Positions 1 to 64,000 of a DNA stretch of 64,000 bases are shown in pieces. The stretch is from positions 1-64,000 of the forward strand of contig NW_003118071.1 in the NCBI RefSeq assembly GCF_000003605.2, written 5' to 3'. The notes beneath the pieces are model-generated. The model had not been told where the DNA came from and did not search any database. It was given only the letters and a program-made list of their open reading frames with translations. This DNA is from Saccoglossus kowalevskii (taxonomy: Eukaryota; Hemichordata; Enteropneusta; Harrimaniidae). The number at the start of each line of letters is the position of its first letter. Within the stretch, counting starts at the first letter, position 1. A program made the translations under genes and the position numbers.

Positions 1-4
1 CGCC
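1..4 (-). tRNA. tRNA 5' fragment at window edge
   Basis: Only the first four bases of a copy (minus strand GGCG) are inside the window. Confidence 0.6.
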
Positions 5-264
5 CTGGTCCACGAACTTGACCTTATCGTTTCGAACTCTCGGTACACTGTATGGACATTATTACGATCCCATATTGAGTGTCATTAGTTTCATCGACAC
101 AGTGATATTCCAATTTCCAGGTAATTTTCATTTTTAAAATGATAGCATGTTCCGATTTACTTGCAAATCATGCACCAGCCTGAAGAGAATTTCCCAACCC
201 AGGACGAGTACAAATAATGTAATTATCAAACAAGGAATTGTTCGGTGAAGCACGTAAATAAAAA

Positions 265-320
265 AGGCACCACTGAGATTCGAACTAGACAGGCGCTTTA
301 ATCAACTAAGGCATGGCGCC
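265..320 (-). pseudogene. tRNA-Thr copy with 18-nt deletion, older junction
   Basis: Lacks the 3' half of the anticodon arm, the variable loop and the 5' T stem. The join keeps the CT shared by both breakpoints, so it looks ancestral to the commoner form. Confidence 0.85.
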
Positions 321-591
321 CTGGTCACGAACTTTGACCTATCGTTTCGACCTATCGGTACACTGTATGGACATTATTACGATCCATATTGAGTGTCATT
401 AGTTTCATCGACACAGTGATATTCCAATTTCCAGGTAATTTTCATTTTTAAAATGATAGAATGTTCCGATTTACTTGCAAATCATGCACCAGCCTGAAGA
501 GAATTCTCCAACCCTGGACGAGTACCAATCATGAGTGTCAATAATGTAATTATCAAACAAGGAATTGTTCGGTGAAGCACCTAAATAAAAA

Positions 592-665
592 AGGCACCAT
601 TGAAATTCGAACTCAGGATCTCCTGTTTACTTGACTGGCGCTTTAACCAACTAAGCCATGGCGCC
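592..665 (-). pseudogene. Decayed tRNA-Thr copy
   Basis: U33 is A, position 29 is a mismatch, and the T stem has G53-U61 and a broken 49-65 pair. Unlikely to work. Confidence 0.75.
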
Positions 666-936
666 CTGGTCTCGAACTTTCACCTTTCATTTCGACCTCT
701 CGGTACACTGTGTGGACATTATTACGATCAATATTAAGTGTCATAAGTTTCGACGACACAGTGATACTCAAATTTCCAGGTAATTTTTATTTTTATAATG
801 ATAGCATGTTCCGATTTACTTGCATATCATCCACCAGCCTGAGGAGAATTTCCTAACACTGGACGAGTACCAATCATGAGTGTCAATAATGTAATTATCA
901 AACAAGGAATTGTTCGGTGAAGCACCTAAATAAAAA

Positions 937-1010
937 AGGTACCACTGAGATTCGAACTCAGGATTTCCTGTTTACTAGACAGGCGCTTTAACCAACTAAG
1001 CCACGTGGCC
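937..1010 (-). pseudogene. Decayed tRNA-Thr copy, acceptor stem broken
   Basis: 5' strand is GGCCACG and 3' end GGUACC, leaving several acceptor mismatches; anticodon AGU is intact. Confidence 0.7.
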
Positions 1011-1266
1011 CTGGTCACGAATTTGGACCTTTCGTTTCTACCTCTCGGTACACTGTGTGGACATTATTACGATCCATATTAAGTGTCATACGTTTCATCG
1101 ATACAGCGATATTCAAATTTCCAGGTAATTTTTATTTTTATAATGATAGCATGTTCCGATTTACTTGCATATCATCCACCAGCCTGAAGAGAATTTCCCA
1201 ACCCTGGACGAGTACAAATATGTAAATTATCAAACAAGAATTGTTCGGTGAGCACCTAAATAAAAA

Positions 1267-1322
1267 AGGCACAACTGAGATTCGAACTAGACAGGCGCTT
1301 TAATCAACTAAGCCATGGCGCC
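1267..1322 (-). pseudogene. tRNA-Thr copy with 18-nt deletion, older junction
   Basis: Same clean CT join as 265-320, with one extra change near the 3' acceptor strand. Confidence 0.85.
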
Positions 1323-1592
1323 CTGGTCACGAACTTTGACCTTTCGTTTCGACCTCTCGGTACACTGTGTGGACATTATTACGATCCATAATAAGTGTCA
1401 TAAGTTTCATCGACACAGTGATATTTCAATTTCAAGCTATTTTTATTTTTAAAACGATAGCATGTTCCGATTTACTTGCATATCATCCACCAGCCTAAGG
1501 AGAATTTCCCAACACTGGACGACTACCAATCATGAGTGTCAATAATGTAATTATCAAACAAGGAATTGTTCGGTGAAGCACCTAAATAAAAT

Positions 1593-1666
1593 AGGCACCA
1601 CTGAGATTCGAACTCAGGATCTCATGTTTACTAGACAGGCGCTTTAACCAACTAAGACATGGCGCC
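1593..1666 (-). tRNA. tRNA-Thr(AGU) variant
   Basis: C28-U42 mismatch and G10 to U weaken the anticodon and D stems. Terminator is T-A-T4. Same variant at 17299. Confidence 0.65.
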
Positions 1667-1738
1667 CTGGTCACGAATTTTGACCTTTCGTTTCTACCTC
1701 TCGGTACACTGTGTGGATATTATTACGATCCATATTAA

Positions 1739-1760
1739 GTGTCATACGTTTCATCGACAC
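1739..1760. repeat. Small inverted repeat in the spacer (example)
   Basis: GTGTC and GACAC flank a 12-nt loop, and the arms recur in nearly every spacer about 100 bp from the tRNA 5' end. The loop varies while the arms rarely do. It may form a hairpin; no function is evident. Confidence 0.45.
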
Positions 1761-1919
1761 AGTGTTATTCCAATTTCCAGGTAATTTTTATTTTTATAAT
1801 GATAGCATGTTCCGATTTACTTGCATGTCATCCACCAGCCTGAAGAGAATTTCCCAACCCTGGACGAGTACAAATAATGTAATTATCCAACAAGGAATTG
1901 TTCGGTGAAGCACCTAAAT

Positions 1920-1926
1920 AAAAAAA
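1920..1926 (-). terminator. Pol III T run of copy 1926-1999 (example)
   Basis: Seven T on the minus strand directly after C72; the first doubles as U73. Most copies have six. Rarer forms are T-A-T5, T-A-T4, runs of four, and a T-A-T-A-T3 form with no run of four. Confidence 0.85.
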
Positions 1927-1936
1927 GGCACCACTG

Positions 1937-1947
1937 AGATTCGAACT
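1937..1947 (-). promoter_or_regulatory. B box of tRNA copy 1926-1999 (example)
   Basis: Minus strand reads AGTTCGAATCT. Compared with the usual GGTTCGANTCC, the outer G52-C62 pair is A52-U62, so pairing is kept but the box is off consensus. This is nearly array-wide. Confidence 0.8.
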
Positions 1948-1980
1948 CAGGATCTCCTGTTTACTAGACAGGCGCTTTAA

Positions 1981-1992
1981 CCAACTAAGCCA
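1981..1992 (-). promoter_or_regulatory. A box of tRNA copy 1926-1999 (example)
   Basis: Minus strand reads TGGCTTAGTTGG, matching the Pol III A-box consensus TRGYNNARNNGG. The same box is kept in most full-length copies; A14, G18, G19 and G10 variants are flagged in their own entries. Confidence 0.85.
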
Positions 1993-2257
1993 TGGCGCCC
2001 TGATCACGAATTTTGACCTTTCGTTTCTACCTCTCGGTACACTGTGTGGATATTATTACGATCCATATTAAGTGTCATACGTTTCATCGACACAGTGTTA
2101 TTCCAATTTCCAGGTAATTTTTATTTTTATAATGATAGCATGTTCCAATTTACTTGCATGTCATCCACCAGCCTGAAGAGAATTTCCCAACCCTGGACGA
2201 GTACAAATAATGTAATTATCCAACAAGGAATTGTTCGGTGAAGCACCTAAATTAAAA

Positions 2258-2331
2258 AGGCGCCACTGAGATTCGAACTCAGGATCTCCTGTTTACTAGA
2301 CAGGCGCTTTAACCAACTAAGCCATGGCGCC
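2258..2331 (-). tRNA. tRNA-Thr-AGT: tRNA-Thr(AGU), all Watson-Crick acceptor
   Basis: 3' strand is UGGCGCC, so all seven acceptor pairs are Watson-Crick, unlike most copies (4-69 G-U). T run is five. Confidence 0.9.
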
Positions 2332-2677
2332 CTGATCACGAATTTTGACCTTTTGTTTCGACCTCTCGGTGCACTGTATGGACATGATTACGATCCATAA
2401 TAAGTGTCATAAGTTTCATCGACACAGTGATATTTCAATTTCCAAGCTATTTTTATTTTTAAAATGATAGCATGTTCCGATTTACTTGCATATCATCCAC
2501 CAGCCTAAGGAGAATTTCCCAACCCTGGACGAGTACCAATCATGAGTGTCAATAATATAATTATCAAAAAAGGAATTGTTCGGTGAAGCACCTAAATAAA
2601 AATAGGCACCACTGAGAGTCGAACTCAGGATCTCCTGTTTATTAGACAGGCGCTTTAACCAACTAAGCCATGGCACC
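2332..2677. repeat. AAU unit duplicated at 57667-58012 (offset 55,335)
   Basis: Both units share a TATCAAAAAAGG change next to the AAU tRNA, linking the two ends of the window. A close relative lies at 16356-16701. Confidence 0.75.
2604..2677 (-). tRNA. Thr-type tRNA with Ile anticodon AAU
   Basis: G35 to A makes the loop CUAAUAA. Stems are sound, U36-A37-A38 is kept, T loop is UUCGACU, terminator T-A-T5. GGUGCC acceptor. Confidence 0.8.
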
Positions 2678-2948
2678 CTGGTCACGAACTTTGACCTTTC
2701 GTTTCTACCTCGCGGTACACTGTGTGGACATTATTACGATCCATATTAAGTGTCATACGGCTCATCGACACAGTGATATTCAAATTTCCAGGTAATTTTT
2801 ATTTTTATAATGATAGCATGTTCCGATTTACTTGCATATCATCCACCAGCCTGAGGAGAATTTTCTAACACTGGACGAGTACCAATGATGAGTGTCAATA
2901 ATGTAATTATCAAACAAGGAATTGTTCGGTGAAGCACCTAAATAAAAA

Positions 2949-3022
2949 AGGCACCACTGAGATTCGAACTCAGGATCTCCTGTTTACTAGACAGGCGCTT
3001 TAACCAACAAAGCCATGGCGCC
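2949..3022 (-). tRNA. tRNA-Thr(AGU), A14U
   Basis: A14 is U, which would break the U8-A14 tertiary pair and weakens the A box; otherwise sound, GGCGCC. Confidence 0.75.
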
Positions 3023-3293
3023 CTGGTCACATCCTTTGACCTTTCGTTTCGACCTCTCGGTGCACTGTATGGACATGATTACGATCCATAATAAGTGTCA
3101 TAAGTTTCATCGACACAGTGATATTTCAATTTCCAAGCTATTTTTATTTTTAAAATGATAGCATGTTCCGATTTACTTGCATATCATCCACCAGCCTGAG
3201 GAGAATTTCCCAACACTGGACGACTACCAATCATGATTGTCAATAATGTAATTATCAAACAAGGAATTGTTCGGTGAAGCACCTAAATAAAAA

Positions 3294-3367
3294 AGGCACC
3301 ACTGAGATTCGAACTCAGGATCTCCTGTTTACTAGACAGGCGCTTTAACCAACTAAGCCATGGCACC
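3294..3367 (-). tRNA. tRNA-Thr-AGT: tRNA-Thr(AGU)
   Basis: Sound copy with GGUGCC acceptor. Confidence 0.88.
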
Positions 3368-3638
3368 CTGATCACGAACTTTGACCTTTCGTTTCTAACT
3401 CTCGGTACACTGTGTGGACATTATTACGATGCATATTAAGTGTCATACGTTTCATCGACACAGAGATATTCAAATTTCCAGGTAATTTTTATTTTTATAA
3501 TGATAGCATGTTCCGATTTACTTGCATATCATCCACCAGCCTGAGGAGAATTTTCTGACACTGGACGAGCACCAATCATGAGTGTCAATAATGTAATTAT
3601 CAAACAAGGAATTGTTCGGTGAAGCACCTAAATAAAAA

Positions 3639-3712
3639 AGGCACCACTGAGATTCGAACTCAGGATCTCCTGTTTACTAGACAGGCGCTTTAACCAACTA
3701 AGCCATGGCACC
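3639..3712 (-). tRNA. tRNA-Thr-AGT: tRNA-Thr(AGU)
   Basis: Sound copy with GGUGCC acceptor. Confidence 0.88.
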
Positions 3713-3949
3713 CTGGTCACGAACTTTGATCTTTCGTTTCTAACTCTCGGTGCACTGTATGAACATGATTACGATCCATAATAAGTGTCATAAGTTTCAT
3801 CGACACAGTGATATTTCAATTTCCAAGCTATTTTTATTTTTAAAATGATAGCATGTTCCGATTTACTTGCATATCATCCACCAGCCTAAGGAGAATTTCC
3901 CAACCCCGGACGAGTACCAATCATGAGTGTCAATAATGTAATTATCAAA

Positions 3950-3967
3950 CAACTAAGCCATGGCGCC
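3950..3967 (-). pseudogene. 18-nt tRNA remnant
   Basis: A deletion between two CAA triplets removed the spacer end, the T run and tRNA positions from about 18 onward; only the first 18 nt remain. Confidence 0.75.
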
Positions 3968-4225
3968 CTGGTCACGAATTTTGACCTTTCGTTTCTACCT
4001 CTCGCTACACTCTGTGGATATTATTACGATCCATATTAAGTGTCATACGTTTCATCGACACAGTGATATTCCAATTTCCAGGTAATTTTTATTTTTATAA
4101 TGACAGCATGTTCCGATTTACTTGCATATCATTCACCAGCCTGAAGAGAATTTCCCAACCCAGGACGAGTACAAATAATGTAATTATCAAACAAGGAATT
4201 GTTCGGTGAAGCACCTAAATAAAAA

Positions 4226-4299
4226 AGGCACCACTGAGATTCGAACTCAGGATCTCCTGTTTACTAGACAGGCGCTTTAACCAACAAAGCCATGGCGCC
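4226..4299 (-). tRNA. tRNA-Thr(AGU), A14U
   Basis: As 2949-3022. Member of the remnant-then-A14U pair also seen at 9557/9833 and 48051/48327. Confidence 0.75.
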
Positions 4300-4570
4300 C
4301 TGGTCACATCCTTTGACCTTTCGTTTCGACCTCTCGGTGCACTGTATGGACATGATTACGATCCATAATAAGTGTCATAAGTTTCATCGACACAGTGATA
4401 TTTCAATTTCCAAGCTATTTTTATTTTTAAAATGATAGCATGTTCCGATTTACTTGCATATCATCCACCAGCCTGAGGAGAATTTCCCAACACTGGACGA
4501 CTACCAATCATGATTGTCAATAATGTAATTATCAAACAAGGAATTGTTCGGTGAAGCACCTAAATAAAAA

Positions 4571-4644
4571 AGGCACCACTGAGATTCAAACTCAGGATCT
4601 CCTGTTTACTAGACTGGCGCTTTTACCAACTAAGCCATGGCGCC
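4571..4644 (-). pseudogene. tRNA-Thr copy with C56U
   Basis: C56 to U breaks the G19-C56 pair and the B box core; position 29 is also mismatched. Confidence 0.75.
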
Positions 4645-4902
4645 CTGGTCACGAACTTTGCACTTTCGCTTCGAAATCTCGGTACACTGTATGGACATTA
4701 TTACGATCCATAATAAGTGTCATAAGTTTCATCGACACAGTGATATTTCAATTTCCAGGTTATTTTTATTTTTAAAATGATAGCATGTTCCGATTTACTT
4801 GCATATCATCCACCAGCCTAAAGAGAATTTCCCAACCCTGGACGAGTACAAATAATGTAATTATCAAACAAGGAATTGTTCGGTGAAGCACCTAAATAAA
4901 AA

Positions 4903-4976
4903 AGGCAACACTGAAATTCGAACTCAGGATCTCCTGTTTACTAGACAGGCGCTTTAACCAACTAACCCATGACGCC
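4903..4976 (-). pseudogene. Decayed tRNA-Thr copy, acceptor and D stem
   Basis: Acceptor strands GGCGUC and UGUUGCC mispair, C11 is G, and G53-U61 is a wobble. Confidence 0.7.
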
Positions 4977-5247
4977 CTGGTCACGAAATTTGACCTTTCG
5001 TTTCGACCTCTCGGTGAACTGTATGGACATGATTACGATCCATAATTAGTGTCATAAGTTTCATCGACACAGTGACATTTCAATTGCCAGGTTATTTTTA
5101 TTTTTAAAATGATATCATGTTCCGATTTACTTGCATATCATCCACCAGCCTAAAGAGAATTTCCCAACCCTGGACGAGTACCAATCATGAGTGTCAATAA
5201 TGTAATTATCAAACAAGGAATTGTTCGGTGAAGCACCTAAATAAAAA

Positions 5248-5321
5248 AGGCACCACTGAAATTCGAACTCAGGATCTCCTGTTTACTTGACTGGCGCTTT
5301 AACCAACTAAGCCATGGCGCC
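5248..5321 (-). pseudogene. tRNA-Thr copy with U33A
   Basis: Loop CAAGUAA lacks the invariant U33; position 29 mismatched and G53-U61. Same type at 592, 31067 and 53224. Confidence 0.75.
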
Positions 5322-5592
5322 CTGGTGTCGAACTTTGACCTTTCGTTTCGACCTCTCGGTACACTGTGTGGATATTATTACGATCAATATTAAGTGTCAT
5401 AAGTTTCGACGACACAGTGATACTCAAATTTCCAGGTAATTTTTATTTTTATAATGATAGCATGTTCCGATTTACTTGCATATCATCCACCAGCGTGAGG
5501 AGAATTTCCTAACACTGAACGAGTACCAATCATGAGTGTCAATAATGTAATTATCAAACAAGGAATTGTTCGGTGAAGCACCTAAATATAAA

Positions 5593-5666
5593 AGGCACCA
5601 CTGAGAGTCGAACTCAGGATCTCCTGTTTACTAGACAGGCGCTTTAACCAACTAAGCCATGGCGCC
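5593..5666 (-). tRNA. tRNA-Thr-AGT: tRNA-Thr(AGU)
   Basis: Sound, GGCGCC, T loop UUCGACU; T run is only four including U73, so termination may be weaker. Confidence 0.83.
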
Positions 5667-5937
5667 CTGGTCACGAACTTTGACCTATCGTTTCGACCAC
5701 TCGGTGCACTTTATGGACATGATTACGATCCATAATAAGTGTCATAAGTTTCATCGACACAGTGATATTTCAATTGCCAGGTTATTTTTATTTTTAAAAT
5801 GATAGCATGTTCCGATTTACTTGCATATCATCCCCCAGCCTAAAGAGAATTTCCCAACCCTGGACGAGTACCAATCATGAGTGTCAATAATGTAATTATC
5901 AAACAAAGATTTGTTCGGTGAAGTACCTAAATAAAAA

Positions 5938-6011
5938 AGGCACCACTGAGAGTCGAAATCAGGATCTCCTGTTTACAAGACAGGCGCTTTAACCAACTAA
6001 GCCATGGCGCC
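5938..6011 (-). tRNA. tRNA-Thr(UGU) variant
   Basis: A34 to U gives a different Thr anticodon that would read ACA/ACG. G53 is U, breaking the last T-stem pair. Confidence 0.7.
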
Positions 6012-6282
6012 CTGGTCACGAAATTTGACCTTTCGTTTCGACCTCTCGGTGCACTGTATGGACATGATTACGATCCATAATAAGTGTCATAAGTTTCATC
6101 GACACAGTGACATTTCAATTGCCAGGTTATTTTTATTTTTAAAATGATAGCATGTTCCGATTTACTTGCATATCATCCACCTGCCTAAAGTAAATTTCCC
6201 AACCCTGGACGAGTACCAATCATGAGTGTCAATAATGTAATTATCAAACAAGGAATTGTTCGGTGAAGCACCTAAATAAAAA

Positions 6283-6356
6283 AGGCACCACTGAGATTCA
6301 AACTCAGGATCTCCTGTTTACTAGACTGGCGCTTTTACCAACTAAGCCATGGCGCC
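6283..6356 (-). pseudogene. tRNA-Thr copy with C56U
   Basis: Same sequence as 4571-4644; duplicated 1,712 bp away. Confidence 0.75.
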
Positions 6357-6614
6357 CTGGTCACGAACTTTGCACTTTCGCTTCGAAATCTCGGTACACT
6401 GTATGGACATTATTACGATCCATAATAAGTGTCATAAGTTTCATCGACACAGTGATATTTCAATTTCCAGGTTATTTTTATTTTTAAAATGATAGCATGT
6501 TCCGATTTACTTGCATATCATCCACCAGCCTAAAGAGAATTTCCCAACCCTGGACGAGTACAAATAATGTAATTATCAAACAAGGAATTGTTCGGTGAAG
6601 CACCTAAATAAAAA

Positions 6615-6688
6615 AGGCAACACTGAAATTCGAACTCAGGATCTCCTGTTTACTAGACAGGCGCTTTAACCAACTAACCCATGACGCC
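6615..6688 (-). pseudogene. Decayed tRNA-Thr copy, acceptor and D stem
   Basis: Same as 4903-4976, again at a 1,712-bp offset. Confidence 0.7.
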
Positions 6689-6959
6689 CTGGTCACGAAA
6701 TTTGACCTTTCGTTTCGACCTCTCGGTACACTGTATGGACATTATTACGATCCATATTAAGTGTCATACGTTTCATCGACACAGAGATATTCAAATTTCC
6801 AGGTAATTTTTATTTTTATAATGATAGCATGTTCCGATTTACTTGCATATCATCCACCAGCCTGAGGAGAATTTTCTGACACTGGACGAGCACCAATCAT
6901 GAGTGTCAATAATGTAATTATCAAACAAGGAATTGTTCGGTGAAGCACCTAAATAAAAA

Positions 6960-7033
6960 AGGCACCACTGAGATTCGAACTCAGGATCTCCTGTTTACTA
7001 GACAGGCGCTTTAACCAACTAAGCCATGGCACC
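6960..7033 (-). tRNA. tRNA-Thr-AGT: tRNA-Thr(AGU)
   Basis: Sound, GGUGCC. Confidence 0.88.
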
Positions 7034-7292
7034 CTGGTCACGAACTTTGACCTTTCGTTTCTAACTCTCGGTGCACTGTATGAACATGATTACGATCCAT
7101 AATAAGTGTCATAAGTTTCATCGACACAGTGATATTTCAATTTCCAAGCTATTTTTATTTTTAAAATGATAGCATGTTCCGATTTACTTGCATATCATCC
7201 ACCAGCCTAAAGAGAATTTCCAAACCCTGGACGAGTACAAATAATGTAATTATCAAACAAAGAATTGTTCGGTGAAGCACCTAAATAAAAAT

Positions 7293-7366
7293 AGGCACCA
7301 CTGACAGTCGAACTCAGGATCTCCTGTTTACAAGACAGGCGCTTTAACCAACTAAGCCATGGCACC
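7293..7366 (-). tRNA. tRNA-Thr(UGU) variant
   Basis: Loop CUUGUAA; 53-61 is G-G. Terminator T-A-T5. GGUGCC. Confidence 0.7.
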
Positions 7367-7637
7367 CTGGTCACGAACTTTGACCTTTCGTTTCTAACTC
7401 TCGGTACACTGTGTGGACATTATTACGATCCATATTAAGTGTCATACGTTTCATCGACCCAGAGATATTCAAATTTCCAGGTAATTTTTATTTTTATAAT
7501 GATAGCATGTTCCGATTTACTTGCATATCATCCACCAGCCTGAGGAGAATTTTCTGACACTGGACGAGCACCAATCATGAGTGTCAATAATGTAATTATC
7601 AAACAAGGAATTGTTCGGTGAAGCACCTAAATAAAAA

Positions 7638-7711
7638 AGGCACCACTGAGATTCGAACTCAGGATCTCCTGTTTACTAGACAGGCGCTTTAACCAACTAA
7701 GCCATGGCACC
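7638..7711 (-). tRNA. tRNA-Thr-AGT: tRNA-Thr(AGU)
   Basis: Sound, GGUGCC. Confidence 0.88.
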
Positions 7712-7972
7712 CTGGTCACGAACTTTGACCTTTCGTTTCTAACTCTCGGTGCACTGTATGAACATGATTACGATCCATAATAAGTGTCATAAGTTTTCAT
7801 CGACACAGTGATATTTCAATTTCCAAGCTATTTTTTATTTTTAAAATGATAGCATGTTCCGATTTACTTGCATATCATCCACCAGCCTAAAGAGAATTTC
7901 CAAACCCTGGACGAGTACAAACAATGTAATTATCAAACAAAGAATTGTTCGGTGAAGCACCTAAATAAAAAT

Positions 7973-8046
7973 AGGCACCACTGACAGTCGAACTCAGGAT
8001 CTCCTGTTTACAAGACAGGCGCTTTAACCAACTAAGCCATGACGCC
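7973..8046 (-). tRNA. tRNA-Thr(UGU) variant
   Basis: As 7293-7366 but with GGCGUC acceptor strand, which mispairs at position 5. Confidence 0.65.
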
Positions 8047-8283
8047 CTGGTCACGAATTTTGACCTTTCGTTTCTACCTCTCGGTACACTGTGTGGACAT
8101 TATTACGATCCATATTAAGTGTCATACGTTTCATCGACACAGTGATATTTCAATTGCCAGGTTATTTTTATTTTTAAAATGATAGCATGTTTCGATTTAT
8201 TTGCATATCATCCACCAGCCTAAAGAGAATTTCCCAACCCTGGACGAGTACCAATCATGAGTGTCAATAATGTAATTATCAAA

Positions 8284-8301
8284 CAACTAAGCCATGGCGC
8301 C
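8284..8301 (-). pseudogene. 18-nt tRNA remnant
   Basis: Same CAA-CAA join as 3950-3967. Confidence 0.75.
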
Positions 8302-8572
8302 CTGGTCACGAATTTTGACCTTTCGTTTCTACCTCTCGGTACACTGTGTGGATATTATTACGATCCATATTAAGTGTCATACGTTTCATCGACACAGTGA
8401 TATTCCAATTTCCAGGTAATTTTTATTTTTATAATGATAGCATGTTCCGATTTACTTGCATATCATCCACCAGCCTAAGGAGAATTTCCCAACACTGGAC
8501 GACTACCAATCATGAGTGTCAATAATGTAATTATCAAACAAGGAATTGTTCGGTGAAGCGCCTAAATAAAAA

Positions 8573-8628
8573 ATTCACCACTGAGATTCGAAATAGACAG
8601 GCGCTTTAATCAACTAAGCCATGGCGCC
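8573..8628 (-). pseudogene. tRNA-Thr copy with 18-nt deletion
   Basis: 3' acceptor end is UGGUGAA, a subtype shared with 26390, 47068 and 52552. Confidence 0.85.
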
Positions 8629-8899
8629 TTGGTCACGAACTTTAACCTTTCGTTTCGACCTCTCGGTACACTGTGTGGACATTATTACGATCCATAATAA
8701 GTGTCATAAGTTTCATCGACACAGTGATATTTCAATTTCCAAGCTATTTTTATTTTTAAAATGATAGCATGTTCCGATTTACTTGCATATCATCCACCAG
8801 CCTAAGGAGAATTTCCCAACACTGGACGACTACCAATCATGAGTGTCAATAATGTAATTATCAAACAAGGAATTGTTCGGTGAAGCACCTAAATAAAAA

Positions 8900-8973
8900 A
8901 GGCACCACTGAGATTCGAACTCAGGATCTCCTGTTTACTAGACAGGCGCTTTAACCAACTAAGCCATGGCACC
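8900..8973 (-). tRNA. tRNA-Thr-AGT: tRNA-Thr(AGU)
   Basis: Sound, GGUGCC. Confidence 0.88.
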
Positions 8974-9244
8974 CTGGTCACGAACTTTGACCTTTCGTTT
9001 CTAACTCTCGGTACACTGTGTGGACATTATTACGATCCATATTAAGTGTCATACGTTTCATCGACACAGAGATATTCAAATTTCCAGGTAATTTTTATTT
9101 TTATAATGATAGCATGTTCCGATTTACTTGCATATCATCCACCAGCCTGAGGAGAATTTTCTGACACTGGACGAGCACCAATCATGAGTGTCAATAATGT
9201 AATTATCAAACAAGGAATTGTTCGGTGAAGCACCTAAATAAAAA

Positions 9245-9319
9245 AGGCACCACTGAGATATCGAACTCAGGATCTCCTGTTTACTAGACAGGCGCTTTAA
9301 CCAACTAAGCCATGGCACC
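9245..9319 (-). pseudogene. tRNA-Thr copy with T-loop insertion
   Basis: One extra base makes an eight-base T loop; the B box spacing is altered. Its partner at 47740 lacks the insertion. Confidence 0.75.
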
Positions 9320-9556
9320 CTGGTCACGAACTTTGACCTTTCGTTTCTAACTCTCGGTGCACTGTATGAACATGATTACGATCCATAATAAGTGTCATAA
9401 GTTTCATCGACACAGTGATATTTCAATTTCCAAGCTATTTTTATTTTTAAAATGATAGCATGTTCCGATTTACTTGCATATCATCCACCAGCCTAAGGAG
9501 AATTTCCCAACCCCGGACGAGTACCAATCATGAGTGTCAATAATGTAATTATCAAA

Positions 9557-9574
9557 CAACTAAGCCATGGCGCC
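9557..9574 (-). pseudogene. 18-nt tRNA remnant
   Basis: Same CAA-CAA join as 3950-3967; partner at 48051. Confidence 0.75.
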
Positions 9575-9832
9575 CTGGTCACGAATTTTGACCTTTCGTT
9601 TCTACCTCTCGCTACACTGTGTGGATATTATTACGATCCATATTAAGTGTCATACGTTTCATCGACACAGTGATATTCCAATTTCCAGGTAATTTTTATT
9701 TTTATAATGACAGCATGTTCCGATTTACTTGCATATCATTCACCAGCCTGAAGAGAATTTCCCAACCCAGGACGAGTACAAATAATGTAATTATCAAACA
9801 AGGAATTGTTCGGTGAAGCACCTAAATAAAAA

Positions 9833-9906
9833 AGGCACCACTGAGATTCGAACTCAGGATCTCCTGTTTACTAGACAGGCGCTTTAACCAACAAAGCCAT
9901 GGCGCC
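9833..9906 (-). tRNA. tRNA-Thr(AGU), A14U
   Basis: A14 is U; otherwise sound, GGCGCC. Confidence 0.75.
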
Positions 9907-10177
9907 CTGGTCACATCCTTTGACCTTTCGTTTCGACCTCTCGGTGCACTGTATGGACATTATTACGATCCATAATAAGTGTCTTATGTTTCATCGACAC
10001 AGTGATATTTCAATTTCCAGGTTATTTTTATTTTTAAAATAATAGCATGTTCCGATTTACTTGCATATCATCCACCAGCCTAAAGAGAATTTCCAAACCC
10101 TAGACGAGTACCAATCATGAGTGTCAATAATGTAATTATCAAACAAGGAATTGTTCGGTGAAGCACCTAAATAAAAA

Positions 10178-10251
10178 AGGCACCACTGAGATTCGAACTC
10201 AGGATATCCTGTTAACTAGACAGGCGCTTTAACCAACTGAGCCATGGCGCC
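10178..10251 (-). tRNA. tRNA-Thr(AGU), A37U
   Basis: A37, the usual t6A site, is U; U13 to C mispairs with A22. Same type at 36410. Confidence 0.65.
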
Positions 10252-10522
10252 CTGGTCACGAATTTTGACCTTTCGTTTCTAACTCTCGGTACACTGTGTG
10301 GATATTATTACGATCCATATTAAGTGTCATACGTTTCATCGACACAGTGATATTTCAATTGCCCGGTTATTTTTATTTTTAAAATGATAGCATGTTCCGA
10401 TTTATTTGCATATCATCCACCAGCCTAAAGAGAATTTCCCAACCCTGGACGACTACCAATCATGAGTGTCAATAATGTAATTATCAAACAAGGAATTGTT
10501 CGGTGAAGCACCTCAATAAAAA

Positions 10523-10596
10523 AGGCACCACTGAGATTCGAACTCAGGATCTCCTGTTTACTAGACAGGCGCTTTAACCAACTAAGCCATGGCACC
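10523..10596 (-). tRNA. tRNA-Thr-AGT: tRNA-Thr(AGU)
   Basis: Sound, GGUGCC. Confidence 0.88.
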
Positions 10597-10867
10597 CTGG
10601 TCACGAACGTTGACCTTTCGTTTCTAACTCTCGGTACACTGTGTGGACATTATTACGATCCATATTAAGTGTCATACGTTTCATCGACACAGAGATATTC
10701 AAATTTCCAGGTAATTTTTATTTTTATAATGATAGCATGTTCCGATTTACTTGCATATCATCCACCAGCCTGAGGAGAATTTTCTGACACTGGACGAGTA
10801 CCAATCATGAGTGTCAATAATGTAATTATCAAACAAGGACTTGTTCGGTGAAGCACCTAAATAAAAA

Positions 10868-10941
10868 AGGCACCACTGAGATTCGAACTCAGGATCTCCT
10901 GTTTTCTAGACAGGCGCTTTAACCAACTAAGCCATGGCACC
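10868..10941 (-). tRNA. Thr-type tRNA with Ser anticodon AGA
   Basis: U36 to A gives loop CUAGAAA. The body is otherwise sound and has no long variable arm, so it is not a normal Ser tRNA. Only copy of this kind. Confidence 0.75.
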
Positions 10942-11212
10942 CTGGTCACGAACTTTGACCTTTCGTTTCTAACTCTCGGTGCACTGTATGGACATGATTA
11001 CGATCCATAATAAGTGTCATAATTTTCATCGACACAGTGATATTTCAATTTCCAAGCTATTTTTATTTTTAAAATGATATCATGTTCCGATTTACTTGCA
11101 TATCATCCACCAGCCTGAGGAGAATTTCCCAACACTGGACGACTACCAATCATGATTGTCAATAATGTAATTATCAAACAAGGAATTGTTCGGTGAAGCA
11201 CCTAAATAAAAA

Positions 11213-11286
11213 AGGCACCACTGAGATTCGAACTCAGGATCTCCTGTTTACATGACAGGCGCTTTAACCAACTAAGCCATGGCGCC
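11213..11286 (-). pseudogene. tRNA-Thr(UGU) copy lacking U33
   Basis: Loop CAUGUAA: anticodon UGU but position 33 is A. Its near-copy at 48672 has A33 with AGU. Confidence 0.7.
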
Positions 11287-11544
11287 CTGGTCACGAATTT
11301 TGACCTTTCGTTTCTACCTCTCGATACACTGTGTGGATATTATTACGATCCATATTAAGTGTCATACGTTTCATCGACACAGTGATATTCCAATTTCCAG
11401 GTAATTTTTATTTTTATAATGATAGCATGTTCCGATTTACTTGCATATCATCCACCAGCCTGAAGAGAATTTCCCAACCATGGACGAGTACAAATAATGT
11501 AATTATCAAACAAGGAATTGGTCGGTGAAGTACCTAAATAAAAA

Positions 11545-11618
11545 AGGCACCACTGAGATTCGAACTCAGGATCTCCTGTTTACTAGACAGGCGCTTTAAC
11601 CAACTAAGCCATGGCGCC
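11545..11618 (-). tRNA. tRNA-Thr-AGT: tRNA-Thr(AGU)
   Basis: Sound, GGCGCC. Confidence 0.88.
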
Positions 11619-11889
11619 CTGGTAACGAATTTTGACATTTCGTTTCTACGTCTCGGTACACTGTGTGGACATTATTACGATCCACATTAAGTGTCATACG
11701 TTTCATCGACACAGTGATATTTCAATTGCCAGGTTATTTTTATTTTTAAAATGATAGCATGTTCCGATTTATTTGCATATCATCCACCAGCCTAAAGAGA
11801 ATTTCCCAACCCTGGACGGGTACTAATCATGAGTGTCAATAATGTAATTATCAAACAAGGAATTGTTCGGTGAAGCACCTAAATAAAAA

Positions 11890-11945
11890 AGGCACCACTG
11901 AGATTCGAAATAGACAGGCGCTTTAATCAACTAAGCCATGGCGCC
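11890..11945 (-). pseudogene. tRNA-Thr copy with 18-nt deletion
   Basis: First of three in the 1,694-bp repeat; carries G19A as the class does. Confidence 0.85.
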
Positions 11946-12216
11946 CTGGTCACGAACTTTGACCTTTCGTTTCGACCTCTCGGTACACTGTGTGGACATT
12001 ATTACGATCCATAATAAGTGTCATAAGTTTCATCGACACAGTGATATTTCAATTTCCAAGCTATTTTTATTTTTAAAATGATAGCATGTTCCGATTTACT
12101 TGCATATCATCCACCAGCCTAAGGAGAATTTCCCAACACTGGACGACTACCAATCATGAGTGTCAATAATGTAATTATCAAACAAGGAATTGTTCGGTGA
12201 AGCACCTAAATAAAAA

Positions 12217-12290
12217 AGGCACCACTGAGATTCGAACTCAGGATCTCCTGTTTACTAGACAGGCGCTTTAACCAACTAAGCCATGGCACC
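12217..12290 (-). tRNA. tRNA-Thr-AGT: tRNA-Thr(AGU)
   Basis: Sound, GGUGCC. Confidence 0.88.
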
Positions 12291-12561
12291 CTGGTCACGA
12301 ACTTTGTCCTTTCGTTTCTAACTCTCGGTACACTGTGTGGACATTATTACGATCCATATTAAGTGTCATACGTTTCATCGACACAGAGATATTCTAATTT
12401 CCAGGTAATTTTTATTTTTATAATGATAGCATGTTCCGATTTACTTGCATATCATCCACCAGCCTAAGGAGAATTTCCCAACACTGGACGAGTACCAATC
12501 ATGAGTGTCAATAATGTAATTATCAAACAAGGAATTGTTCGGTGAAGCACCTAAATAAAAT

Positions 12562-12635
12562 AGGCACCACTGAGATTCGAACTCAGGATCTCCTGTTTAC
12601 TAGACAGGCGCTTTAACCAACTAAGCCATGGCGCC
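12562..12635 (-). tRNA. tRNA-Thr-AGT: tRNA-Thr(AGU)
   Basis: Sound, GGCGCC; terminator T-A-T4, unlike its partner at 14256. Confidence 0.85.
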
Positions 12636-12893
12636 CTAGTCGCGAATTTTGACCTTTCGTTTCTACCTCTCGGTACACTGTGTGGATATTATTACGATCC
12701 ATATTAAGTGTCATACGTTTCATCGACACAGTGATATTCCAATTTCCAGGTAATTTTTATTTTTATAATGATAGCATGTTCCGATTTACTTGCATATCAT
12801 CCACCAGTGTGAAGAGAATTTCCCAACCCTGGACGAGTACAAATAATGTAATTATCAAACAAGGAATTGTTCGGTGAAGCACCTAAATAAAAA

Positions 12894-12967
12894 AGGCACC
12901 ACTGAGATTCGAACTCAGGATCTCCTGTTTACTAGACAGGCGCTTTAACCAACTAAGCCATGGCACC
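12894..12967 (-). tRNA. tRNA-Thr-AGT: tRNA-Thr(AGU)
   Basis: Sound, GGUGCC. Confidence 0.88.
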
Positions 12968-13238
12968 CTGGCCACGAACTTTGACCTTTCGTTTCTAACT
13001 CTCGGTGCACTGTATGGACATGATTACGATCCATAATAAGTGTCATAAGTTTCATCGACACAGTGATATTTCAATTTCCAAGCTATTTTTATTTTTAAAA
13101 TGATAGCATTTTCAGATTTACTTGCATATCATCCACCAGCCTAAGGAGAATTTCCCAACCCTGGACGAGTACCAATCATGAGTGTCAATAATGTAATTAT
13201 CAAACAAGGAATTGTTCAGTGAAGCACCTAAATAAAAA

Positions 13239-13312
13239 AGGCACCACTGAGAGTCGAACTCAGGATCTCCTGTTTACTAGACAGGCGCTTTAACCAACTA
13301 AGCCATGGCGCC
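13239..13312 (-). tRNA. tRNA-Thr-AGT: tRNA-Thr(AGU)
   Basis: Sound, GGCGCC, T loop UUCGACU. Confidence 0.87.
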
Positions 13313-13583
13313 CTGGTCACGAATTTTGACCTTTCGTTTCTACCTCTCGGTACACTGTGTGGATATTATTACGATCCATATTAAGTGTCATACGTTTCAT
13401 CGACACAGTGATATTCCAATTTCCAGGTAATTTTTATTTTTGTAATGATAGCATGTTCCGATTTACTTGCATATCATCCAGCAGCCTAAAGAGAATTTCC
13501 CAACCCTGGACGGGTACCAATCATGAGTGTCAATAATGTAATTATCAAACAAGGAATTGTTCGGTGAAGCACCTAAATAAAAA

Positions 13584-13639
13584 AGGCACCACTGAGATTC
13601 GAAATAGACAGGCGCTTTAATCAACTAAGCCATGGCGCC
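13584..13639 (-). pseudogene. tRNA-Thr copy with 18-nt deletion
   Basis: Second member in the 1,694-bp repeat. Confidence 0.85.
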
Positions 13640-13910
13640 CTGGTCACGAACTTTGACCTTTCGTTTCGACCTCTCGGTACACTGTGTGGACATTATTACG
13701 ATCCATAATAAGTGTCATAAGTTTCATCGACACAGTGATATTTCAATTTCCAAGCTATTTTTATTTTTAAAATGATAGCATCTTCAGATTTACTTGCATA
13801 TCATCCACCAGCCTAAGGAGAATTTCCCAACACTGGACGACTACCAATCATGAGTGTCAATAATGTAATTATCAAACAAGGAATTGTTCGGTGAAGCACC
13901 TAAATAAAAA

Positions 13911-13984
13911 AGGCACCACTGAGATTCGAACTCAGGATCTCCTGTTTACTAGACAGGCGCTTTAACCAACTAAGCCATGGCACC
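13911..13984 (-). tRNA. tRNA-Thr-AGT: tRNA-Thr(AGU)
   Basis: Sound, GGUGCC. Confidence 0.88.
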
Positions 13985-14255
13985 CTGGTCACGAACTTTG
14001 ACCTTTCGTTTCTAACTCTCGGTACACTGTGTGGACATTATTACGATCCATATTAAGTGTCATACGTTTCATCGACACAGAGATATTCTAATTTCCAGGT
14101 AATTTTTATTTTTATAATGATAGCATGTTCCGATTTACTTGCATATCATCCACCAGCCTAAGGAGAATTTCCCAACACTGGACGAGTACCAATCATGAGT
14201 GTCAATAATGTAATTATCAAACAAGGAATTGTTCGGTGAAGCACCTAAATAAAAA

Positions 14256-14329
14256 AGGCACCACTGAGATTCGAACTCAGGATCTCCTGTTTACTAGACA
14301 GGCGCTTTAACCAACTAAGCCATGGCGCC
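14256..14329 (-). tRNA. tRNA-Thr-AGT: tRNA-Thr(AGU)
   Basis: Sound, GGCGCC. Confidence 0.88.
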
Positions 14330-14587
14330 CTAGTCGCGAAATTTGACCTTTCGTTTCTACCTCTCGGTACACTGTGTGGATATTATTACGATCCATATTA
14401 AGTGTCATACGTTTCATCGACACAGTGATATTCCAATTTCCAGGTAATTTTTATTTTTATAATGATAGCATGTTCCGATTTACTTGCATATCATCCACCA
14501 GTGTGAAGAGAATTTCCCAACCCTGGACGAGTACAAATAATGTAATTATCAAACAAGGAATTGTTCGGTGAAGCACCTAAATAAAAA

Positions 14588-14661
14588 AGGCACCACTGAG
14601 ATTCGAACTCAGGATCTCCTGTTTACTAGACAGGCGCTTTAACCAACTAAGCCATGGCACC
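14588..14661 (-). tRNA. tRNA-Thr-AGT: tRNA-Thr(AGU)
   Basis: Sound, GGUGCC. Confidence 0.88.
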
Positions 14662-14932
14662 CTGGCCACGAACTTTGACCTTTCGTTTCTAACTCTCGGT
14701 GCACTGTATGGACATGATTACGATCCATAATAAGTGTCATAAGTTTCATCGACACAGTGATATTTCAATTTCCAAGCTATTTTTATTTTTAAAATGATAG
14801 CATGTTCTGATTTACTTGCATATCATCCACCAGCCTGAGGAGAATTTCCCAACACTGGACGACTACCAATCATGAGTGTCAATAATGTAATTATCAAACA
14901 AGGAATTGTTCGGTGAAGCACCTAAATAAAAA

Positions 14933-15006
14933 AGGCACCACTGAGTTTCGAACTCAGGATTTCCTGTTTACTAGACAGGCGCTTTAACCAACTAAGCCAT
15001 GGCACC
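14933..15006 (-). tRNA. tRNA-Thr(AGU), T loop UUCGAAA
   Basis: U60 is A and the variable loop has G45 to A; stems intact. Partner of this type at 56287. Confidence 0.78.
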
Positions 15007-15277
15007 CTGGTCACGAACTTTGACCTTTCGTTTCTAACTCTCGGAACACTGTATGGACATGATTACGATCCATAATAAGTGTCATAAGTTTCATCGACAC
15101 AGTGATATTTCAATTGCCAGGTTATTTTTATTTTTAAAATGATAGCATGTTCCGATTTATTTGCATATCATCCACCAGCCTAAAGAGAATTTCCCAACCC
15201 TGGACGGGTACCAATCATGAGTGTCATTAATGTAATTATCAAACAAGGAATTGTTCGGTGAAGCACCTAAATAAAAA

Positions 15278-15333
15278 AGGCACCACTGAGATTCGAAATA
15301 GACAGGCGCTTTAATCAACTAAGCCATGGCGCC
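15278..15333 (-). pseudogene. tRNA-Thr copy with 18-nt deletion
   Basis: Third member in the 1,694-bp repeat. Confidence 0.85.
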
Positions 15334-15604
15334 CTGGTCACGAACTTTGACCTTTCGTTTCGACCTCTCGGTACACTGTGTGGACATTATTACGATCCAT
15401 AATAAGTGTCATAAGTTTCATCGACACAGTGATATTTCAATTTCCAAGCTATTTTTATTTTTAAAATGATAGCATGTTCCGATTTACTTGCATATCATCC
15501 ACCAGCCTAAGGAGAATTTCCCAACACTGGACGACTACCAATCATGAGTGTCAATAATGTAATTATCAAACAAGGAATTGTTCGGTGAAGCACCTAAATA
15601 AAAA

Positions 15605-15678
15605 AGGCACCACTGAGATTCGAACTCAGGATCTCCTGTTTACTAGACAGGCGCTTTAACCAACTAAGCCATGGCACC
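15605..15678 (-). tRNA. tRNA-Thr-AGT: tRNA-Thr(AGU)
   Basis: Sound, GGUGCC. Confidence 0.88.
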
Positions 15679-15949
15679 CTGGTCACGAACTTTGACCTTT
15701 CGTTTCTAACTCTCGGTACACTGTGTGGACATTATTACGATCCATATTAAGTGTCATACGTTTCATCGACACAGAGATATTCTAATTTCCAGGTAATATT
15801 TATTTTTATAATGATAGCATGTTCCGATTTACTTGCATATCATCCACCAGCCTGAGGAGAATTTTCTGACACTGGACGAGTACCAATCATGAGTGTCAAT
15901 AATGTAATTATCAAACAAGGAATTGTTCAGTGAAGCACCTAAATAAAAA

Positions 15950-16023
15950 AGGCACCACTGAGAGTCGAACTCAGGATCTCCTGTTTACTAGACAGGCGCT
16001 TTAACCAACTAAGCCATGGCGCC
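15950..16023 (-). tRNA. tRNA-Thr-AGT: tRNA-Thr(AGU)
   Basis: Sound, GGCGCC, T loop UUCGACU. Confidence 0.87.
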
Positions 16024-16281
16024 CTGGTCACGAATTTTGACCTTTCGTTTCTACCTCTCGGTACACTGTGTGGACATTATTACGATCCATATTAAGTGTC
16101 ATACGTTTCATCGACACAGTGATATTCCAATTTCCACGTAATTTTTATTTTTATAATGATAGCATGTTCCGATTTACTTGCATGTCATCCACCAGCCTGA
16201 AGAGAATTTCCCAACCCTGGACGAGTACAAATAATGTAATTATCCAACAAGGAATTGTTCGGTGAAGCACCTAAATAAAAA

Positions 16282-16355
16282 AGGCACCACTGAGATTCGA
16301 ACTCAGGATCTCCTGTTTACTAGACAGGCGCTTTAACCAACTAAGCCATGGCGCC
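16282..16355 (-). tRNA. tRNA-Thr-AGT: tRNA-Thr(AGU)
   Basis: Sound, GGCGCC. Confidence 0.88.
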
Positions 16356-16627
16356 CTGATCCCGAATTTTGACATTTCGTTTCGACCTCTCGGTGCACTG
16401 TATGGACATGATTACGATCCATAATAAGTGTCATAAGTTTCATCGACACAGTGATATTTCAATTTCCAAGCTATTTTTATTTTTAAAATGATAGCATGTT
16501 CCGATTTACTTGCATATCATCCACCAGCCTAAGGAGAATTTCCCAACCCTGGACGAGTACCAATCATGAGTGTCAATAATATAATTATCAAACAAGGAAT
16601 TGTTCGGTGAAGCACCTAAATAAAAAT

Positions 16628-16701
16628 AGGCACCACTGAGAGTCGAACTCAGGATCTCCTGTTTATTAGACAGGCGCTTTAACCAACTAAGCCATGGCAC
16701 C
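16628..16701 (-). tRNA. Thr-type tRNA with Ile anticodon AAU
   Basis: Same as 2604-2677, with T-A-T5 terminator and GGUGCC. Confidence 0.8.
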
Positions 16702-16972
16702 CTGGTCACGAACTTTGACCTTTCGTTTCTACCTCGCGGTACACTGTGTGGACATTATTACGATCCATATTAAGTGTCATACGGCTCATCGACACAGTGA
16801 TATTCAAATTTCCAGGTAATTTTTATTTTTATAATGATAGCATGTTCCGATTTACTTGCATATCATCCACCAGCCTGAGGAGAATTTTCTAACCCTGGAC
16901 GAGTACCAATGATGAGTGTCAATAATGTAATTATCAAACAAGGAATTGTTCGGTGAAGCACCTAAATAAAAA

Positions 16973-17028
16973 AGGCACCACTGAGATTCGAAATAGACAG
17001 GCGCTTTAATCAACTAAGCCATGGCGCC
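16973..17028 (-). pseudogene. tRNA-Thr copy with 18-nt deletion
   Basis: Common join form, lying next to an AAU copy as at 21355 and 24696. Confidence 0.85.
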
Positions 17029-17298
17029 CTGGTCACGAACTTTGACCTTTCGTTTCGACTTCTCGGTACACTGTGTGGACATTATTACGATCCATAATAA
17101 GTGTCATAAGTTTCATCGACACAGTGATATTTCAATTTCCAAGCTATTTTTATTTTTAAAACGATAGCATGTTCCGATTTACTTGCATATCATCCACCAG
17201 CCTAAGGAAATTTCCCAACACTGGACGACTACCAATCATGAGTGTCAATAATGTAATTATCAAACAAGGAATTGTTCGGTGAAGCACCTAAATAAAAT

Positions 17299-17372
17299 AG
17301 GCACCACTGAGATTCGAACTCAGGATCTCATGTTTACTAGACAGGCGCTTTAACCAACTAAGACATGGCGCC
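17299..17372 (-). tRNA. tRNA-Thr(AGU) variant
   Basis: Same C28-U42 and G10U changes as 1593-1666; terminator T-A-T4. Confidence 0.65.
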
Positions 17373-17631
17373 CTGGTCACGAATTTTGACCTTTCGTTTC
17401 TACCTCTCGCTACACTCTGTGGATATTATTACGATCCATATTAAGTGTCATACGTTTCATCGACACAGTGTTATTCCAATTTCCAGGTAATTTTTATTTT
17501 TATAATGATAGCATGTTCCGATTTACTTGCATGTCATCCACCAGCCTGAAGAGAATTTCCCAACCCTGGACGAGTACAAATAATGTAATTATCCAACAAG
17601 GAATTGTTCGGTGAAGCACCTAAATAAGAAA

Positions 17632-17705
17632 AGGCACCACTGAGATTCGAACTCAGGATCTCCTGTTTACTAGACAGGCGCTTTAACCAACTAAGCCATG
17701 GCGCC
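17632..17705 (-). tRNA. tRNA-Thr-AGT: tRNA-Thr(AGU)
   Basis: Sound, GGCGCC; T run is four, then C and two T. Confidence 0.84.
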
Positions 17706-17977
17706 CTGATCACGAATTTTGACCTTTCGTTTCTACCTCTCGGTACACTGTGTGGATATTATTACGATCCATATTAAGTGTCATACGTTTCATCGACACA
17801 GCGATATTCAAATTTCCAGGTAATTTTTATTTTTATAATGATAGCATGTTCCGATTTACTTGCATATCATCCACCAGCCTGGGGAGAATTTTCTGACACT
17901 GGACGAGTACCAATCATGAGTGTCAATAATGTAATTATCAAACAAGGAATTGTTCGGTGAAGCACCTAAATAAAAAA

Positions 17978-18051
17978 AGGCACCACTGAGATTCGAACTC
18001 AGGATCTCCTGTTTACTAGACAGGCGCTTTAACCAACTAAGCCATGGCGCC
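17978..18051 (-). tRNA. tRNA-Thr-AGT: tRNA-Thr(AGU)
   Basis: Sound, GGCGCC; T run of seven. Confidence 0.89.
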
Positions 18052-18322
18052 CTGATCACGAATTTTGACCTTTTGTTTCGACCTCTCGGTGCACTGTATG
18101 GACATGATTACGATCCATAATAAGTGTCATAAGTTTCATCGACACAGTGATATTTCAATTTCCAAGCTATTTTTATTTTTAAAATGATAGCATGTTCCGA
18201 TTTACTTGCATATCATCCACCAGCCTAAGGAGAATTTCCCAACACTGGACGACTACCAATCATGAGTGTCAATAATGTAATTATCAAACAAGGAATTGTT
18301 CGGTGAAGCACCTAAATAAAAA

Positions 18323-18396
18323 AGGCACCACTGAGATTCGAACTCAGGATCTCCTGTTTACTAGACAGGCGCTTTACCCAACTAAGCCATGGCGCC
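18323..18396 (-). tRNA. tRNA-Thr-AGT: tRNA-Thr(AGU), D-loop variant
   Basis: D loop reads AGUUGGGUA (one U to G after G19); G18 and G19 kept. Confidence 0.82.
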
Positions 18397-18654
18397 CTGG
18401 TCACGAATTTTGACCTTTCGTTTCTACCTCTCGGTACACTGTGTGGATATTATTACGATCCATATTAAGTGTCATACGTTTCATCGACACAGTGTTATTC
18501 CAATTTCCAGGTAATTTTTATTTTTATAATGATAGCATGTTCCGATTTACTTGCATGTCATCCACCAGCCTGAAGAGAATTTCCCAACCCTGGACGAGTA
18601 CAAATAATGTAATTATCCAACAAGGAATTGTTCTGTGCAGCACCTAAATAAAAA

Positions 18655-18728
18655 AGGCACCACTGAGATTCGAACTCAGGATCTCCTGTTTACTAGACAG
18701 GCGCTTTAACCAACTAAGCCATGGCACC
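18655..18728 (-). tRNA. tRNA-Thr-AGT: tRNA-Thr(AGU)
   Basis: Sound, GGUGCC. Confidence 0.88.
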
Positions 18729-18986
18729 CTGGTCACGAACTTTGACCTTTCGTTTCTAACTCTCGGTGCACTGTATGGGCATGATTACGATCCATAATAA
18801 GTGTCATAAGTTTCATCGACACAGTGATATTTCAATTTCCAAGCTATTTTTATTTTTAAAATGATAGCATGTTCCGATTTACTTGCATATCATCCACCAG
18901 CCTGAAGAGAATTTCCCAACCCTGGACGAGTACAAATAATGTAATTATCAAACAAGGAATTGTTCGGTGAAGCACCTAAATAAAAA

Positions 18987-19060
18987 AGGCACCACTGAGA
19001 TTCGAAATCAGGATCTCCTGTTTACTAGACAGGCGCTTTAACCAACTAATCCATGACGCC
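18987..19060 (-). pseudogene. Decayed tRNA-Thr copy
   Basis: G53 is U, C11 is A and the acceptor strand is GGCGUC, giving mismatches in three stems. Confidence 0.7.
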
Positions 19061-19331
19061 CTGGTCACGAATTTTGACCTTTCGTTTCTACCTCTCGGTA
19101 CACTGTGTGGACATTATTACGATCCATATTAAGTGTCATACGGTTCATCGACACAGCGATATTCAAATTTCCAGGTAATTTTTATTTTTATAATGATAGC
19201 ATGTTCCGATTTACTTGCATATCATCCACCAGCCTGAGGAGAATTTTCTAACACTGGACGAGTACCAATCATGAGTGTCAATAATGTAATTATCAAACAA
19301 GGAATTGTTCGGTGAAGCACCTAAATAAAAA

Positions 19332-19387
19332 AGGCACCACAGAGATTCGAAATAGACAGGCGCTTTAATCAACTAAGCCATGGCGCC
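19332..19387 (-). pseudogene. tRNA-Thr copy with 18-nt deletion
   Basis: Common join form; an additional change lies in the remaining T-stem strand. Confidence 0.85.
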
Positions 19388-19658
19388 CTGGTCACGAACT
19401 TTGACCTTTCGTTTCGACCTCTCGGTACATTGTGTGGACATTATTACGATCCATAATAAGTGTCATAAGTTTCATCGACACAGTGATATTTCAATTTCCA
19501 AGCTATTTTTATTTTTAAAATGATAGCATGTTCCGATGTACTTGCATATAATCTACCAGCCTAAGGAGAATTTCCCAACACTGGACGACTACCAATCATG
19601 AGTGTCAATAATGTAATTATCAAACAAGGAATTGTTCGGTGAAGCACCTAAATAAAAA

Positions 19659-19732
19659 AGGCACCACTGAGATTCGAACTCAGGATCTCCTGTTTACTAG
19701 ACAGGCGCTTTAACCAACTAAGTCATGGCACC
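19659..19732 (-). tRNA. tRNA-Thr(AGU), G10A
   Basis: G10 is A, giving an A-C pair in the D stem; otherwise sound, GGUGCC. Confidence 0.75.
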
Positions 19733-20003
19733 CTGGTCACGAACTTTGACCTTTCGTTTCTAACTCTCGGTACACTGTGTGAACATTATTACGATCCATA
19801 TTAAGTGTCATACGTTTCATCGACACAGAGATATTCAAATTTCCAGGTAATTTTTATTTTTATAATGATAGCATGTTCCGATTTACTTGCATATCATCCA
19901 CCAGCCTGAGGAGAATTTTCTGACACTGGACGAGTACCAATCATGAGTGTCAATAATGTAATTATCAAACAAGGAATTGTTCGGTGAAGCACCTAAATAA
20001 AAA

Positions 20004-20077
20004 AGGCACCACTGAGATTCGAACTCAGGATCTCCTGTTTACTAGACAGGAGCTTTAACCAACTAAGCCATGGCGCC
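20004..20077 (-). tRNA. tRNA-Thr(AGU), G26U
   Basis: Only the junction base 26 differs; GGCGCC. Same change at 24018. Confidence 0.82.
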
Positions 20078-20335
20078 CTGGTCACGAATTTTGACCTTTC
20101 GTTTCTACCTCTCGGTACACTGTGTGGATATTATTACGATCCATATTAAGTGTCATACGTTTCATCGACACAGTGATATTCCAATTTCCAGGTAATTTTT
20201 ATTTTTATAATGATAGCATGTTCCGATTTACTTGCATATCATCCACCTGCCTGAAGAGAATTTCCCAACCCTGGACGAGTACAAATAATGTAATTATCAA
20301 ACAAGGAATTGTTCGGTGAAGCACCTAAATAAAAA

Positions 20336-20409
20336 AGGCACCACTGAAATTCGAACTCAGGATCTCCTGTTTACTAGACAGGCGCTTTACCCAACTAAGC
20401 CATGGCACC
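20336..20409 (-). tRNA. tRNA-Thr(AGU) variant
   Basis: G53-U61 wobble plus the AGUUGGGUA D loop; GGUGCC. Confidence 0.78.
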
Positions 20410-20663
20410 CTGGTCACGAACCTTGACCTTTCGTTTCTAACTCTCGGTGCACTGTATGGACATGATTACGATCCATAATAAGTATCATAAGTTTCATCGA
20501 CACAATGATATTTCATTTCAGCTATTTTTATTTTTAAATGATAGCATTTTCCGATTTACTTGCATGTCATCCACCAGCCTGAAGAGAATTTCCCAACCCT
20601 GGATGAGTACAAATAATGTAATTATCCAACAAGGAATTGTTCGGTGAAGCACATAAATAAAAA

Positions 20664-20737
20664 AGGCACCACTGAGATTCGAACTCAGGATCTCCTGTTT
20701 ACTAGACAGGCGCTTTAACCAACTAAGCCATGGCGCC
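20664..20737 (-). tRNA. tRNA-Thr-AGT: tRNA-Thr(AGU)
   Basis: Sound, GGCGCC. The neighbouring spacer at 20510-20540 has small deletions. Confidence 0.88.
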
Positions 20738-21009
20738 CTGATCACGAATTATGACCTTTCGTTTCAACCTCTCGGTGCACTGTATGGACATGATTACGAT
20801 CCATAATAAGTGTCATAAGTTTCATCGACACAGTGATATTTCAATTTCCAAGATATTTTTATTTTTAAAATGATAGCATGTTCCGATTTACTTGCATATC
20901 ATCCACCAGCCTAAGGAGAATTTCCCAACCCTGGACGAGTACCAATCATGAGTGTCAATAATATAATTATCAAACAAGGAATTGTTCGGTGAAGCACCTA
21001 AATAAAAAT

Positions 21010-21083
21010 AGGCACCACTGAGAGTCGAACTCAGGATCTCCTGTTTATTAGACAGGCGCTTTAACCAACTAAGCCATGGCACC
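21010..21083 (-). tRNA. Thr-type tRNA with Ile anticodon AAU
   Basis: As 2604-2677; GGUGCC. Confidence 0.8.
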
Positions 21084-21354
21084 CTGGTCACGAACTTTGA
21101 CCTTTCGTTTCTACCTCGCGGTACACTGTGTGGACATTATTACGATCCATAATAAGTGTCATATGGTTCATCGACACAGTGATATTCAAATTTCCAGGTA
21201 ATTTTTATTTTTATAATGATAGCATGTTCCGATTTACTTGCATATCATCCACCAGCCTGAGGAGAATTTTCTAACACTGGACGAGTACCAATCATGAGTG
21301 TCAATAATGTAATTATCAAACAAGGAATTGTTCGGTGAAGCACCTAAATAAAAA

Positions 21355-21410
21355 AGGCACCACTGAGATTCGAAATAGACAGGCGCTTTAATCAACTAAG
21401 CCATGGCGCC
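21355..21410 (-). pseudogene. tRNA-Thr copy with 18-nt deletion
   Basis: Common form, next to an AAU copy. Confidence 0.85.
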
Positions 21411-21681
21411 CTGGTCACGAACTTTGACCTTTCGTTTCGACCTCTCGGTACACTGTGTGGACATTATTACGATCCATAATAAGTGACATAAGTTTCATCG
21501 ACACAGTGATATTTCAATTTCCAAGCTATTTTTATTTTTAAAACGATAGCATGTTCCGATTTACTTGCATATCATCCACCAGCCTAAGGAGAATTTCCCA
21601 ACACTGGACGACTACCAATCATGAGTGTCAATAATGTAATTATCAAACAAGGAATTGTTCGGTGAAGCACCTAAATAAAAA

Positions 21682-21755
21682 AGGCACCACTGAGATTCGA
21701 ACTCAGGATCTCCTGTTTACTAGACAGGCGCTTTAACCAACTAAGCCATGGCGCC
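21682..21755 (-). tRNA. tRNA-Thr-AGT: tRNA-Thr(AGU)
   Basis: Sound, GGCGCC. Confidence 0.88.
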
Positions 21756-22013
21756 CTGGTCACGAATTTTGACCTTTCGTTTCTACCTCTCGGTACACTG
21801 TGTGGATATTATTACGATCCATATTAAGTGTCATACGTTTCATCGACACAGTGTTATTCCAATTTCCAGGTAATTTTTATTTTTATAATGATAGCATGTT
21901 CCGATTTACTTGCATGTCATCCACCAGCCTGAAGAGAATTTCCCAACCCTGGACGAGTACAAATAATGTAATTATCCAACAAGGAATTGTTCGGTGAAGC
22001 ACCTAAATAAAAA

Positions 22014-22087
22014 AGGCACCACTGAGATTCGAACTCAGGATCTCCTGTTTACTAGACAGGCGCTTTAACCAACTAAGCCATGGCGCC
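22014..22087 (-). tRNA. tRNA-Thr-AGT: tRNA-Thr(AGU)
   Basis: Sound, GGCGCC. Confidence 0.88.
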
Positions 22088-22345
22088 CTGATCACGAATT
22101 TTGACCTTTCGTTACTACCTCTCGGTACACTGTGTGGATATTATTACGATCCTTATTAAGTGTCATACGTTTCATCGACACAGTGTTATTCCAATTTCCA
22201 GGTAATTTTTATTTTTATAATGATAGCATGTTCCGATTTACTTGCATGTCATCCACCAGCCTGAAGAGAATTTCCCAACCCTGGACGAGTACAAATAATG
22301 TAATTATCCAACAAGGAATTGTTCGGTGAAGCACCTAAATTAAAA

Positions 22346-22419
22346 AGGCACCACTGAGATGCGAACTCAGGATCTCCTGTTTACTAGACAGGCGCTTTAA
22401 CCAACTAAGCCATGGCGCC
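22346..22419 (-). tRNA. tRNA-Thr(AGU), A58C
   Basis: T loop UUCGCAU loses the invariant A58 (m1A site, U54-A58 pair). Confidence 0.72.
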
Positions 22420-22691
22420 CTGATCACGAATTTTGACCTTTTGTTTCGACCTCTCGGTGCACTGTATGGACATGATTACGATCCATAATAAGTGTCATAA
22501 GTTTCATCGACACAGTGATATTTCAATTTCCAAGCTATTTTTATTTTTAAAATGATAGCATGTTCCGATTTACTTGCATATCATCCACCAGTCTAAGGAG
22601 AATTTCCCAACCCTGGACGAGTACCAATCATGAGTGTCAAAAATATAATTATCAAACAAGGAATTGTTCGGTGAAGCACCTAAATAAAAAT

Positions 22692-22765
22692 AGGCACCAC
22701 TGAGAGTCGAACTCAGGATCTCCTGTTTATTAGACAGGCGCTTTAACCAACTAAGCCATGGCACC
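22692..22765 (-). tRNA. Thr-type tRNA with Ile anticodon AAU
   Basis: As 2604-2677; GGUGCC. Confidence 0.8.
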
Positions 22766-23023
22766 CTGGTCACGAAATTTGACCTTTCGTTTCTACCTCG
22801 CGGTACACTGTGTGGACATTATTACGATCCATATTAAGTGTCATACGTTTCATCGACACAGTGATATTCCAATTTCCAGGTAATTTTTATTTTTATAATG
22901 ATAGCATGTTCCGATTTACTTGCATATCATCCACCAGCCTGAAGAGAATTTCCCAACCCTGGACGAGTACAAATAATGTAATTATCAAACAAGGAATTGT
23001 TCGGTGAAGCACCTAAATAAAAA

Positions 23024-23097
23024 AGGCACCACTGAGATTCGAACTCAGGATCTCCTGTTTACTAGACAGGCGCTTTAACCAACTAAGCCATGGCACC
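23024..23097 (-). tRNA. tRNA-Thr-AGT: tRNA-Thr(AGU)
   Basis: Sound, GGUGCC. Confidence 0.88.
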
Positions 23098-23355
23098 CTG
23101 GTCACGAACTTTGACCTTTCGTTTCTAACTCTCGGTGCACTGTATGGACATGATTACGATCCATAAAAAGTGTCATAAGTTTCATCGACACAGTGATATT
23201 CAAATTTACAGGTAATTTTTATTTTTATAATGATAGCATGTTCCGACTTACTTGCATATCATCCACCAGCCTGAAGAGAATTTCCCAACCCTGGACGAGT
23301 ACAAATAATGTAATTATCAAACAAAGAATTGTTCGGTGAAGCACCTAAATAAAAA

Positions 23356-23428
23356 AGCACCACTGACATTCGAACTCAGTATCTCCTGTTTACTAGACAG
23401 GCGCTTTAACCAACTAAGCCATGGCGCC
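23356..23428 (-). pseudogene. tRNA-Thr copy one base short at the 3' end
   Basis: One C of the 3' GCC is missing, so the acceptor end cannot pair fully; two T-arm changes as well. Confidence 0.72.
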
Positions 23429-23685
23429 CTGGTCACAAACTTTAACCTTTCGTTTCGACCTCTCGGTGCACTGTATGGATATTATTACGATCCATAATAA
23501 GTGTCTTAAGTTTCATCGACACAGTGATATTTCAATTTCCAGGTTATTTTTATTTTTAAAATGATAGCATGTTCCGATTTACTTGCATGTCATCCACCAG
23601 CTGAAGAGAATTTCCCAACCCTGGACGAGTACAAATAATGTAATTATCCAACAAGGAATTGTTCGGTGAAGCACCTAAATAAAAA

Positions 23686-23759
23686 AGGCACCACTGAGAT
23701 TCGAACTCAGGATCTCCTGTTTACTAGACAGGCGCTTTAACCAACTAAGCCATGGCGCC
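23686..23759 (-). tRNA. tRNA-Thr-AGT: tRNA-Thr(AGU)
   Basis: Sound, GGCGCC. Confidence 0.88.
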
Positions 23760-24017
23760 CTGGTCACGAATTTTGACCTTTCGTTTCTACCTCTCGGTAC
23801 ACTGTGTGGATATTATTACGATCCATATTAAGTGTCATACGTTTCATCGACACAGTGTTATTCCAATTTCCAGGTAATTTTTATTTTTATAATGATAGCA
23901 TGTTCCGATTTACTTGCATGTCATCCACCAGCCTGAAGAGAATTTCCCAACCCTGGACGAGTACAAATAATGTAATTATCCAACAAGGAATTGTTCGGTG
24001 AAGCACCTAAATAAAAA

Positions 24018-24091
24018 AGGCACCACTGAGATTCGAACTCAGGATCTCCTGTTTACTAGACAGGAGCTTTAACCAACTAAGCCATGGCACC
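24018..24091 (-). tRNA. tRNA-Thr(AGU), G26U
   Basis: Junction base 26 differs; GGUGCC. Confidence 0.82.
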
Positions 24092-24350
24092 CTGGTCACG
24101 AACTTTGACCTTTCGTTTCTAACTCTCGGTGCACTGTATGGACATGATTACGATCCATAATAAGTGTCATAAGTTTCATCGACACAGTGATATTTCAATT
24201 TCCAAGCTATTTTTATTTTTAAAATGATAGCATGTTCCGATTTACTTGCATATCATCCACCAGCCTAAGGAGAATTTCCCAACCCTGGACGAGTACAAAT
24301 AATGTAATTATCAAACAGGGAATTGTTCGGTGAAGCACCTAAATAAAAAT

Positions 24351-24424
24351 AGGCCCCACTGAGAGTCGAACTCAGGATCTCCTGTTTATTAGACAGGCGC
24401 TTTAACCAACTGAGCCATGGCACC
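24351..24424 (-). tRNA. Thr-type tRNA with Ile anticodon AAU, acceptor variant
   Basis: Anticodon AAU with 3' strand GGGGCC and C13-A22 mismatch; T-A-T5. Partner at 33335. Confidence 0.75.
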
Positions 24425-24695
24425 CTGGTCACGAACTTTGACCTTTCGTTTCTACCTCGCGGTACACTGTGTGGACATTATTACGATCCATATTAAGTGT
24501 CATACGGTTCATCGACACAGTGATATTCAAATTTCCAGGTAATTTTTATTTTTATAATGATAGCATGTTCCGATTTACTTGCATATCATCCACCAGCCTG
24601 AGGAGAATTTTCTAACACTGGACGAGTACCAATCATGAGTGTCAATAATGTAATTATCAAACAAGGAATTGTTCGGTGAAGCACCTAAATAAAAA

Positions 24696-24751
24696 AGGCA
24701 CCACTGAGATTCGAAATAGACAGGCGCTTTAATCAACTAAGCCATGGCGCC
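24696..24751 (-). pseudogene. tRNA-Thr copy with 18-nt deletion
   Basis: Common form; partner at 33680. Confidence 0.85.
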
Positions 24752-25022
24752 CTGGTCACGAACTTTGACCTTTCGTTTCGACCTCTCGGTACACTGTGTG
24801 GACATTATTACGATCCATAATAAGTGTCATAAGTTTCATCGACACAGTGATATTTCAATTTCCAAGCTATTTTTATTTTTAAAACGATAGCATGTTCCGA
24901 TTTACTTGCATATCATCCACCAGCCTAAGGAGAATTTCCCAACACTGGACGACTACCAATCATGAGTGTCAATAATGTAATTATCAAACAAGGAATTGTT
25001 CGGTGAAGCACCTAAATAAAAA

Positions 25023-25096
25023 AGGCACCACTGAGATTCGAACTCAGGATCTCCTGTTTACTAGACAGGCGCTTTAACCAACTAAGCCATGGCGCC
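25023..25096 (-). tRNA. tRNA-Thr-AGT: tRNA-Thr(AGU)
   Basis: Sound, GGCGCC. Confidence 0.88.
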
Positions 25097-25354
25097 CTGG
25101 TCACGAATTTTGACCTTTCGTTTCTACCTCTCGGTACACTGTGTGGATATTATTACTATCCATATTAAGTGTCATACGTTTCATCGACACAGTGTTATTC
25201 CAATTTCCAGGTAATTTTTATTTTTATAATGATAGCATGTTCCGATTTACTTGCATGTCATCCACCAGCCTGAAGAGAATTTCCCAACCCTGGACGAGTA
25301 CAAATAATGTAATTATCCAACAAGGAATTGTTCGGTGAAGCACCTAAATAAAAA

Positions 25355-25428
25355 AGGCACCACTGAGATTCGAACTCAGGATCTCCTGTTTACTAGACAG
25401 GCGCTTTAACCAACTAAGCCATGGCGCC
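25355..25428 (-). tRNA. tRNA-Thr-AGT: tRNA-Thr(AGU)
   Basis: Sound, GGCGCC. Confidence 0.88.
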
Positions 25429-25699
25429 CTGATCACGAATTTTGACCTTTCGTTTCGACCTCTCGGTGCACTGTATGGACATGATTACGATCCATAATAA
25501 GTGTCATAGGTTTTATCGACACAGTGATATTTCAATTTCCAAGCTATTTTTATTTTTAAAATGATAGCATGTTCCGATTTACTTGCATATCATCCACCAG
25601 CCTAAGGAGAATTTCCCAACACTGGACGACGACCAATCATGAGTGTCAATAATGTAATTATCAAACAAGGAATTGTTCGGTGAAGCACCTAAATAAAAA

Positions 25700-25773
25700 A
25701 GGCACCACTGAGATTCGAACTCAGGATCTCCTGTTTACTAGACAGGCGCTTTAACCAACTAAGCCATGGCACC
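25700..25773 (-). tRNA. tRNA-Thr-AGT: tRNA-Thr(AGU)
   Basis: Sound, GGUGCC. Confidence 0.88.
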
Positions 25774-26043
25774 CTAGTCACGAATTTGACCTTTCGTTTC
25801 TAACTCTCGGTACTCTGTGTGGACATTATTACGATCCATATTAAGTGTCATACGTTTCATCGACACAGAGATATTCAAATTTCCAGGTAATTTTTATTTT
25901 TATAATGATAGCATGTTCCGATTTACTTGCATATCATCCACCAGCCTGAGGAGAATTTTCTGACAATGGACGAGTACCAATCACGAGTGTCAATAATGTA
26001 ATTATCAAACAAGGAATTGTTCGGTGAAGCACCTAAATAAAAA

Positions 26044-26117
26044 AGGCACCACTGAGATTCGAACTCAGGATCTCCTGTTTACTAGACAGGCGCTTTAACC
26101 AACTAAGCCATGGCACC
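26044..26117 (-). tRNA. tRNA-Thr-AGT: tRNA-Thr(AGU)
   Basis: Sound, GGUGCC; its duplicate at 35028 has G19A. Confidence 0.88.
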
Positions 26118-26389
26118 CTGGTCACGAACTTTGACCTTTATTTTCGACCTCTCGGTGCACTGCATGGACATTATTACAGATCCATAATAAGTGTCATAAG
26201 TTTCATCGACACAGTGATATTCCAATTTCCAGGTAATTTTTATTTTTATAATGATAGCATGTTCCGATTTACTTGCATATCATCCACCAGCCTAAGGAGA
26301 ATTTCTCAACACTGGACGACTACCAATCATGAGTGTCAATAATGTAATTATCAAACAAGGAATTGTTCGGTGAAGCACCTAAATAAAAA

Positions 26390-26445
26390 ATTCACCACTG
26401 AGATTCGAAATAGACAGGCGCTTTAATCAACTAAGCCATGGCGCC
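26390..26445 (-). pseudogene. tRNA-Thr copy with 18-nt deletion
   Basis: UGGUGAA end subtype. Confidence 0.85.
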
Positions 26446-26716
26446 TTGGTCACGAACTTTAACCTTTCGTTTCGACCTCTCGGTACACTGTGTGGACATT
26501 ATTACGATCCATAATAAGTGTCATAAGTTTCATCGACACAGTGATATTTCAATTTCCAAGCTATTTTTATTTTTAAAATGATAGCATGTTCCGATTTACT
26601 TGCATATCATCCACCAGCCTAAGGAGAATTTCCCAACACTGGACGACTACCAATCATGAGTGTCAATAATGTAATTATCAAACAAGGAATTGTTCGGTGA
26701 AGCACCTAAATAAAAA

Positions 26717-26790
26717 AGGCACCACTGAGATTCGAACTCAGGATCTCCCGTTTACTAGACAGGCGCTTTAACCAACTAAGCCATGGCGCC
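26717..26790 (-). tRNA. tRNA-Thr-AGT: tRNA-Thr(AGU), U29-G41
   Basis: One anticodon-stem pair is a wobble; otherwise sound, GGCGCC. Confidence 0.85.
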
Positions 26791-27061
26791 CTGGTCACGA
26801 ATTTTGACCTTTCGTTTCGACCTCTCGGTACACTGTGTGGACATTATTACGATCCATAATAAGTGTCATAAGTTTCATCGACACAGTGATATTTCAATTT
26901 CCAAGCTATTTTAATTTTTAAAATGATAGCATGTTCCGATTTACTTGCATATCATCCACCAGCCTAAAGAGAATTTCCCAACCTGGGCGAGTATCAATCA
27001 TGAGTGTAAATAATGTAATTATCAAACAAGGAATTGTTCGGTGAAGCACCTAAATAAAAAT

Positions 27062-27135
27062 AGGCACCACTGAGAGTCGAACACAGGATCTCCTGTTTAC
27101 TAGACAGGCGCTTTAACCAACTAAGCCATGGCACC
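27062..27135 (-). tRNA. tRNA-Thr(AGU), U52-U62 mismatch
   Basis: A52 is U, breaking a T-stem pair inside the B box; T-A-T5; GGUGCC. Confidence 0.72.
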
Positions 27136-27407
27136 CTGGTCACGAACTTTGACCTTTCGTTTCGACCTCTCGGTACACAGCATGGACATTATTACAATCC
27201 ATATTAAGTGTCATACGTTTCATCGACACAGTGATATTCAAATTTCCAGGTAATTTTTATTTTTATAATGATAGCATGTTCCGATTTACTTGCATATCAT
27301 CCACCAGCCTGAGGAGAATTTTCTAACACTGGACGAGTACCAATCATGAGTGTAAATAATGTAATTATCAAACAAGGAATTGTTCGGTGAAGCACCTAAA
27401 TAAAAAT

Positions 27408-27481
27408 AGGCACCACTGAGAGTCGAACTCAGGATCTCCTGTTAACTAGACAGGCGCTTTAACCAACTAAGCCATGGCACC
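27408..27481 (-). tRNA. tRNA-Thr(AGU), A37U
   Basis: t6A site lost; T loop UUCGACU; T-A-T5. Confidence 0.72.
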
Positions 27482-27740
27482 CTAGTCACGAACTTTGACC
27501 TTTCGTTTCGACCTCTCAGTACACTGCATGGACATTATTACGATCCATATTAAGTGTCATAAATTTCATCGACACAGTGATATTTCAATTTCCAGGTTAT
27601 TTTTATTTTTAAAATGATAGCATGTTCCGATTTACTTGCATATCATCCACCAGCCTAAAGAGAATTTCCCAACCCTGGACGAGTACAAATAATGTAATTA
27701 TCAAACAAGGAATTGTTCGGTGAAGCACCTAAATAAATAT

Positions 27741-27814
27741 AGGCACCACTGAGAGTCGAACTCAGGATCTCCTGTTTACTAGACAGGCGCTTTAACCAAC
27801 TAAGCCATGGCACC
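27741..27814 (-). tRNA. tRNA-Thr(AGU) without a T4 terminator
   Basis: Body sound (UUCGACU loop, GGUGCC), but the 3' flank is TATATTTATTT with no run of four T. Read-through into the spacer is likely if transcribed. Confidence 0.8.
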
Positions 27815-28086
27815 CTCGTCACGAACTTTGACCTTTCGTTTCGACCTCTCGGTGCACTGCATGGACATTATTACGATCCATAATAAGTGTCATAAGTTTC
27901 ATCAACACAGTGATATTTCAATTTCCTGGCTATTTTTATTTTTAAAATGATAGCATGTTCCGATTTACTTGCATATCATCTACCAGCCTAAGGAGAATTT
28001 CCCAACCCTGGGCGAGTATCAATCATGAGTGTAAATAATGTAATTATCAAACAAGGAATTGTTCGGTGAAGCACCTAAATAAAAAT

Positions 28087-28160
28087 AGGCACCACTGAGA
28101 GTCGAACACAGGATCTCCTGTTTACTAGACAGGCGCTTTAACCAACTAAGCCATGGCACC
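28087..28160 (-). tRNA. tRNA-Thr(AGU), U52-U62 mismatch
   Basis: Second-round copy of 27062-27135. Confidence 0.72.
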
Positions 28161-28432
28161 CTGGTCACGAACTTTGACCTTTCGTTTCGACCTCTCGGTA
28201 CACTGCATGGACATTATTACAATCCATATTAAGTGTCATACGTTTCATCGACACAGTGATATTCAAATTTCCAGGTAATTTTTATTTTTATAATGATAGC
28301 ATGTTCCGATTTACTTGCATATCATCCACCAGCCTGAGGAGAATTTTCTAACACTGGACGAGTACCAATCATGAGTGTAAATAATGTAATTATCAAACAA
28401 GGAATTGTTCGGTGAAGCACCTAAATAAAAAT

Positions 28433-28506
28433 AGGCACCACTGAGAGTCGAACTCAGGATCTCCTGTTAACTAGACAGGCGCTTTAACCAACTAAGCCAT
28501 GGCACC
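28433..28506 (-). tRNA. tRNA-Thr(AGU), A37U
   Basis: Second-round copy of 27408-27481. Confidence 0.72.
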
Positions 28507-28765
28507 CTAGTCACGAACTTTGACCTTTCGTTTCGACCTCTCAGTACACTGCATGGACATTATTACGATCCATATTAAGTGTCATAAATTTCATCGACAC
28601 AGTGATATTTCAATTTCCAGGTTATTTTTATTTTTAAAATGATAGCATGTTCCGATTTACTTGCATATCATCCACCAGTCTAAAGAGAATTTCCCAACCC
28701 TGGACGAGTACAAATAATGTAATTATCAAACAAGGAATTGTTCGGTGAAGCACCTAAATAAATAT

Positions 28766-28839
28766 AGGCACCACTGAGAGTCGAACTCAGGATCTCCTGT
28801 TTACTAGACAGGCGCTTTAACCAACTAAGCCATGGCACC
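28766..28839 (-). tRNA. tRNA-Thr(AGU) without a T4 terminator
   Basis: Second-round copy of 27741-27814. Confidence 0.8.
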
Positions 28840-29111
28840 CTAGTCACGATCTTTGACCTTTCGTTTCGACCTCTCGGTGCACTACATGGACATTATTACG
28901 ATCCATAATAAGTGTCATAAGTTTCATCGACACAGTGATATTTCAATTTCCTGGCTATTTTTATTTTTAAAATGATAGCATGTTCCGATTTACTTGCATA
29001 TCATCCACCAGCCTAAGGAGAATTTCCCAACCCTGGGCGAGTACCAATCATGAGTGTAAATAATGTAATTATCAAACAAGAAATTGTTCGGTGAAGCACC
29101 TAAATAAAAAT

Positions 29112-29185
29112 AAGCACCACTGAGGGTCGAACTCAAGATCTCCTGTTTACTAGACAGGCGCTTTAACCAACTAAGCCATGGCACC
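29112..29185 (-). pseudogene. Decayed tRNA-Thr copy
   Basis: C72 is U so the 3' end reads GGUGCUU; extra changes in T loop (UUCGACC) and T stem. Confidence 0.68.
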
Positions 29186-29456
29186 CTGGTCACGAACTTT
29201 GACCTTTCGTTTCGACCTCTCGGTACACTGCATGGACATTATTACAATCCATATTATGTGTCATACGTTTCATCGACACAGTGATATTCAAATTTCCAGG
29301 TAATTTTTATTTTTATAATGATAGCATGTTCCGATTTACTTGCATATCATCCACCAGCCTGAGGAGAATTTTCTAACACTGGACGAGTACCAATCATGAG
29401 TGTCAATAATGTAATTATCAAACAAGGAATTGTTCGGTGAAGCACCTAAATAAAAA

Positions 29457-29530
29457 AGGCACCACTGAGATTCGAACTCAGGATGTCCTGTTAACTAGAC
29501 AGGCGCTTTAACCAACTAAGCCATGGCGCC
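29457..29530 (-). tRNA. tRNA-Thr(AGU), A37U
   Basis: t6A site lost and one variable-loop change; GGCGCC. Confidence 0.72.
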
Positions 29531-29788
29531 CTGGTCACGAATTTTGACCTTTCGTTTCTACCTCTCTGTACAATGTGTGGATATTATTACGATCTATATT
29601 AACTGTCATACGTTTCATCGATACAGTGATATTCCAATTTCCAGGTAATTTTTATTTTTATAATGATAGCATGTTCCGATTTACTTGCATATCATCCAAC
29701 AGCCTGAAGAGAATTTCCCAACCCTGGACGAGTACAAATAATGTAATTATCAAACAAGGAATTGTTCGGTGAAGCACCTAAATAAAAA

Positions 29789-29862
29789 AGGCACCACTGA
29801 GATTCGAACTCAGGATCTCCTGTTTACTAGACAGGCGCTTTAACCAACTAAGCCATGGCGCC
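29789..29862 (-). tRNA. tRNA-Thr-AGT: tRNA-Thr(AGU)
   Basis: Sound, GGCGCC. Confidence 0.88.
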
Positions 29863-30099
29863 CTGGTCACAAATTTTGACCTTTCTTTTCTACCTCTCGG
29901 TACACTGTGTGGACATTATTACGATCCATATTAAGTGTCATACGTTTCATCGACACAGTGATATTTCAATTGCCAGGTTATTTTTATTTTTAAAATGATA
30001 GCATGTTCCGATTTATTTGCATATCATCCACCAGCCTAAAGAGAATTTCCCAACCCTGGACGAGTACCAATCATGAGTGTCAATAATGTAATTATCAAA

Positions 30100-30117
30100 C
30101 AACTAAGCCATGGCGCC
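30100..30117 (-). pseudogene. 18-nt tRNA remnant
   Basis: Same CAA-CAA join; partner at 46102. Confidence 0.75.
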
Positions 30118-30375
30118 CTGGTCACGAATTTTGACCTTTCGTTTCTACCTCTCGGTACACTGTGTGGATATTATTACGATCCATATTAAGTGTCATACGT
30201 TTCGTCGACACAGTGATATTCCAATTTCCAGGTAATTTTTATTTTTATAATGATAGCATGTTCCGATTTACTTGCATATCATCCACCATCCTGAAGAGAA
30301 TTTCCCAACCCTGGACGAGAACAAATAATGTAATTATCAAACAAGTAATTGTTCGGTGAAGCACCTAAATAAAAA

Positions 30376-30449
30376 AGGCACCACTGAGATTCGAACTCTG
30401 GATCTCCTGTTTACTAGACAGGCGCTTTAACCAACTAAGCCATGGCACC
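30376..30449 (-). tRNA. tRNA-Thr(AGU), A50-A64 mismatch
   Basis: One broken T-stem pair; GGUGCC. Partner at 46378. Confidence 0.73.
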
Positions 30450-30720
30450 CTGGTCACGAATTTTGACCTTTCGTTTCTACCTCTCGGTACACTGTGTGGA
30501 CATTATTACGATCCATATTAAGTGTCATACGTTTCATCGACACAGTGATATTTCAATTGCCAGGTTATTTTTATTTCTAAAATTATAGCAGGTTCCGATT
30601 TGTTTGCATATCATCCACCAGCCTAAAGAGAATTTCCCAACCCTGGACGAGTACCAATCATGAGTGTCAATAATGTAATTATCAAACAAGGAATTGTTCG
30701 GTGAAGCACCTAAATAAAAA

Positions 30721-30794
30721 AGGCACCACTGAGAGTCGAACTCAGGATCTCCTGTTTACTAGACAGGCGCTTTAACCAACAAAGCCATGGCGCC
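30721..30794 (-). tRNA. tRNA-Thr(AGU), A14U
   Basis: A14 is U; T loop UUCGACU; GGCGCC. Confidence 0.75.
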
Positions 30795-31066
30795 CTGGTC
30801 ACGAACTTTCGACATTTCGTTTCGACCTCTCGGTGCACTGTATGGACATAATTACGATCCATAATTAGTGTCATAAGTTTCATCGACACAGTGACATTTC
30901 AATTGCCAGGTTATTTTTATTTTTAAAATGATATCATGTTCCGATTTACTTGCATATCATCCACCAGCCTAAAGAGAATTTCCCAACCCTGGACGAGTAC
31001 CAATCATGAGTGTCAATAATGTAATTATCAAACAAGGAATTGTTCGGTGAAGCACCTAAATAAAAA

Positions 31067-31140
31067 AGGCACCACTGAAATTCGAACTCAGGATCTCCTG
31101 TTTACTTGACTGGCGCTTTAACCAACTAAGCCATGGCGCC
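31067..31140 (-). pseudogene. tRNA-Thr copy with U33A
   Basis: As 5248-5321, followed by the GTGTCATACT spacer mark. Confidence 0.75.
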
Positions 31141-31411
31141 CTGGTGTCATACTTTGACCTTTCGTTTCGACCTCTCGGTACACTGTGTGGATATTATTAC
31201 GATCAATATTAAGTGTCATAAGTTTCGACGACACAGTGATACTCAAATTTCCAGGTAATTTTTATTTTTATAATGATAGCATGTTCCGATTTACTTGCAT
31301 ATCATCCACCAGCGTGAGGAGAATTTCCTAACACTGGACGAGTACCAATCAATAATGTCAATAATGTAATTATCAAACAAGGAATTGTTCGGTGAAGCAC
31401 CTAAATAAAAA

Positions 31412-31485
31412 AGGCACCACTGAGATTCGAACTCAGGATCTCCTGTTTACTAGACAGGCGCTTTAACCAACTAAGCCATGGCTCC
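31412..31485 (-). tRNA. tRNA-Thr(AGU), acceptor mismatch
   Basis: 5' strand GGAGCC gives an A-G mismatch at 3-70; otherwise sound. Confidence 0.74.
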
Positions 31486-31742
31486 CTGGTCACGAATTTT
31501 CACCTTTCGTTTCGACCTCTCGGTGCACTGTATGGACATTATTACGATCCATAATAAGTGTCATAAGGTTTCATCGACACAGTGATATTTCAATTTCCAG
31601 GTTATTTTATTTTAAAATGATAGCATGTTCCGATTTACTTGCATATCATCCACCAGCTAAAGAGAATTTCCCAACCCTGGACGAGTACAAATAATGTAAT
31701 TATCAAACAAAGAATTGTTCGGTGAAGCACCTAAATAAAAAT

Positions 31743-31816
31743 AGGCACCACTGAGAGTCGAACTCAGGATCTCCTGTTTACAAGACAGGCGCTTTAACCA
31801 ACTAAGCCATGACGCC
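31743..31816 (-). tRNA. tRNA-Thr(UGU) variant
   Basis: Loop CUUGUAA, T stem intact (unlike 7293), GGCGUC acceptor strand with a mismatch at position 5; T-A-T5. Confidence 0.72.
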
Positions 31817-32340
31817 CTGGTCACGAATTTTGACCTTTCGTGTCTACCTCTCGGTACACTGTGTGGACATTATTACGATCCATATTAAGTGTCATACGTT
31901 TCATCGACACAGTGATATTTCAATTGCCAGGTTATTTTTATTTTTAAAATGATAGCATGTTTCGATTTATTTGCATATCATCCACCAGCCTAAAGAGAAT
32001 TTCCCAACCCTGGACGAGTACCAATCATGAGTGCCAATAATGTAATTATCAAACAACTAAGCCATGGCGCCCTGGTCACGAATTTTGACCTTTCGTTTCT
32101 ACCTCTCGGTACACTGTGTGGATATTATTACGATCCATATTAAGTGTCATACGTTTCATCGACACAGTGATATTCCAATTTCCAGGTAATTTTTATTTTT
32201 ATAATGATAGCATGTTCCGATTTACTTGCATATCATCCACCAGCCTAAGGAGAATTTCCCAACACTGGACGACTACCAATCATGAGTGTCAATAATGTAA
32301 TTATCAAACAAGGAATTGTTCGGTGAAGCACCTAAATAAA
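31744..32340. repeat. Block duplicated at 50330-50926 (offset 18,586)
   Basis: A UGU copy with GGCGUC 5' end followed by a remnant copy appears in both places with identical spacing and a shared GAGTGCC spacer change. Confidence 0.8.
32054..32071 (-). pseudogene. 18-nt tRNA remnant
   Basis: Same join; partner at 50640. Confidence 0.75.
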
Positions 32341-32342
32341 AA

Positions 32343-32398
32343 AGGCACCACTGAGATTCGAAATAGACAGGCGCTTTAATCAACTAAGCCATGGCGCC
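32343..32398 (-). pseudogene. tRNA-Thr copy with 18-nt deletion
   Basis: Common join form, placed 272 bp beyond a remnant copy, so two damaged units lie in a row. Confidence 0.85.
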
Positions 32399-32669
32399 CT
32401 GGTCACGAACTTTGACCTTTCGTTTCGACCTCTCGGTACACTGTGTGGACATTATTACGATCCATAATAAGTGTCATAAGTTTCATCGACACAGTGATAT
32501 TTCAATTTCCAAGCTATTTTTATTTTTAAAACGATAGCATGTTCCGATTTACTTGCATATCATCCACCAGCCTAAGGAGAATTTCCCAACACTGGACGAC
32601 TACCAATCATGAGTGTCAATAATGTAATTATCAAACAAGGAATTGTTCGGTGAAGCACCTAAATAAAAA

Positions 32670-32743
32670 AGGCACCACTGAGATTCGAACTCAGGATCTC
32701 CTGTTTACTAGACAGGCGCTTTAACCAACTAAGCCATGGCGCC
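32670..32743 (-). tRNA. tRNA-Thr-AGT: tRNA-Thr(AGU)
   Basis: Sound, GGCGCC; partner of 23686. Confidence 0.88.
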
Positions 32744-33001
32744 CTGGTCACGAATTTTGGCCTTTCGTTTCTACCTCTCGGTACACTGTGTGGATATTAT
32801 TACGATCCATATTAAGTGTCATACGTTTCATCGACACAGTGTTATTCCAATTTCCAGGTAATTTTTATTTTTATAATGATAGCATGTTCCGATTTACTTG
32901 CATGTCATCCACCAGCCTGAAGAGAATTTCCCAACCCTGGACGAGTACAAATAATGTAATTATCCAACAAGGAATTGTTCGGTGAAGCACCTAAATAAAA
33001 A

Positions 33002-33075
33002 AGGCACCACTGAGATTCGAACTCAGGATCTCCTGTTTACTAGACAGGCGCTTTAACCAACTAAGCCATGGCACC
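33002..33075 (-). tRNA. tRNA-Thr-AGT: tRNA-Thr(AGU)
   Basis: Sound, GGUGCC; partner of 24018 but with G26. Confidence 0.88.
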
Positions 33076-33334
33076 CTGGTCACGAACTTTGACCTTTCGT
33101 TTCTAACTCTCGGTGCACTGTATGGACATGATTACGATCCATAATAAGTGTCATAAGTTTCATCGACACAGTGATATTTCAATTTCCAAGCTATTTTTAT
33201 TTTTAAAATGATAGCATGTTCCGATTTACTTGCATATCATCCACCAGCCTAAGGAGAATTTCCCAACCCTGGACGAGTACAAATAATGTAATTATCAAAC
33301 AGGGAATTGTTCGGTGAAGCACCTAAATAAAAAT

Positions 33335-33408
33335 AGGCCCCACTGAGAGTCGAACTCAGGATCTCCTGTTTATTAGACAGGCGCTTTAACCAACTGAGCC
33401 ATGGCACC
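33335..33408 (-). tRNA. Thr-type tRNA with Ile anticodon AAU, acceptor variant
   Basis: Partner of 24351, with the same GGGGCC 3' strand and C13. Confidence 0.75.
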
Positions 33409-33679
33409 CTGGTCACGAACTTTGACCTTTCGTTTCTACCTCGCGGTACACTGTGTGGACATTATTACGATCCATATTAAGTGTCATACGGTTCATCGAC
33501 ACAGTGATATTCAAATTTCCAGGTAATTTTTATTTTTATAATGATAGCATGTTCCGATTTACTTGCATATCATCCACCAGCCTGAGGAGAATTTTCTAAC
33601 ACTGGACGAGTACCAATCATGAGTGTCAATAATGTAATTATCAAACAAGGAATTGTTCGGTGAAGCACCTAAATAAAAA

Positions 33680-33735
33680 AGGCACCACTGAGATTCGAAA
33701 TAGACAGGCGCTTTAATCAACTAAGCCATGGCGCC
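33680..33735 (-). pseudogene. tRNA-Thr copy with 18-nt deletion
   Basis: Partner of 24696. Confidence 0.85.
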
Positions 33736-34006
33736 CTGGTCACGAACTTTGACCTTTCGTTTCGACCTCTCGGTACACTGTGTGGACATTATTACGATCC
33801 ATAATAAGTGTCATAAGTTTCATCGACACAGTGATATTTCAATTTCCAAGCTATTTTTATTTTTAAAACGATAGCATGTTCCGATTTACTTGCATATCAT
33901 CCACCAGCCTAAGGAGAATTTCCCAACACTGGACGACTACCAATCATGAGTGTCAATAATGTAATTATCAAACAAGGAATTGTTCGGTGAAGCACCTAAA
34001 TAAAAA

Positions 34007-34080
34007 AGGCACCACTGAGATTCGAACTCAGGATCTCCTGTTTACTAGACAGGCGCTTTAACCAACTAAGCCATGGCGCC
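34007..34080 (-). tRNA. tRNA-Thr-AGT: tRNA-Thr(AGU)
   Basis: Sound, GGCGCC; partner of 25023. Confidence 0.88.
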
Positions 34081-34338
34081 CTGGTCACGAATTTTGACCT
34101 TTCGTTTCTACCTCTCGGTACACTGTGTGGATATTATTACGATCCATATTAAGTGTCATACGTTTCATCGACACAGTGTTATTCCAATTTCCAGGTAATT
34201 TTTATTTTTATAATGATAGCATGTTCCGATTTACTTGCATGTCATCCACCAGCCTGAAGAGAATTTCCCAACCCTGGACGAGTACAAATAATGTAATTAT
34301 CCAACAAGGAATTGTTCGGTGAAGCACCTAAATAAAAA

Positions 34339-34412
34339 AGGCACCACTGAGATTCGAACTCAGGATCTCCTGTTTACTAGACAGGCGCTTTAACCAACTA
34401 AGCCATGGCGCC
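34339..34412 (-). tRNA. tRNA-Thr-AGT: tRNA-Thr(AGU)
   Basis: Sound, GGCGCC; partner of 25355. Confidence 0.88.
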
Positions 34413-34683
34413 CTGATCACGAATTTTGACCTTTCGTTTCGACCTCTCGGTGCACTGTATGGACATGATTACGATCCATAATAAGTGTCATAGGTTTCAT
34501 CGACACAGTGATATTTCAATTTCCAAGCTATTTTTATTTTTAAAATGATAGCATGTTCCGATTTACTTGCATATCATCCACCAGCCTAAGGAGAATTTCC
34601 CAACACTGGACGACTACCAATCATGAGTGTCAATAATGTAATTATCAAACAAGGAATTGTTCGGTGAAGCACCTAAATAAAAA

Positions 34684-34757
34684 AGGCACCACTGAGATTC
34701 GAACTCAGGATCTCCTGTTTACTAGACAGGCGCTTTAACCAACTAAGCCATGGCACC
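34684..34757 (-). tRNA. tRNA-Thr-AGT: tRNA-Thr(AGU)
   Basis: Sound, GGUGCC; partner of 25700. Confidence 0.88.
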
Positions 34758-35027
34758 CTAGTCACGAATTTGACCTTTCGTTTCTAACTCTCGGTACTCT
34801 GTGTGGACATTATTACGATCCATATTAAGTGTCATACGTTTCATCGACACAGAGATATTCAAATTTCCAGGTAATTTTTATTTTCATAATGATAGCATGT
34901 TCCGATTTACTTGCATATCATCCACCAGCCTGAGGAGAATTTTCTGACAATGGACGAGTACCAATCATGAGTGTCAATAATGTAATTATCAAACAAGGAA
35001 TTGTTCGGTGAAGCACCTAAATAAAAA

Positions 35028-35101
35028 AGGCACCACTGAGATTCGAACTCAGGATCTCCTGTTTACTAGACAGGCGCTTTAATCAACTAAGCCATGGCAC
35101 C
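35028..35101 (-). tRNA. tRNA-Thr(AGU), G19A
   Basis: G19 is A, breaking the G19-C56 pair; GGUGCC. Confidence 0.74.
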
Positions 35102-35373
35102 CTGGTCACGAACTTTGACCTTTATTTTCGACCTCTCGGTGCACTGCATGGACATTATTACAGATCCATAATAAGTGTCATAAGTTTCATCGACACAGTG
35201 ATATTTCAATTTCCAGTCTATTTTTATTTTTAAAATGATAGCATGTTCCGATTTACTTGCATATCATCCACCAGCCTAAAGAGAATTTCCCAACCCTGGA
35301 CGAGTACCAATCATGAGTGTCAATAATGTAATTATCAAACAAGGAATTGTTCGGTGAAGCACCTAAATAAAAA

Positions 35374-35447
35374 AGGCACCACTGAAATTCGAACTCAGGA
35401 TCTCCTGTTTACTAGACAGGCGCTTTAACCAACTAAGCCATGGCACC
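35374..35447 (-). tRNA. tRNA-Thr(AGU), G53-U61
   Basis: One T-stem wobble; GGUGCC. Confidence 0.82.
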
Positions 35448-35718
35448 CTGGTCACGAACTTTGACCTTTCGTTTCGACCTCTCGGTACACTGTGTGGACA
35501 TTATTACGATCAATATTAAGTGTCATAAGTTTCATCGACACAGTGATACTTAAATTTCCAGGTAATTTTTATTTTTATAATGATAGCATGTTCCGATTTA
35601 CTTGCATATCATCAACCAGCCTGAGGAGAATGTCCTAACACTGGACGAGTACCTATCATGAGTGTCAATAATGTAATTATCAAACAAGGAATTGTTCGGT
35701 GAAGCACCTAAATAAAAA

Positions 35719-35792
35719 AGGCACCACTGAGATTCGAACTCAGGATCTCCTGTTTACTAGACAGGCGCTTTAATCAACTAAGCCATGGCACC
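35719..35792 (-). tRNA. tRNA-Thr(AGU), G19A
   Basis: Tandem copy of 35028-35101. Confidence 0.74.
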
Positions 35793-36064
35793 CTGGTCAC
35801 GAACTTTGACCTTTATTTTCGACCTCTCGGTGCACTGCATGGACATTATTACAGATCCATAATAAGTGTCATAAGTTTCATCGACACAGTGATATTTCAA
35901 TTTCCAGGCTATTTTTATTTTTAAAATGATAGCATGTTCCGATTTACTTGCATATCATCCACCAGCCTAAAGAGAATTTCCCAACCCTGGACGAGTACCA
36001 ATCATGAGTGTCAATAATGTAATTATCAAACAAGGAATTGTTCGGTGAAGCACCTAAATAAAAA

Positions 36065-36138
36065 AGGCACCACTGAAATTCGAACTCAGGATCTCCTGTT
36101 TACTAGACAGGCGCTTTAACCAACTAAGCCATGGCACC
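36065..36138 (-). tRNA. tRNA-Thr(AGU), G53-U61
   Basis: Tandem copy of 35374-35447. Confidence 0.82.
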
Positions 36139-36409
36139 CTGGTCACGAACTTTGACCTTTCGTTTCGACCTCTCGGTACACTGTGTGGACATTATTACGA
36201 TCAATATTAAGTGTCATAAGTTTCATCGACACAGTGATACTCAAATTTCCAGGTAATTTTTATTTTTATAATGATAGCATGTTCCGATTTACTTGCATAT
36301 CATCAACCAGCCTGAGGAGAATGTCCTAACACTGGACGAGTACCAATCATGAGTGTCAATAATGTAATTATCAAACAAGGAATTGTTCGGTGAAGCACCT
36401 AAATAAAAA

Positions 36410-36483
36410 AGGCACCACTGAGATTCGAACTCAGGATATCCTGTTAACTAGACAGGCGCTTTAACCAACTGAGCCATGGCGCC
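36410..36483 (-). tRNA. tRNA-Thr(AGU), A37U
   Basis: Same set of changes as 10178-10251 (A37U, C13, G45 change). Confidence 0.65.
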
Positions 36484-36741
36484 CTGGTCACGAATTTTGA
36501 CCTTTCGTTTCTAACTCTCGGTACACTGTGTGGATATTATTACGATCCATATTAAGTGTCATACGTTTCATCGACACAGTGATATTCCAATTTCCAGGTA
36601 ATTTTTATTTTTATAATGATAGCATGTTCCGATTTACTTGCATATCATCCACCAGCCTGAAGAGAATTTCCCAACCCTGGACAAGTACAAATAATGTAAT
36701 TATCAAACAAGGAATTGTTCGGTGAAGCACCTAAATAAAAA

Positions 36742-36808
36742 AGGCACCACTGAGATTCGAACTCAGGATCTCCTGTTTACTAGACAGGCGCTTTAACCAA
36801 CTGACGCC
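36742..36808 (-). pseudogene. tRNA-Thr copy with 7-nt deletion near the 5' end
   Basis: Seven bases around positions 5-11 are gone, removing part of the acceptor stem, U8 and the D-stem start. Anticodon AGU remains. Confidence 0.8.
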
Positions 36809-37079
36809 ATGGTCACGAATTTTGACCTTTCGTTTCTACCTCTCGGTACACTGTGTGGACATTATTACGATCCATATTAAGTGTCATACGTTTCATCGAC
36901 ACAGTGATATTTCAATTGCCAGGTTATTTTTATTTTTAAAATGATAGCATGTTTCGATTTATTTGCATATCATCCACCAGCCTAAAGAGAATTTCCCAAC
37001 CCTGGACGAGTACGAATCATGAGTGTCAATAATGTAATTATCAAACAAGGAATTGTTCGGTGAAGCACCTAAATAAAAA

Positions 37080-37135
37080 AGGCACCACTGAGATTCAAAA
37101 TAGACAGGCGCTTTAATCAACTAAGCCATGGCGCC
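37080..37135 (-). pseudogene. tRNA-Thr copy with 18-nt deletion and C56U
   Basis: Only copy combining the 18-nt deletion with C56U, probably by conversion from a C56U neighbour. Confidence 0.83.
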
Positions 37136-37406
37136 TTGGTCACGAACTTTGACCTTTCGTTTCGACCTCTCGGTACACTGTGTGGACATTATTACGATCC
37201 ATAATAAGTGTCATAAGTTTCATCGACACAGTGATATTTCAATTTCCAAGCTATTTTTATTTTTAAAATGATAGCATGTTCCGATTTACTTGCATATCAT
37301 CCACCAGCCTAAGGAGAATTTCCCAACACTGGACGACTACCAATCATGAGTGTCAATAATGTAATTATCAAACAAGGAATTGTTCGGTGAAGCACCTAAA
37401 TAAAAA

Positions 37407-37480
37407 AGGCACCACTGAGATTCGAACTCAGTATCTCCTGTTTACTAGACAGGCGCTTTAACCAACTAAGCCATGGCGCC
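37407..37480 (-). tRNA. tRNA-Thr(AGU), C48A
   Basis: The last variable-loop base is A instead of C (Levitt pair partner of G15); GGCGCC. Confidence 0.8.
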
Positions 37481-37752
37481 CTGGTCACGAAATTTGGACC
37501 TTTCGTTTCTACCTCTCGGTACACTGTATGGACATTATTACGATCCATAATAAGTGTCATAAGTTTCATCGACACAGTGATATTTCAATTTCCAGGTAAT
37601 TTTTATTTTTAAAATGATAGCATGTTCCGATTTACTTGCATATCATCCACCAGCATCAAGAGAATTTCCCAACCCTGGACGAATACCAATCATGAGTGTC
37701 AATAATGTAATTATCAAACAAGGATTTGTTCAGCGAAGCACCTAAATAAAAA

Positions 37753-37826
37753 GGGCACCACTGAGATTCGAACTCAGGATCTCCTGTTTACTAGACAGGC
37801 GCTTTTACCAACTAAGCCATGGCGTC
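37753..37826 (-). tRNA. tRNA-Thr(AGU) with C73
   Basis: Discriminator is C, then T5. The 5' strand GACGCC mispairs at 2-71; D loop has a U to A change. Related to 42757 and 61994. Confidence 0.7.
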
Positions 37827-38084
37827 CTGGTCGCGAGCTTTTACCTTTCGTTTCGACCTCTCGGTACACTGTATGGATATTATTACGATCCATAATAAGT
37901 GTCATAAGTTTCATCGACACAGTGATATTTCAATTGCCAGGTTATTTTTATTTTTAAAATGATAGCATGTTCCGATTTACTTGCATATCATCCACCAGCC
38001 TAAAGAGAATTTCCCAACCCTGGACGAGTACAAATAATGTAATTATCAAACAAGGAATTGTTCGGTGAAGCACCTAAATAAAAA

Positions 38085-38158
38085 AGGCACCACTGAGAGT
38101 CGAACTCAGGATCTCCTGTTTACTAGACAGGCGATTTAACCAACAAAGCAATGGCGCC
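38085..38158 (-). pseudogene. Decayed tRNA-Thr copy, D arm
   Basis: G9U, A14U and G24U spoil the D stem and A box. Confidence 0.7.
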
Positions 38159-38428
38159 CTGGTCACGAACTTTGACCTTTCTTTTCGACTTCTCGAAACA
38201 TGTATGGACATGATTACGATCCATAATAAGTGTCATAAGTTTCATCGACACAGTGACATTTCAATTGCCAGGTTATTTTTATTTTTAAAATGATAGCATG
38301 TTCCGATTTACTTGCATATCATCCACCAGCCTAAAGAGAATTTCCCAACCCTGGACGAGTACTAATCATGAGTGTCAATAATGTAATTATCAAACAAGGA
38401 TTTGTTCGGTGAAGCACCTAAATAAAAA

Positions 38429-38502
38429 AGGCACCACTGAGAGTCGAACTCAGGATCTCCTGTTTACTAGACAGGCGCTTTAATCAACTAAGCCATGGCG
38501 CC
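38429..38502 (-). tRNA. tRNA-Thr(AGU), G19A
   Basis: G19A with UUCGACU loop; GGCGCC. Confidence 0.73.
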
Positions 38503-38760
38503 CTGGTCACGAAATTTGACTTTTCGTTTCGACCTCTCGGTGCACTGTATGGACATGATTACGATCCATAATAAGTGTCATAAGTTTCATCGACACAGTG
38601 ACATTTCAATTGCCAGGTTATTTTTATTTTTAAAATGATAGCATGTTCCGATTTACTTGCATATCATCCACCAGCCTAAAGTAAATTTCCCAACCCTGGA
38701 CGAGTACAAATAATGTAATTATCAAACAAGGAATTGTTCGGTGAAGCACCTAAATAAAAA

Positions 38761-38834
38761 AGGCACCACTGAGATTCAAACTCAGGATCTCCTGTTTACT
38801 AGACAGGCGCTTTAACCAACTAAGCCATGACGCC
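38761..38834 (-). pseudogene. tRNA-Thr copy with C56U
   Basis: C56U plus GGCGUC acceptor strand. Confidence 0.73.
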
Positions 38835-39105
38835 CTGGTCACGAACTTTGACCTTTCGTTTCGACCTCTCGGTGCACTGTATGGACATGATTACGATCCA
38901 TAATAAGTGTCATAAGTTTCATCGACACAGTGACATTTCAATTGCCAGGTTATTTTTATTTTTAAAATGATAGCATGTTCCGATTTACTTGCATATCATC
39001 CACCAGCCTAAAGAGAATTTCCCAACCCTGGACGAGTACTAATCATGAGTGTCAATAATGTAATTATCAAACAAGGATTTGTTCGGTGAAGCACCTAAAT
39101 AAAAA

Positions 39106-39179
39106 AGGCACCACTGAGAGTCGAACTCAGGATCTCCTGTTTACTAGACAGGCGCTTTAATCAACTAAGCCATGGCGCC
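39106..39179 (-). tRNA. tRNA-Thr(AGU), G19A
   Basis: Copy of 38429 at a 677-bp offset. Confidence 0.73.
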
Positions 39180-39437
39180 CTGGTCACGAACTTTGACTTT
39201 TCGTTTCGACCTCTCGGTGCACTGTATGGACATGATTACGATCCATAATATGTGTCATAAGTTTCATCGACACAGTGACATTTCAATTGCCAGGTTATTT
39301 TTATTTTTAAAATGATAGCATGTTCCGATTTACTTGCATATCATCCACCAGCCTAAAGTAAATTTCCCAACCCTGGACGAGTACAAATAATGTAATTATC
39401 AAACAAGGAATTGTTCGGTGAAGCACCTAAATAAAAA

Positions 39438-39511
39438 AGGCACCACTGAGATTCAAACTCAGGATCTCCTGTTTACTAGACAGGTGCTTTTACCAACTAA
39501 GCCATGGCGCC
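39438..39511 (-). pseudogene. tRNA-Thr copy with C56U
   Basis: C56U, G26A and a D-loop change; partner at 63002. Confidence 0.73.
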
Positions 39512-39782
39512 CTGGTCATGAACTTTGACCTTTCGTTTCGAAATCTCGGTACACTGTATGGACATTATTACGATCCATAATAAGTGTCATAAGTTTCATC
39601 GACACAGTGATATTTCAATTTCCAGGTTATTTTTATTTTTAAAATGATAGCATGTACGGATTTACTTGCATATCATCCACCAGCCTGAGGAGAATTTCCT
39701 AACACTGAACGAGTACCAATCATGAGTGTCAATAATGTAATTATCAAACAAGGAATTGTTCGGTGAAGCACCTAAATAAAAA

Positions 39783-39856
39783 AGGCACCACTGAGATTCG
39801 AACTCAGGATCTCCTGTTCACTAGACAGGCGCTTTAACCATCTAAGCCATGGCGCC
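39783..39856 (-). tRNA. tRNA-Thr(AGU), A37G
   Basis: Purine kept at 37 but t6A site lost; one D-loop change (U17A). Partner at 63347. Confidence 0.72.
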
Positions 39857-40114
39857 CTGGTCACTAATATTGACCTTTCGTTTCTACCTCTCGGTACACT
39901 GTGTGGACATTATTACGATCCATATTAAGTGTCATACGTTTCATCGACACAGTGATATTCAAATTTCCAGGTAATTTTTGTTTTTATAATGGTAGCATGT
40001 TCCGATTTACTTGCATATCATCCACCAGCCTGAAGAGAATTTCCCAACCCTGGACGAGTACAAATAATGTAATTATCAAACAAGGAATTGTTCGGTGAAG
40101 CACCTAAATAAAAA

Positions 40115-40188
40115 AGGCACCACTGAGAGTCGAACTCAGGATCTCCTGTTTACTAGACAGGCGCTTTAACCAACAAAGCCATGGCGCC
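40115..40188 (-). tRNA. tRNA-Thr(AGU), A14U
   Basis: A14U with UUCGACU loop; GGCGCC. Confidence 0.75.
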
Positions 40189-40446
40189 CTGGTCACGAAC
40201 TTTGACCTTTCGTTTCGACCTCTCGGTGCACTGTATGGACATGATTACGATCCATAATAAGTGTCATAAGTTTCATCGACACAGTGACATTTCAATTGCC
40301 AGGTTATTTTTATTTTTAAAATGATAGCATGTTCCGATTTACTTGCATATCATCCACCAGCCTAAAGAGAATTTCCCAACCCTGGACGAGTACAAATAAT
40401 GTAATTATCAAACAAGGAATTGTTCGGTGAAGCATCTAAATAAAAA

Positions 40447-40520
40447 AGGCACCACTGAAATTCAAACTCAGGATCTCCTGTTTACTAGACAGGCGCTTTA
40501 ACCAACTAAGCCATGGCGCC
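40447..40520 (-). pseudogene. tRNA-Thr copy with C56U
   Basis: C56U and G53-U61; partner at 60302. Confidence 0.73.
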
Positions 40521-40778
40521 CTGGTCACGAATTTCGACCTTTCGTTTCTACCTCTCGGTACAACGTGTGGACATTATTACGATCCATATTAAGTGTCATA
40601 CGTTTCATCGACACAGTGATATTCAAATTTCCAGGTAATTTTTATTTTTATAATGATAGCATGTTCCGATTTACTTGTATATCATCCACCAGCCTGAAGA
40701 GAATTTCCCTACCCTGGACGAGTACAAATAATGTAATTATCTGACAAGGAATTGTTCGGTGAAGCACCTAAATAAAAA

Positions 40779-40848
40779 AGGCACCACTGAGATTCGAACT
40801 CAGGATCTCCTATTTACTAGACAGGCGCTTTAACGAACTAAGGCATGG
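40779..40848 (-). pseudogene. tRNA-Thr copy lacking its first four bases
   Basis: An 8-bp deletion across the tRNA 5' end removes G1-G4; further changes lie in the D arm and anticodon stem (G30-U40). Partner at 60634. Confidence 0.78.
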
Positions 40849-41115
40849 TCACGAATTTTGACCTTTCGTTTCTACCTCTCGGTACACTGTGTGGACATTA
40901 TTATGATCCATATTAAGTGTCATACGTTTCATCGACACAGTGATATTCCAATTTCCAGGTAATTTTCATTTTTAAAATGATAGCATGTTCCGATTTACTT
41001 GCATATCATCCACCAGCCTAAAGTAAATTTCCCAACCCTGGACGAGTACCAATTATGAGTGTCAATAATGTAATTATCAAACAAGGATTTGTTCGGTGAA
41101 GCATCTAAATAAAAA

Positions 41116-41189
41116 AGGCACCACTGAGATTCAAACTCAGGATCTCCTGTTTACTAGACGGGCGCTTTTACCAACTAAGCCATGGCGCC
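41116..41189 (-). pseudogene. tRNA-Thr copy with C56U
   Basis: C56U and C29-A41 mismatch. Confidence 0.73.
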
Positions 41190-41421
41190 CTGGTCACGAA
41201 CTTTGACCTTTCGTTTCGACCTCTCGGTACACTGTATGGACATTATTACGATCCATATTAAGTGTCATAAGTTTCATCGACACAGTGATATTTCAATTAC
41301 CAGGTTATTTTTATTTTTAAAATGATAGATTGTTCCGATTTGCTTGCATATCATCCACCAGCCTGAAGAGAATTTCCCAACACTGGACGAGTACCAATAA
41401 TGTAATTATCAAACAAGGAAT

Positions 41422-41463
41422 TGTTTACTAGACAGGCGCTTTAACTAACTAAACCATGGCGCC
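41422..41463 (-). pseudogene. 5' half of a tRNA-Thr copy
   Basis: A deletion joins the spacer at a TTGTT/CTGTTT match to the anticodon loop, removing the T run and the 3' half. G18 is also A. Confidence 0.8.
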
Positions 41464-41734
41464 CTGGTCACGAATTTTGACCTTTCGTTTCGACCTCTCG
41501 GTACACTGTATGGACATTATTACGATCCATATTGAGTGTCATATGTTTCATCGACACAGCGATATTTCAATTTCCAAGTTATTTTTATTTTTAAAATGAT
41601 AGATTGTTCCGATTTACTTGCATATCTTTCTCCAGCCTAAAGAGACTTTCCCAGCTCAGGACGAGTACCGATTAAGAGTGTCAATAATGTGATTATCAAA
41701 CAACGAATTGTTCATTGAAGCACCTAAATAAAAA

Positions 41735-41808
41735 AGGCACCACTGAGATTCGAACTCAGAATATCCTGTTTACTAGACAGGCGCTTTAACCAACTAAGCC
41801 ATGGCGCC
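41735..41808 (-). tRNA. tRNA-Thr-AGT: tRNA-Thr(AGU), variable-loop variant
   Basis: Stems keep pairing apart from a change next to the T stem; GGCGCC. It lies after the most diverged spacer of the window. Confidence 0.75.
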
Positions 41809-42066
41809 CACGTCGCGAACTTTGCCCTTTCGTTTCGACCTCTCGGTACACTGTATGGACATTATTACGATCCATATTAAGTGTCATGAGTTTCATCGAC
41901 ACAGTGATGTTTCAATTTCCAGGTTATTTTTATTTTTAAAATGATAACATGTTCCGGTTTACTTGCATATCATCCTCCAGGCAAAAGAGACTTTCCCAAC
42001 CCTGGACGAGTACAAATAATGTAATTATCAAACAAGGAATTGTTCGGTGAAGCACCTAAATAAAAA

Positions 42067-42140
42067 AGGCACCACTGAGAGTCGAACTCAGGATCTCCTG
42101 TTTACTAGACAGGCGCTTTAACCAACTAAGCCATGGCGCC
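42067..42140 (-). tRNA. tRNA-Thr-AGT: tRNA-Thr(AGU)
   Basis: Sound, GGCGCC, UUCGACU loop; partner at 61303. Confidence 0.87.
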
Positions 42141-42411
42141 CTGGTCACGAACTTTGACCTTTCGTTTCGACCTCTCGGTGCACTGTATGGACATGATTAC
42201 GATCCATAATAAGTGTCATAAGTTTCATCGACACAGTGACATTTCAATTGCCAGGTTATTTTTATTTTTAAAATGATAGCATGTTCCGATTTACTTGCAT
42301 ATCATCCACCAGTCTAAAGTAAATTTATCAACCCTGAACGAGTACCAATCATGAGTGTCAATAATGTAATTATCAAACAAGGAATTGTTCGGTGAAGCAT
42401 CTAAATAAAAA

Positions 42412-42485
42412 AGGCACCACTGAGATTCAAACTCAGGATCTCCTGTTTACTAGACAGGCGCTTTTACCAACTAAGCCATGGCGCC
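42412..42485 (-). pseudogene. tRNA-Thr copy with C56U
   Basis: C56U and D-loop U to A; partner at 61649. Confidence 0.73.
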
Positions 42486-42756
42486 CTGGTCACGAACTTT
42501 GACCTTTCGTTTCGACCTCTCGGTACACTGTATGGACATTATTACGATCCATAATAAGTGTCATAAGTTTCATCGACACAGTGATATTTCAATTTCCAGG
42601 TAATTTTTATTTTTAAAATGATAGCATGTTCCGATTTACTTGCATATCATCCACCAGCATCAAGAGAATTTCCCAACCCTGGACGAATACCAATCATGAG
42701 TGTCAATAATGTAATTATCAAACAAGGATTTGTTCAGCGAAGCACCTAAATAAAAA

Positions 42757-42830
42757 AGGCACCACTGAGATTCGAACTCAGGATCTCCTGTTTACTAGAC
42801 AGGCGCTTTTACCAACTAAGCCATGGCGTC
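42757..42830 (-). tRNA. tRNA-Thr(AGU), acceptor mismatch
   Basis: GACGCC 5' strand mispairs at 2-71; related to 37753 but with U73. Confidence 0.72.
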
Positions 42831-43101
42831 CTGGTCGCGAGCTTTTACCTTTCGTTTCGACCTCTCGGTACACTGTATGGATATTATTACGATCCATAAT
42901 AAGTGTCATAAGTTTCATCGACACAGTGATATTTCAATTGCCAGGTTATTTTTATTTTTAAAATGATAGCATGTACGGATTTACTTGCATATCATCCACC
43001 AGCCTGAGGAGAATTTCCTAACACTGAACGAGTACCAATCATGAGTGTCAATAATGTAATTATCAAACAAGGAATTGTTCGGTGAAGCACCTAAATAAAA
43101 A

Positions 43102-43175
43102 AGGCACCAATGAGATTCGAACTCAGGATCTCCTGTTTACTAGACAGGCGCTTTAACCATCTAAGCCATGGCGCC
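43102..43175 (-). tRNA. tRNA-Thr(AGU) variant
   Basis: The 49-65 region and U17 differ; a close relative of 39783 that keeps A37. Confidence 0.72.
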
Positions 43176-43433
43176 CTGGTCACTAATTTTGACCTTTCGT
43201 TTCTACCTCTCGGTACACTGTGTGGACATTATTACGATCCATATTAAGTGTCATACGTTTCATCGACACAGTGATATTCAAATTTCCAGGTAATTTTTGT
43301 TTTTATAATGGTAGCATGTTCCGATTTACTTGCATATCATCCACCAGCCTGAAGAGAATTTCCCAACCCTGGACGAGTACAAATAATGTAATTATCAAAC
43401 AAGGAATTGTTCGGTGAAGCACCTAAATAAAAA

Positions 43434-43507
43434 AGGCACCACTGAGATTCAAACTCAGGATCTCCTGTTTACTAGACAGGCGCTTTAACCAACTAAGTCA
43501 TGGCTCC
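43434..43507 (-). pseudogene. tRNA-Thr copy with C56U
   Basis: C56U, G10A and GGAGCC acceptor strand. Confidence 0.73.
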
Positions 43508-43777
43508 CTGGTCACAAACTTTGACTTTTCGTTCCGACTTCTCGGTGTACTGTATGGACATTATTACGATCCATAATAAGTGTCATAAGTTTCATCGACA
43601 CAGTGATATTTCAATTTCCAGGTAATTTTTATTTTTATAATGATAGCATGTTCCGATTAACTTGCATATCATCCACCAGCCTAAAGAGAATTTCCCAACC
43701 CTGGACGAGTACCAATCATGAGTGTCAATAATGTAATTATCAAACAAGGAATTGTTCAGTGAATCACCTAAATAAAA

Positions 43778-43833
43778 AGGCACCACTGAGATTCGAAATA
43801 GACAGGCGCTTTAATCAACTCAGCCATGGCGCC
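43778..43833 (-). pseudogene. tRNA-Thr copy with 18-nt deletion
   Basis: T run of five; A12-type change in the D stem (CUGAG). Confidence 0.83.
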
Positions 43834-44091
43834 CTGGTCACGAACTTTGACCTATCGTTTCGACCACTCGGTACACTGTATGGACATTATTACGATCCAT
43901 ATTGAGTGTCGTTAATTTCATCGACACAGTGATATTCCAATTTCCAGGTAATTTTCATTTTTAAAATGATAGCATGTTCCGATTTACTTGCATATCATCC
44001 ACCAGTCTGAAGAGAATTTCCCAACCCTGGACGAGTACAAATAATGTAATTATCAAACAAGGAATTGTTCGGTGAAGCACCTAAATATAAA

Positions 44092-44165
44092 AGGCACCAC
44101 TGAGAGTCGAACTCAGGATCTCCTGTTTACTAGACAGGCGCTTTAACCAACTAAGCCATGGCGCC
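44092..44165 (-). tRNA. tRNA-Thr-AGT: tRNA-Thr(AGU)
   Basis: Sound, GGCGCC, UUCGACU; T run of four. Confidence 0.84.
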
Positions 44166-44436
44166 CTGGTCACGAACTTTGACCTATCGTTTCGACCACT
44201 CGGTACACTGTGTGGACATTATTACGATCAATATTAAGTGTCATAAGTTTCGACGACACAGTGATACTCAAATTTCCAGGTAATTTTTATTTTTATAATG
44301 ATAGCATGTTCCGATTTACTTGCATGTCATCCACCAGCCTGATGAGAATTTCCTAACACTGAACGAGTACCAATCATGAGTGTCAATAATGTAATTATCA
44401 AACAAGGAATTGTTCGGTGAAGCACCTAAATATAAA

Positions 44437-44510
44437 AGGCACCACTGAGAGTCGAACTCAGGATCTCCTGTTTACTAGACAGGCGCTTTAACAAACAAAG
44501 CCATGGCGCC
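44437..44510 (-). tRNA. tRNA-Thr(AGU), A14U
   Basis: A14U plus a change of G19 to U in the D loop; T run of four; partner of 5593. Confidence 0.72.
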
Positions 44511-44781
44511 CTGGTCACGAACTTTGACCTTTCGTTTCGACCTCTCGGTGCACTTTATGGACATGATTACGATCCATAATAAGTGTCATAAGTTTCATCG
44601 ACACAGTGATATTTCAATTGCCAGGTTATTTTTATTTTTAAAATGATAGCATGTTCCGATTTACTTGCATATCATCCCCCAGCCTAAAGAGAATTTCCCA
44701 ACCCTGGACGAGTACCAATCATGAGTGTCAATAATGTAATTATCAAACAAGGATTTGTTCGGTGAAGTACCTAAATAAAAA

Positions 44782-44855
44782 AGGCACCACTGAGAGTCGA
44801 AATCAGGATCTCCTGTTTACTAGACAGGCGCTTTAACCAACTAAGCCATGGCGCC
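44782..44855 (-). tRNA. tRNA-Thr(AGU), G53U
   Basis: Last T-stem pair broken; partner of 5938 but with the AGU anticodon, so the two differ in decoding. Confidence 0.73.
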
Positions 44856-45126
44856 CTGGTCACGAAATTTGACCTTTCGTTTCGACCTCTCGGTGCACTG
44901 TATGGACATGATTACGATCCATAATAAGTGTCATAAGTTTCATCGACACAGTGACATTTCAATTGCCAGGTTATTTTTATTTTTAAAATGATAGCATGTT
45001 CCGATTTACTTGCATATCATCCACCTGCCTAAAGTAAATTTCCCAACCCTGGACGAGTACCAATCATGAGTGTCAATAATGTAATTATCAAACAAGGAAT
45101 TGTTCGGTGAAGCACCTAAATAAAAA

Positions 45127-45200
45127 AGGCACCACTGAGATTCAAACTCAGGATCTCCTGTTTACTAGACTGGCGCTTTTACCAACTAAGCCATGGCGCC
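45127..45200 (-). pseudogene. tRNA-Thr copy with C56U
   Basis: Partner of 6283, with the same position-29 mismatch. Confidence 0.75.
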
Positions 45201-45458
45201 CTGGTCACGAACTTTGACCTTTCGTTTCGAAATCTCGGTACACTGTATGGACATTATTACGATCCATAATAAGTGTCATAAGTTTCATCGACACAGTGAT
45301 ATTTCAATTTCCAGGTTATTTTTATTTTTAAAATGATAGCATGTTCCGATTTACTTGCATATCATCCACCAGCCTAAAGAGAATTTCCCAACCCTGGACG
45401 AGTACAAATAATGTAATTATCAAACAAGGAATTGTTCGGTGAAGCACCTAAATAAAAA

Positions 45459-45532
45459 AGGCAACACTGAAATTCGAACTCAGGATCTCCTGTTTACTAG
45501 ACAGGCGCTTTAACCAACTAACCCATGGCGCC
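45459..45532 (-). pseudogene. Decayed tRNA-Thr copy, acceptor and D stem
   Basis: Partner of 6615 but with GGCGCC 5' strand; UGUUGCC 3' strand still mispairs. Confidence 0.7.
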
Positions 45533-45790
45533 CTGGTCACGAAATTTGACCTTTCGTTTCGACCTCTCGGTGCACTGTATGGACATGATTACGATCCATA
45601 ATTAGTGTCATAAGTTTCATCGACACAGTGACATTTCAATTGCCAGGTTATTTTTATTTTTAAAATGATATCATGTTCCGATTTACTTGCATATCATCCA
45701 CCAGCCTAAAGAGAATTTCCCAACCCTGGACGAGTACAAATAATGTAATTATCAAACAAGGAATTGTTCGGTGAAGCACCTAAATAAAAA

Positions 45791-45864
45791 AGGCACCACT
45801 GAGATTCGAACTCAGGATCTCCTGTTTACTAGACAGGCGCTTTAACCAACTAAGCCATGGCGCC
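45791..45864 (-). tRNA. tRNA-Thr-AGT: tRNA-Thr(AGU)
   Basis: Sound, GGCGCC; partner of 29789. Confidence 0.88.
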
Positions 45865-46101
45865 CTGGTCACAAATTTTGACCTTTCTTTTCTACCTCTC
45901 GGTACACTGTGTGGACATTATTACGATCCATATTAAGTGTCATACGTTTCATCGACACAGTGATATTTCAATTGCCAGGTTATTTTTATTTTTAAAATGA
46001 TAGCATGTTCCGATTTATTTGCATATCATCCACCAGCCTAAAGAGAATTTCCCAACCCTGGACGAGTACCAATCATGAGTGTCAATAATGTAATTATCAA
46101 A

Positions 46102-46119
46102 CAACTAAGCCATGGCGCC
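46102..46119 (-). pseudogene. 18-nt tRNA remnant
   Basis: Partner of 30100 at offset 16,002. Confidence 0.75.
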
Positions 46120-46377
46120 CTGGTCACGAATTTTGACCTTTCGTTTCTACCTCTCGGTACACTGTGTGGATATTATTACGATCCATATTAAGTGTCATAC
46201 GTTTCATCGACACAGTGATATTCCAATTTCCAGGTAATTTTTATTTTTATAATGATAGCATGTTCCGATTTACTTGCATATCATCCACCATCCTGAAGAG
46301 AATTTCCCAACCCTGGACGAGTACAAATAATGTAATTATCAAACAAGTAATTGTTCGGTGAAGCACCTAAATAAAAA

Positions 46378-46451
46378 AGGCACCACTGAGATTCGAACTC
46401 TGGATCTCCTGTTTACTAGACAGGCGCTTTAACCAACTAAGCCATGGCACC
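46378..46451 (-). tRNA. tRNA-Thr(AGU), A50-A64 mismatch
   Basis: Partner of 30376. Confidence 0.73.
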
Positions 46452-46722
46452 CTGGTCACGAATTTTGACCTTTCGTTTCTACCTCTCGGTACACTGTGTG
46501 GACATTATTACGATCCATATTAAGTGTCATACGTTTCATCGACACAGTGATATTTCAATTGCCAGGTTATTTTTATTTCTAAAATGATAGCAGGTTCCGA
46601 TTTATTTGCATATCATCCACCAGCCTAAAGAGAATTTCCCAACCCTGGACGAGTACCAATCATGAGTGTCAATAATGTAATTATCAAACAAGGAATTGTT
46701 CGGTGAAGCACCTAAATAAAAA

Positions 46723-46796
46723 AGGCACCACTGAGATTCGAACCCAGGATCTCCTGTTTACTAGACAGGCGCTTTAACCAACTAAGCCATGGCGCC
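46723..46796 (-). tRNA. tRNA-Thr-AGT: tRNA-Thr(AGU) with G52
   Basis: The only copy noticed with the usual G52, here pairing with U62 as a wobble; GGCGCC. Confidence 0.82.
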
Positions 46797-47067
46797 CTGG
46801 TCATTTCCTTTGACCTTTCGTTTCGACCTCTCGGTACACTGTATGGACATTATTACGATCCATATTAAGTGTCATACGTTTCATCGACACAGTGATATTC
46901 CAATTTCCAGGTAATTTTTATTTTTATAATGATAGCATGTTCCGATTTACTTGCATATCATCCACCAGCCTAAGGAGAATTTCCCAACACTGGACGACTA
47001 CCAATCATGAGTGTCAATAATGTAATTATCAAACAAGGAATTGTTCGGTGAAGCACCTAAATAAAAA

Positions 47068-47123
47068 ATTCACCACTGAGATTCGAAATAGACAGGCGCT
47101 TTAATCAACTAAGCCATGGCGCC
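47068..47123 (-). pseudogene. tRNA-Thr copy with 18-nt deletion
   Basis: UGGUGAA end subtype; partner of 8573. Confidence 0.85.
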
Positions 47124-47395
47124 TTGGTCACGAACTTTAACCTTTCGTTTCGACCTCTCGGTACACTGTGTGGACATTATTACGATCCATAATAAGTGTC
47201 ATAAGTTTCATCGACACAGTGATATTTCAATTTCCAAGCTATTTTTATTTTTAAAATGATAGCATGTTCCGATTTACTTGCATAACATCCACCAGCATAA
47301 GGAGAATTTCCCAACACTGGACGACTACCAATCATGAGTGTCAATAATGTAATTATCAAACAAGGAATTGTTCGGTGAAGCACCTAAATAAAAAA

Positions 47396-47469
47396 AGGCT
47401 CCACTGAGATTCGAACTCAGGATCTCCTGTTTACTAGACAGGCGCTTTAACCAACTAAGCCATGGCACC
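47396..47469 (-). tRNA. tRNA-Thr(AGU), acceptor mismatch
   Basis: 3' strand UGGAGCC puts A69 against G4; T run of seven; GGUGCC. Confidence 0.75.
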
Positions 47470-47739
47470 CTGGTCACAACTTTGACCTTTCGTTTCTAAC
47501 TCTCGGTACACTGTGTGGACATTATTACGATCCATATTAAGTGTCATACGTTTCATCGACACAGAGATATTCAAATTTCCAGGTAATTTTTATTTTTATA
47601 ATGATAGCATGTTCCGATTTACTTGCATATCATCCACCAGCCTGAGGAGAATTTTCTGACACTGGACGAGCACCAATCATGAGTGTCAATAATGTAATTA
47701 TCAAACAAGGAATTGTTCGGTGAAGCACCTAAATAAAAA

Positions 47740-47813
47740 AGGCACCACTGAGATTCGAACTCAGGATCTCCTGTTTACTAGACAGGCGCTTTAACCAACT
47801 AAGCCATGGCACC
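47740..47813 (-). tRNA. tRNA-Thr-AGT: tRNA-Thr(AGU)
   Basis: Sound, GGUGCC. Confidence 0.88.
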
Positions 47814-48050
47814 CTGGTCACGAACTTTGACCTTTCGTTTCTAACTCTCGGTGCACTGTATGAACATGATTACGATCCATAATAAGTGTCATAAGTTTCA
47901 TCGACACAGTGATATTTCAATTTCCAAGCTATTTTTATTTTTAAAATGATAGCATGTTCCGATTTACTTGCATATCATCCACCAGCCTAAGGAGAATTTC
48001 CCAACCCCGGACGAGTACCAATCATGAGTGTCAATAATGTAATTATCAAA

Positions 48051-48068
48051 CAACTAAGCCATGGCGCC
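48051..48068 (-). pseudogene. 18-nt tRNA remnant
   Basis: Partner of 9557 and of 3950. Confidence 0.75.
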
Positions 48069-48326
48069 CTGGTCACGAATTTTGACCTTTCGTTTCTACC
48101 TCTCGCTACATTCTGTGGATATTATTACGATCCATATTAAGTGTCATACGTTTCATCGACACAGTGATATTCCAATTTCCAGGTAATTTTTATTTTTATA
48201 ATGACAGCATGTTCCGATTTACTTGCATATCATTCACCAGCCTGAAGAGAATTTCCCAACCCAGGACGAGTACAAATAATGTAATTATCAAACAAGGAAT
48301 TGTTCGGTGAAGCACCTAAATAAAAA

Positions 48327-48400
48327 AGGCACCACTGAGATTCGAACTCAGGATCTCCTGTTTACTAGACAGGCGCTTTAACCAACAAAGCCATGGCGCC
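48327..48400 (-). tRNA. tRNA-Thr(AGU), A14U
   Basis: Partner of 9833. Confidence 0.75.
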
Positions 48401-48671
48401 CTGGTCACATCCTTTGACCTTTCGTTTCGACCTCTCGGTGCACTGTATGGACATGATTACGATCCATAATAAGTGTCATAAGTTTCATCGACACAGTGAT
48501 ATTTCAATTTCCAAGCTATTTTTATTTTTAAAATGATAGCATGTTCCGATTTACTTGCATATCATCCACCAGCCTGAGGAGAATTTCCCAACACTGGACG
48601 ACTACCAATCATGATTGTCAATAATGTAATTATCAAACAAGGAATTGTTCGGTGAAGCACCTAAATAAAAA

Positions 48672-48745
48672 AGGCACCACTGAGATTCGAACTCAGGATC
48701 TCCTGTTTACTTGACAGGCGCTTTAACCAACTAAGCCATGGCGCC
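48672..48745 (-). pseudogene. tRNA-Thr copy with U33A
   Basis: Only U33 is lost (loop CAAGUAA); all stems pair. Related to 11213. Confidence 0.74.
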
Positions 48746-49003
48746 CTGGTCACGAATTTTGACCTTTCGTTTCTACCTCTCGATACACTGTGTGGATATT
48801 ATTACGATCCATATTAAGTGTCATACGTTTCATCGACACAGCGATATTCCAATTTCCAGGTAATTTTTATTTTTATAATGATAGCATGTTCCGATTTACT
48901 TGCATATCATCCACCAGCCTGAAGAGAATTTCCCAACCCTGGACGAGTACAAATAATGTAATTATCAAACAAGGAATTGGTCGGTGAAGTACCTAAATAA
49001 AAA

Positions 49004-49077
49004 AGGCACCACTGAGATTCGAACTCAGGATCTCCTGTTTACTAGACAGGCGCTTTAACCAACTAAGCCATGGCGCC
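49004..49077 (-). tRNA. tRNA-Thr-AGT: tRNA-Thr(AGU)
   Basis: Sound, GGCGCC; partner of 11545. Confidence 0.88.
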
Positions 49078-49348
49078 CTGGTCACGGATTGTGACCTTTC
49101 GTTTCTACCTCTCGGTACACTGTGTGGACATTATTACGATCCATATTAAGTGTCATACGTTTCATCGACACAGTGATATTTCAATTTTCAGGTTATTTTT
49201 ATTTTTAAAATGATAGCATGTTCCGATTTATTTGCATATCATCCACCAGCCTAAAGATAATTTCCCAACCCTGGACGAGTACCAATCATGAGTGTCAATA
49301 ATGTAATTATCAAACAAGGAATTGTTCGGTGAAGCACCTAAATAAAAA

Positions 49349-49404
49349 AGGCACCACTGAGATTCGAAATAGACAAGCGCTTTAATCAACTCAGCCATGG
49401 CGCC
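49349..49404 (-). pseudogene. tRNA-Thr copy with 18-nt deletion
   Basis: Has an extra change at position 27 (CUUGU); partner at 56959. Confidence 0.84.
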
Positions 49405-49724
49405 CTAGTCACGAACTTTGACCTTTCGTTTCGACCTCTCGGTACACTGTGTGGACATTATTACGATCCATAATAAGTGTCATAAGTTTCATCGACACAG
49501 TGATATTTCAATTTCCAAGCTATTTTTATTTTTAAAATGATAGCATGTTCCGATTTACTTGCATATCAACCCTGGACGAGTACCAATCATGAGTGTCAAT
49601 AATATAATTATCAAACAAGGAATTGTTCGGTGAAGCACCTAAATAAAAATAGGCACCACTGAGAGTCGAACTCAGGATCTCCTGTTTATTAGACAGGCGC
49701 TTTAACCAACTAAGCCATGGCGCC
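49350..49724. repeat. Block with 26-bp spacer deletion, duplicated at 56960-57334
   Basis: The spacer between an 18-nt-deleted copy and an AAU copy lacks 26 bp (join at 49568). The same join and the same two flanking copies occur at an offset of 7,610. Confidence 0.85.
49651..49724 (-). tRNA. Thr-type tRNA with Ile anticodon AAU
   Basis: AAU on the GGCGCC acceptor form, preceded by the spacer with the 26-bp deletion. Confidence 0.8.
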
Positions 49725-49995
49725 CTGGTCACGAACTTTAACCTTTCGTTTCTACCTCTCGGTACACTGTGTGGACATTATTACGATCCATAATAAGTGT
49801 CATAAGTTTCATCGACACAGTGATATTTCAATTTCCAAGCTATTTTTATTTTTAAAATGATAGCATGTTCCGATTTACTTGCATATCATCCACCAGCCTA
49901 AGGAGAATTTCCCAACACTGGACGACTACCAATCATGAGTGTCAATAATGTAATTATCAAACAAGGAATTGTTCGGTGAAGCACCTAAATAAAAA

Positions 49996-50069
49996 AGGCA
50001 CCACTGAGATTCGAACTCAGGATCTCCTGTTTACTAGACAGGCGCTTTAACCAACTAAGCCATGGCGCC
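49996..50069 (-). tRNA. tRNA-Thr-AGT: tRNA-Thr(AGU)
   Basis: Sound, GGCGCC. Confidence 0.88.
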
Positions 50070-50328
50070 CTGGTCACGAATTTTGACCTTTCGTTTCGAC
50101 CTCTCGGTACACTGTGTGGACATTATTACGATCCATAATAAGTGTCATAAGTTTCATCGACACAGTGATATTTCAATTTCCAAGCTATTTTAATTTTTAA
50201 AATGATAGCATGTTCCGATTTACTTGCATATCATCCACCAGCCTAAAGAGAATTTCCCAACCCTGGACGAGTACAAATAATGTAATTATCAAACAAAGAA
50301 TTGTTCGGTGAAGCACCTAAATAAAAAT

Positions 50329-50402
50329 AGGCACCACTGAGAGTCGAACTCAGGATCTCCTGTTTACAAGACAGGCGCTTTAACCAACTAAGCCATGACG
50401 CC
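50329..50402 (-). tRNA. tRNA-Thr(UGU) variant
   Basis: Partner of 31743, with GGCGUC acceptor strand. Confidence 0.72.
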
Positions 50403-50639
50403 CTGGTCACGAATTTTGACCTTTCGTGTCTACCTCTCGGTACACTGTGTGGACATTATTACGATCCATATTAAGTGTCATACGTTTCATCGACACAGTG
50501 ATATTTCAATTGCCAGGTTATTTTTATTTTTAAAATGATAGCATGTTTCGATTTATTTGCATATCATCCACTAGCCTAAAGAGAATTTCCCAACCCTGGA
50601 CGAGTACCAATCATGAGTGCCAATAATGTAATTATCAAA

Positions 50640-50657
50640 CAACTAAGCCATGGCGCC
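50640..50657 (-). pseudogene. 18-nt tRNA remnant
   Basis: Partner of 32054. Confidence 0.75.
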
Positions 50658-50928
50658 CTGGTCACGAATTTTGACCTTTCGTTTCTACCTCTCGGTACAC
50701 TGTGTGGATATTATTACGATCCATATTAAGTGTCATACGTTTCATCGACACAGTGATATTCCAATTTCCAGGTAATTTTTATTTTTATAATGATAGCATG
50801 TTCCGATTTACTTGCATATCATCCACCAGCCTAAGGAGAATTTCCCAACACTGGACGACTACCAATCATGAGTGTCAATAATGTAATTATCAAACAAGGA
50901 ATTGTTCGGTGAAGCACCTAAATAAAAA

Positions 50929-51002
50929 AGGCACCACTGAGATTCGAACTCAGGATCTCCTGTTTACTAGACAGGCGCTTTAACCAACTAAGCCATGGCA
51001 CC
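50929..51002 (-). tRNA. tRNA-Thr-AGT: tRNA-Thr(AGU)
   Basis: Sound, GGUGCC. Confidence 0.88.
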
Positions 51003-51273
51003 CTGGTCACGAACTTTGACCTTTCGTTTCTAACTCTCGGTACACTGTGTGGACATTATTACGATCCATATTAAGTGTCATACGTTTCATCGACCCAGAG
51101 ATATTCAAATTTCCAGGTAATTTTTATTTTTATAATGATAGCATGTTCCGATTTACTTGCATATCATCCACCAGCCTGAGGAGAATTTTCTGACACTGGA
51201 CGAGCACCAATCATGAGTGTCAATAATGTAATTATCAAACAAGGAATTGTTCGGTGAAGCACCTAAATAAAAA

Positions 51274-51347
51274 AGGCACCACTGAGATTCGAACTCAGGA
51301 TCTCCTGTTTACTAGACAGGCGCTTTAACCAACTAAGCCATGGCACC
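51274..51347 (-). tRNA. tRNA-Thr-AGT: tRNA-Thr(AGU)
   Basis: Sound, GGUGCC. Confidence 0.88.
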
Positions 51348-51606
51348 CTGGTCACGAACTTTGACCTTTCGTTTCTAACTCTCGGTGCACTGTATGAACA
51401 TGATTACGATCCATAATAAGTGTCATAAGTTTCATCGACACAGTGATATTTCAATTTCCAAGCTATTTTTATTTTTAAAATGATAGCATGTTCCGATTTA
51501 CTTGCATATCATCCACCAGCCTAAAGAGAATTTCCCAACCCTGGACGAGTACAAATAATGTAATTATCAAACAAAGAATTGTTCGGTGAAGCACCTAAAT
51601 AAAAAT

Positions 51607-51680
51607 AGGCACCACTGAGAGCCGAACTCAGGATCTCCTGTTTACTAGACAGGCGCTTTAACCAACTAAGCCATGGCACC
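51607..51680 (-). tRNA. tRNA-Thr(AGU), A58G
   Basis: T loop UUCGGCU loses A58; T-A-T5 terminator. Confidence 0.72.
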
Positions 51681-51951
51681 CTGGTCACGAACTTTGACCT
51701 TTCGTTTCTAACTCTCGGTACACTGTGTGGACATTATTACGATCCATATTAAGTGTCATACGTTTCATCAACACAGAGATATTCAAATTTCCAGGTAATT
51801 TTTATTTTTATAATGATAGCATGTTCCGATTTACTTGCATATCATCCACCAGCCTGAGGAGAATTTTCTGACACTGGACGAGCACCAATCATGAGTGTCA
51901 ATAATGTAATTATCAAACAAGGAATTGTTCGGTGAAGCACCTAAATAAAAA

Positions 51952-52025
51952 AGGCACCACTGAGATTCGAACTCAGGATCTCCTGTTTACTAGACAGGCG
52001 CTTTAACCAACTAAGCCATGGCACC
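51952..52025 (-). tRNA. tRNA-Thr-AGT: tRNA-Thr(AGU)
   Basis: Sound, GGUGCC. Confidence 0.88.
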
Positions 52026-52262
52026 CTGGTCACGAACTTTGACCTTTCGTTTCTAACTCTCGGTGCACTGTATGAACATGATTACGATCCATAATAAGTG
52101 TCATAAGTTTCATCGACACAGTGATATTTCAATTTCCAAGCTATTTTTATTTTTAAAATGATAGCATGTTCCGATTTACTTGCATATCATCCACCAGCCT
52201 AAAGAGAATTTCCCAACCCTGGACGAGTACCAATCATGAGTGTCAATAATGTAATTATCAAA

Positions 52263-52280
52263 CAACTAAGCCATGGCGCC
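52263..52280 (-). pseudogene. 18-nt tRNA remnant
   Basis: Same CAA-CAA join; followed by a UGGUGAA deleted copy as at 8284. Confidence 0.75.
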
Positions 52281-52551
52281 CTGGTCACGAATTTTGACCT
52301 TTCGTTTCTACCTCTCGGTACACTGTGTGGATATTATTACGATCCATATTAAGTGTCATACGTTTCATCGACACAGTGATATTCCAATTTCCAGGTAATT
52401 TTTATTTTTATAATGATAGCATGTTCCGATTTACTTGCATATCATCCACCAGCCTAAGGAGAATTTCCCAACACTGGACGACTACCAATCATGAGTGTCA
52501 ATAATGTAATTATCAAACAAGGAATTGTTCGGTGAAGCACCTAAATAAAAA

Positions 52552-52607
52552 ATTCACCACTGAGATTCGAAATAGACAGGCGCTTTAATCAACTAAGCCA
52601 TGGCGCC
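52552..52607 (-). pseudogene. tRNA-Thr copy with 18-nt deletion
   Basis: UGGUGAA end subtype. Confidence 0.85.
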
Positions 52608-52878
52608 TTGGTCACGAACTTTAACCTTTCGTTTCGACCTCTCGGTACACTGTGTGGACATTATTACGATCCATAATAAGTGTCATAAGTTTCATCGACA
52701 CAGTGATATTTCAATTTCCAAGCTATTTTTATTTTTCAAATGATAGCATGTTCCGATTTACTTGCATATCATCCACCAGCCTAAGGAGAATTTCCCAACA
52801 CTGGACGACTACCAATCATGAGTGTCAATAATGTAATTATCAAACAAGGAATTGTTCGGTGAAGCACCTAAATAAAAA

Positions 52879-52952
52879 AGGCACCACTGAGATTCGAACT
52901 CAGGATCTCCTGTTTACTAGACAGGCGCTTTAACCAACTAACCCATGGCGCC
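52879..52952 (-). tRNA. tRNA-Thr(AGU), C11G
   Basis: G11-G24 mismatch in the D stem; otherwise sound, GGCGCC. Confidence 0.72.
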
Positions 52953-53223
52953 CTGGTCACGAACTTTGACCTTTCGTTTCGACCTCTCGGTGCACTGTAT
53001 GGACATGATTACGATCCATAATTAGTGTCATAAGTTTCATCGACACAGTGACATTTCAATTGCCAGGTTATTTTTATTTTTAAAATGATATCATGTTCCG
53101 ATTTACTTGCATATCATCCACCAGCCTAAAGAGAATTTCCCAACCCTGGACGAGTACCAATCATGAGTGTCAATAATGTAATTATCAAACAAGGAATTGT
53201 TCGGTGAAGCACCTAAATAAAAA

Positions 53224-53297
53224 AGGCACCACTGAAATTCGAACTCAGGATCTCCTGTTTACTTGACTGGCGCTTTAACCAACTAAGCCATGGCGCC
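53224..53297 (-). pseudogene. tRNA-Thr copy with U33A
   Basis: Partner of 31067. Confidence 0.75.
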
Positions 53298-53568
53298 CTG
53301 GTGTCATACTTTGACCTTTCGTTTCGACCTCTCGGTACACTGTGTGGATATTATTACGATCAATATTAAGTGTCATAAGTTTCGACGACACAGTGATACT
53401 CAAATTTCCAGGTAATTTTTATTTTTATAATGATAGCATGTTCCGATTTATATGCATATCATCCACCAGCGTGAGGAGAATTTCCTAACACTGGACGAGT
53501 ACCAATCAATAATGTCAATAATGTAATTATCAAACAAGGAATTGTTCGGTGAAGCACCTAAATATAAA

Positions 53569-53642
53569 AGGCACCACTGAGATTCGAACTCAGGATCTCC
53601 TGTTTACTAGACAGGCGCTTTAACCAACTAAGCCATGGCGCC
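53569..53642 (-). tRNA. tRNA-Thr-AGT: tRNA-Thr(AGU)
   Basis: Sound, GGCGCC; T run of four. Confidence 0.84.
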
Positions 53643-53913
53643 CTGGTCACGAATTTTCACCTTTCGTTTCGACCTCTCGGTGCACTGTATGGACATGATT
53701 ACGATCCATAATTAGTGTCATAAGTTTCATCGACACAGTGACATTTCAATTGCCAGGTTATTTTTATTTTTAAAATGATATCATGTTCCGATTTACTTGC
53801 ATATCATCCACCAGCCTAAAGAGAATTTCCCAACCCTGGACGAGTACCAATCATGAGTGTCAATAATGTAATTATCAAACAAGGAATTGTTCGGTGAAGC
53901 ACCTAAATAAAAA

Positions 53914-53987
53914 AGGCACCACTGAAATTCGAACTCAGGATCTCCTGTTTGCTAGACAGGCGCTTTAACCAACTAAGCCATGGCACC
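53914..53987 (-). tRNA. Thr-type tRNA with Ala anticodon AGC
   Basis: U36 to C gives loop CUAGCAA; G53-U61 wobble. The acceptor lacks a G3-U70 pair (3-70 is U-G), so AlaRS would not be expected to take it. Only copy of this kind. Confidence 0.75.
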
Positions 53988-54259
53988 CTAGTCACGAACT
54001 TTGACCTTTCGTTTCGACCTCTCGGTGCACTGCATGGACATTATTACGATCCATAATAAGTGTCATAAGTTTCATCGACACAGTGATATTTCAATTTCCA
54101 GGCTATTTTTTATTTTAAAATGATAGCATGTTCCAATTTACTTGCATATCATCCACCAGCCTAAGGAGAATTTCCCAACCCTGGGCGAGTACCAATCATG
54201 AGTGTCAATAATGTAATTATCAAACAAGGAATTGTTCGGTGAAGCACCTAAATAAAAAT

Positions 54260-54333
54260 AGGCACCACTGAGAGTCGAACTCAGGATCTCCTGTTTACTA
54301 GAGAGGCGCTTTAACCAACTAAGCCATGGCACC
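54260..54333 (-). tRNA. tRNA-Thr(AGU), C30-C40 mismatch
   Basis: One anticodon-stem pair broken; T-A-T5; GGUGCC. Confidence 0.72.
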
Positions 54334-54592
54334 CTAGTCACGAACTTTGACCTTTCGTTTCGACCTCTCAGTACACTGCATGAACATTATTACGATCCAT
54401 ATTAAGTGTCATAAATTTCATCGACACAGTGATATTTCAATTTCCAGGTTATTTTTATTTTTAAAATGATAGCATGTTCCGATTTACTTGCATATCATCC
54501 ACCAGCCTAAAGAGAATTTCCCAACCCTGGACGAGTACAAATAATGTAATTATCAAACAAGGAATTGTTCGGTGAAGCACCTAAATAAATAT

Positions 54593-54666
54593 AGGCACCA
54601 CTGAGAGTCGAACTCAGGATCTCCTGTTTACTAGACAGGCGCTTTAACCAACTAAGCCATGGCACC
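54593..54666 (-). tRNA. tRNA-Thr(AGU) without a T4 terminator
   Basis: As 27741-27814 at offset 26,852. Confidence 0.8.
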
Positions 54667-54937
54667 CTCGTCACGAACTTTGACCTTTCGTTTCGACCTC
54701 TCGGTGCACTGCATGGACATTATTACGATCCATAATAAGTGTCATAAGTTTCATCAACACAGTGATATTTCAATTTCCTGGCTATTTTTATTTTTAAAAT
54801 GATAGCATGTTCCGATTTACTTGCATATCATCTACCAGCCTAAGGAGAATTTCCCAACCCTGGGCGAGTATCAATCATGAGTGTAAATAATGTAATTATC
54901 AAACAAGGAATTGTTCGGTGAAGCACCTAAATAAAAA

Positions 54938-55011
54938 AGGCACCACTGAGATTCGAACTCAGGATCTCCTGTTTACTAGACAGGCGCTTTAACCAACTAA
55001 GCCATGGCACC
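54938..55011 (-). tRNA. tRNA-Thr-AGT: tRNA-Thr(AGU)
   Basis: Sound, GGUGCC; marks the return to a normal T6 run after the T-A-T block. Confidence 0.88.
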
Positions 55012-55269
55012 CTGGTCACGAACTTTGTCCTTTCGTTTCTAACTCTCGGTACACTGTGTGGACATTATTACGATCCATATTAAGTATCATACGTTTCATC
55101 GACACAGAGATATTCTAATTTCCAGGTAATTTTTATTTTTATAATGATAGCATGTTCCGATTTACTTGCATATCATCCACCAGTGTGAAGAGAATTTCCC
55201 AACCCTGGACGAGTACAAATAATGTAATTATCAAACAAGGAATTGTTCGATGAAGCACCTAAATAAAAA

Positions 55270-55343
55270 AGGCACCACTGAGATTCGAACTCAGGATCTC
55301 TTGTTTACTAGACAGGCGCTTTAACCAACTAAGCCATGGCACC
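55270..55343 (-). tRNA. tRNA-Thr(AGU), C28-A42 mismatch
   Basis: One anticodon-stem mismatch; GGUGCC. Confidence 0.73.
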
Positions 55344-55614
55344 CTGGCCACGAACTTTGACCTTTCGTTTCTAACTCTCGGTGCACTGTATGGACATGAT
55401 TACGATCCATAATAAGTGTCATAAGTTTCATCGACACAGTGATATTTCAATTTCCAAGCTATTTTTATTTTTAAAATGATAGCATTTTCAGATTTACTTG
55501 CATATCATCCACCAGCCTAAGGAGAATTTCCCAACCCTGGACGAGTACCAATCATGAGTGTCAATAATGTAATTATCAAACAAGGAATTGTTCGGTGAAG
55601 CACCTAAATAAAAA

Positions 55615-55688
55615 AGGCACCACTGAGATTCGAACTCAGGATCTCCTGTTTACTAGACAGGCGCTTTAACCAACTAAGCCATGGCACC
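55615..55688 (-). tRNA. tRNA-Thr-AGT: tRNA-Thr(AGU)
   Basis: Sound, GGUGCC. Confidence 0.88.
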
Positions 55689-55959
55689 CTGGTAACGAAA
55701 TTTGACCTTTCGTTTCTACCTCTCGGTACACTGTGTGGACATTATTACGATCCATATTAAGTGTCATATGTTTCATCGACACAGTGATATTTCAATTGCC
55801 AGGTTATTTTTATTTTTAAAATGATAGCATGTTCCGATTTATTTGCATATCATCCACCAGCCTAAAGAGAATTTCCCAACCCTGGACGGGTACCAATCAT
55901 GAGTGTCAATAATGTAATTATCAAACAAGGAATTGTTCGGTGAAGCACCTAAATAAAAA

Positions 55960-56015
55960 AGGCACCACTGAGATTCGAAATAGACAGGCGCTTTAATCAA
56001 CTAAGCCATGGCGCC
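55960..56015 (-). pseudogene. tRNA-Thr copy with 18-nt deletion
   Basis: Common form, in a fragment related to the 1,694-bp repeat. Confidence 0.85.
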
Positions 56016-56286
56016 CTGGTCACGAACTTTGACCTTTCGTTTCGACCTCTCGGAACACTGTATGGACATGATTACGATCCATAATAAGTGTCATAAGTTT
56101 CATCGACACAGTGATATTTCAATTTCCAAGCTATTTTTATTTTTAAAATGATAGCATGTTCTGATTTACTTGCATATCATCCACCAGCCTGAGGAGAATT
56201 TCCCAACACTGGACGACTACCAATCATGAGTGTCAATAATGTAATTATCAAACAAGGAATTGTTCGGTGAAGCACCTAAATAAAAA

Positions 56287-56360
56287 AGGCACCACTGAGT
56301 TTCGAACTCAGGATTTCCTGTTTACTAGACAGGCGCTTTAACCAACTAAGCCATGGCGCC
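56287..56360 (-). tRNA. tRNA-Thr(AGU), T loop UUCGAAA
   Basis: Same T-loop and variable-loop changes as 14933 but GGCGCC acceptor. Confidence 0.78.
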
Positions 56361-56631
56361 CTGGTAACGAATTTTGACCTTACGTTTCTACCTCTCGGTA
56401 CACTGTGTGGACATTATTACGATCCATATTAAGTGTCATACGTTTCATCGACACAGTGATATTTCAATTGCCAGGTTATTTTTATTTTTAAAATGATAGC
56501 ATGTTCCGATTTATTTGCATATCATCCACCAGCCTAAAGAGAATTTCCCAACCCTGGACGGGTACCAATCATGAGTGTCATTAATGTAATTATCAAACAA
56601 GGAATTGTTCGGTGAAGCACCTAAATAAAAA

Positions 56632-56687
56632 AGGCACCACTGAGATTCGAAATAGACAGGCGCTTTAATCAACTAAGCCATGGCGCC
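56632..56687 (-). pseudogene. tRNA-Thr copy with 18-nt deletion
   Basis: Shares the GTCATTAATG spacer mark with 15278. Confidence 0.85.
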
Positions 56688-56958
56688 CTGGTCACGAACT
56701 TTGACCTTTCGTTTCGACCTCTCGGTACACTGTGTGGACATTATTACGATCCATAATAAGTGTCATAAGTTTCATCGACACAGTGATATTTCAATTTCCA
56801 AGCTATTTTTATTTTTAAAACGATAGCATGTTCCGATTTACTTGCATATCATCCACCAGCCTGGGGAGAATTTTCTGACACTGGACGAGTACCAATCATG
56901 AGTGTCAATAATGTAATTATGAAACAAGGAATTGTTCGGTGAAGCACCTAAATAAAAA

Positions 56959-57014
56959 AGGCACCACTGAGATTCGAAATAGACAAGCGCTTTAATCAAC
57001 TCAGCCATGGCGCC
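56959..57014 (-). pseudogene. tRNA-Thr copy with 18-nt deletion
   Basis: Partner of 49349. Confidence 0.84.
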
Positions 57015-57260
57015 CTAGTCACGAACTTTGACCTTTCGTTTCGACCTCTCGGTACACTGTGTGGACATTATTACGATCCATAATAAGTGTCATAAGTTTC
57101 ATCGACACAGTGATATTTCAATTTCCAAGCTATTTTTATTTTTAAAATGATAGCATGTTCCGATTTACTTGCATATCAACCCTGGACGAGTACCAATCAT
57201 GAGTGTCAATAATATAATTATCAAACAAGGAATTGTTCGGTGAAGCACCTAAATAAAAAT

Positions 57261-57334
57261 AGGCACCACTGAGAGTCGAACTCAGGATCTCCTGTTTATT
57301 AGACAGGCGCTTTAACCAACTAAGCCATGGCGCC
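57261..57334 (-). tRNA. Thr-type tRNA with Ile anticodon AAU
   Basis: Partner of 49651; GGCGCC acceptor. Confidence 0.8.
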
Positions 57335-57592
57335 CTGGTCACGAATTTTAACCTTTCGTTTCTACCTCTCGGTACACTGTGTGGACATTATTACGATCCA
57401 TATTAAGTGTCATACGTTTCATCGACACAGTGATATTCCAATTTCCAGGTAATTTTTATTTTTATAATGATAGCATGTTCCGATTTACTTGCATGTCATC
57501 CACCAGCCTGAAGAGAATTTCCCAACCCTGGACGAGTACAAATAATGTAATTATCCAACAAGGAATTGTTCGGTGAAGCACCTAAATAAAAA

Positions 57593-57666
57593 AGGCACCA
57601 CTGAGATTCGAACTCAGGATATCCTGTTTACTAGACAGGCGCTTTAACCAACTAAGCCATGGCGCC
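57593..57666 (-). tRNA. tRNA-Thr-AGT: tRNA-Thr(AGU), variable-loop variant
   Basis: One variable-loop base differs; stems intact, GGCGCC. Confidence 0.83.
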
Positions 57667-57938
57667 CTGATCCCGAATTTTGACATTTCGTTTCGACCTC
57701 TCGGTGCACTGTATGGACATGATTACGATCCATAATAAGTGTCATAAGTTTCATCGACACAGTGATATTTCAATTTCCAAGCTATTTTTATTTTTAAAAT
57801 GATAGCATGTTCCGATTTACTTGCATATCATCCACCAGCCTAAGGAGAATTTCCCAACCCTGGACGAGTACCAATCATGAGTGTCAATAATATAATTATC
57901 AAAAAAGGAATTGTTCGGTGAAGCACCTAAATAAAAAT

Positions 57939-58012
57939 AGGCACCACTGAGAGTCGAACTCAGGATCTCCTGTTTATTAGACAGGCGCTTTAACCAACTA
58001 AGCCATGGCACC
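57939..58012 (-). tRNA. Thr-type tRNA with Ile anticodon AAU
   Basis: Partner of 2604, with the shared TATCAAAAAAGG mark nearby; GGUGCC. Confidence 0.8.
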
Positions 58013-58283
58013 CTGGTCACGAACTTTGACCTTTCGTTTCTACCTCGCGGTACACTGTGTGGACATTATTACGATCCATATTAAGTGTCATACGGCTCAT
58101 CGACACAGTGATATTCAAATTTCCAGGTAATTTTTATTTTTATAATGATAGCATGTTCCGATTTATTTGCATATCATCCACCAGCCTGAGGAGAATTTTC
58201 TAACACTGGACGAGTACCAATGATGTGTGTCAATAATGCAATTATCAAACAAGGAATTGTTCGGTGAAGCACCTAAATAAAAA

Positions 58284-58357
58284 AGGCACCACTGAGATTC
58301 GAACTCAGGATCTCCTGTTAACTAGACAGGCGCTTTAATCAACTAAGCCATGGCGCC
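58284..58357 (-). tRNA. tRNA-Thr(AGU), A37U and G19A
   Basis: Combines two changes otherwise found in separate copies; GGCGCC. Confidence 0.68.
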
Positions 58358-58615
58358 CTGGTCACGAACTTTGACCTTTCGTTTCGACCTCTCGGTACAC
58401 TGTATGGACATTATTACGATCCATAATAAGTGTCATAAGTTTCATCGACACAGTGATATTTCAATTTCCAGGTTATTTTTATTTTTAAAATGATAGCATG
58501 TTCCGATTTACTTGCATATCATCCACCAGCCTGAAGAGAATTTCCCAACCCAGGACGAGTACAAATAATGTAATTATCAAAGAAGGATTTGTTCGGTGAA
58601 GCACCTAAATAAAAA

Positions 58616-58689
58616 AGGCACCACTGAGATTCGAACTCAGGATCTCCTGTTTACTAGACAGGCGCTTTAACCAACTAAGCCATGGCGCC
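58616..58689 (-). tRNA. tRNA-Thr-AGT: tRNA-Thr(AGU)
   Basis: Sound, GGCGCC. Confidence 0.88.
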
Positions 58690-58947
58690 CTGGTCACGAA
58701 CTTTGCCCTTTCGTTTCGACCTCTCGGTACACTGTATGGACATTATTACGATCCATATTAAGTGTCATAAGTTTCATCGACACAGTGATGTTTCAATTTC
58801 CAGGTTATTTTTATTTTTAAAATGATAACATGTTCCGGTTTACTTGCATATCATCCTCCAGCCAAAAGAGACTTTCCCTACCCTGGACGAGTACAAATAA
58901 TGTAATTATCAAACAAGGAATTGTTCGGTGAAGCACCTAAATAAAAA

Positions 58948-59021
58948 AGGCACCACTGAGATTCAAACTCAGGATCTCCTGTTTACTAGACAGGCGCTTT
59001 AACCAACAAAGCCATGGCGCC
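58948..59021 (-). pseudogene. tRNA-Thr copy with C56U
   Basis: C56U together with A14U. Confidence 0.74.
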
Positions 59022-59292
59022 CTGGTCACGAACTTTGACCTTTCGTTTCGACCTCTCGGTGCACTGTATGGACATGATTACGATCCATAATAAGTGTCAT
59101 AAGTTTCATCGACACAGTGACATTTCAATTGCCAGGTTATTTTTATTTTTAAAATGATAGAATGTTCCGATTTACTTGTACATCATCCACCAGCCTAAAG
59201 AGAATTTCCCAACCCTGGAAGAATACCAATCATGAGTGTCAATAATGTAATTATCAAACAAGGATTTGTTCGGTGAAGCACCTAAATAAAAA

Positions 59293-59366
59293 AGGCACCA
59301 TTGAGAGTCGAACTCAGGATCTCTTGTTTACTAGACAGGCGCTTTAACCAACTAAGCCATGGCGCC
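59293..59366 (-). tRNA. tRNA-Thr(AGU), two stem mismatches
   Basis: C28-A42 and C49-A65 mismatches; UUCGACU loop. Identical neighbour follows. Confidence 0.68.
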
Positions 59367-59637
59367 CTGGTCACGAACTTTGACCTTTCGTTTCGACCTC
59401 TCGGTGCACTGTATGGACATGATTACGATCCATAATAAGTGTCATAAGTTTCATCGACACAGTGACATTTCAATTGCCAGGTTATTTTTATTTTTAAAAT
59501 GATAGAATGTTCCGATTTACTTGTATATCATCCACCAGCCTAAAGAGAATTTCCCAACCCTGGAAGAATACCAATCATGAGTGTCAATAATGTAATTATC
59601 AAACAAGGATTTGTTCGGTGAAGCACCTAAATAAAAA

Positions 59638-59711
59638 AGGCACCATTGAGAGTCGAACTCAGGATCTCTTGTTTACTAGACAGGCGCTTTAACCAACTAA
59701 GCCATGGCGCC
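59638..59711 (-). tRNA. tRNA-Thr(AGU), two stem mismatches
   Basis: Tandem twin of 59293-59366. Confidence 0.68.
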
Positions 59712-59969
59712 CTGGTCACGAACTTTGACCTTTCGTTTCGACCTCTCCGTACACTGTATGGACATTATTACGATCCATATTAAGTGTCATAAGTTTCATC
59801 GACACAGTGATATTCCAATTTCCAGGTAATGTTTATTTTTATAATGGTAGCATGTTCCGATTTACTTGCATATCATCCACCAGCCTGAAGAGAATTTCCC
59901 AACCCTGGACGAGTACAAATAATGTAATTATCAAACAAGGAATTGTTCGGTGAAGCACCTAAATAAAAA

Positions 59970-60043
59970 AGGCACCACTGAGAGTCGAACTCAGGATCTC
60001 CTGTTTACTAGACAGGCGCTTTAACTAACAAAGCCATGGCGCC
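59970..60043 (-). tRNA. tRNA-Thr(AGU), G18A and A14U
   Basis: G18-U55 and U8-A14 tertiary pairs both lost; UUCGACU; same at 63679. Confidence 0.7.
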
Positions 60044-60301
60044 CTGGTCACGAACTTTGACCTTTCGTTTCGACCTCTCGGTGCACTGTATGGACATGAT
60101 TACGATCCATAATAAGTGTCATAAGTTTCATCGACACAGTGACATTTCAATTGCCAGGTTATTTTTATTTTTAAAATGATAGCATGTTCCGATTTACTTG
60201 CATATCATCCACCAGCCTAAAGAGAATTTCCCAACCCTGGACGAGTACAAATAATGTAATTATCAAACAAGGAATTGTTCGGTGAAGCATCTAAATAAAA
60301 A

Positions 60302-60375
60302 AGGCACCACTGAAATTCAAACTCAGGATCTCCTGTTTACTAGACAGGCGCTTTAACCAACTAAGCCATGGCGCC
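60302..60375 (-). pseudogene. tRNA-Thr copy with C56U
   Basis: Partner of 40447. Confidence 0.73.
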
Positions 60376-60633
60376 CTGGTCACGAATTTCGACCTTTCGT
60401 TTCTACCTCTCGGTACAATGTGTGGACATTATTACGATCCATATTAAGTGTCATACGTTTCATCGACACAGTGATATTCAAATTTCCAGGTAATTTTTAT
60501 TTTTATAATGATAGCATGTTCCGATTTACTTGCATATCATCCACCAGCCTGAAGAGAATTTCCCTACCCTGGACGAGTACAAATAATGTAATTATCTGAC
60601 AAGGAATTGTTCGGTGAAGCACCTAAATAAAAA

Positions 60634-60703
60634 AGGCACCACTGAGATTCGAACTCAGGATCTCCTATTTACTAGACAGGCGCTTTAACGAACTAAGGCA
60701 TGG
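60634..60703 (-). pseudogene. tRNA-Thr copy lacking its first four bases
   Basis: Partner of 40779, with the same 8-bp deletion across the 5' end. Confidence 0.78.
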
Positions 60704-60970
60704 TCACGAATTTTGACCTTTCGTTTCTACCTCTCGGTACACTCTGTGGACATTATTATGATCCATATTAAGTGTCATACGTTTCATCGACACAGTGATA
60801 TTCCAATTTCCAGGTAATTTTCATTTTTAAAATGATAGCATGTTCCGATTTACTTGCATATCATCCACCAGCCTAAAGTAAATTTCCCAACCCTGGACGA
60901 GTACCAATCATGAGTGTCAATAATGTAATTATCAAACAAGGATTTGTTCGGTGAAGCATCTAAATAAAAA

Positions 60971-61044
60971 AGGCACCACTGAGATTCAAACTCAGAATAT
61001 CCTGTTTACTAGACAGGCGCTTTAACCAACTAAGCCATGGCGCC
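60971..61044 (-). pseudogene. Chimeric tRNA-Thr copy with C56U
   Basis: 3' part matches the 41116 copy (C56U) and the rest matches the 41735 copy, so an exchange point lies inside this gene near 60985-60997. Confidence 0.78.
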
Positions 61045-61302
61045 CACGTCGCGAACTTTGCCCTTTCGTTTCGACCTCTCCGTACACTGTATGGACATTA
61101 TTACGATCCATATTAAGTGTCATGAGTTTCATCGACACAGTGATGTTTCAATTTCCAGGTTATTTTTATTTTTAAAATGATAACATGTTCCGGTTTACTT
61201 GCATATCATCCTCCAGCCAAAAGAGACTTTCCCAACCCTGGACGAGTACAAATAATGTAATTATCAAACAAGGAATTGTTCGGTGAAGCACCTAAATAAA
61301 AA

Positions 61303-61376
61303 AGGCACCACTGAGAGTCGAACTCAGGATCTCCTGTTTACTAGACAGGCGCTTTAACCAACTAAGCCATGGCGCC
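61303..61376 (-). tRNA. tRNA-Thr-AGT: tRNA-Thr(AGU)
   Basis: Sound, GGCGCC, UUCGACU; partner of 42067. Confidence 0.87.
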
Positions 61377-61648
61377 CTGGTCACGAACTTTGACCTTTCG
61401 TTTCGACCTCTCGGTGCACTGTATGGACATGATTACGATCCATAATAAGTGTCATAAGTTTCATCGACACAGTGACATTTCAATTGCCAGGTTATTTTTA
61501 TTTTTAAAATGATAGCATGTTCCGATTTACTTGCATATCATCCACCAGTCTAAAGTAAATTTATCAACCCTGGACGAGTACCATATCATGAGTGTCAATA
61601 ATGTAATTATCAAACAAGGAATTGTTCGGTGAAGCATCTAAATAAAAA

Positions 61649-61722
61649 AGGCACCACTGAGATTCAAACTCAGGATCTCCTGTTTACTAGACAGGCGCTT
61701 TTACCAACTAAGCCATGGCGCC
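61649..61722 (-). pseudogene. tRNA-Thr copy with C56U
   Basis: Partner of 42412. Confidence 0.73.
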
Positions 61723-61993
61723 CTGGTCACGAACTTTGACCTTTCGTTTCGACCTCTCGGTACACTGTATGGACATTATTACGATCCATAATAAGTGTCA
61801 TAAGTTTCATCGACACAGTGATATTTCAATTTCCAGGTAATTTTTATTTTTAAAATGATAGCATGTGCCGATTTACTTGCATATCATCCACCAGCATCAA
61901 GAGAATTTCCCAACCCTGGACGAATACCAATCATGAGTGTCAATAATGTAATTATCAAACAAGGATTTGTTCAGCGAAGCACCTAAATAAAAA

Positions 61994-62067
61994 TGGCACC
62001 ACTGAGATTCGAACTCAGGATCTCCTGTTTACTAGACAGTCACTTTTACCAACTAAGCCATGGCGCC
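61994..62067 (-). tRNA. tRNA-Thr(AGU) with A73, stem changes
   Basis: Discriminator is A instead of U, then T5. The 27-43 pair is broken (ACUGU strand). Partner of 42757, whose acceptor differs. Confidence 0.68.
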
Positions 62068-62325
62068 CTGGTCACGAGCTTTTACCTTTCGTTTCGACCT
62101 CTCGATACACTGTATGGATATTATTACGATCCATAATAAGTGTCACAAGTTTCATCGACACAGTGATATTTCAATTGCCAGGTTATTTTTATTTTTAAAA
62201 TGATAGCATGTTCCGATTTACTTGCATATCATCCACCAGCCTAAAGAGAATTTCCCAACCCTGGACGAGTACAAATAATGTAATTATCAAACAAGGAATT
62301 GTTCGGTGAAGCACCTAAATAAAAA

Positions 62326-62399
62326 AGGCACCACTGAGAGTCGAACTCAGGATCTCCTGTTTACTAGACAGGCGCTTTAACCAACAAAGCCATGGCGCC
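62326..62399 (-). tRNA. tRNA-Thr(AGU), A14U
   Basis: A14U, UUCGACU; partner of 38085 without its D-stem damage. Confidence 0.75.
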
Positions 62400-62669
62400 C
62401 TGGTCACGAACTTTGACCTTTCGTTTCGACTTCTCGAAACATGTATGGACATGATTACGATCCATAATAAGTGTCATAAGTTTCATCGACACAGTGACAT
62501 TTCAATTGCCAGGTTATTTTTATTTTTAAAATGATAGCATGTTCCGATTTACTTGCATATCATCCACCAGCCTAAAGAGAATTTCCCAACCCTGGACGAG
62601 TACTAATCATGAGTGTCAATAATGTAATTATCAAAGAAGGATTTGTTCGGTGAAGCACCTAAATAAAAA

Positions 62670-62743
62670 AGGCACCACTGAGAGTCGAACTCAGGATCTC
62701 CTGTTTACTAGACAGGCGCTTTAATCAACTAAGCCATGGCGCC
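62670..62743 (-). tRNA. tRNA-Thr(AGU), G19A
   Basis: Partner of 38429 and 39106. Confidence 0.73.
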
Positions 62744-63001
62744 CTGGTCACGAACTTTGACTTTTCGTTTCGACCTCTCGGTGCACTGTATGGACATGAT
62801 TACGATCCATAATAAGTGTCATAAGTTTCATCGACACAGTGACATTTCAATTGCCAGGTTATTTTTATTTTTAAAATGATAGCATGTTCCGATTTACTTG
62901 CATATCATCCACCAGCCTAAAGTAAATTTCCCAACCCTGGACGAGTACAAATAATGTAATTATCAAACAAGGAATTGTTCGGTGAAGCACCTAAATAAAA
63001 A

Positions 63002-63075
63002 AGGCACCACTGAGATTCAAACTCAGGATCTCCTGTTTACTAGACAGGTGCTTTTACCAACTAAGCCATGGCGCC
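63002..63075 (-). pseudogene. tRNA-Thr copy with C56U
   Basis: Partner of 39438, with G26A. Confidence 0.73.
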
Positions 63076-63346
63076 CTGGTCATGAACTTTCACCTTTCGT
63101 TTCGAAATCTCGGTACACTGTATGGACATTATTACGATCCATAATAAGTGTCATAAGTTTCATCGACACAGTGATATTTCAATTTCCAGGTTATTTTTAT
63201 TTTTAAAATGATAGCATGTACGGATTTACTTGCATATCATCCACCAGCCTGAGGAGAATTTCCTAACACTGAACGAGTACCAATCATGAGTGTCAATAAT
63301 GTAATTATCAAACAAGGAATTGTTCGGTGAAGCACCTAAATAAAAA

Positions 63347-63420
63347 AGGCACCACTGAGATTCGAACTCAGGATCTCCTGTTCACTAGACAGGCGCTTTA
63401 ACCATCTAAGCCATGGCGCC
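63347..63420 (-). tRNA. tRNA-Thr(AGU), A37G
   Basis: Partner of 39783. Confidence 0.72.
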
Positions 63421-63678
63421 CTGGTCACTAATATTGACCTTTCGTTTCTACCTCTCGGTACACTGTGTGGACATTATTACGATCCATATTAAGTGTCATA
63501 CGTTTCATCGACACAGTGATATTCAAATTTCCAGGTAATTTTTGTTTTTATAATGGTAGCATGTTCCGATTTACTTGCATATCATCCACCAGCCTGAAGA
63601 GAATTTCCCAACCCTGGACGAGTACAAATAATGTAATTATCAAACAAGGAATTGTTCGGTGAAGCACCTAAATAAAAA

Positions 63679-63752
63679 AGGCACCACTGAGAGTCGAACT
63701 CAGGATCTCCTGTTTACTAGACAGGCGCTTTAACTAACAAAGCCATGGCGCC
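63679..63752 (-). tRNA. tRNA-Thr(AGU), G18A and A14U
   Basis: Last tRNA in the window; same changes as 59970. Its spacer continues to the window end without reaching another tRNA. Confidence 0.7.
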
Positions 63753-64000
63753 CTGGTCACGAACTTTGACCTTTCGTTTCGACCTCTCGGTGCACTGTAT
63801 GGACATGATTACGATCCATAATAAGTGTCATAAGTTTCATCGACACAGTGACATTTCAATTGCCAGGTTATTTTTATTTTTAAAATGATAGCATGTTCCG
63901 ATTTACTTGCATATCATCCACCAGCCTAAAGAGAATTTCCCAACCCTGGACGAGTACAAATAATGTAATTATCAAACAAGGAATTGTTCGGTGAAGCATC

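Follow-up and report, generated by a model that had tools for sequence, protein, structure and literature searches.

A tandem nuclear tRNA-Thr(AGU) gene array of Saccoglossus kowalevskii, one of an isotype-specific set and a probable reservoir of redundant Pol III genes

The window, that is, the whole 64,000-nucleotide stretch analysed here, is a single head-to-tail array in which unit alignment identified 191 units, matching the approximately 191 tRNA positions counted in an earlier sequence-only reading. Every unit has on its minus strand a tRNA-Thr(AGU), either whole or reduced to a remnant. The units are mostly 345 or 332 bp long with a GC content of 39%, and they are evenly spaced, each pairing a tRNA with a similar spacer, as in arrays of the kind known from Hydractinia and Entamoeba. 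Tandem Repeats Finder (TRF) rows span 284..63,965 with a period of 345 bp and interspersed 255-bp units. The array occupies most of its 72,304-bp contig (C1130), which then passes into other sequence. The main features are the following:

1..64000, minus strand: tandem array of 191 aligned units, running on to its end at about base 70,200 of C1130
3023..3367, minus strand: complete 345-bp unit with tRNA, T run and about 265 bp of spacer
3294..3367, minus strand: tRNA-Thr(AGU) of the variant in which position 3 is T and faces G71, Rfam 66.6 bits
3289..3294, minus strand: six-T run ending the tRNA, resembling a Pol III terminator
2258..2331, minus strand: top-scoring tRNA copy in the window, Rfam 72 bits
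1926..1999, minus strand: one of the second-best-scoring copies, Rfam 69.7 bits
265..320, minus strand: dead copy whose 18-nt deletion starts in the anticodon loop and reaches into the T stem (unit alignment)
3953..3967, minus strand: 15-base tRNA remnant in a 255-bp unit that lacks 90 bp (TRF and unit alignment)

ARAGORN predicted 160 tRNAs in the window, all on the minus strand, with 143 AGT anticodons and 17 one-base variants (9 AAT, 6 TGT, 1 AGC and 1 AGA), thus confirming that the array is a single Thr(AGU) family on one strand. The Rfam tRNA model (RF00005) gave 154 matches over its gathering score, the 150 listed ones at 49.5–72 bits, so by this model the copies do not score nearly all as pseudogenes. 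The tRNA is gap-free in 157 of the 191 units and gapped in the other 34, and 115 of the 157 gap-free tRNAs have no broken stem pair. An AGT anticodon combined with sound stems is found in 103 units. Requiring the A and B promoter boxes as well leaves 73, of which 70 are followed by a run of four or more T and count here as fully sound. The previous estimate of about 58 sound copies was of the right order of magnitude, although lower. In 165 of the 191 units the longest run of T has 6 bases. With 191 units, 154 Rfam matches and 70 sound copies, the locus falls within the range of tens to hundreds of copies, many of them sound, and a core 42-mer has 373 matches genome-wide at up to 2 mismatches. 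Only the tRNA reached the Rfam gathering score in the approximately 1.5 kb searched, leaving no second known RNA in the spacer, and no similar DNA was found in a plasmid collection, the only such collection searched.

The 191 units contain 87 distinct tRNA sequences, the commonest of which, the T3 version exemplified at 3294..3367, is present in 24 copies. This diversity bears on whether a few units were merely multiplied by the assembler, a notion to which the short array contigs (C1130, 72 kb; C1035, 35.5 kb; C402, 11 kb; and C341, carrying initiator tRNA-Met [iMet] genes, 61 kb) lend some credence. Unit mixtures also differ between contigs, with 21 of the 36 exact matches of one spacer variant lying on C756. 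Since the longest exact repeat on C1130 is only 1091 bp and the contig exits the array, the locus is not accounted for by an assembler duplicating a single unit, and we regard such an artefact as very improbable. The shortness of the array contigs, where their length was seen, indicates that the arrays are probably incompletely assembled.

Closest units differ by a median of 2 alignment columns, and long exact repeats are found between distant units, as expected of head-to-tail satellite repeats homogenised by exchange. Variants are as dense in the tRNA as in the spacer (84 observed vs 90.7 expected, P 0.26, in a test with power 0.92 to detect a 30% reduction), which is likewise what the absence of selection on single copies in a satellite predicts, and stem changes in the Thr array keep pairing no more than by chance (14 of 51 vs 12.2 expected). 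Diversity is lower in the tRNA (0.048) than in the spacer (0.067), and the mean divergence from consensus is 0.027 for the tRNA vs 0.044 in the non-tRNA comparison; this gap vanishes once sites with common variants are removed (0.0160 vs 0.0170), so the lower overall tRNA diversity reflects fewer common variants. A proposed compensation between positions 19 and 57 failed, the first being changed alone in 28 units, the second alone in 17 and both in 1. Dead versions have been amplified as well: among 235 aligned units, one 549-bp unit of C1130 having been dropped before counting, the 18-nt deletion recurs in 23 and the 255-bp form with the 15-base remnant in 10. Similarly, 8 of 12 copies at a Cys locus (L067) were read as damaged, with a 2-base loss, a changed D or T loop or a damaged anticodon arm. 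With no selection detectable on single copies, the mode of evolution is that of a satellite, and at the single-copy level the array behaves as one.

Across the consensus sequences of four live spacer lineages, 0 of 73 tRNA columns vary vs 26 of 272 elsewhere, and no other 73-column window is as low. The approximately 60 bases that follow the tRNA are, however, equally invariant, and the lineage-consensus invariance is thus not tRNA-specific; we accordingly downgraded it as a sign of array-level selection on the Thr tRNA.

The spacer of the Thr array is present on six further contigs of the 572-Mb genome. A spacer 34-mer has 36 exact matches, every one of them on these seven array contigs, and a second spacer pattern with 302 matches was likewise confined to array contigs among the approximately 100 matches listed. 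These distributions weigh against the possibility that a tRNA-derived retroposon turned tandem, although SINE-derived satellites have been reported in reptiles (PMC10702118). A tRNA head joined to an unrelated body is indeed SINE-like; however, the tRNA retains a sound acceptor stem and T run, and three dispersed copies of it carry no array spacer. Given that neither spacer pattern revealed interspersed copies with the same body among the matches listed, we rejected a SINE origin as exceedingly unlikely. By eye, an open frame adjoining the C402 array looks like a non-LTR retrotransposon, and a 51-aa piece of it had no Pfam match.

Arrays were also found for Thr-UGU, Arg-UCG, Cys-GCA, iMet, Pro (UGG-like and AGG-like) and Gly-GCC. 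The iMet, Pro and Gly search patterns, chosen beforehand, matched 234, 569 and 150 sites genome-wide, and all three proved arrayed, with nearly all of the matches listed (about 100 per pattern) lying in arrays; the Pro and Gly arrays are identified from the 35 or 38 bases of the pattern. The isotypes seen arrayed are thus Thr, Arg, Cys, Met, Pro and Gly, with Leu appearing in one unit of an iMet array, which carries a Leu-CAA-like gene. Separately, the mitochondrial contig (17,037 bases) encodes tRNAs for Leu, Gln, Ala, Phe and Pro; in its code, with gene names read from translations, TGA is Trp, AAA is Lys and AGA is probably Ser, while ATA falls mostly at what we take to be Ile positions. 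The order of its genes hints at a deuterostome, perhaps a hemichordate.

Comparison of nine loci (eight from arrays and one dispersed Arg gene) with the Thr unit, a weak test, returned only the Thr-UGU tRNA and a weak 21-base stretch in a Cys locus (L070), and thus no clear spacer element that the Thr-UGU, Arg and Cys loci have in common with the Thr(AGU) array. Together with the finding that, besides the tRNA, only the approximately 60 bases after it are unusually invariant, this lack of a common element speaks against a chromatin role, in which bound TFIIIC or the clustered genes themselves would act as a boundary or as a block of heterochromatin, with tRNA produced only incidentally. The many copies with both promoter boxes intact are compatible with such a role, as is the human 1q23.3 tRNA repeat, which is reported to bind CTCF and to have both euchromatin and heterochromatin marks (PMC4041453), yet we consider such a role improbable.

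The Arg array was assessed in 46 units shorter than 700 bp, taken from 30.5 kb of a 36.6-kb span on C237. Its unit arose long ago as a dimer, and the two halves are now approximately 62–64% identical in alignment. One half has only a tRNA relic, whereas the tRNA of the other is sound and matches a dispersed Arg gene except at 2 of 73 positions, the partners 5 and 68, with pairing kept. These observations provide moderate evidence that an intact tRNA is kept at the level of the Arg array.

Three Thr-AGU genes were found off the array contigs. Two, on a 793-kb contig (C2918), equal the array consensus at 73 of 73 bases, and their flanks show no significant similarity to the array; the array consensus is therefore a sequence that is also kept elsewhere. 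The third lies on C1739 and departs from the consensus at four positions (6, 26, 53 and 63), so that pair 53:63 is A-U in the array consensus and G-C in this gene. One dispersed iMet gene (C285) differs from the array type, while another (C3574), judged by eye, does not. Given these dispersed genes, a need for the array is not demonstrated, and the earlier remark that its copies far exceed what translation should require is fair for ordinary cells.

The sound-looking dispersed Thr, Arg and iMet genes could then supply the tRNA, and the array could be an inert satellite, in which a tRNA gene was caught in tandem amplification and is now silent. This possibility, which we entertain tentatively, agrees with the lack of detectable constraint on single copies and with the co-amplification of dead units in the Thr and Cys arrays. 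It fits less well with the Arg dimer, which kept one sound tRNA while the other half decayed, and with the presence of arrays with many intact-looking copies for at least seven kinds of tRNA. The latter finding gives the set the look of a gene reservoir at the genome level; thus, among the four options that the first reading had offered, satellite holds at the single-copy level and gene reservoir at the level of the genome.

Tandem tRNA arrays are already known from Entamoeba and Hydractinia. Hydractinia is reported to have regularly spaced arrays for many isotypes, in which tens to hundreds of alike tRNA copies alternate with alike spacers, in animal genome assemblies of 406 and 565 Mb, comparable to the one here (PMC11067881). 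Hydractinia is, however, a cnidarian, and for cnidarians mitochondrial tRNAs for Met and Trp are given (PMC11067881), as opposed to the wider complement here; drift of single copies was measured in the Thr(AGU) array. In Entamoeba, tRNA genes are organised as arrays, each built from its own repeat unit, and some units contain several tRNA genes, reminiscent of the iMet unit described above; Entamoeba is a protist, with short tandem repeats between genes in two species and, in E. histolytica, nearly all tRNA genes arrayed (PMC2652664), whereas dispersed genes exist here. The human 1q23.3 tRNA VNTR is also a tandem repeat with tRNA genes, yet it consists of GC-rich 7.3-kb units with several tRNA genes each, in 9–43 units at 98% identity (PMC4041453), as opposed to the 345-bp units at 39% GC found here. 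The Arabidopsis SYY cluster comprises tandemly repeated tRNA genes inside a redundant set; it is reported to be silent in most tissues but to become active again in root tips (PMC12308677). In zebrafish, repetitive tRNA regions are reported to be used for maternal tRNAs, with repetitive and scattered isodecoders per anticodon and Thr-AGT/TGT/CGT among the switching sets, as measured by expression (PMC11417395); the zebrafish clusters are described as mostly heterogeneous pairs (PMC2888827), unlike the isotype-specific arrays here.

We favour, as the most likely explanation and with moderate confidence, a tandem nuclear tRNA-Thr(AGU) gene array that belongs to an isotype-specific set and would serve as a redundant reservoir of Pol III genes. 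A functional tRNA gene and approximately 270 bp of neighbouring DNA would have been amplified head to tail, with unequal exchange and conversion continuing to turn the units over, such that single copies could decay freely while enough remained intact. Pol III would transcribe the intact copies, using the A and B boxes inside them, and would stop at the T run. More speculatively, and by analogy with zebrafish, the reservoir might be used when demand is high, for instance in the oocyte and early embryo, with dispersed genes serving other cells. An oocyte-type system of many isotypes in an invertebrate, in which array isodecoders load the egg and dispersed ones take over later, is conceivable though unlikely; in that case, Thr pair 53:63 and the acceptor and T stems of iMet would help to separate the two pools, with the limit that some dispersed genes carry the array type.

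We found no published report tied to the arrays of this genome and do not claim their absence from print. Long isotype-specific tandem arrays of tRNA genes have been reported from few animal genomes, and the locus adds one more. It further reveals how such an array ages, with single copies drifting freely and dead versions spreading while many intact versions persist. Because a few bases distinguish the array from some of the dispersed genes, whether these arrays supply the egg could be tested by sequencing.

The whole window is a single long tandem array, in which ARAGORN called 160 tRNA genes, every one on the minus strand, and Rfam returned 154 tRNA family matches above the gathering score. 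Tandem Repeats Finder reported a period of 345 bp from 284 to 63,965, with 255-bp units interspersed. The window covers bases 1-64000 of its contig (C1130). Cutting at a spacer anchor defined 210 unit ends on this contig and 28 on a second array contig (C402), and 235 units were aligned (208 and 27, respectively), with one 549-bp unit left out. The consensus unit of 345 bp comprises a 73-base tRNA-Thr(AGU), a T run immediately after it, and then the spacer; 13 bp at unit positions 126-138 are absent from 79 of the 235 units, 73 of which carry no other gap of at least 4. On C1130 (72,304 bases), the array ends at about base 70,200 and gives way to different sequence, while on C402 it ends at about base 9,495, next to an open frame that, by eye only, resembles a non-LTR retrotransposon. 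The tRNA core, searched as a 42-mer with up to 2 mismatches, matched 373 times in the genome. All 36 exact matches of a spacer 34-mer fell on seven contigs (C402, C756, C1035, C1130, C1280, C1680, and C4544), as did all of the roughly 100 listed among the 302 matches of another spacer pattern.

The tRNA copies differ in state. Among the 191 window units, which hold 87 distinct tRNA sequences, the tRNA is free of gaps in 157, of which 115 lack any broken stem pair, and 103 copies combine unbroken stems with the AGU anticodon. Both promoter boxes, scored with general consensus definitions, are also present in 73 of the 103, and 70 pass every criterion once a T run of at least 4 is included. The tRNA is identical to the consensus in 22 window copies, and in 24 the sole change is C-to-T at position 3, leaving T opposite G. 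In tRNA genes, internal promoters and T runs confer Pol III competence, and by this established knowledge the sound copies would be competent for Pol III. Dead units have multiplied as well: an 18-nt deletion occurs in 23 of the 235 aligned units and a 90-bp deletion in 10. Since most G19A changes (23 of 29) lie in units gapped at tRNA positions 35-53, the 18-nt-deletion version spread as one lineage; an example is the following.

265-320 of the window: unit with the 18-nt tRNA deletion

Single copies showed no significant reduction of tRNA variants in the Thr array, where 84 distinct variants were observed and the base-specific rates of the spacer predict 90.7 (P 0.26), in a test with a power of 0.92 for a 30% reduction if variants are taken as independent, which is only roughly true given shared ancestry. 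Nor was there an excess of pairing-preserving stem variants (14 of 51 vs 12.2 expected, P 0.33), and the same variant test on 46 units of the Arg array gave 27 vs 26.4 expected. On the other hand, the tRNA of the Thr array had less diversity than the spacer (0.048 vs 0.067) and less divergence from the consensus (0.027 vs 0.044). With common-variant sites left out, the loads were equal (0.0160 vs 0.0170 per site), and the difference therefore resides in a few common variants. The median difference between nearest units is 2 alignment columns, and the longest exact repeat spans 1091 bp. Neighbouring units are no more similar than other pairs (mean 40.2 vs 38.5 columns). This pattern is one of turnover by exchange, as in a satellite.

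Across the four live spacer lineages, the tRNA consensus is common to all, with 0 of 73 columns varying vs 26 of 272 elsewhere. This invariance is no tRNA-specific evidence of constraint, because unit positions 74-135, the roughly 60 bases 3' of the tRNA, are equally invariant among the lineage consensus sequences, and because 3 and 7 tRNA columns vary once the lineages are clustered more finely. Better evidence of array-level constraint comes from the Arg array on C237 (L043-L045, L047-L066, and L068), whose 565-bp unit is an old dimer, its two halves sharing about 62-64% identity in alignment. The tRNA of one half has decayed to a relic with about 81% similarity to the dispersed Arg gene across 63 bases, while that of the other is sound and carries 2 differences from that gene in 73 bases, at the paired positions 5 and 68. 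Alternatively, the sound half could have been repaired by conversion from a dispersed gene.

Of 96 matches to a 58-base Thr pattern (up to 2 mismatches), three lay outside the array contigs:

C1739:264658, dispersed Thr gene on a contig of 289 kb
C2918:652023, dispersed Thr gene on a contig of 793 kb
C2918:664536, dispersed Thr gene on the same 793-kb contig

The two genes on C2918 are identical to the array consensus over all 73 bases and are followed by T runs, and their flanks have no significant similarity to the array spacer. The C1739 gene differs from the consensus at positions 6, 26, 53, and 63, of which 53 and 63 are partners. Because such dispersed genes exist, the array is not the sole source of this tRNA-Thr(AGU) sequence. 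One Arg-UCG and two iMet (initiator tRNA-Met) genes are also dispersed.

Most of the best 63 candidates scored in a family search with the tRNA model sit in other arrays, and ARAGORN, run on loci from this search, placed the genes at spacings of 570-680 bp for Thr-UGU, about 565 bp for Arg-UCG, and about 237 bp for Cys-GCA. Patterns for three further tRNAs, chosen in advance, matched, with up to 3 mismatches, 234 times for iMet (unit about 603 bp), 569 times for Pro (UGG-like and AGG-like by eye), and 150 times for Gly-GCC. Among the matches listed, which are only part of the total and may thus miss dispersed members, all three families are arrayed, and C341 alone carries at least 55 iMet matches on about 98 unit positions. 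The only complete iMet unit read (L076, C341:1050-1760) also holds, on the same strand, a Leu-CAA-like gene with an apparent intron; ARAGORN left it uncalled, with Met as its sole call there. Thr-UGU units (L042, C4103) contain one sound tRNA, usually with two shortened relics sharing its first and last parts. The Cys-GCA arrays (L067, L070, and L071; C926 and C682) show a higher-order periodicity, repeating about every three units (713 bp), and 8 of 12 copies in L067, read by eye, have a 2-base loss, a changed D or T loop, or a damaged anticodon arm. Separately, the mitochondrial contig C4830 (L072 and L074; 17,037 bases) encodes cox1 and nad6 on one strand and nad1, cob, and cox2 on the other (genes read by eye), with AGA at conserved Ser, AAA at conserved Lys, and ATA often at positions that we take to be conserved Ile.

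The degree of tRNA gene clustering differs widely across eukaryotes (PMC2888827). All twenty amino acids have tRNA arrays in Hydractinia (PMC11067881), and arrays hold almost all tRNA genes of E. histolytica (PMC2652664). The closest tested parallel is the zebrafish, in which isodecoders of the egg and early embryo map to repetitive regions, the ones that increase later have scattered genes, and Thr-AGT, TGT, and CGT form one of the switching sets (PMC11417395). Arrays of this kind are already known, and what this case contributes is the genome itself and a measurement of how its copies age.
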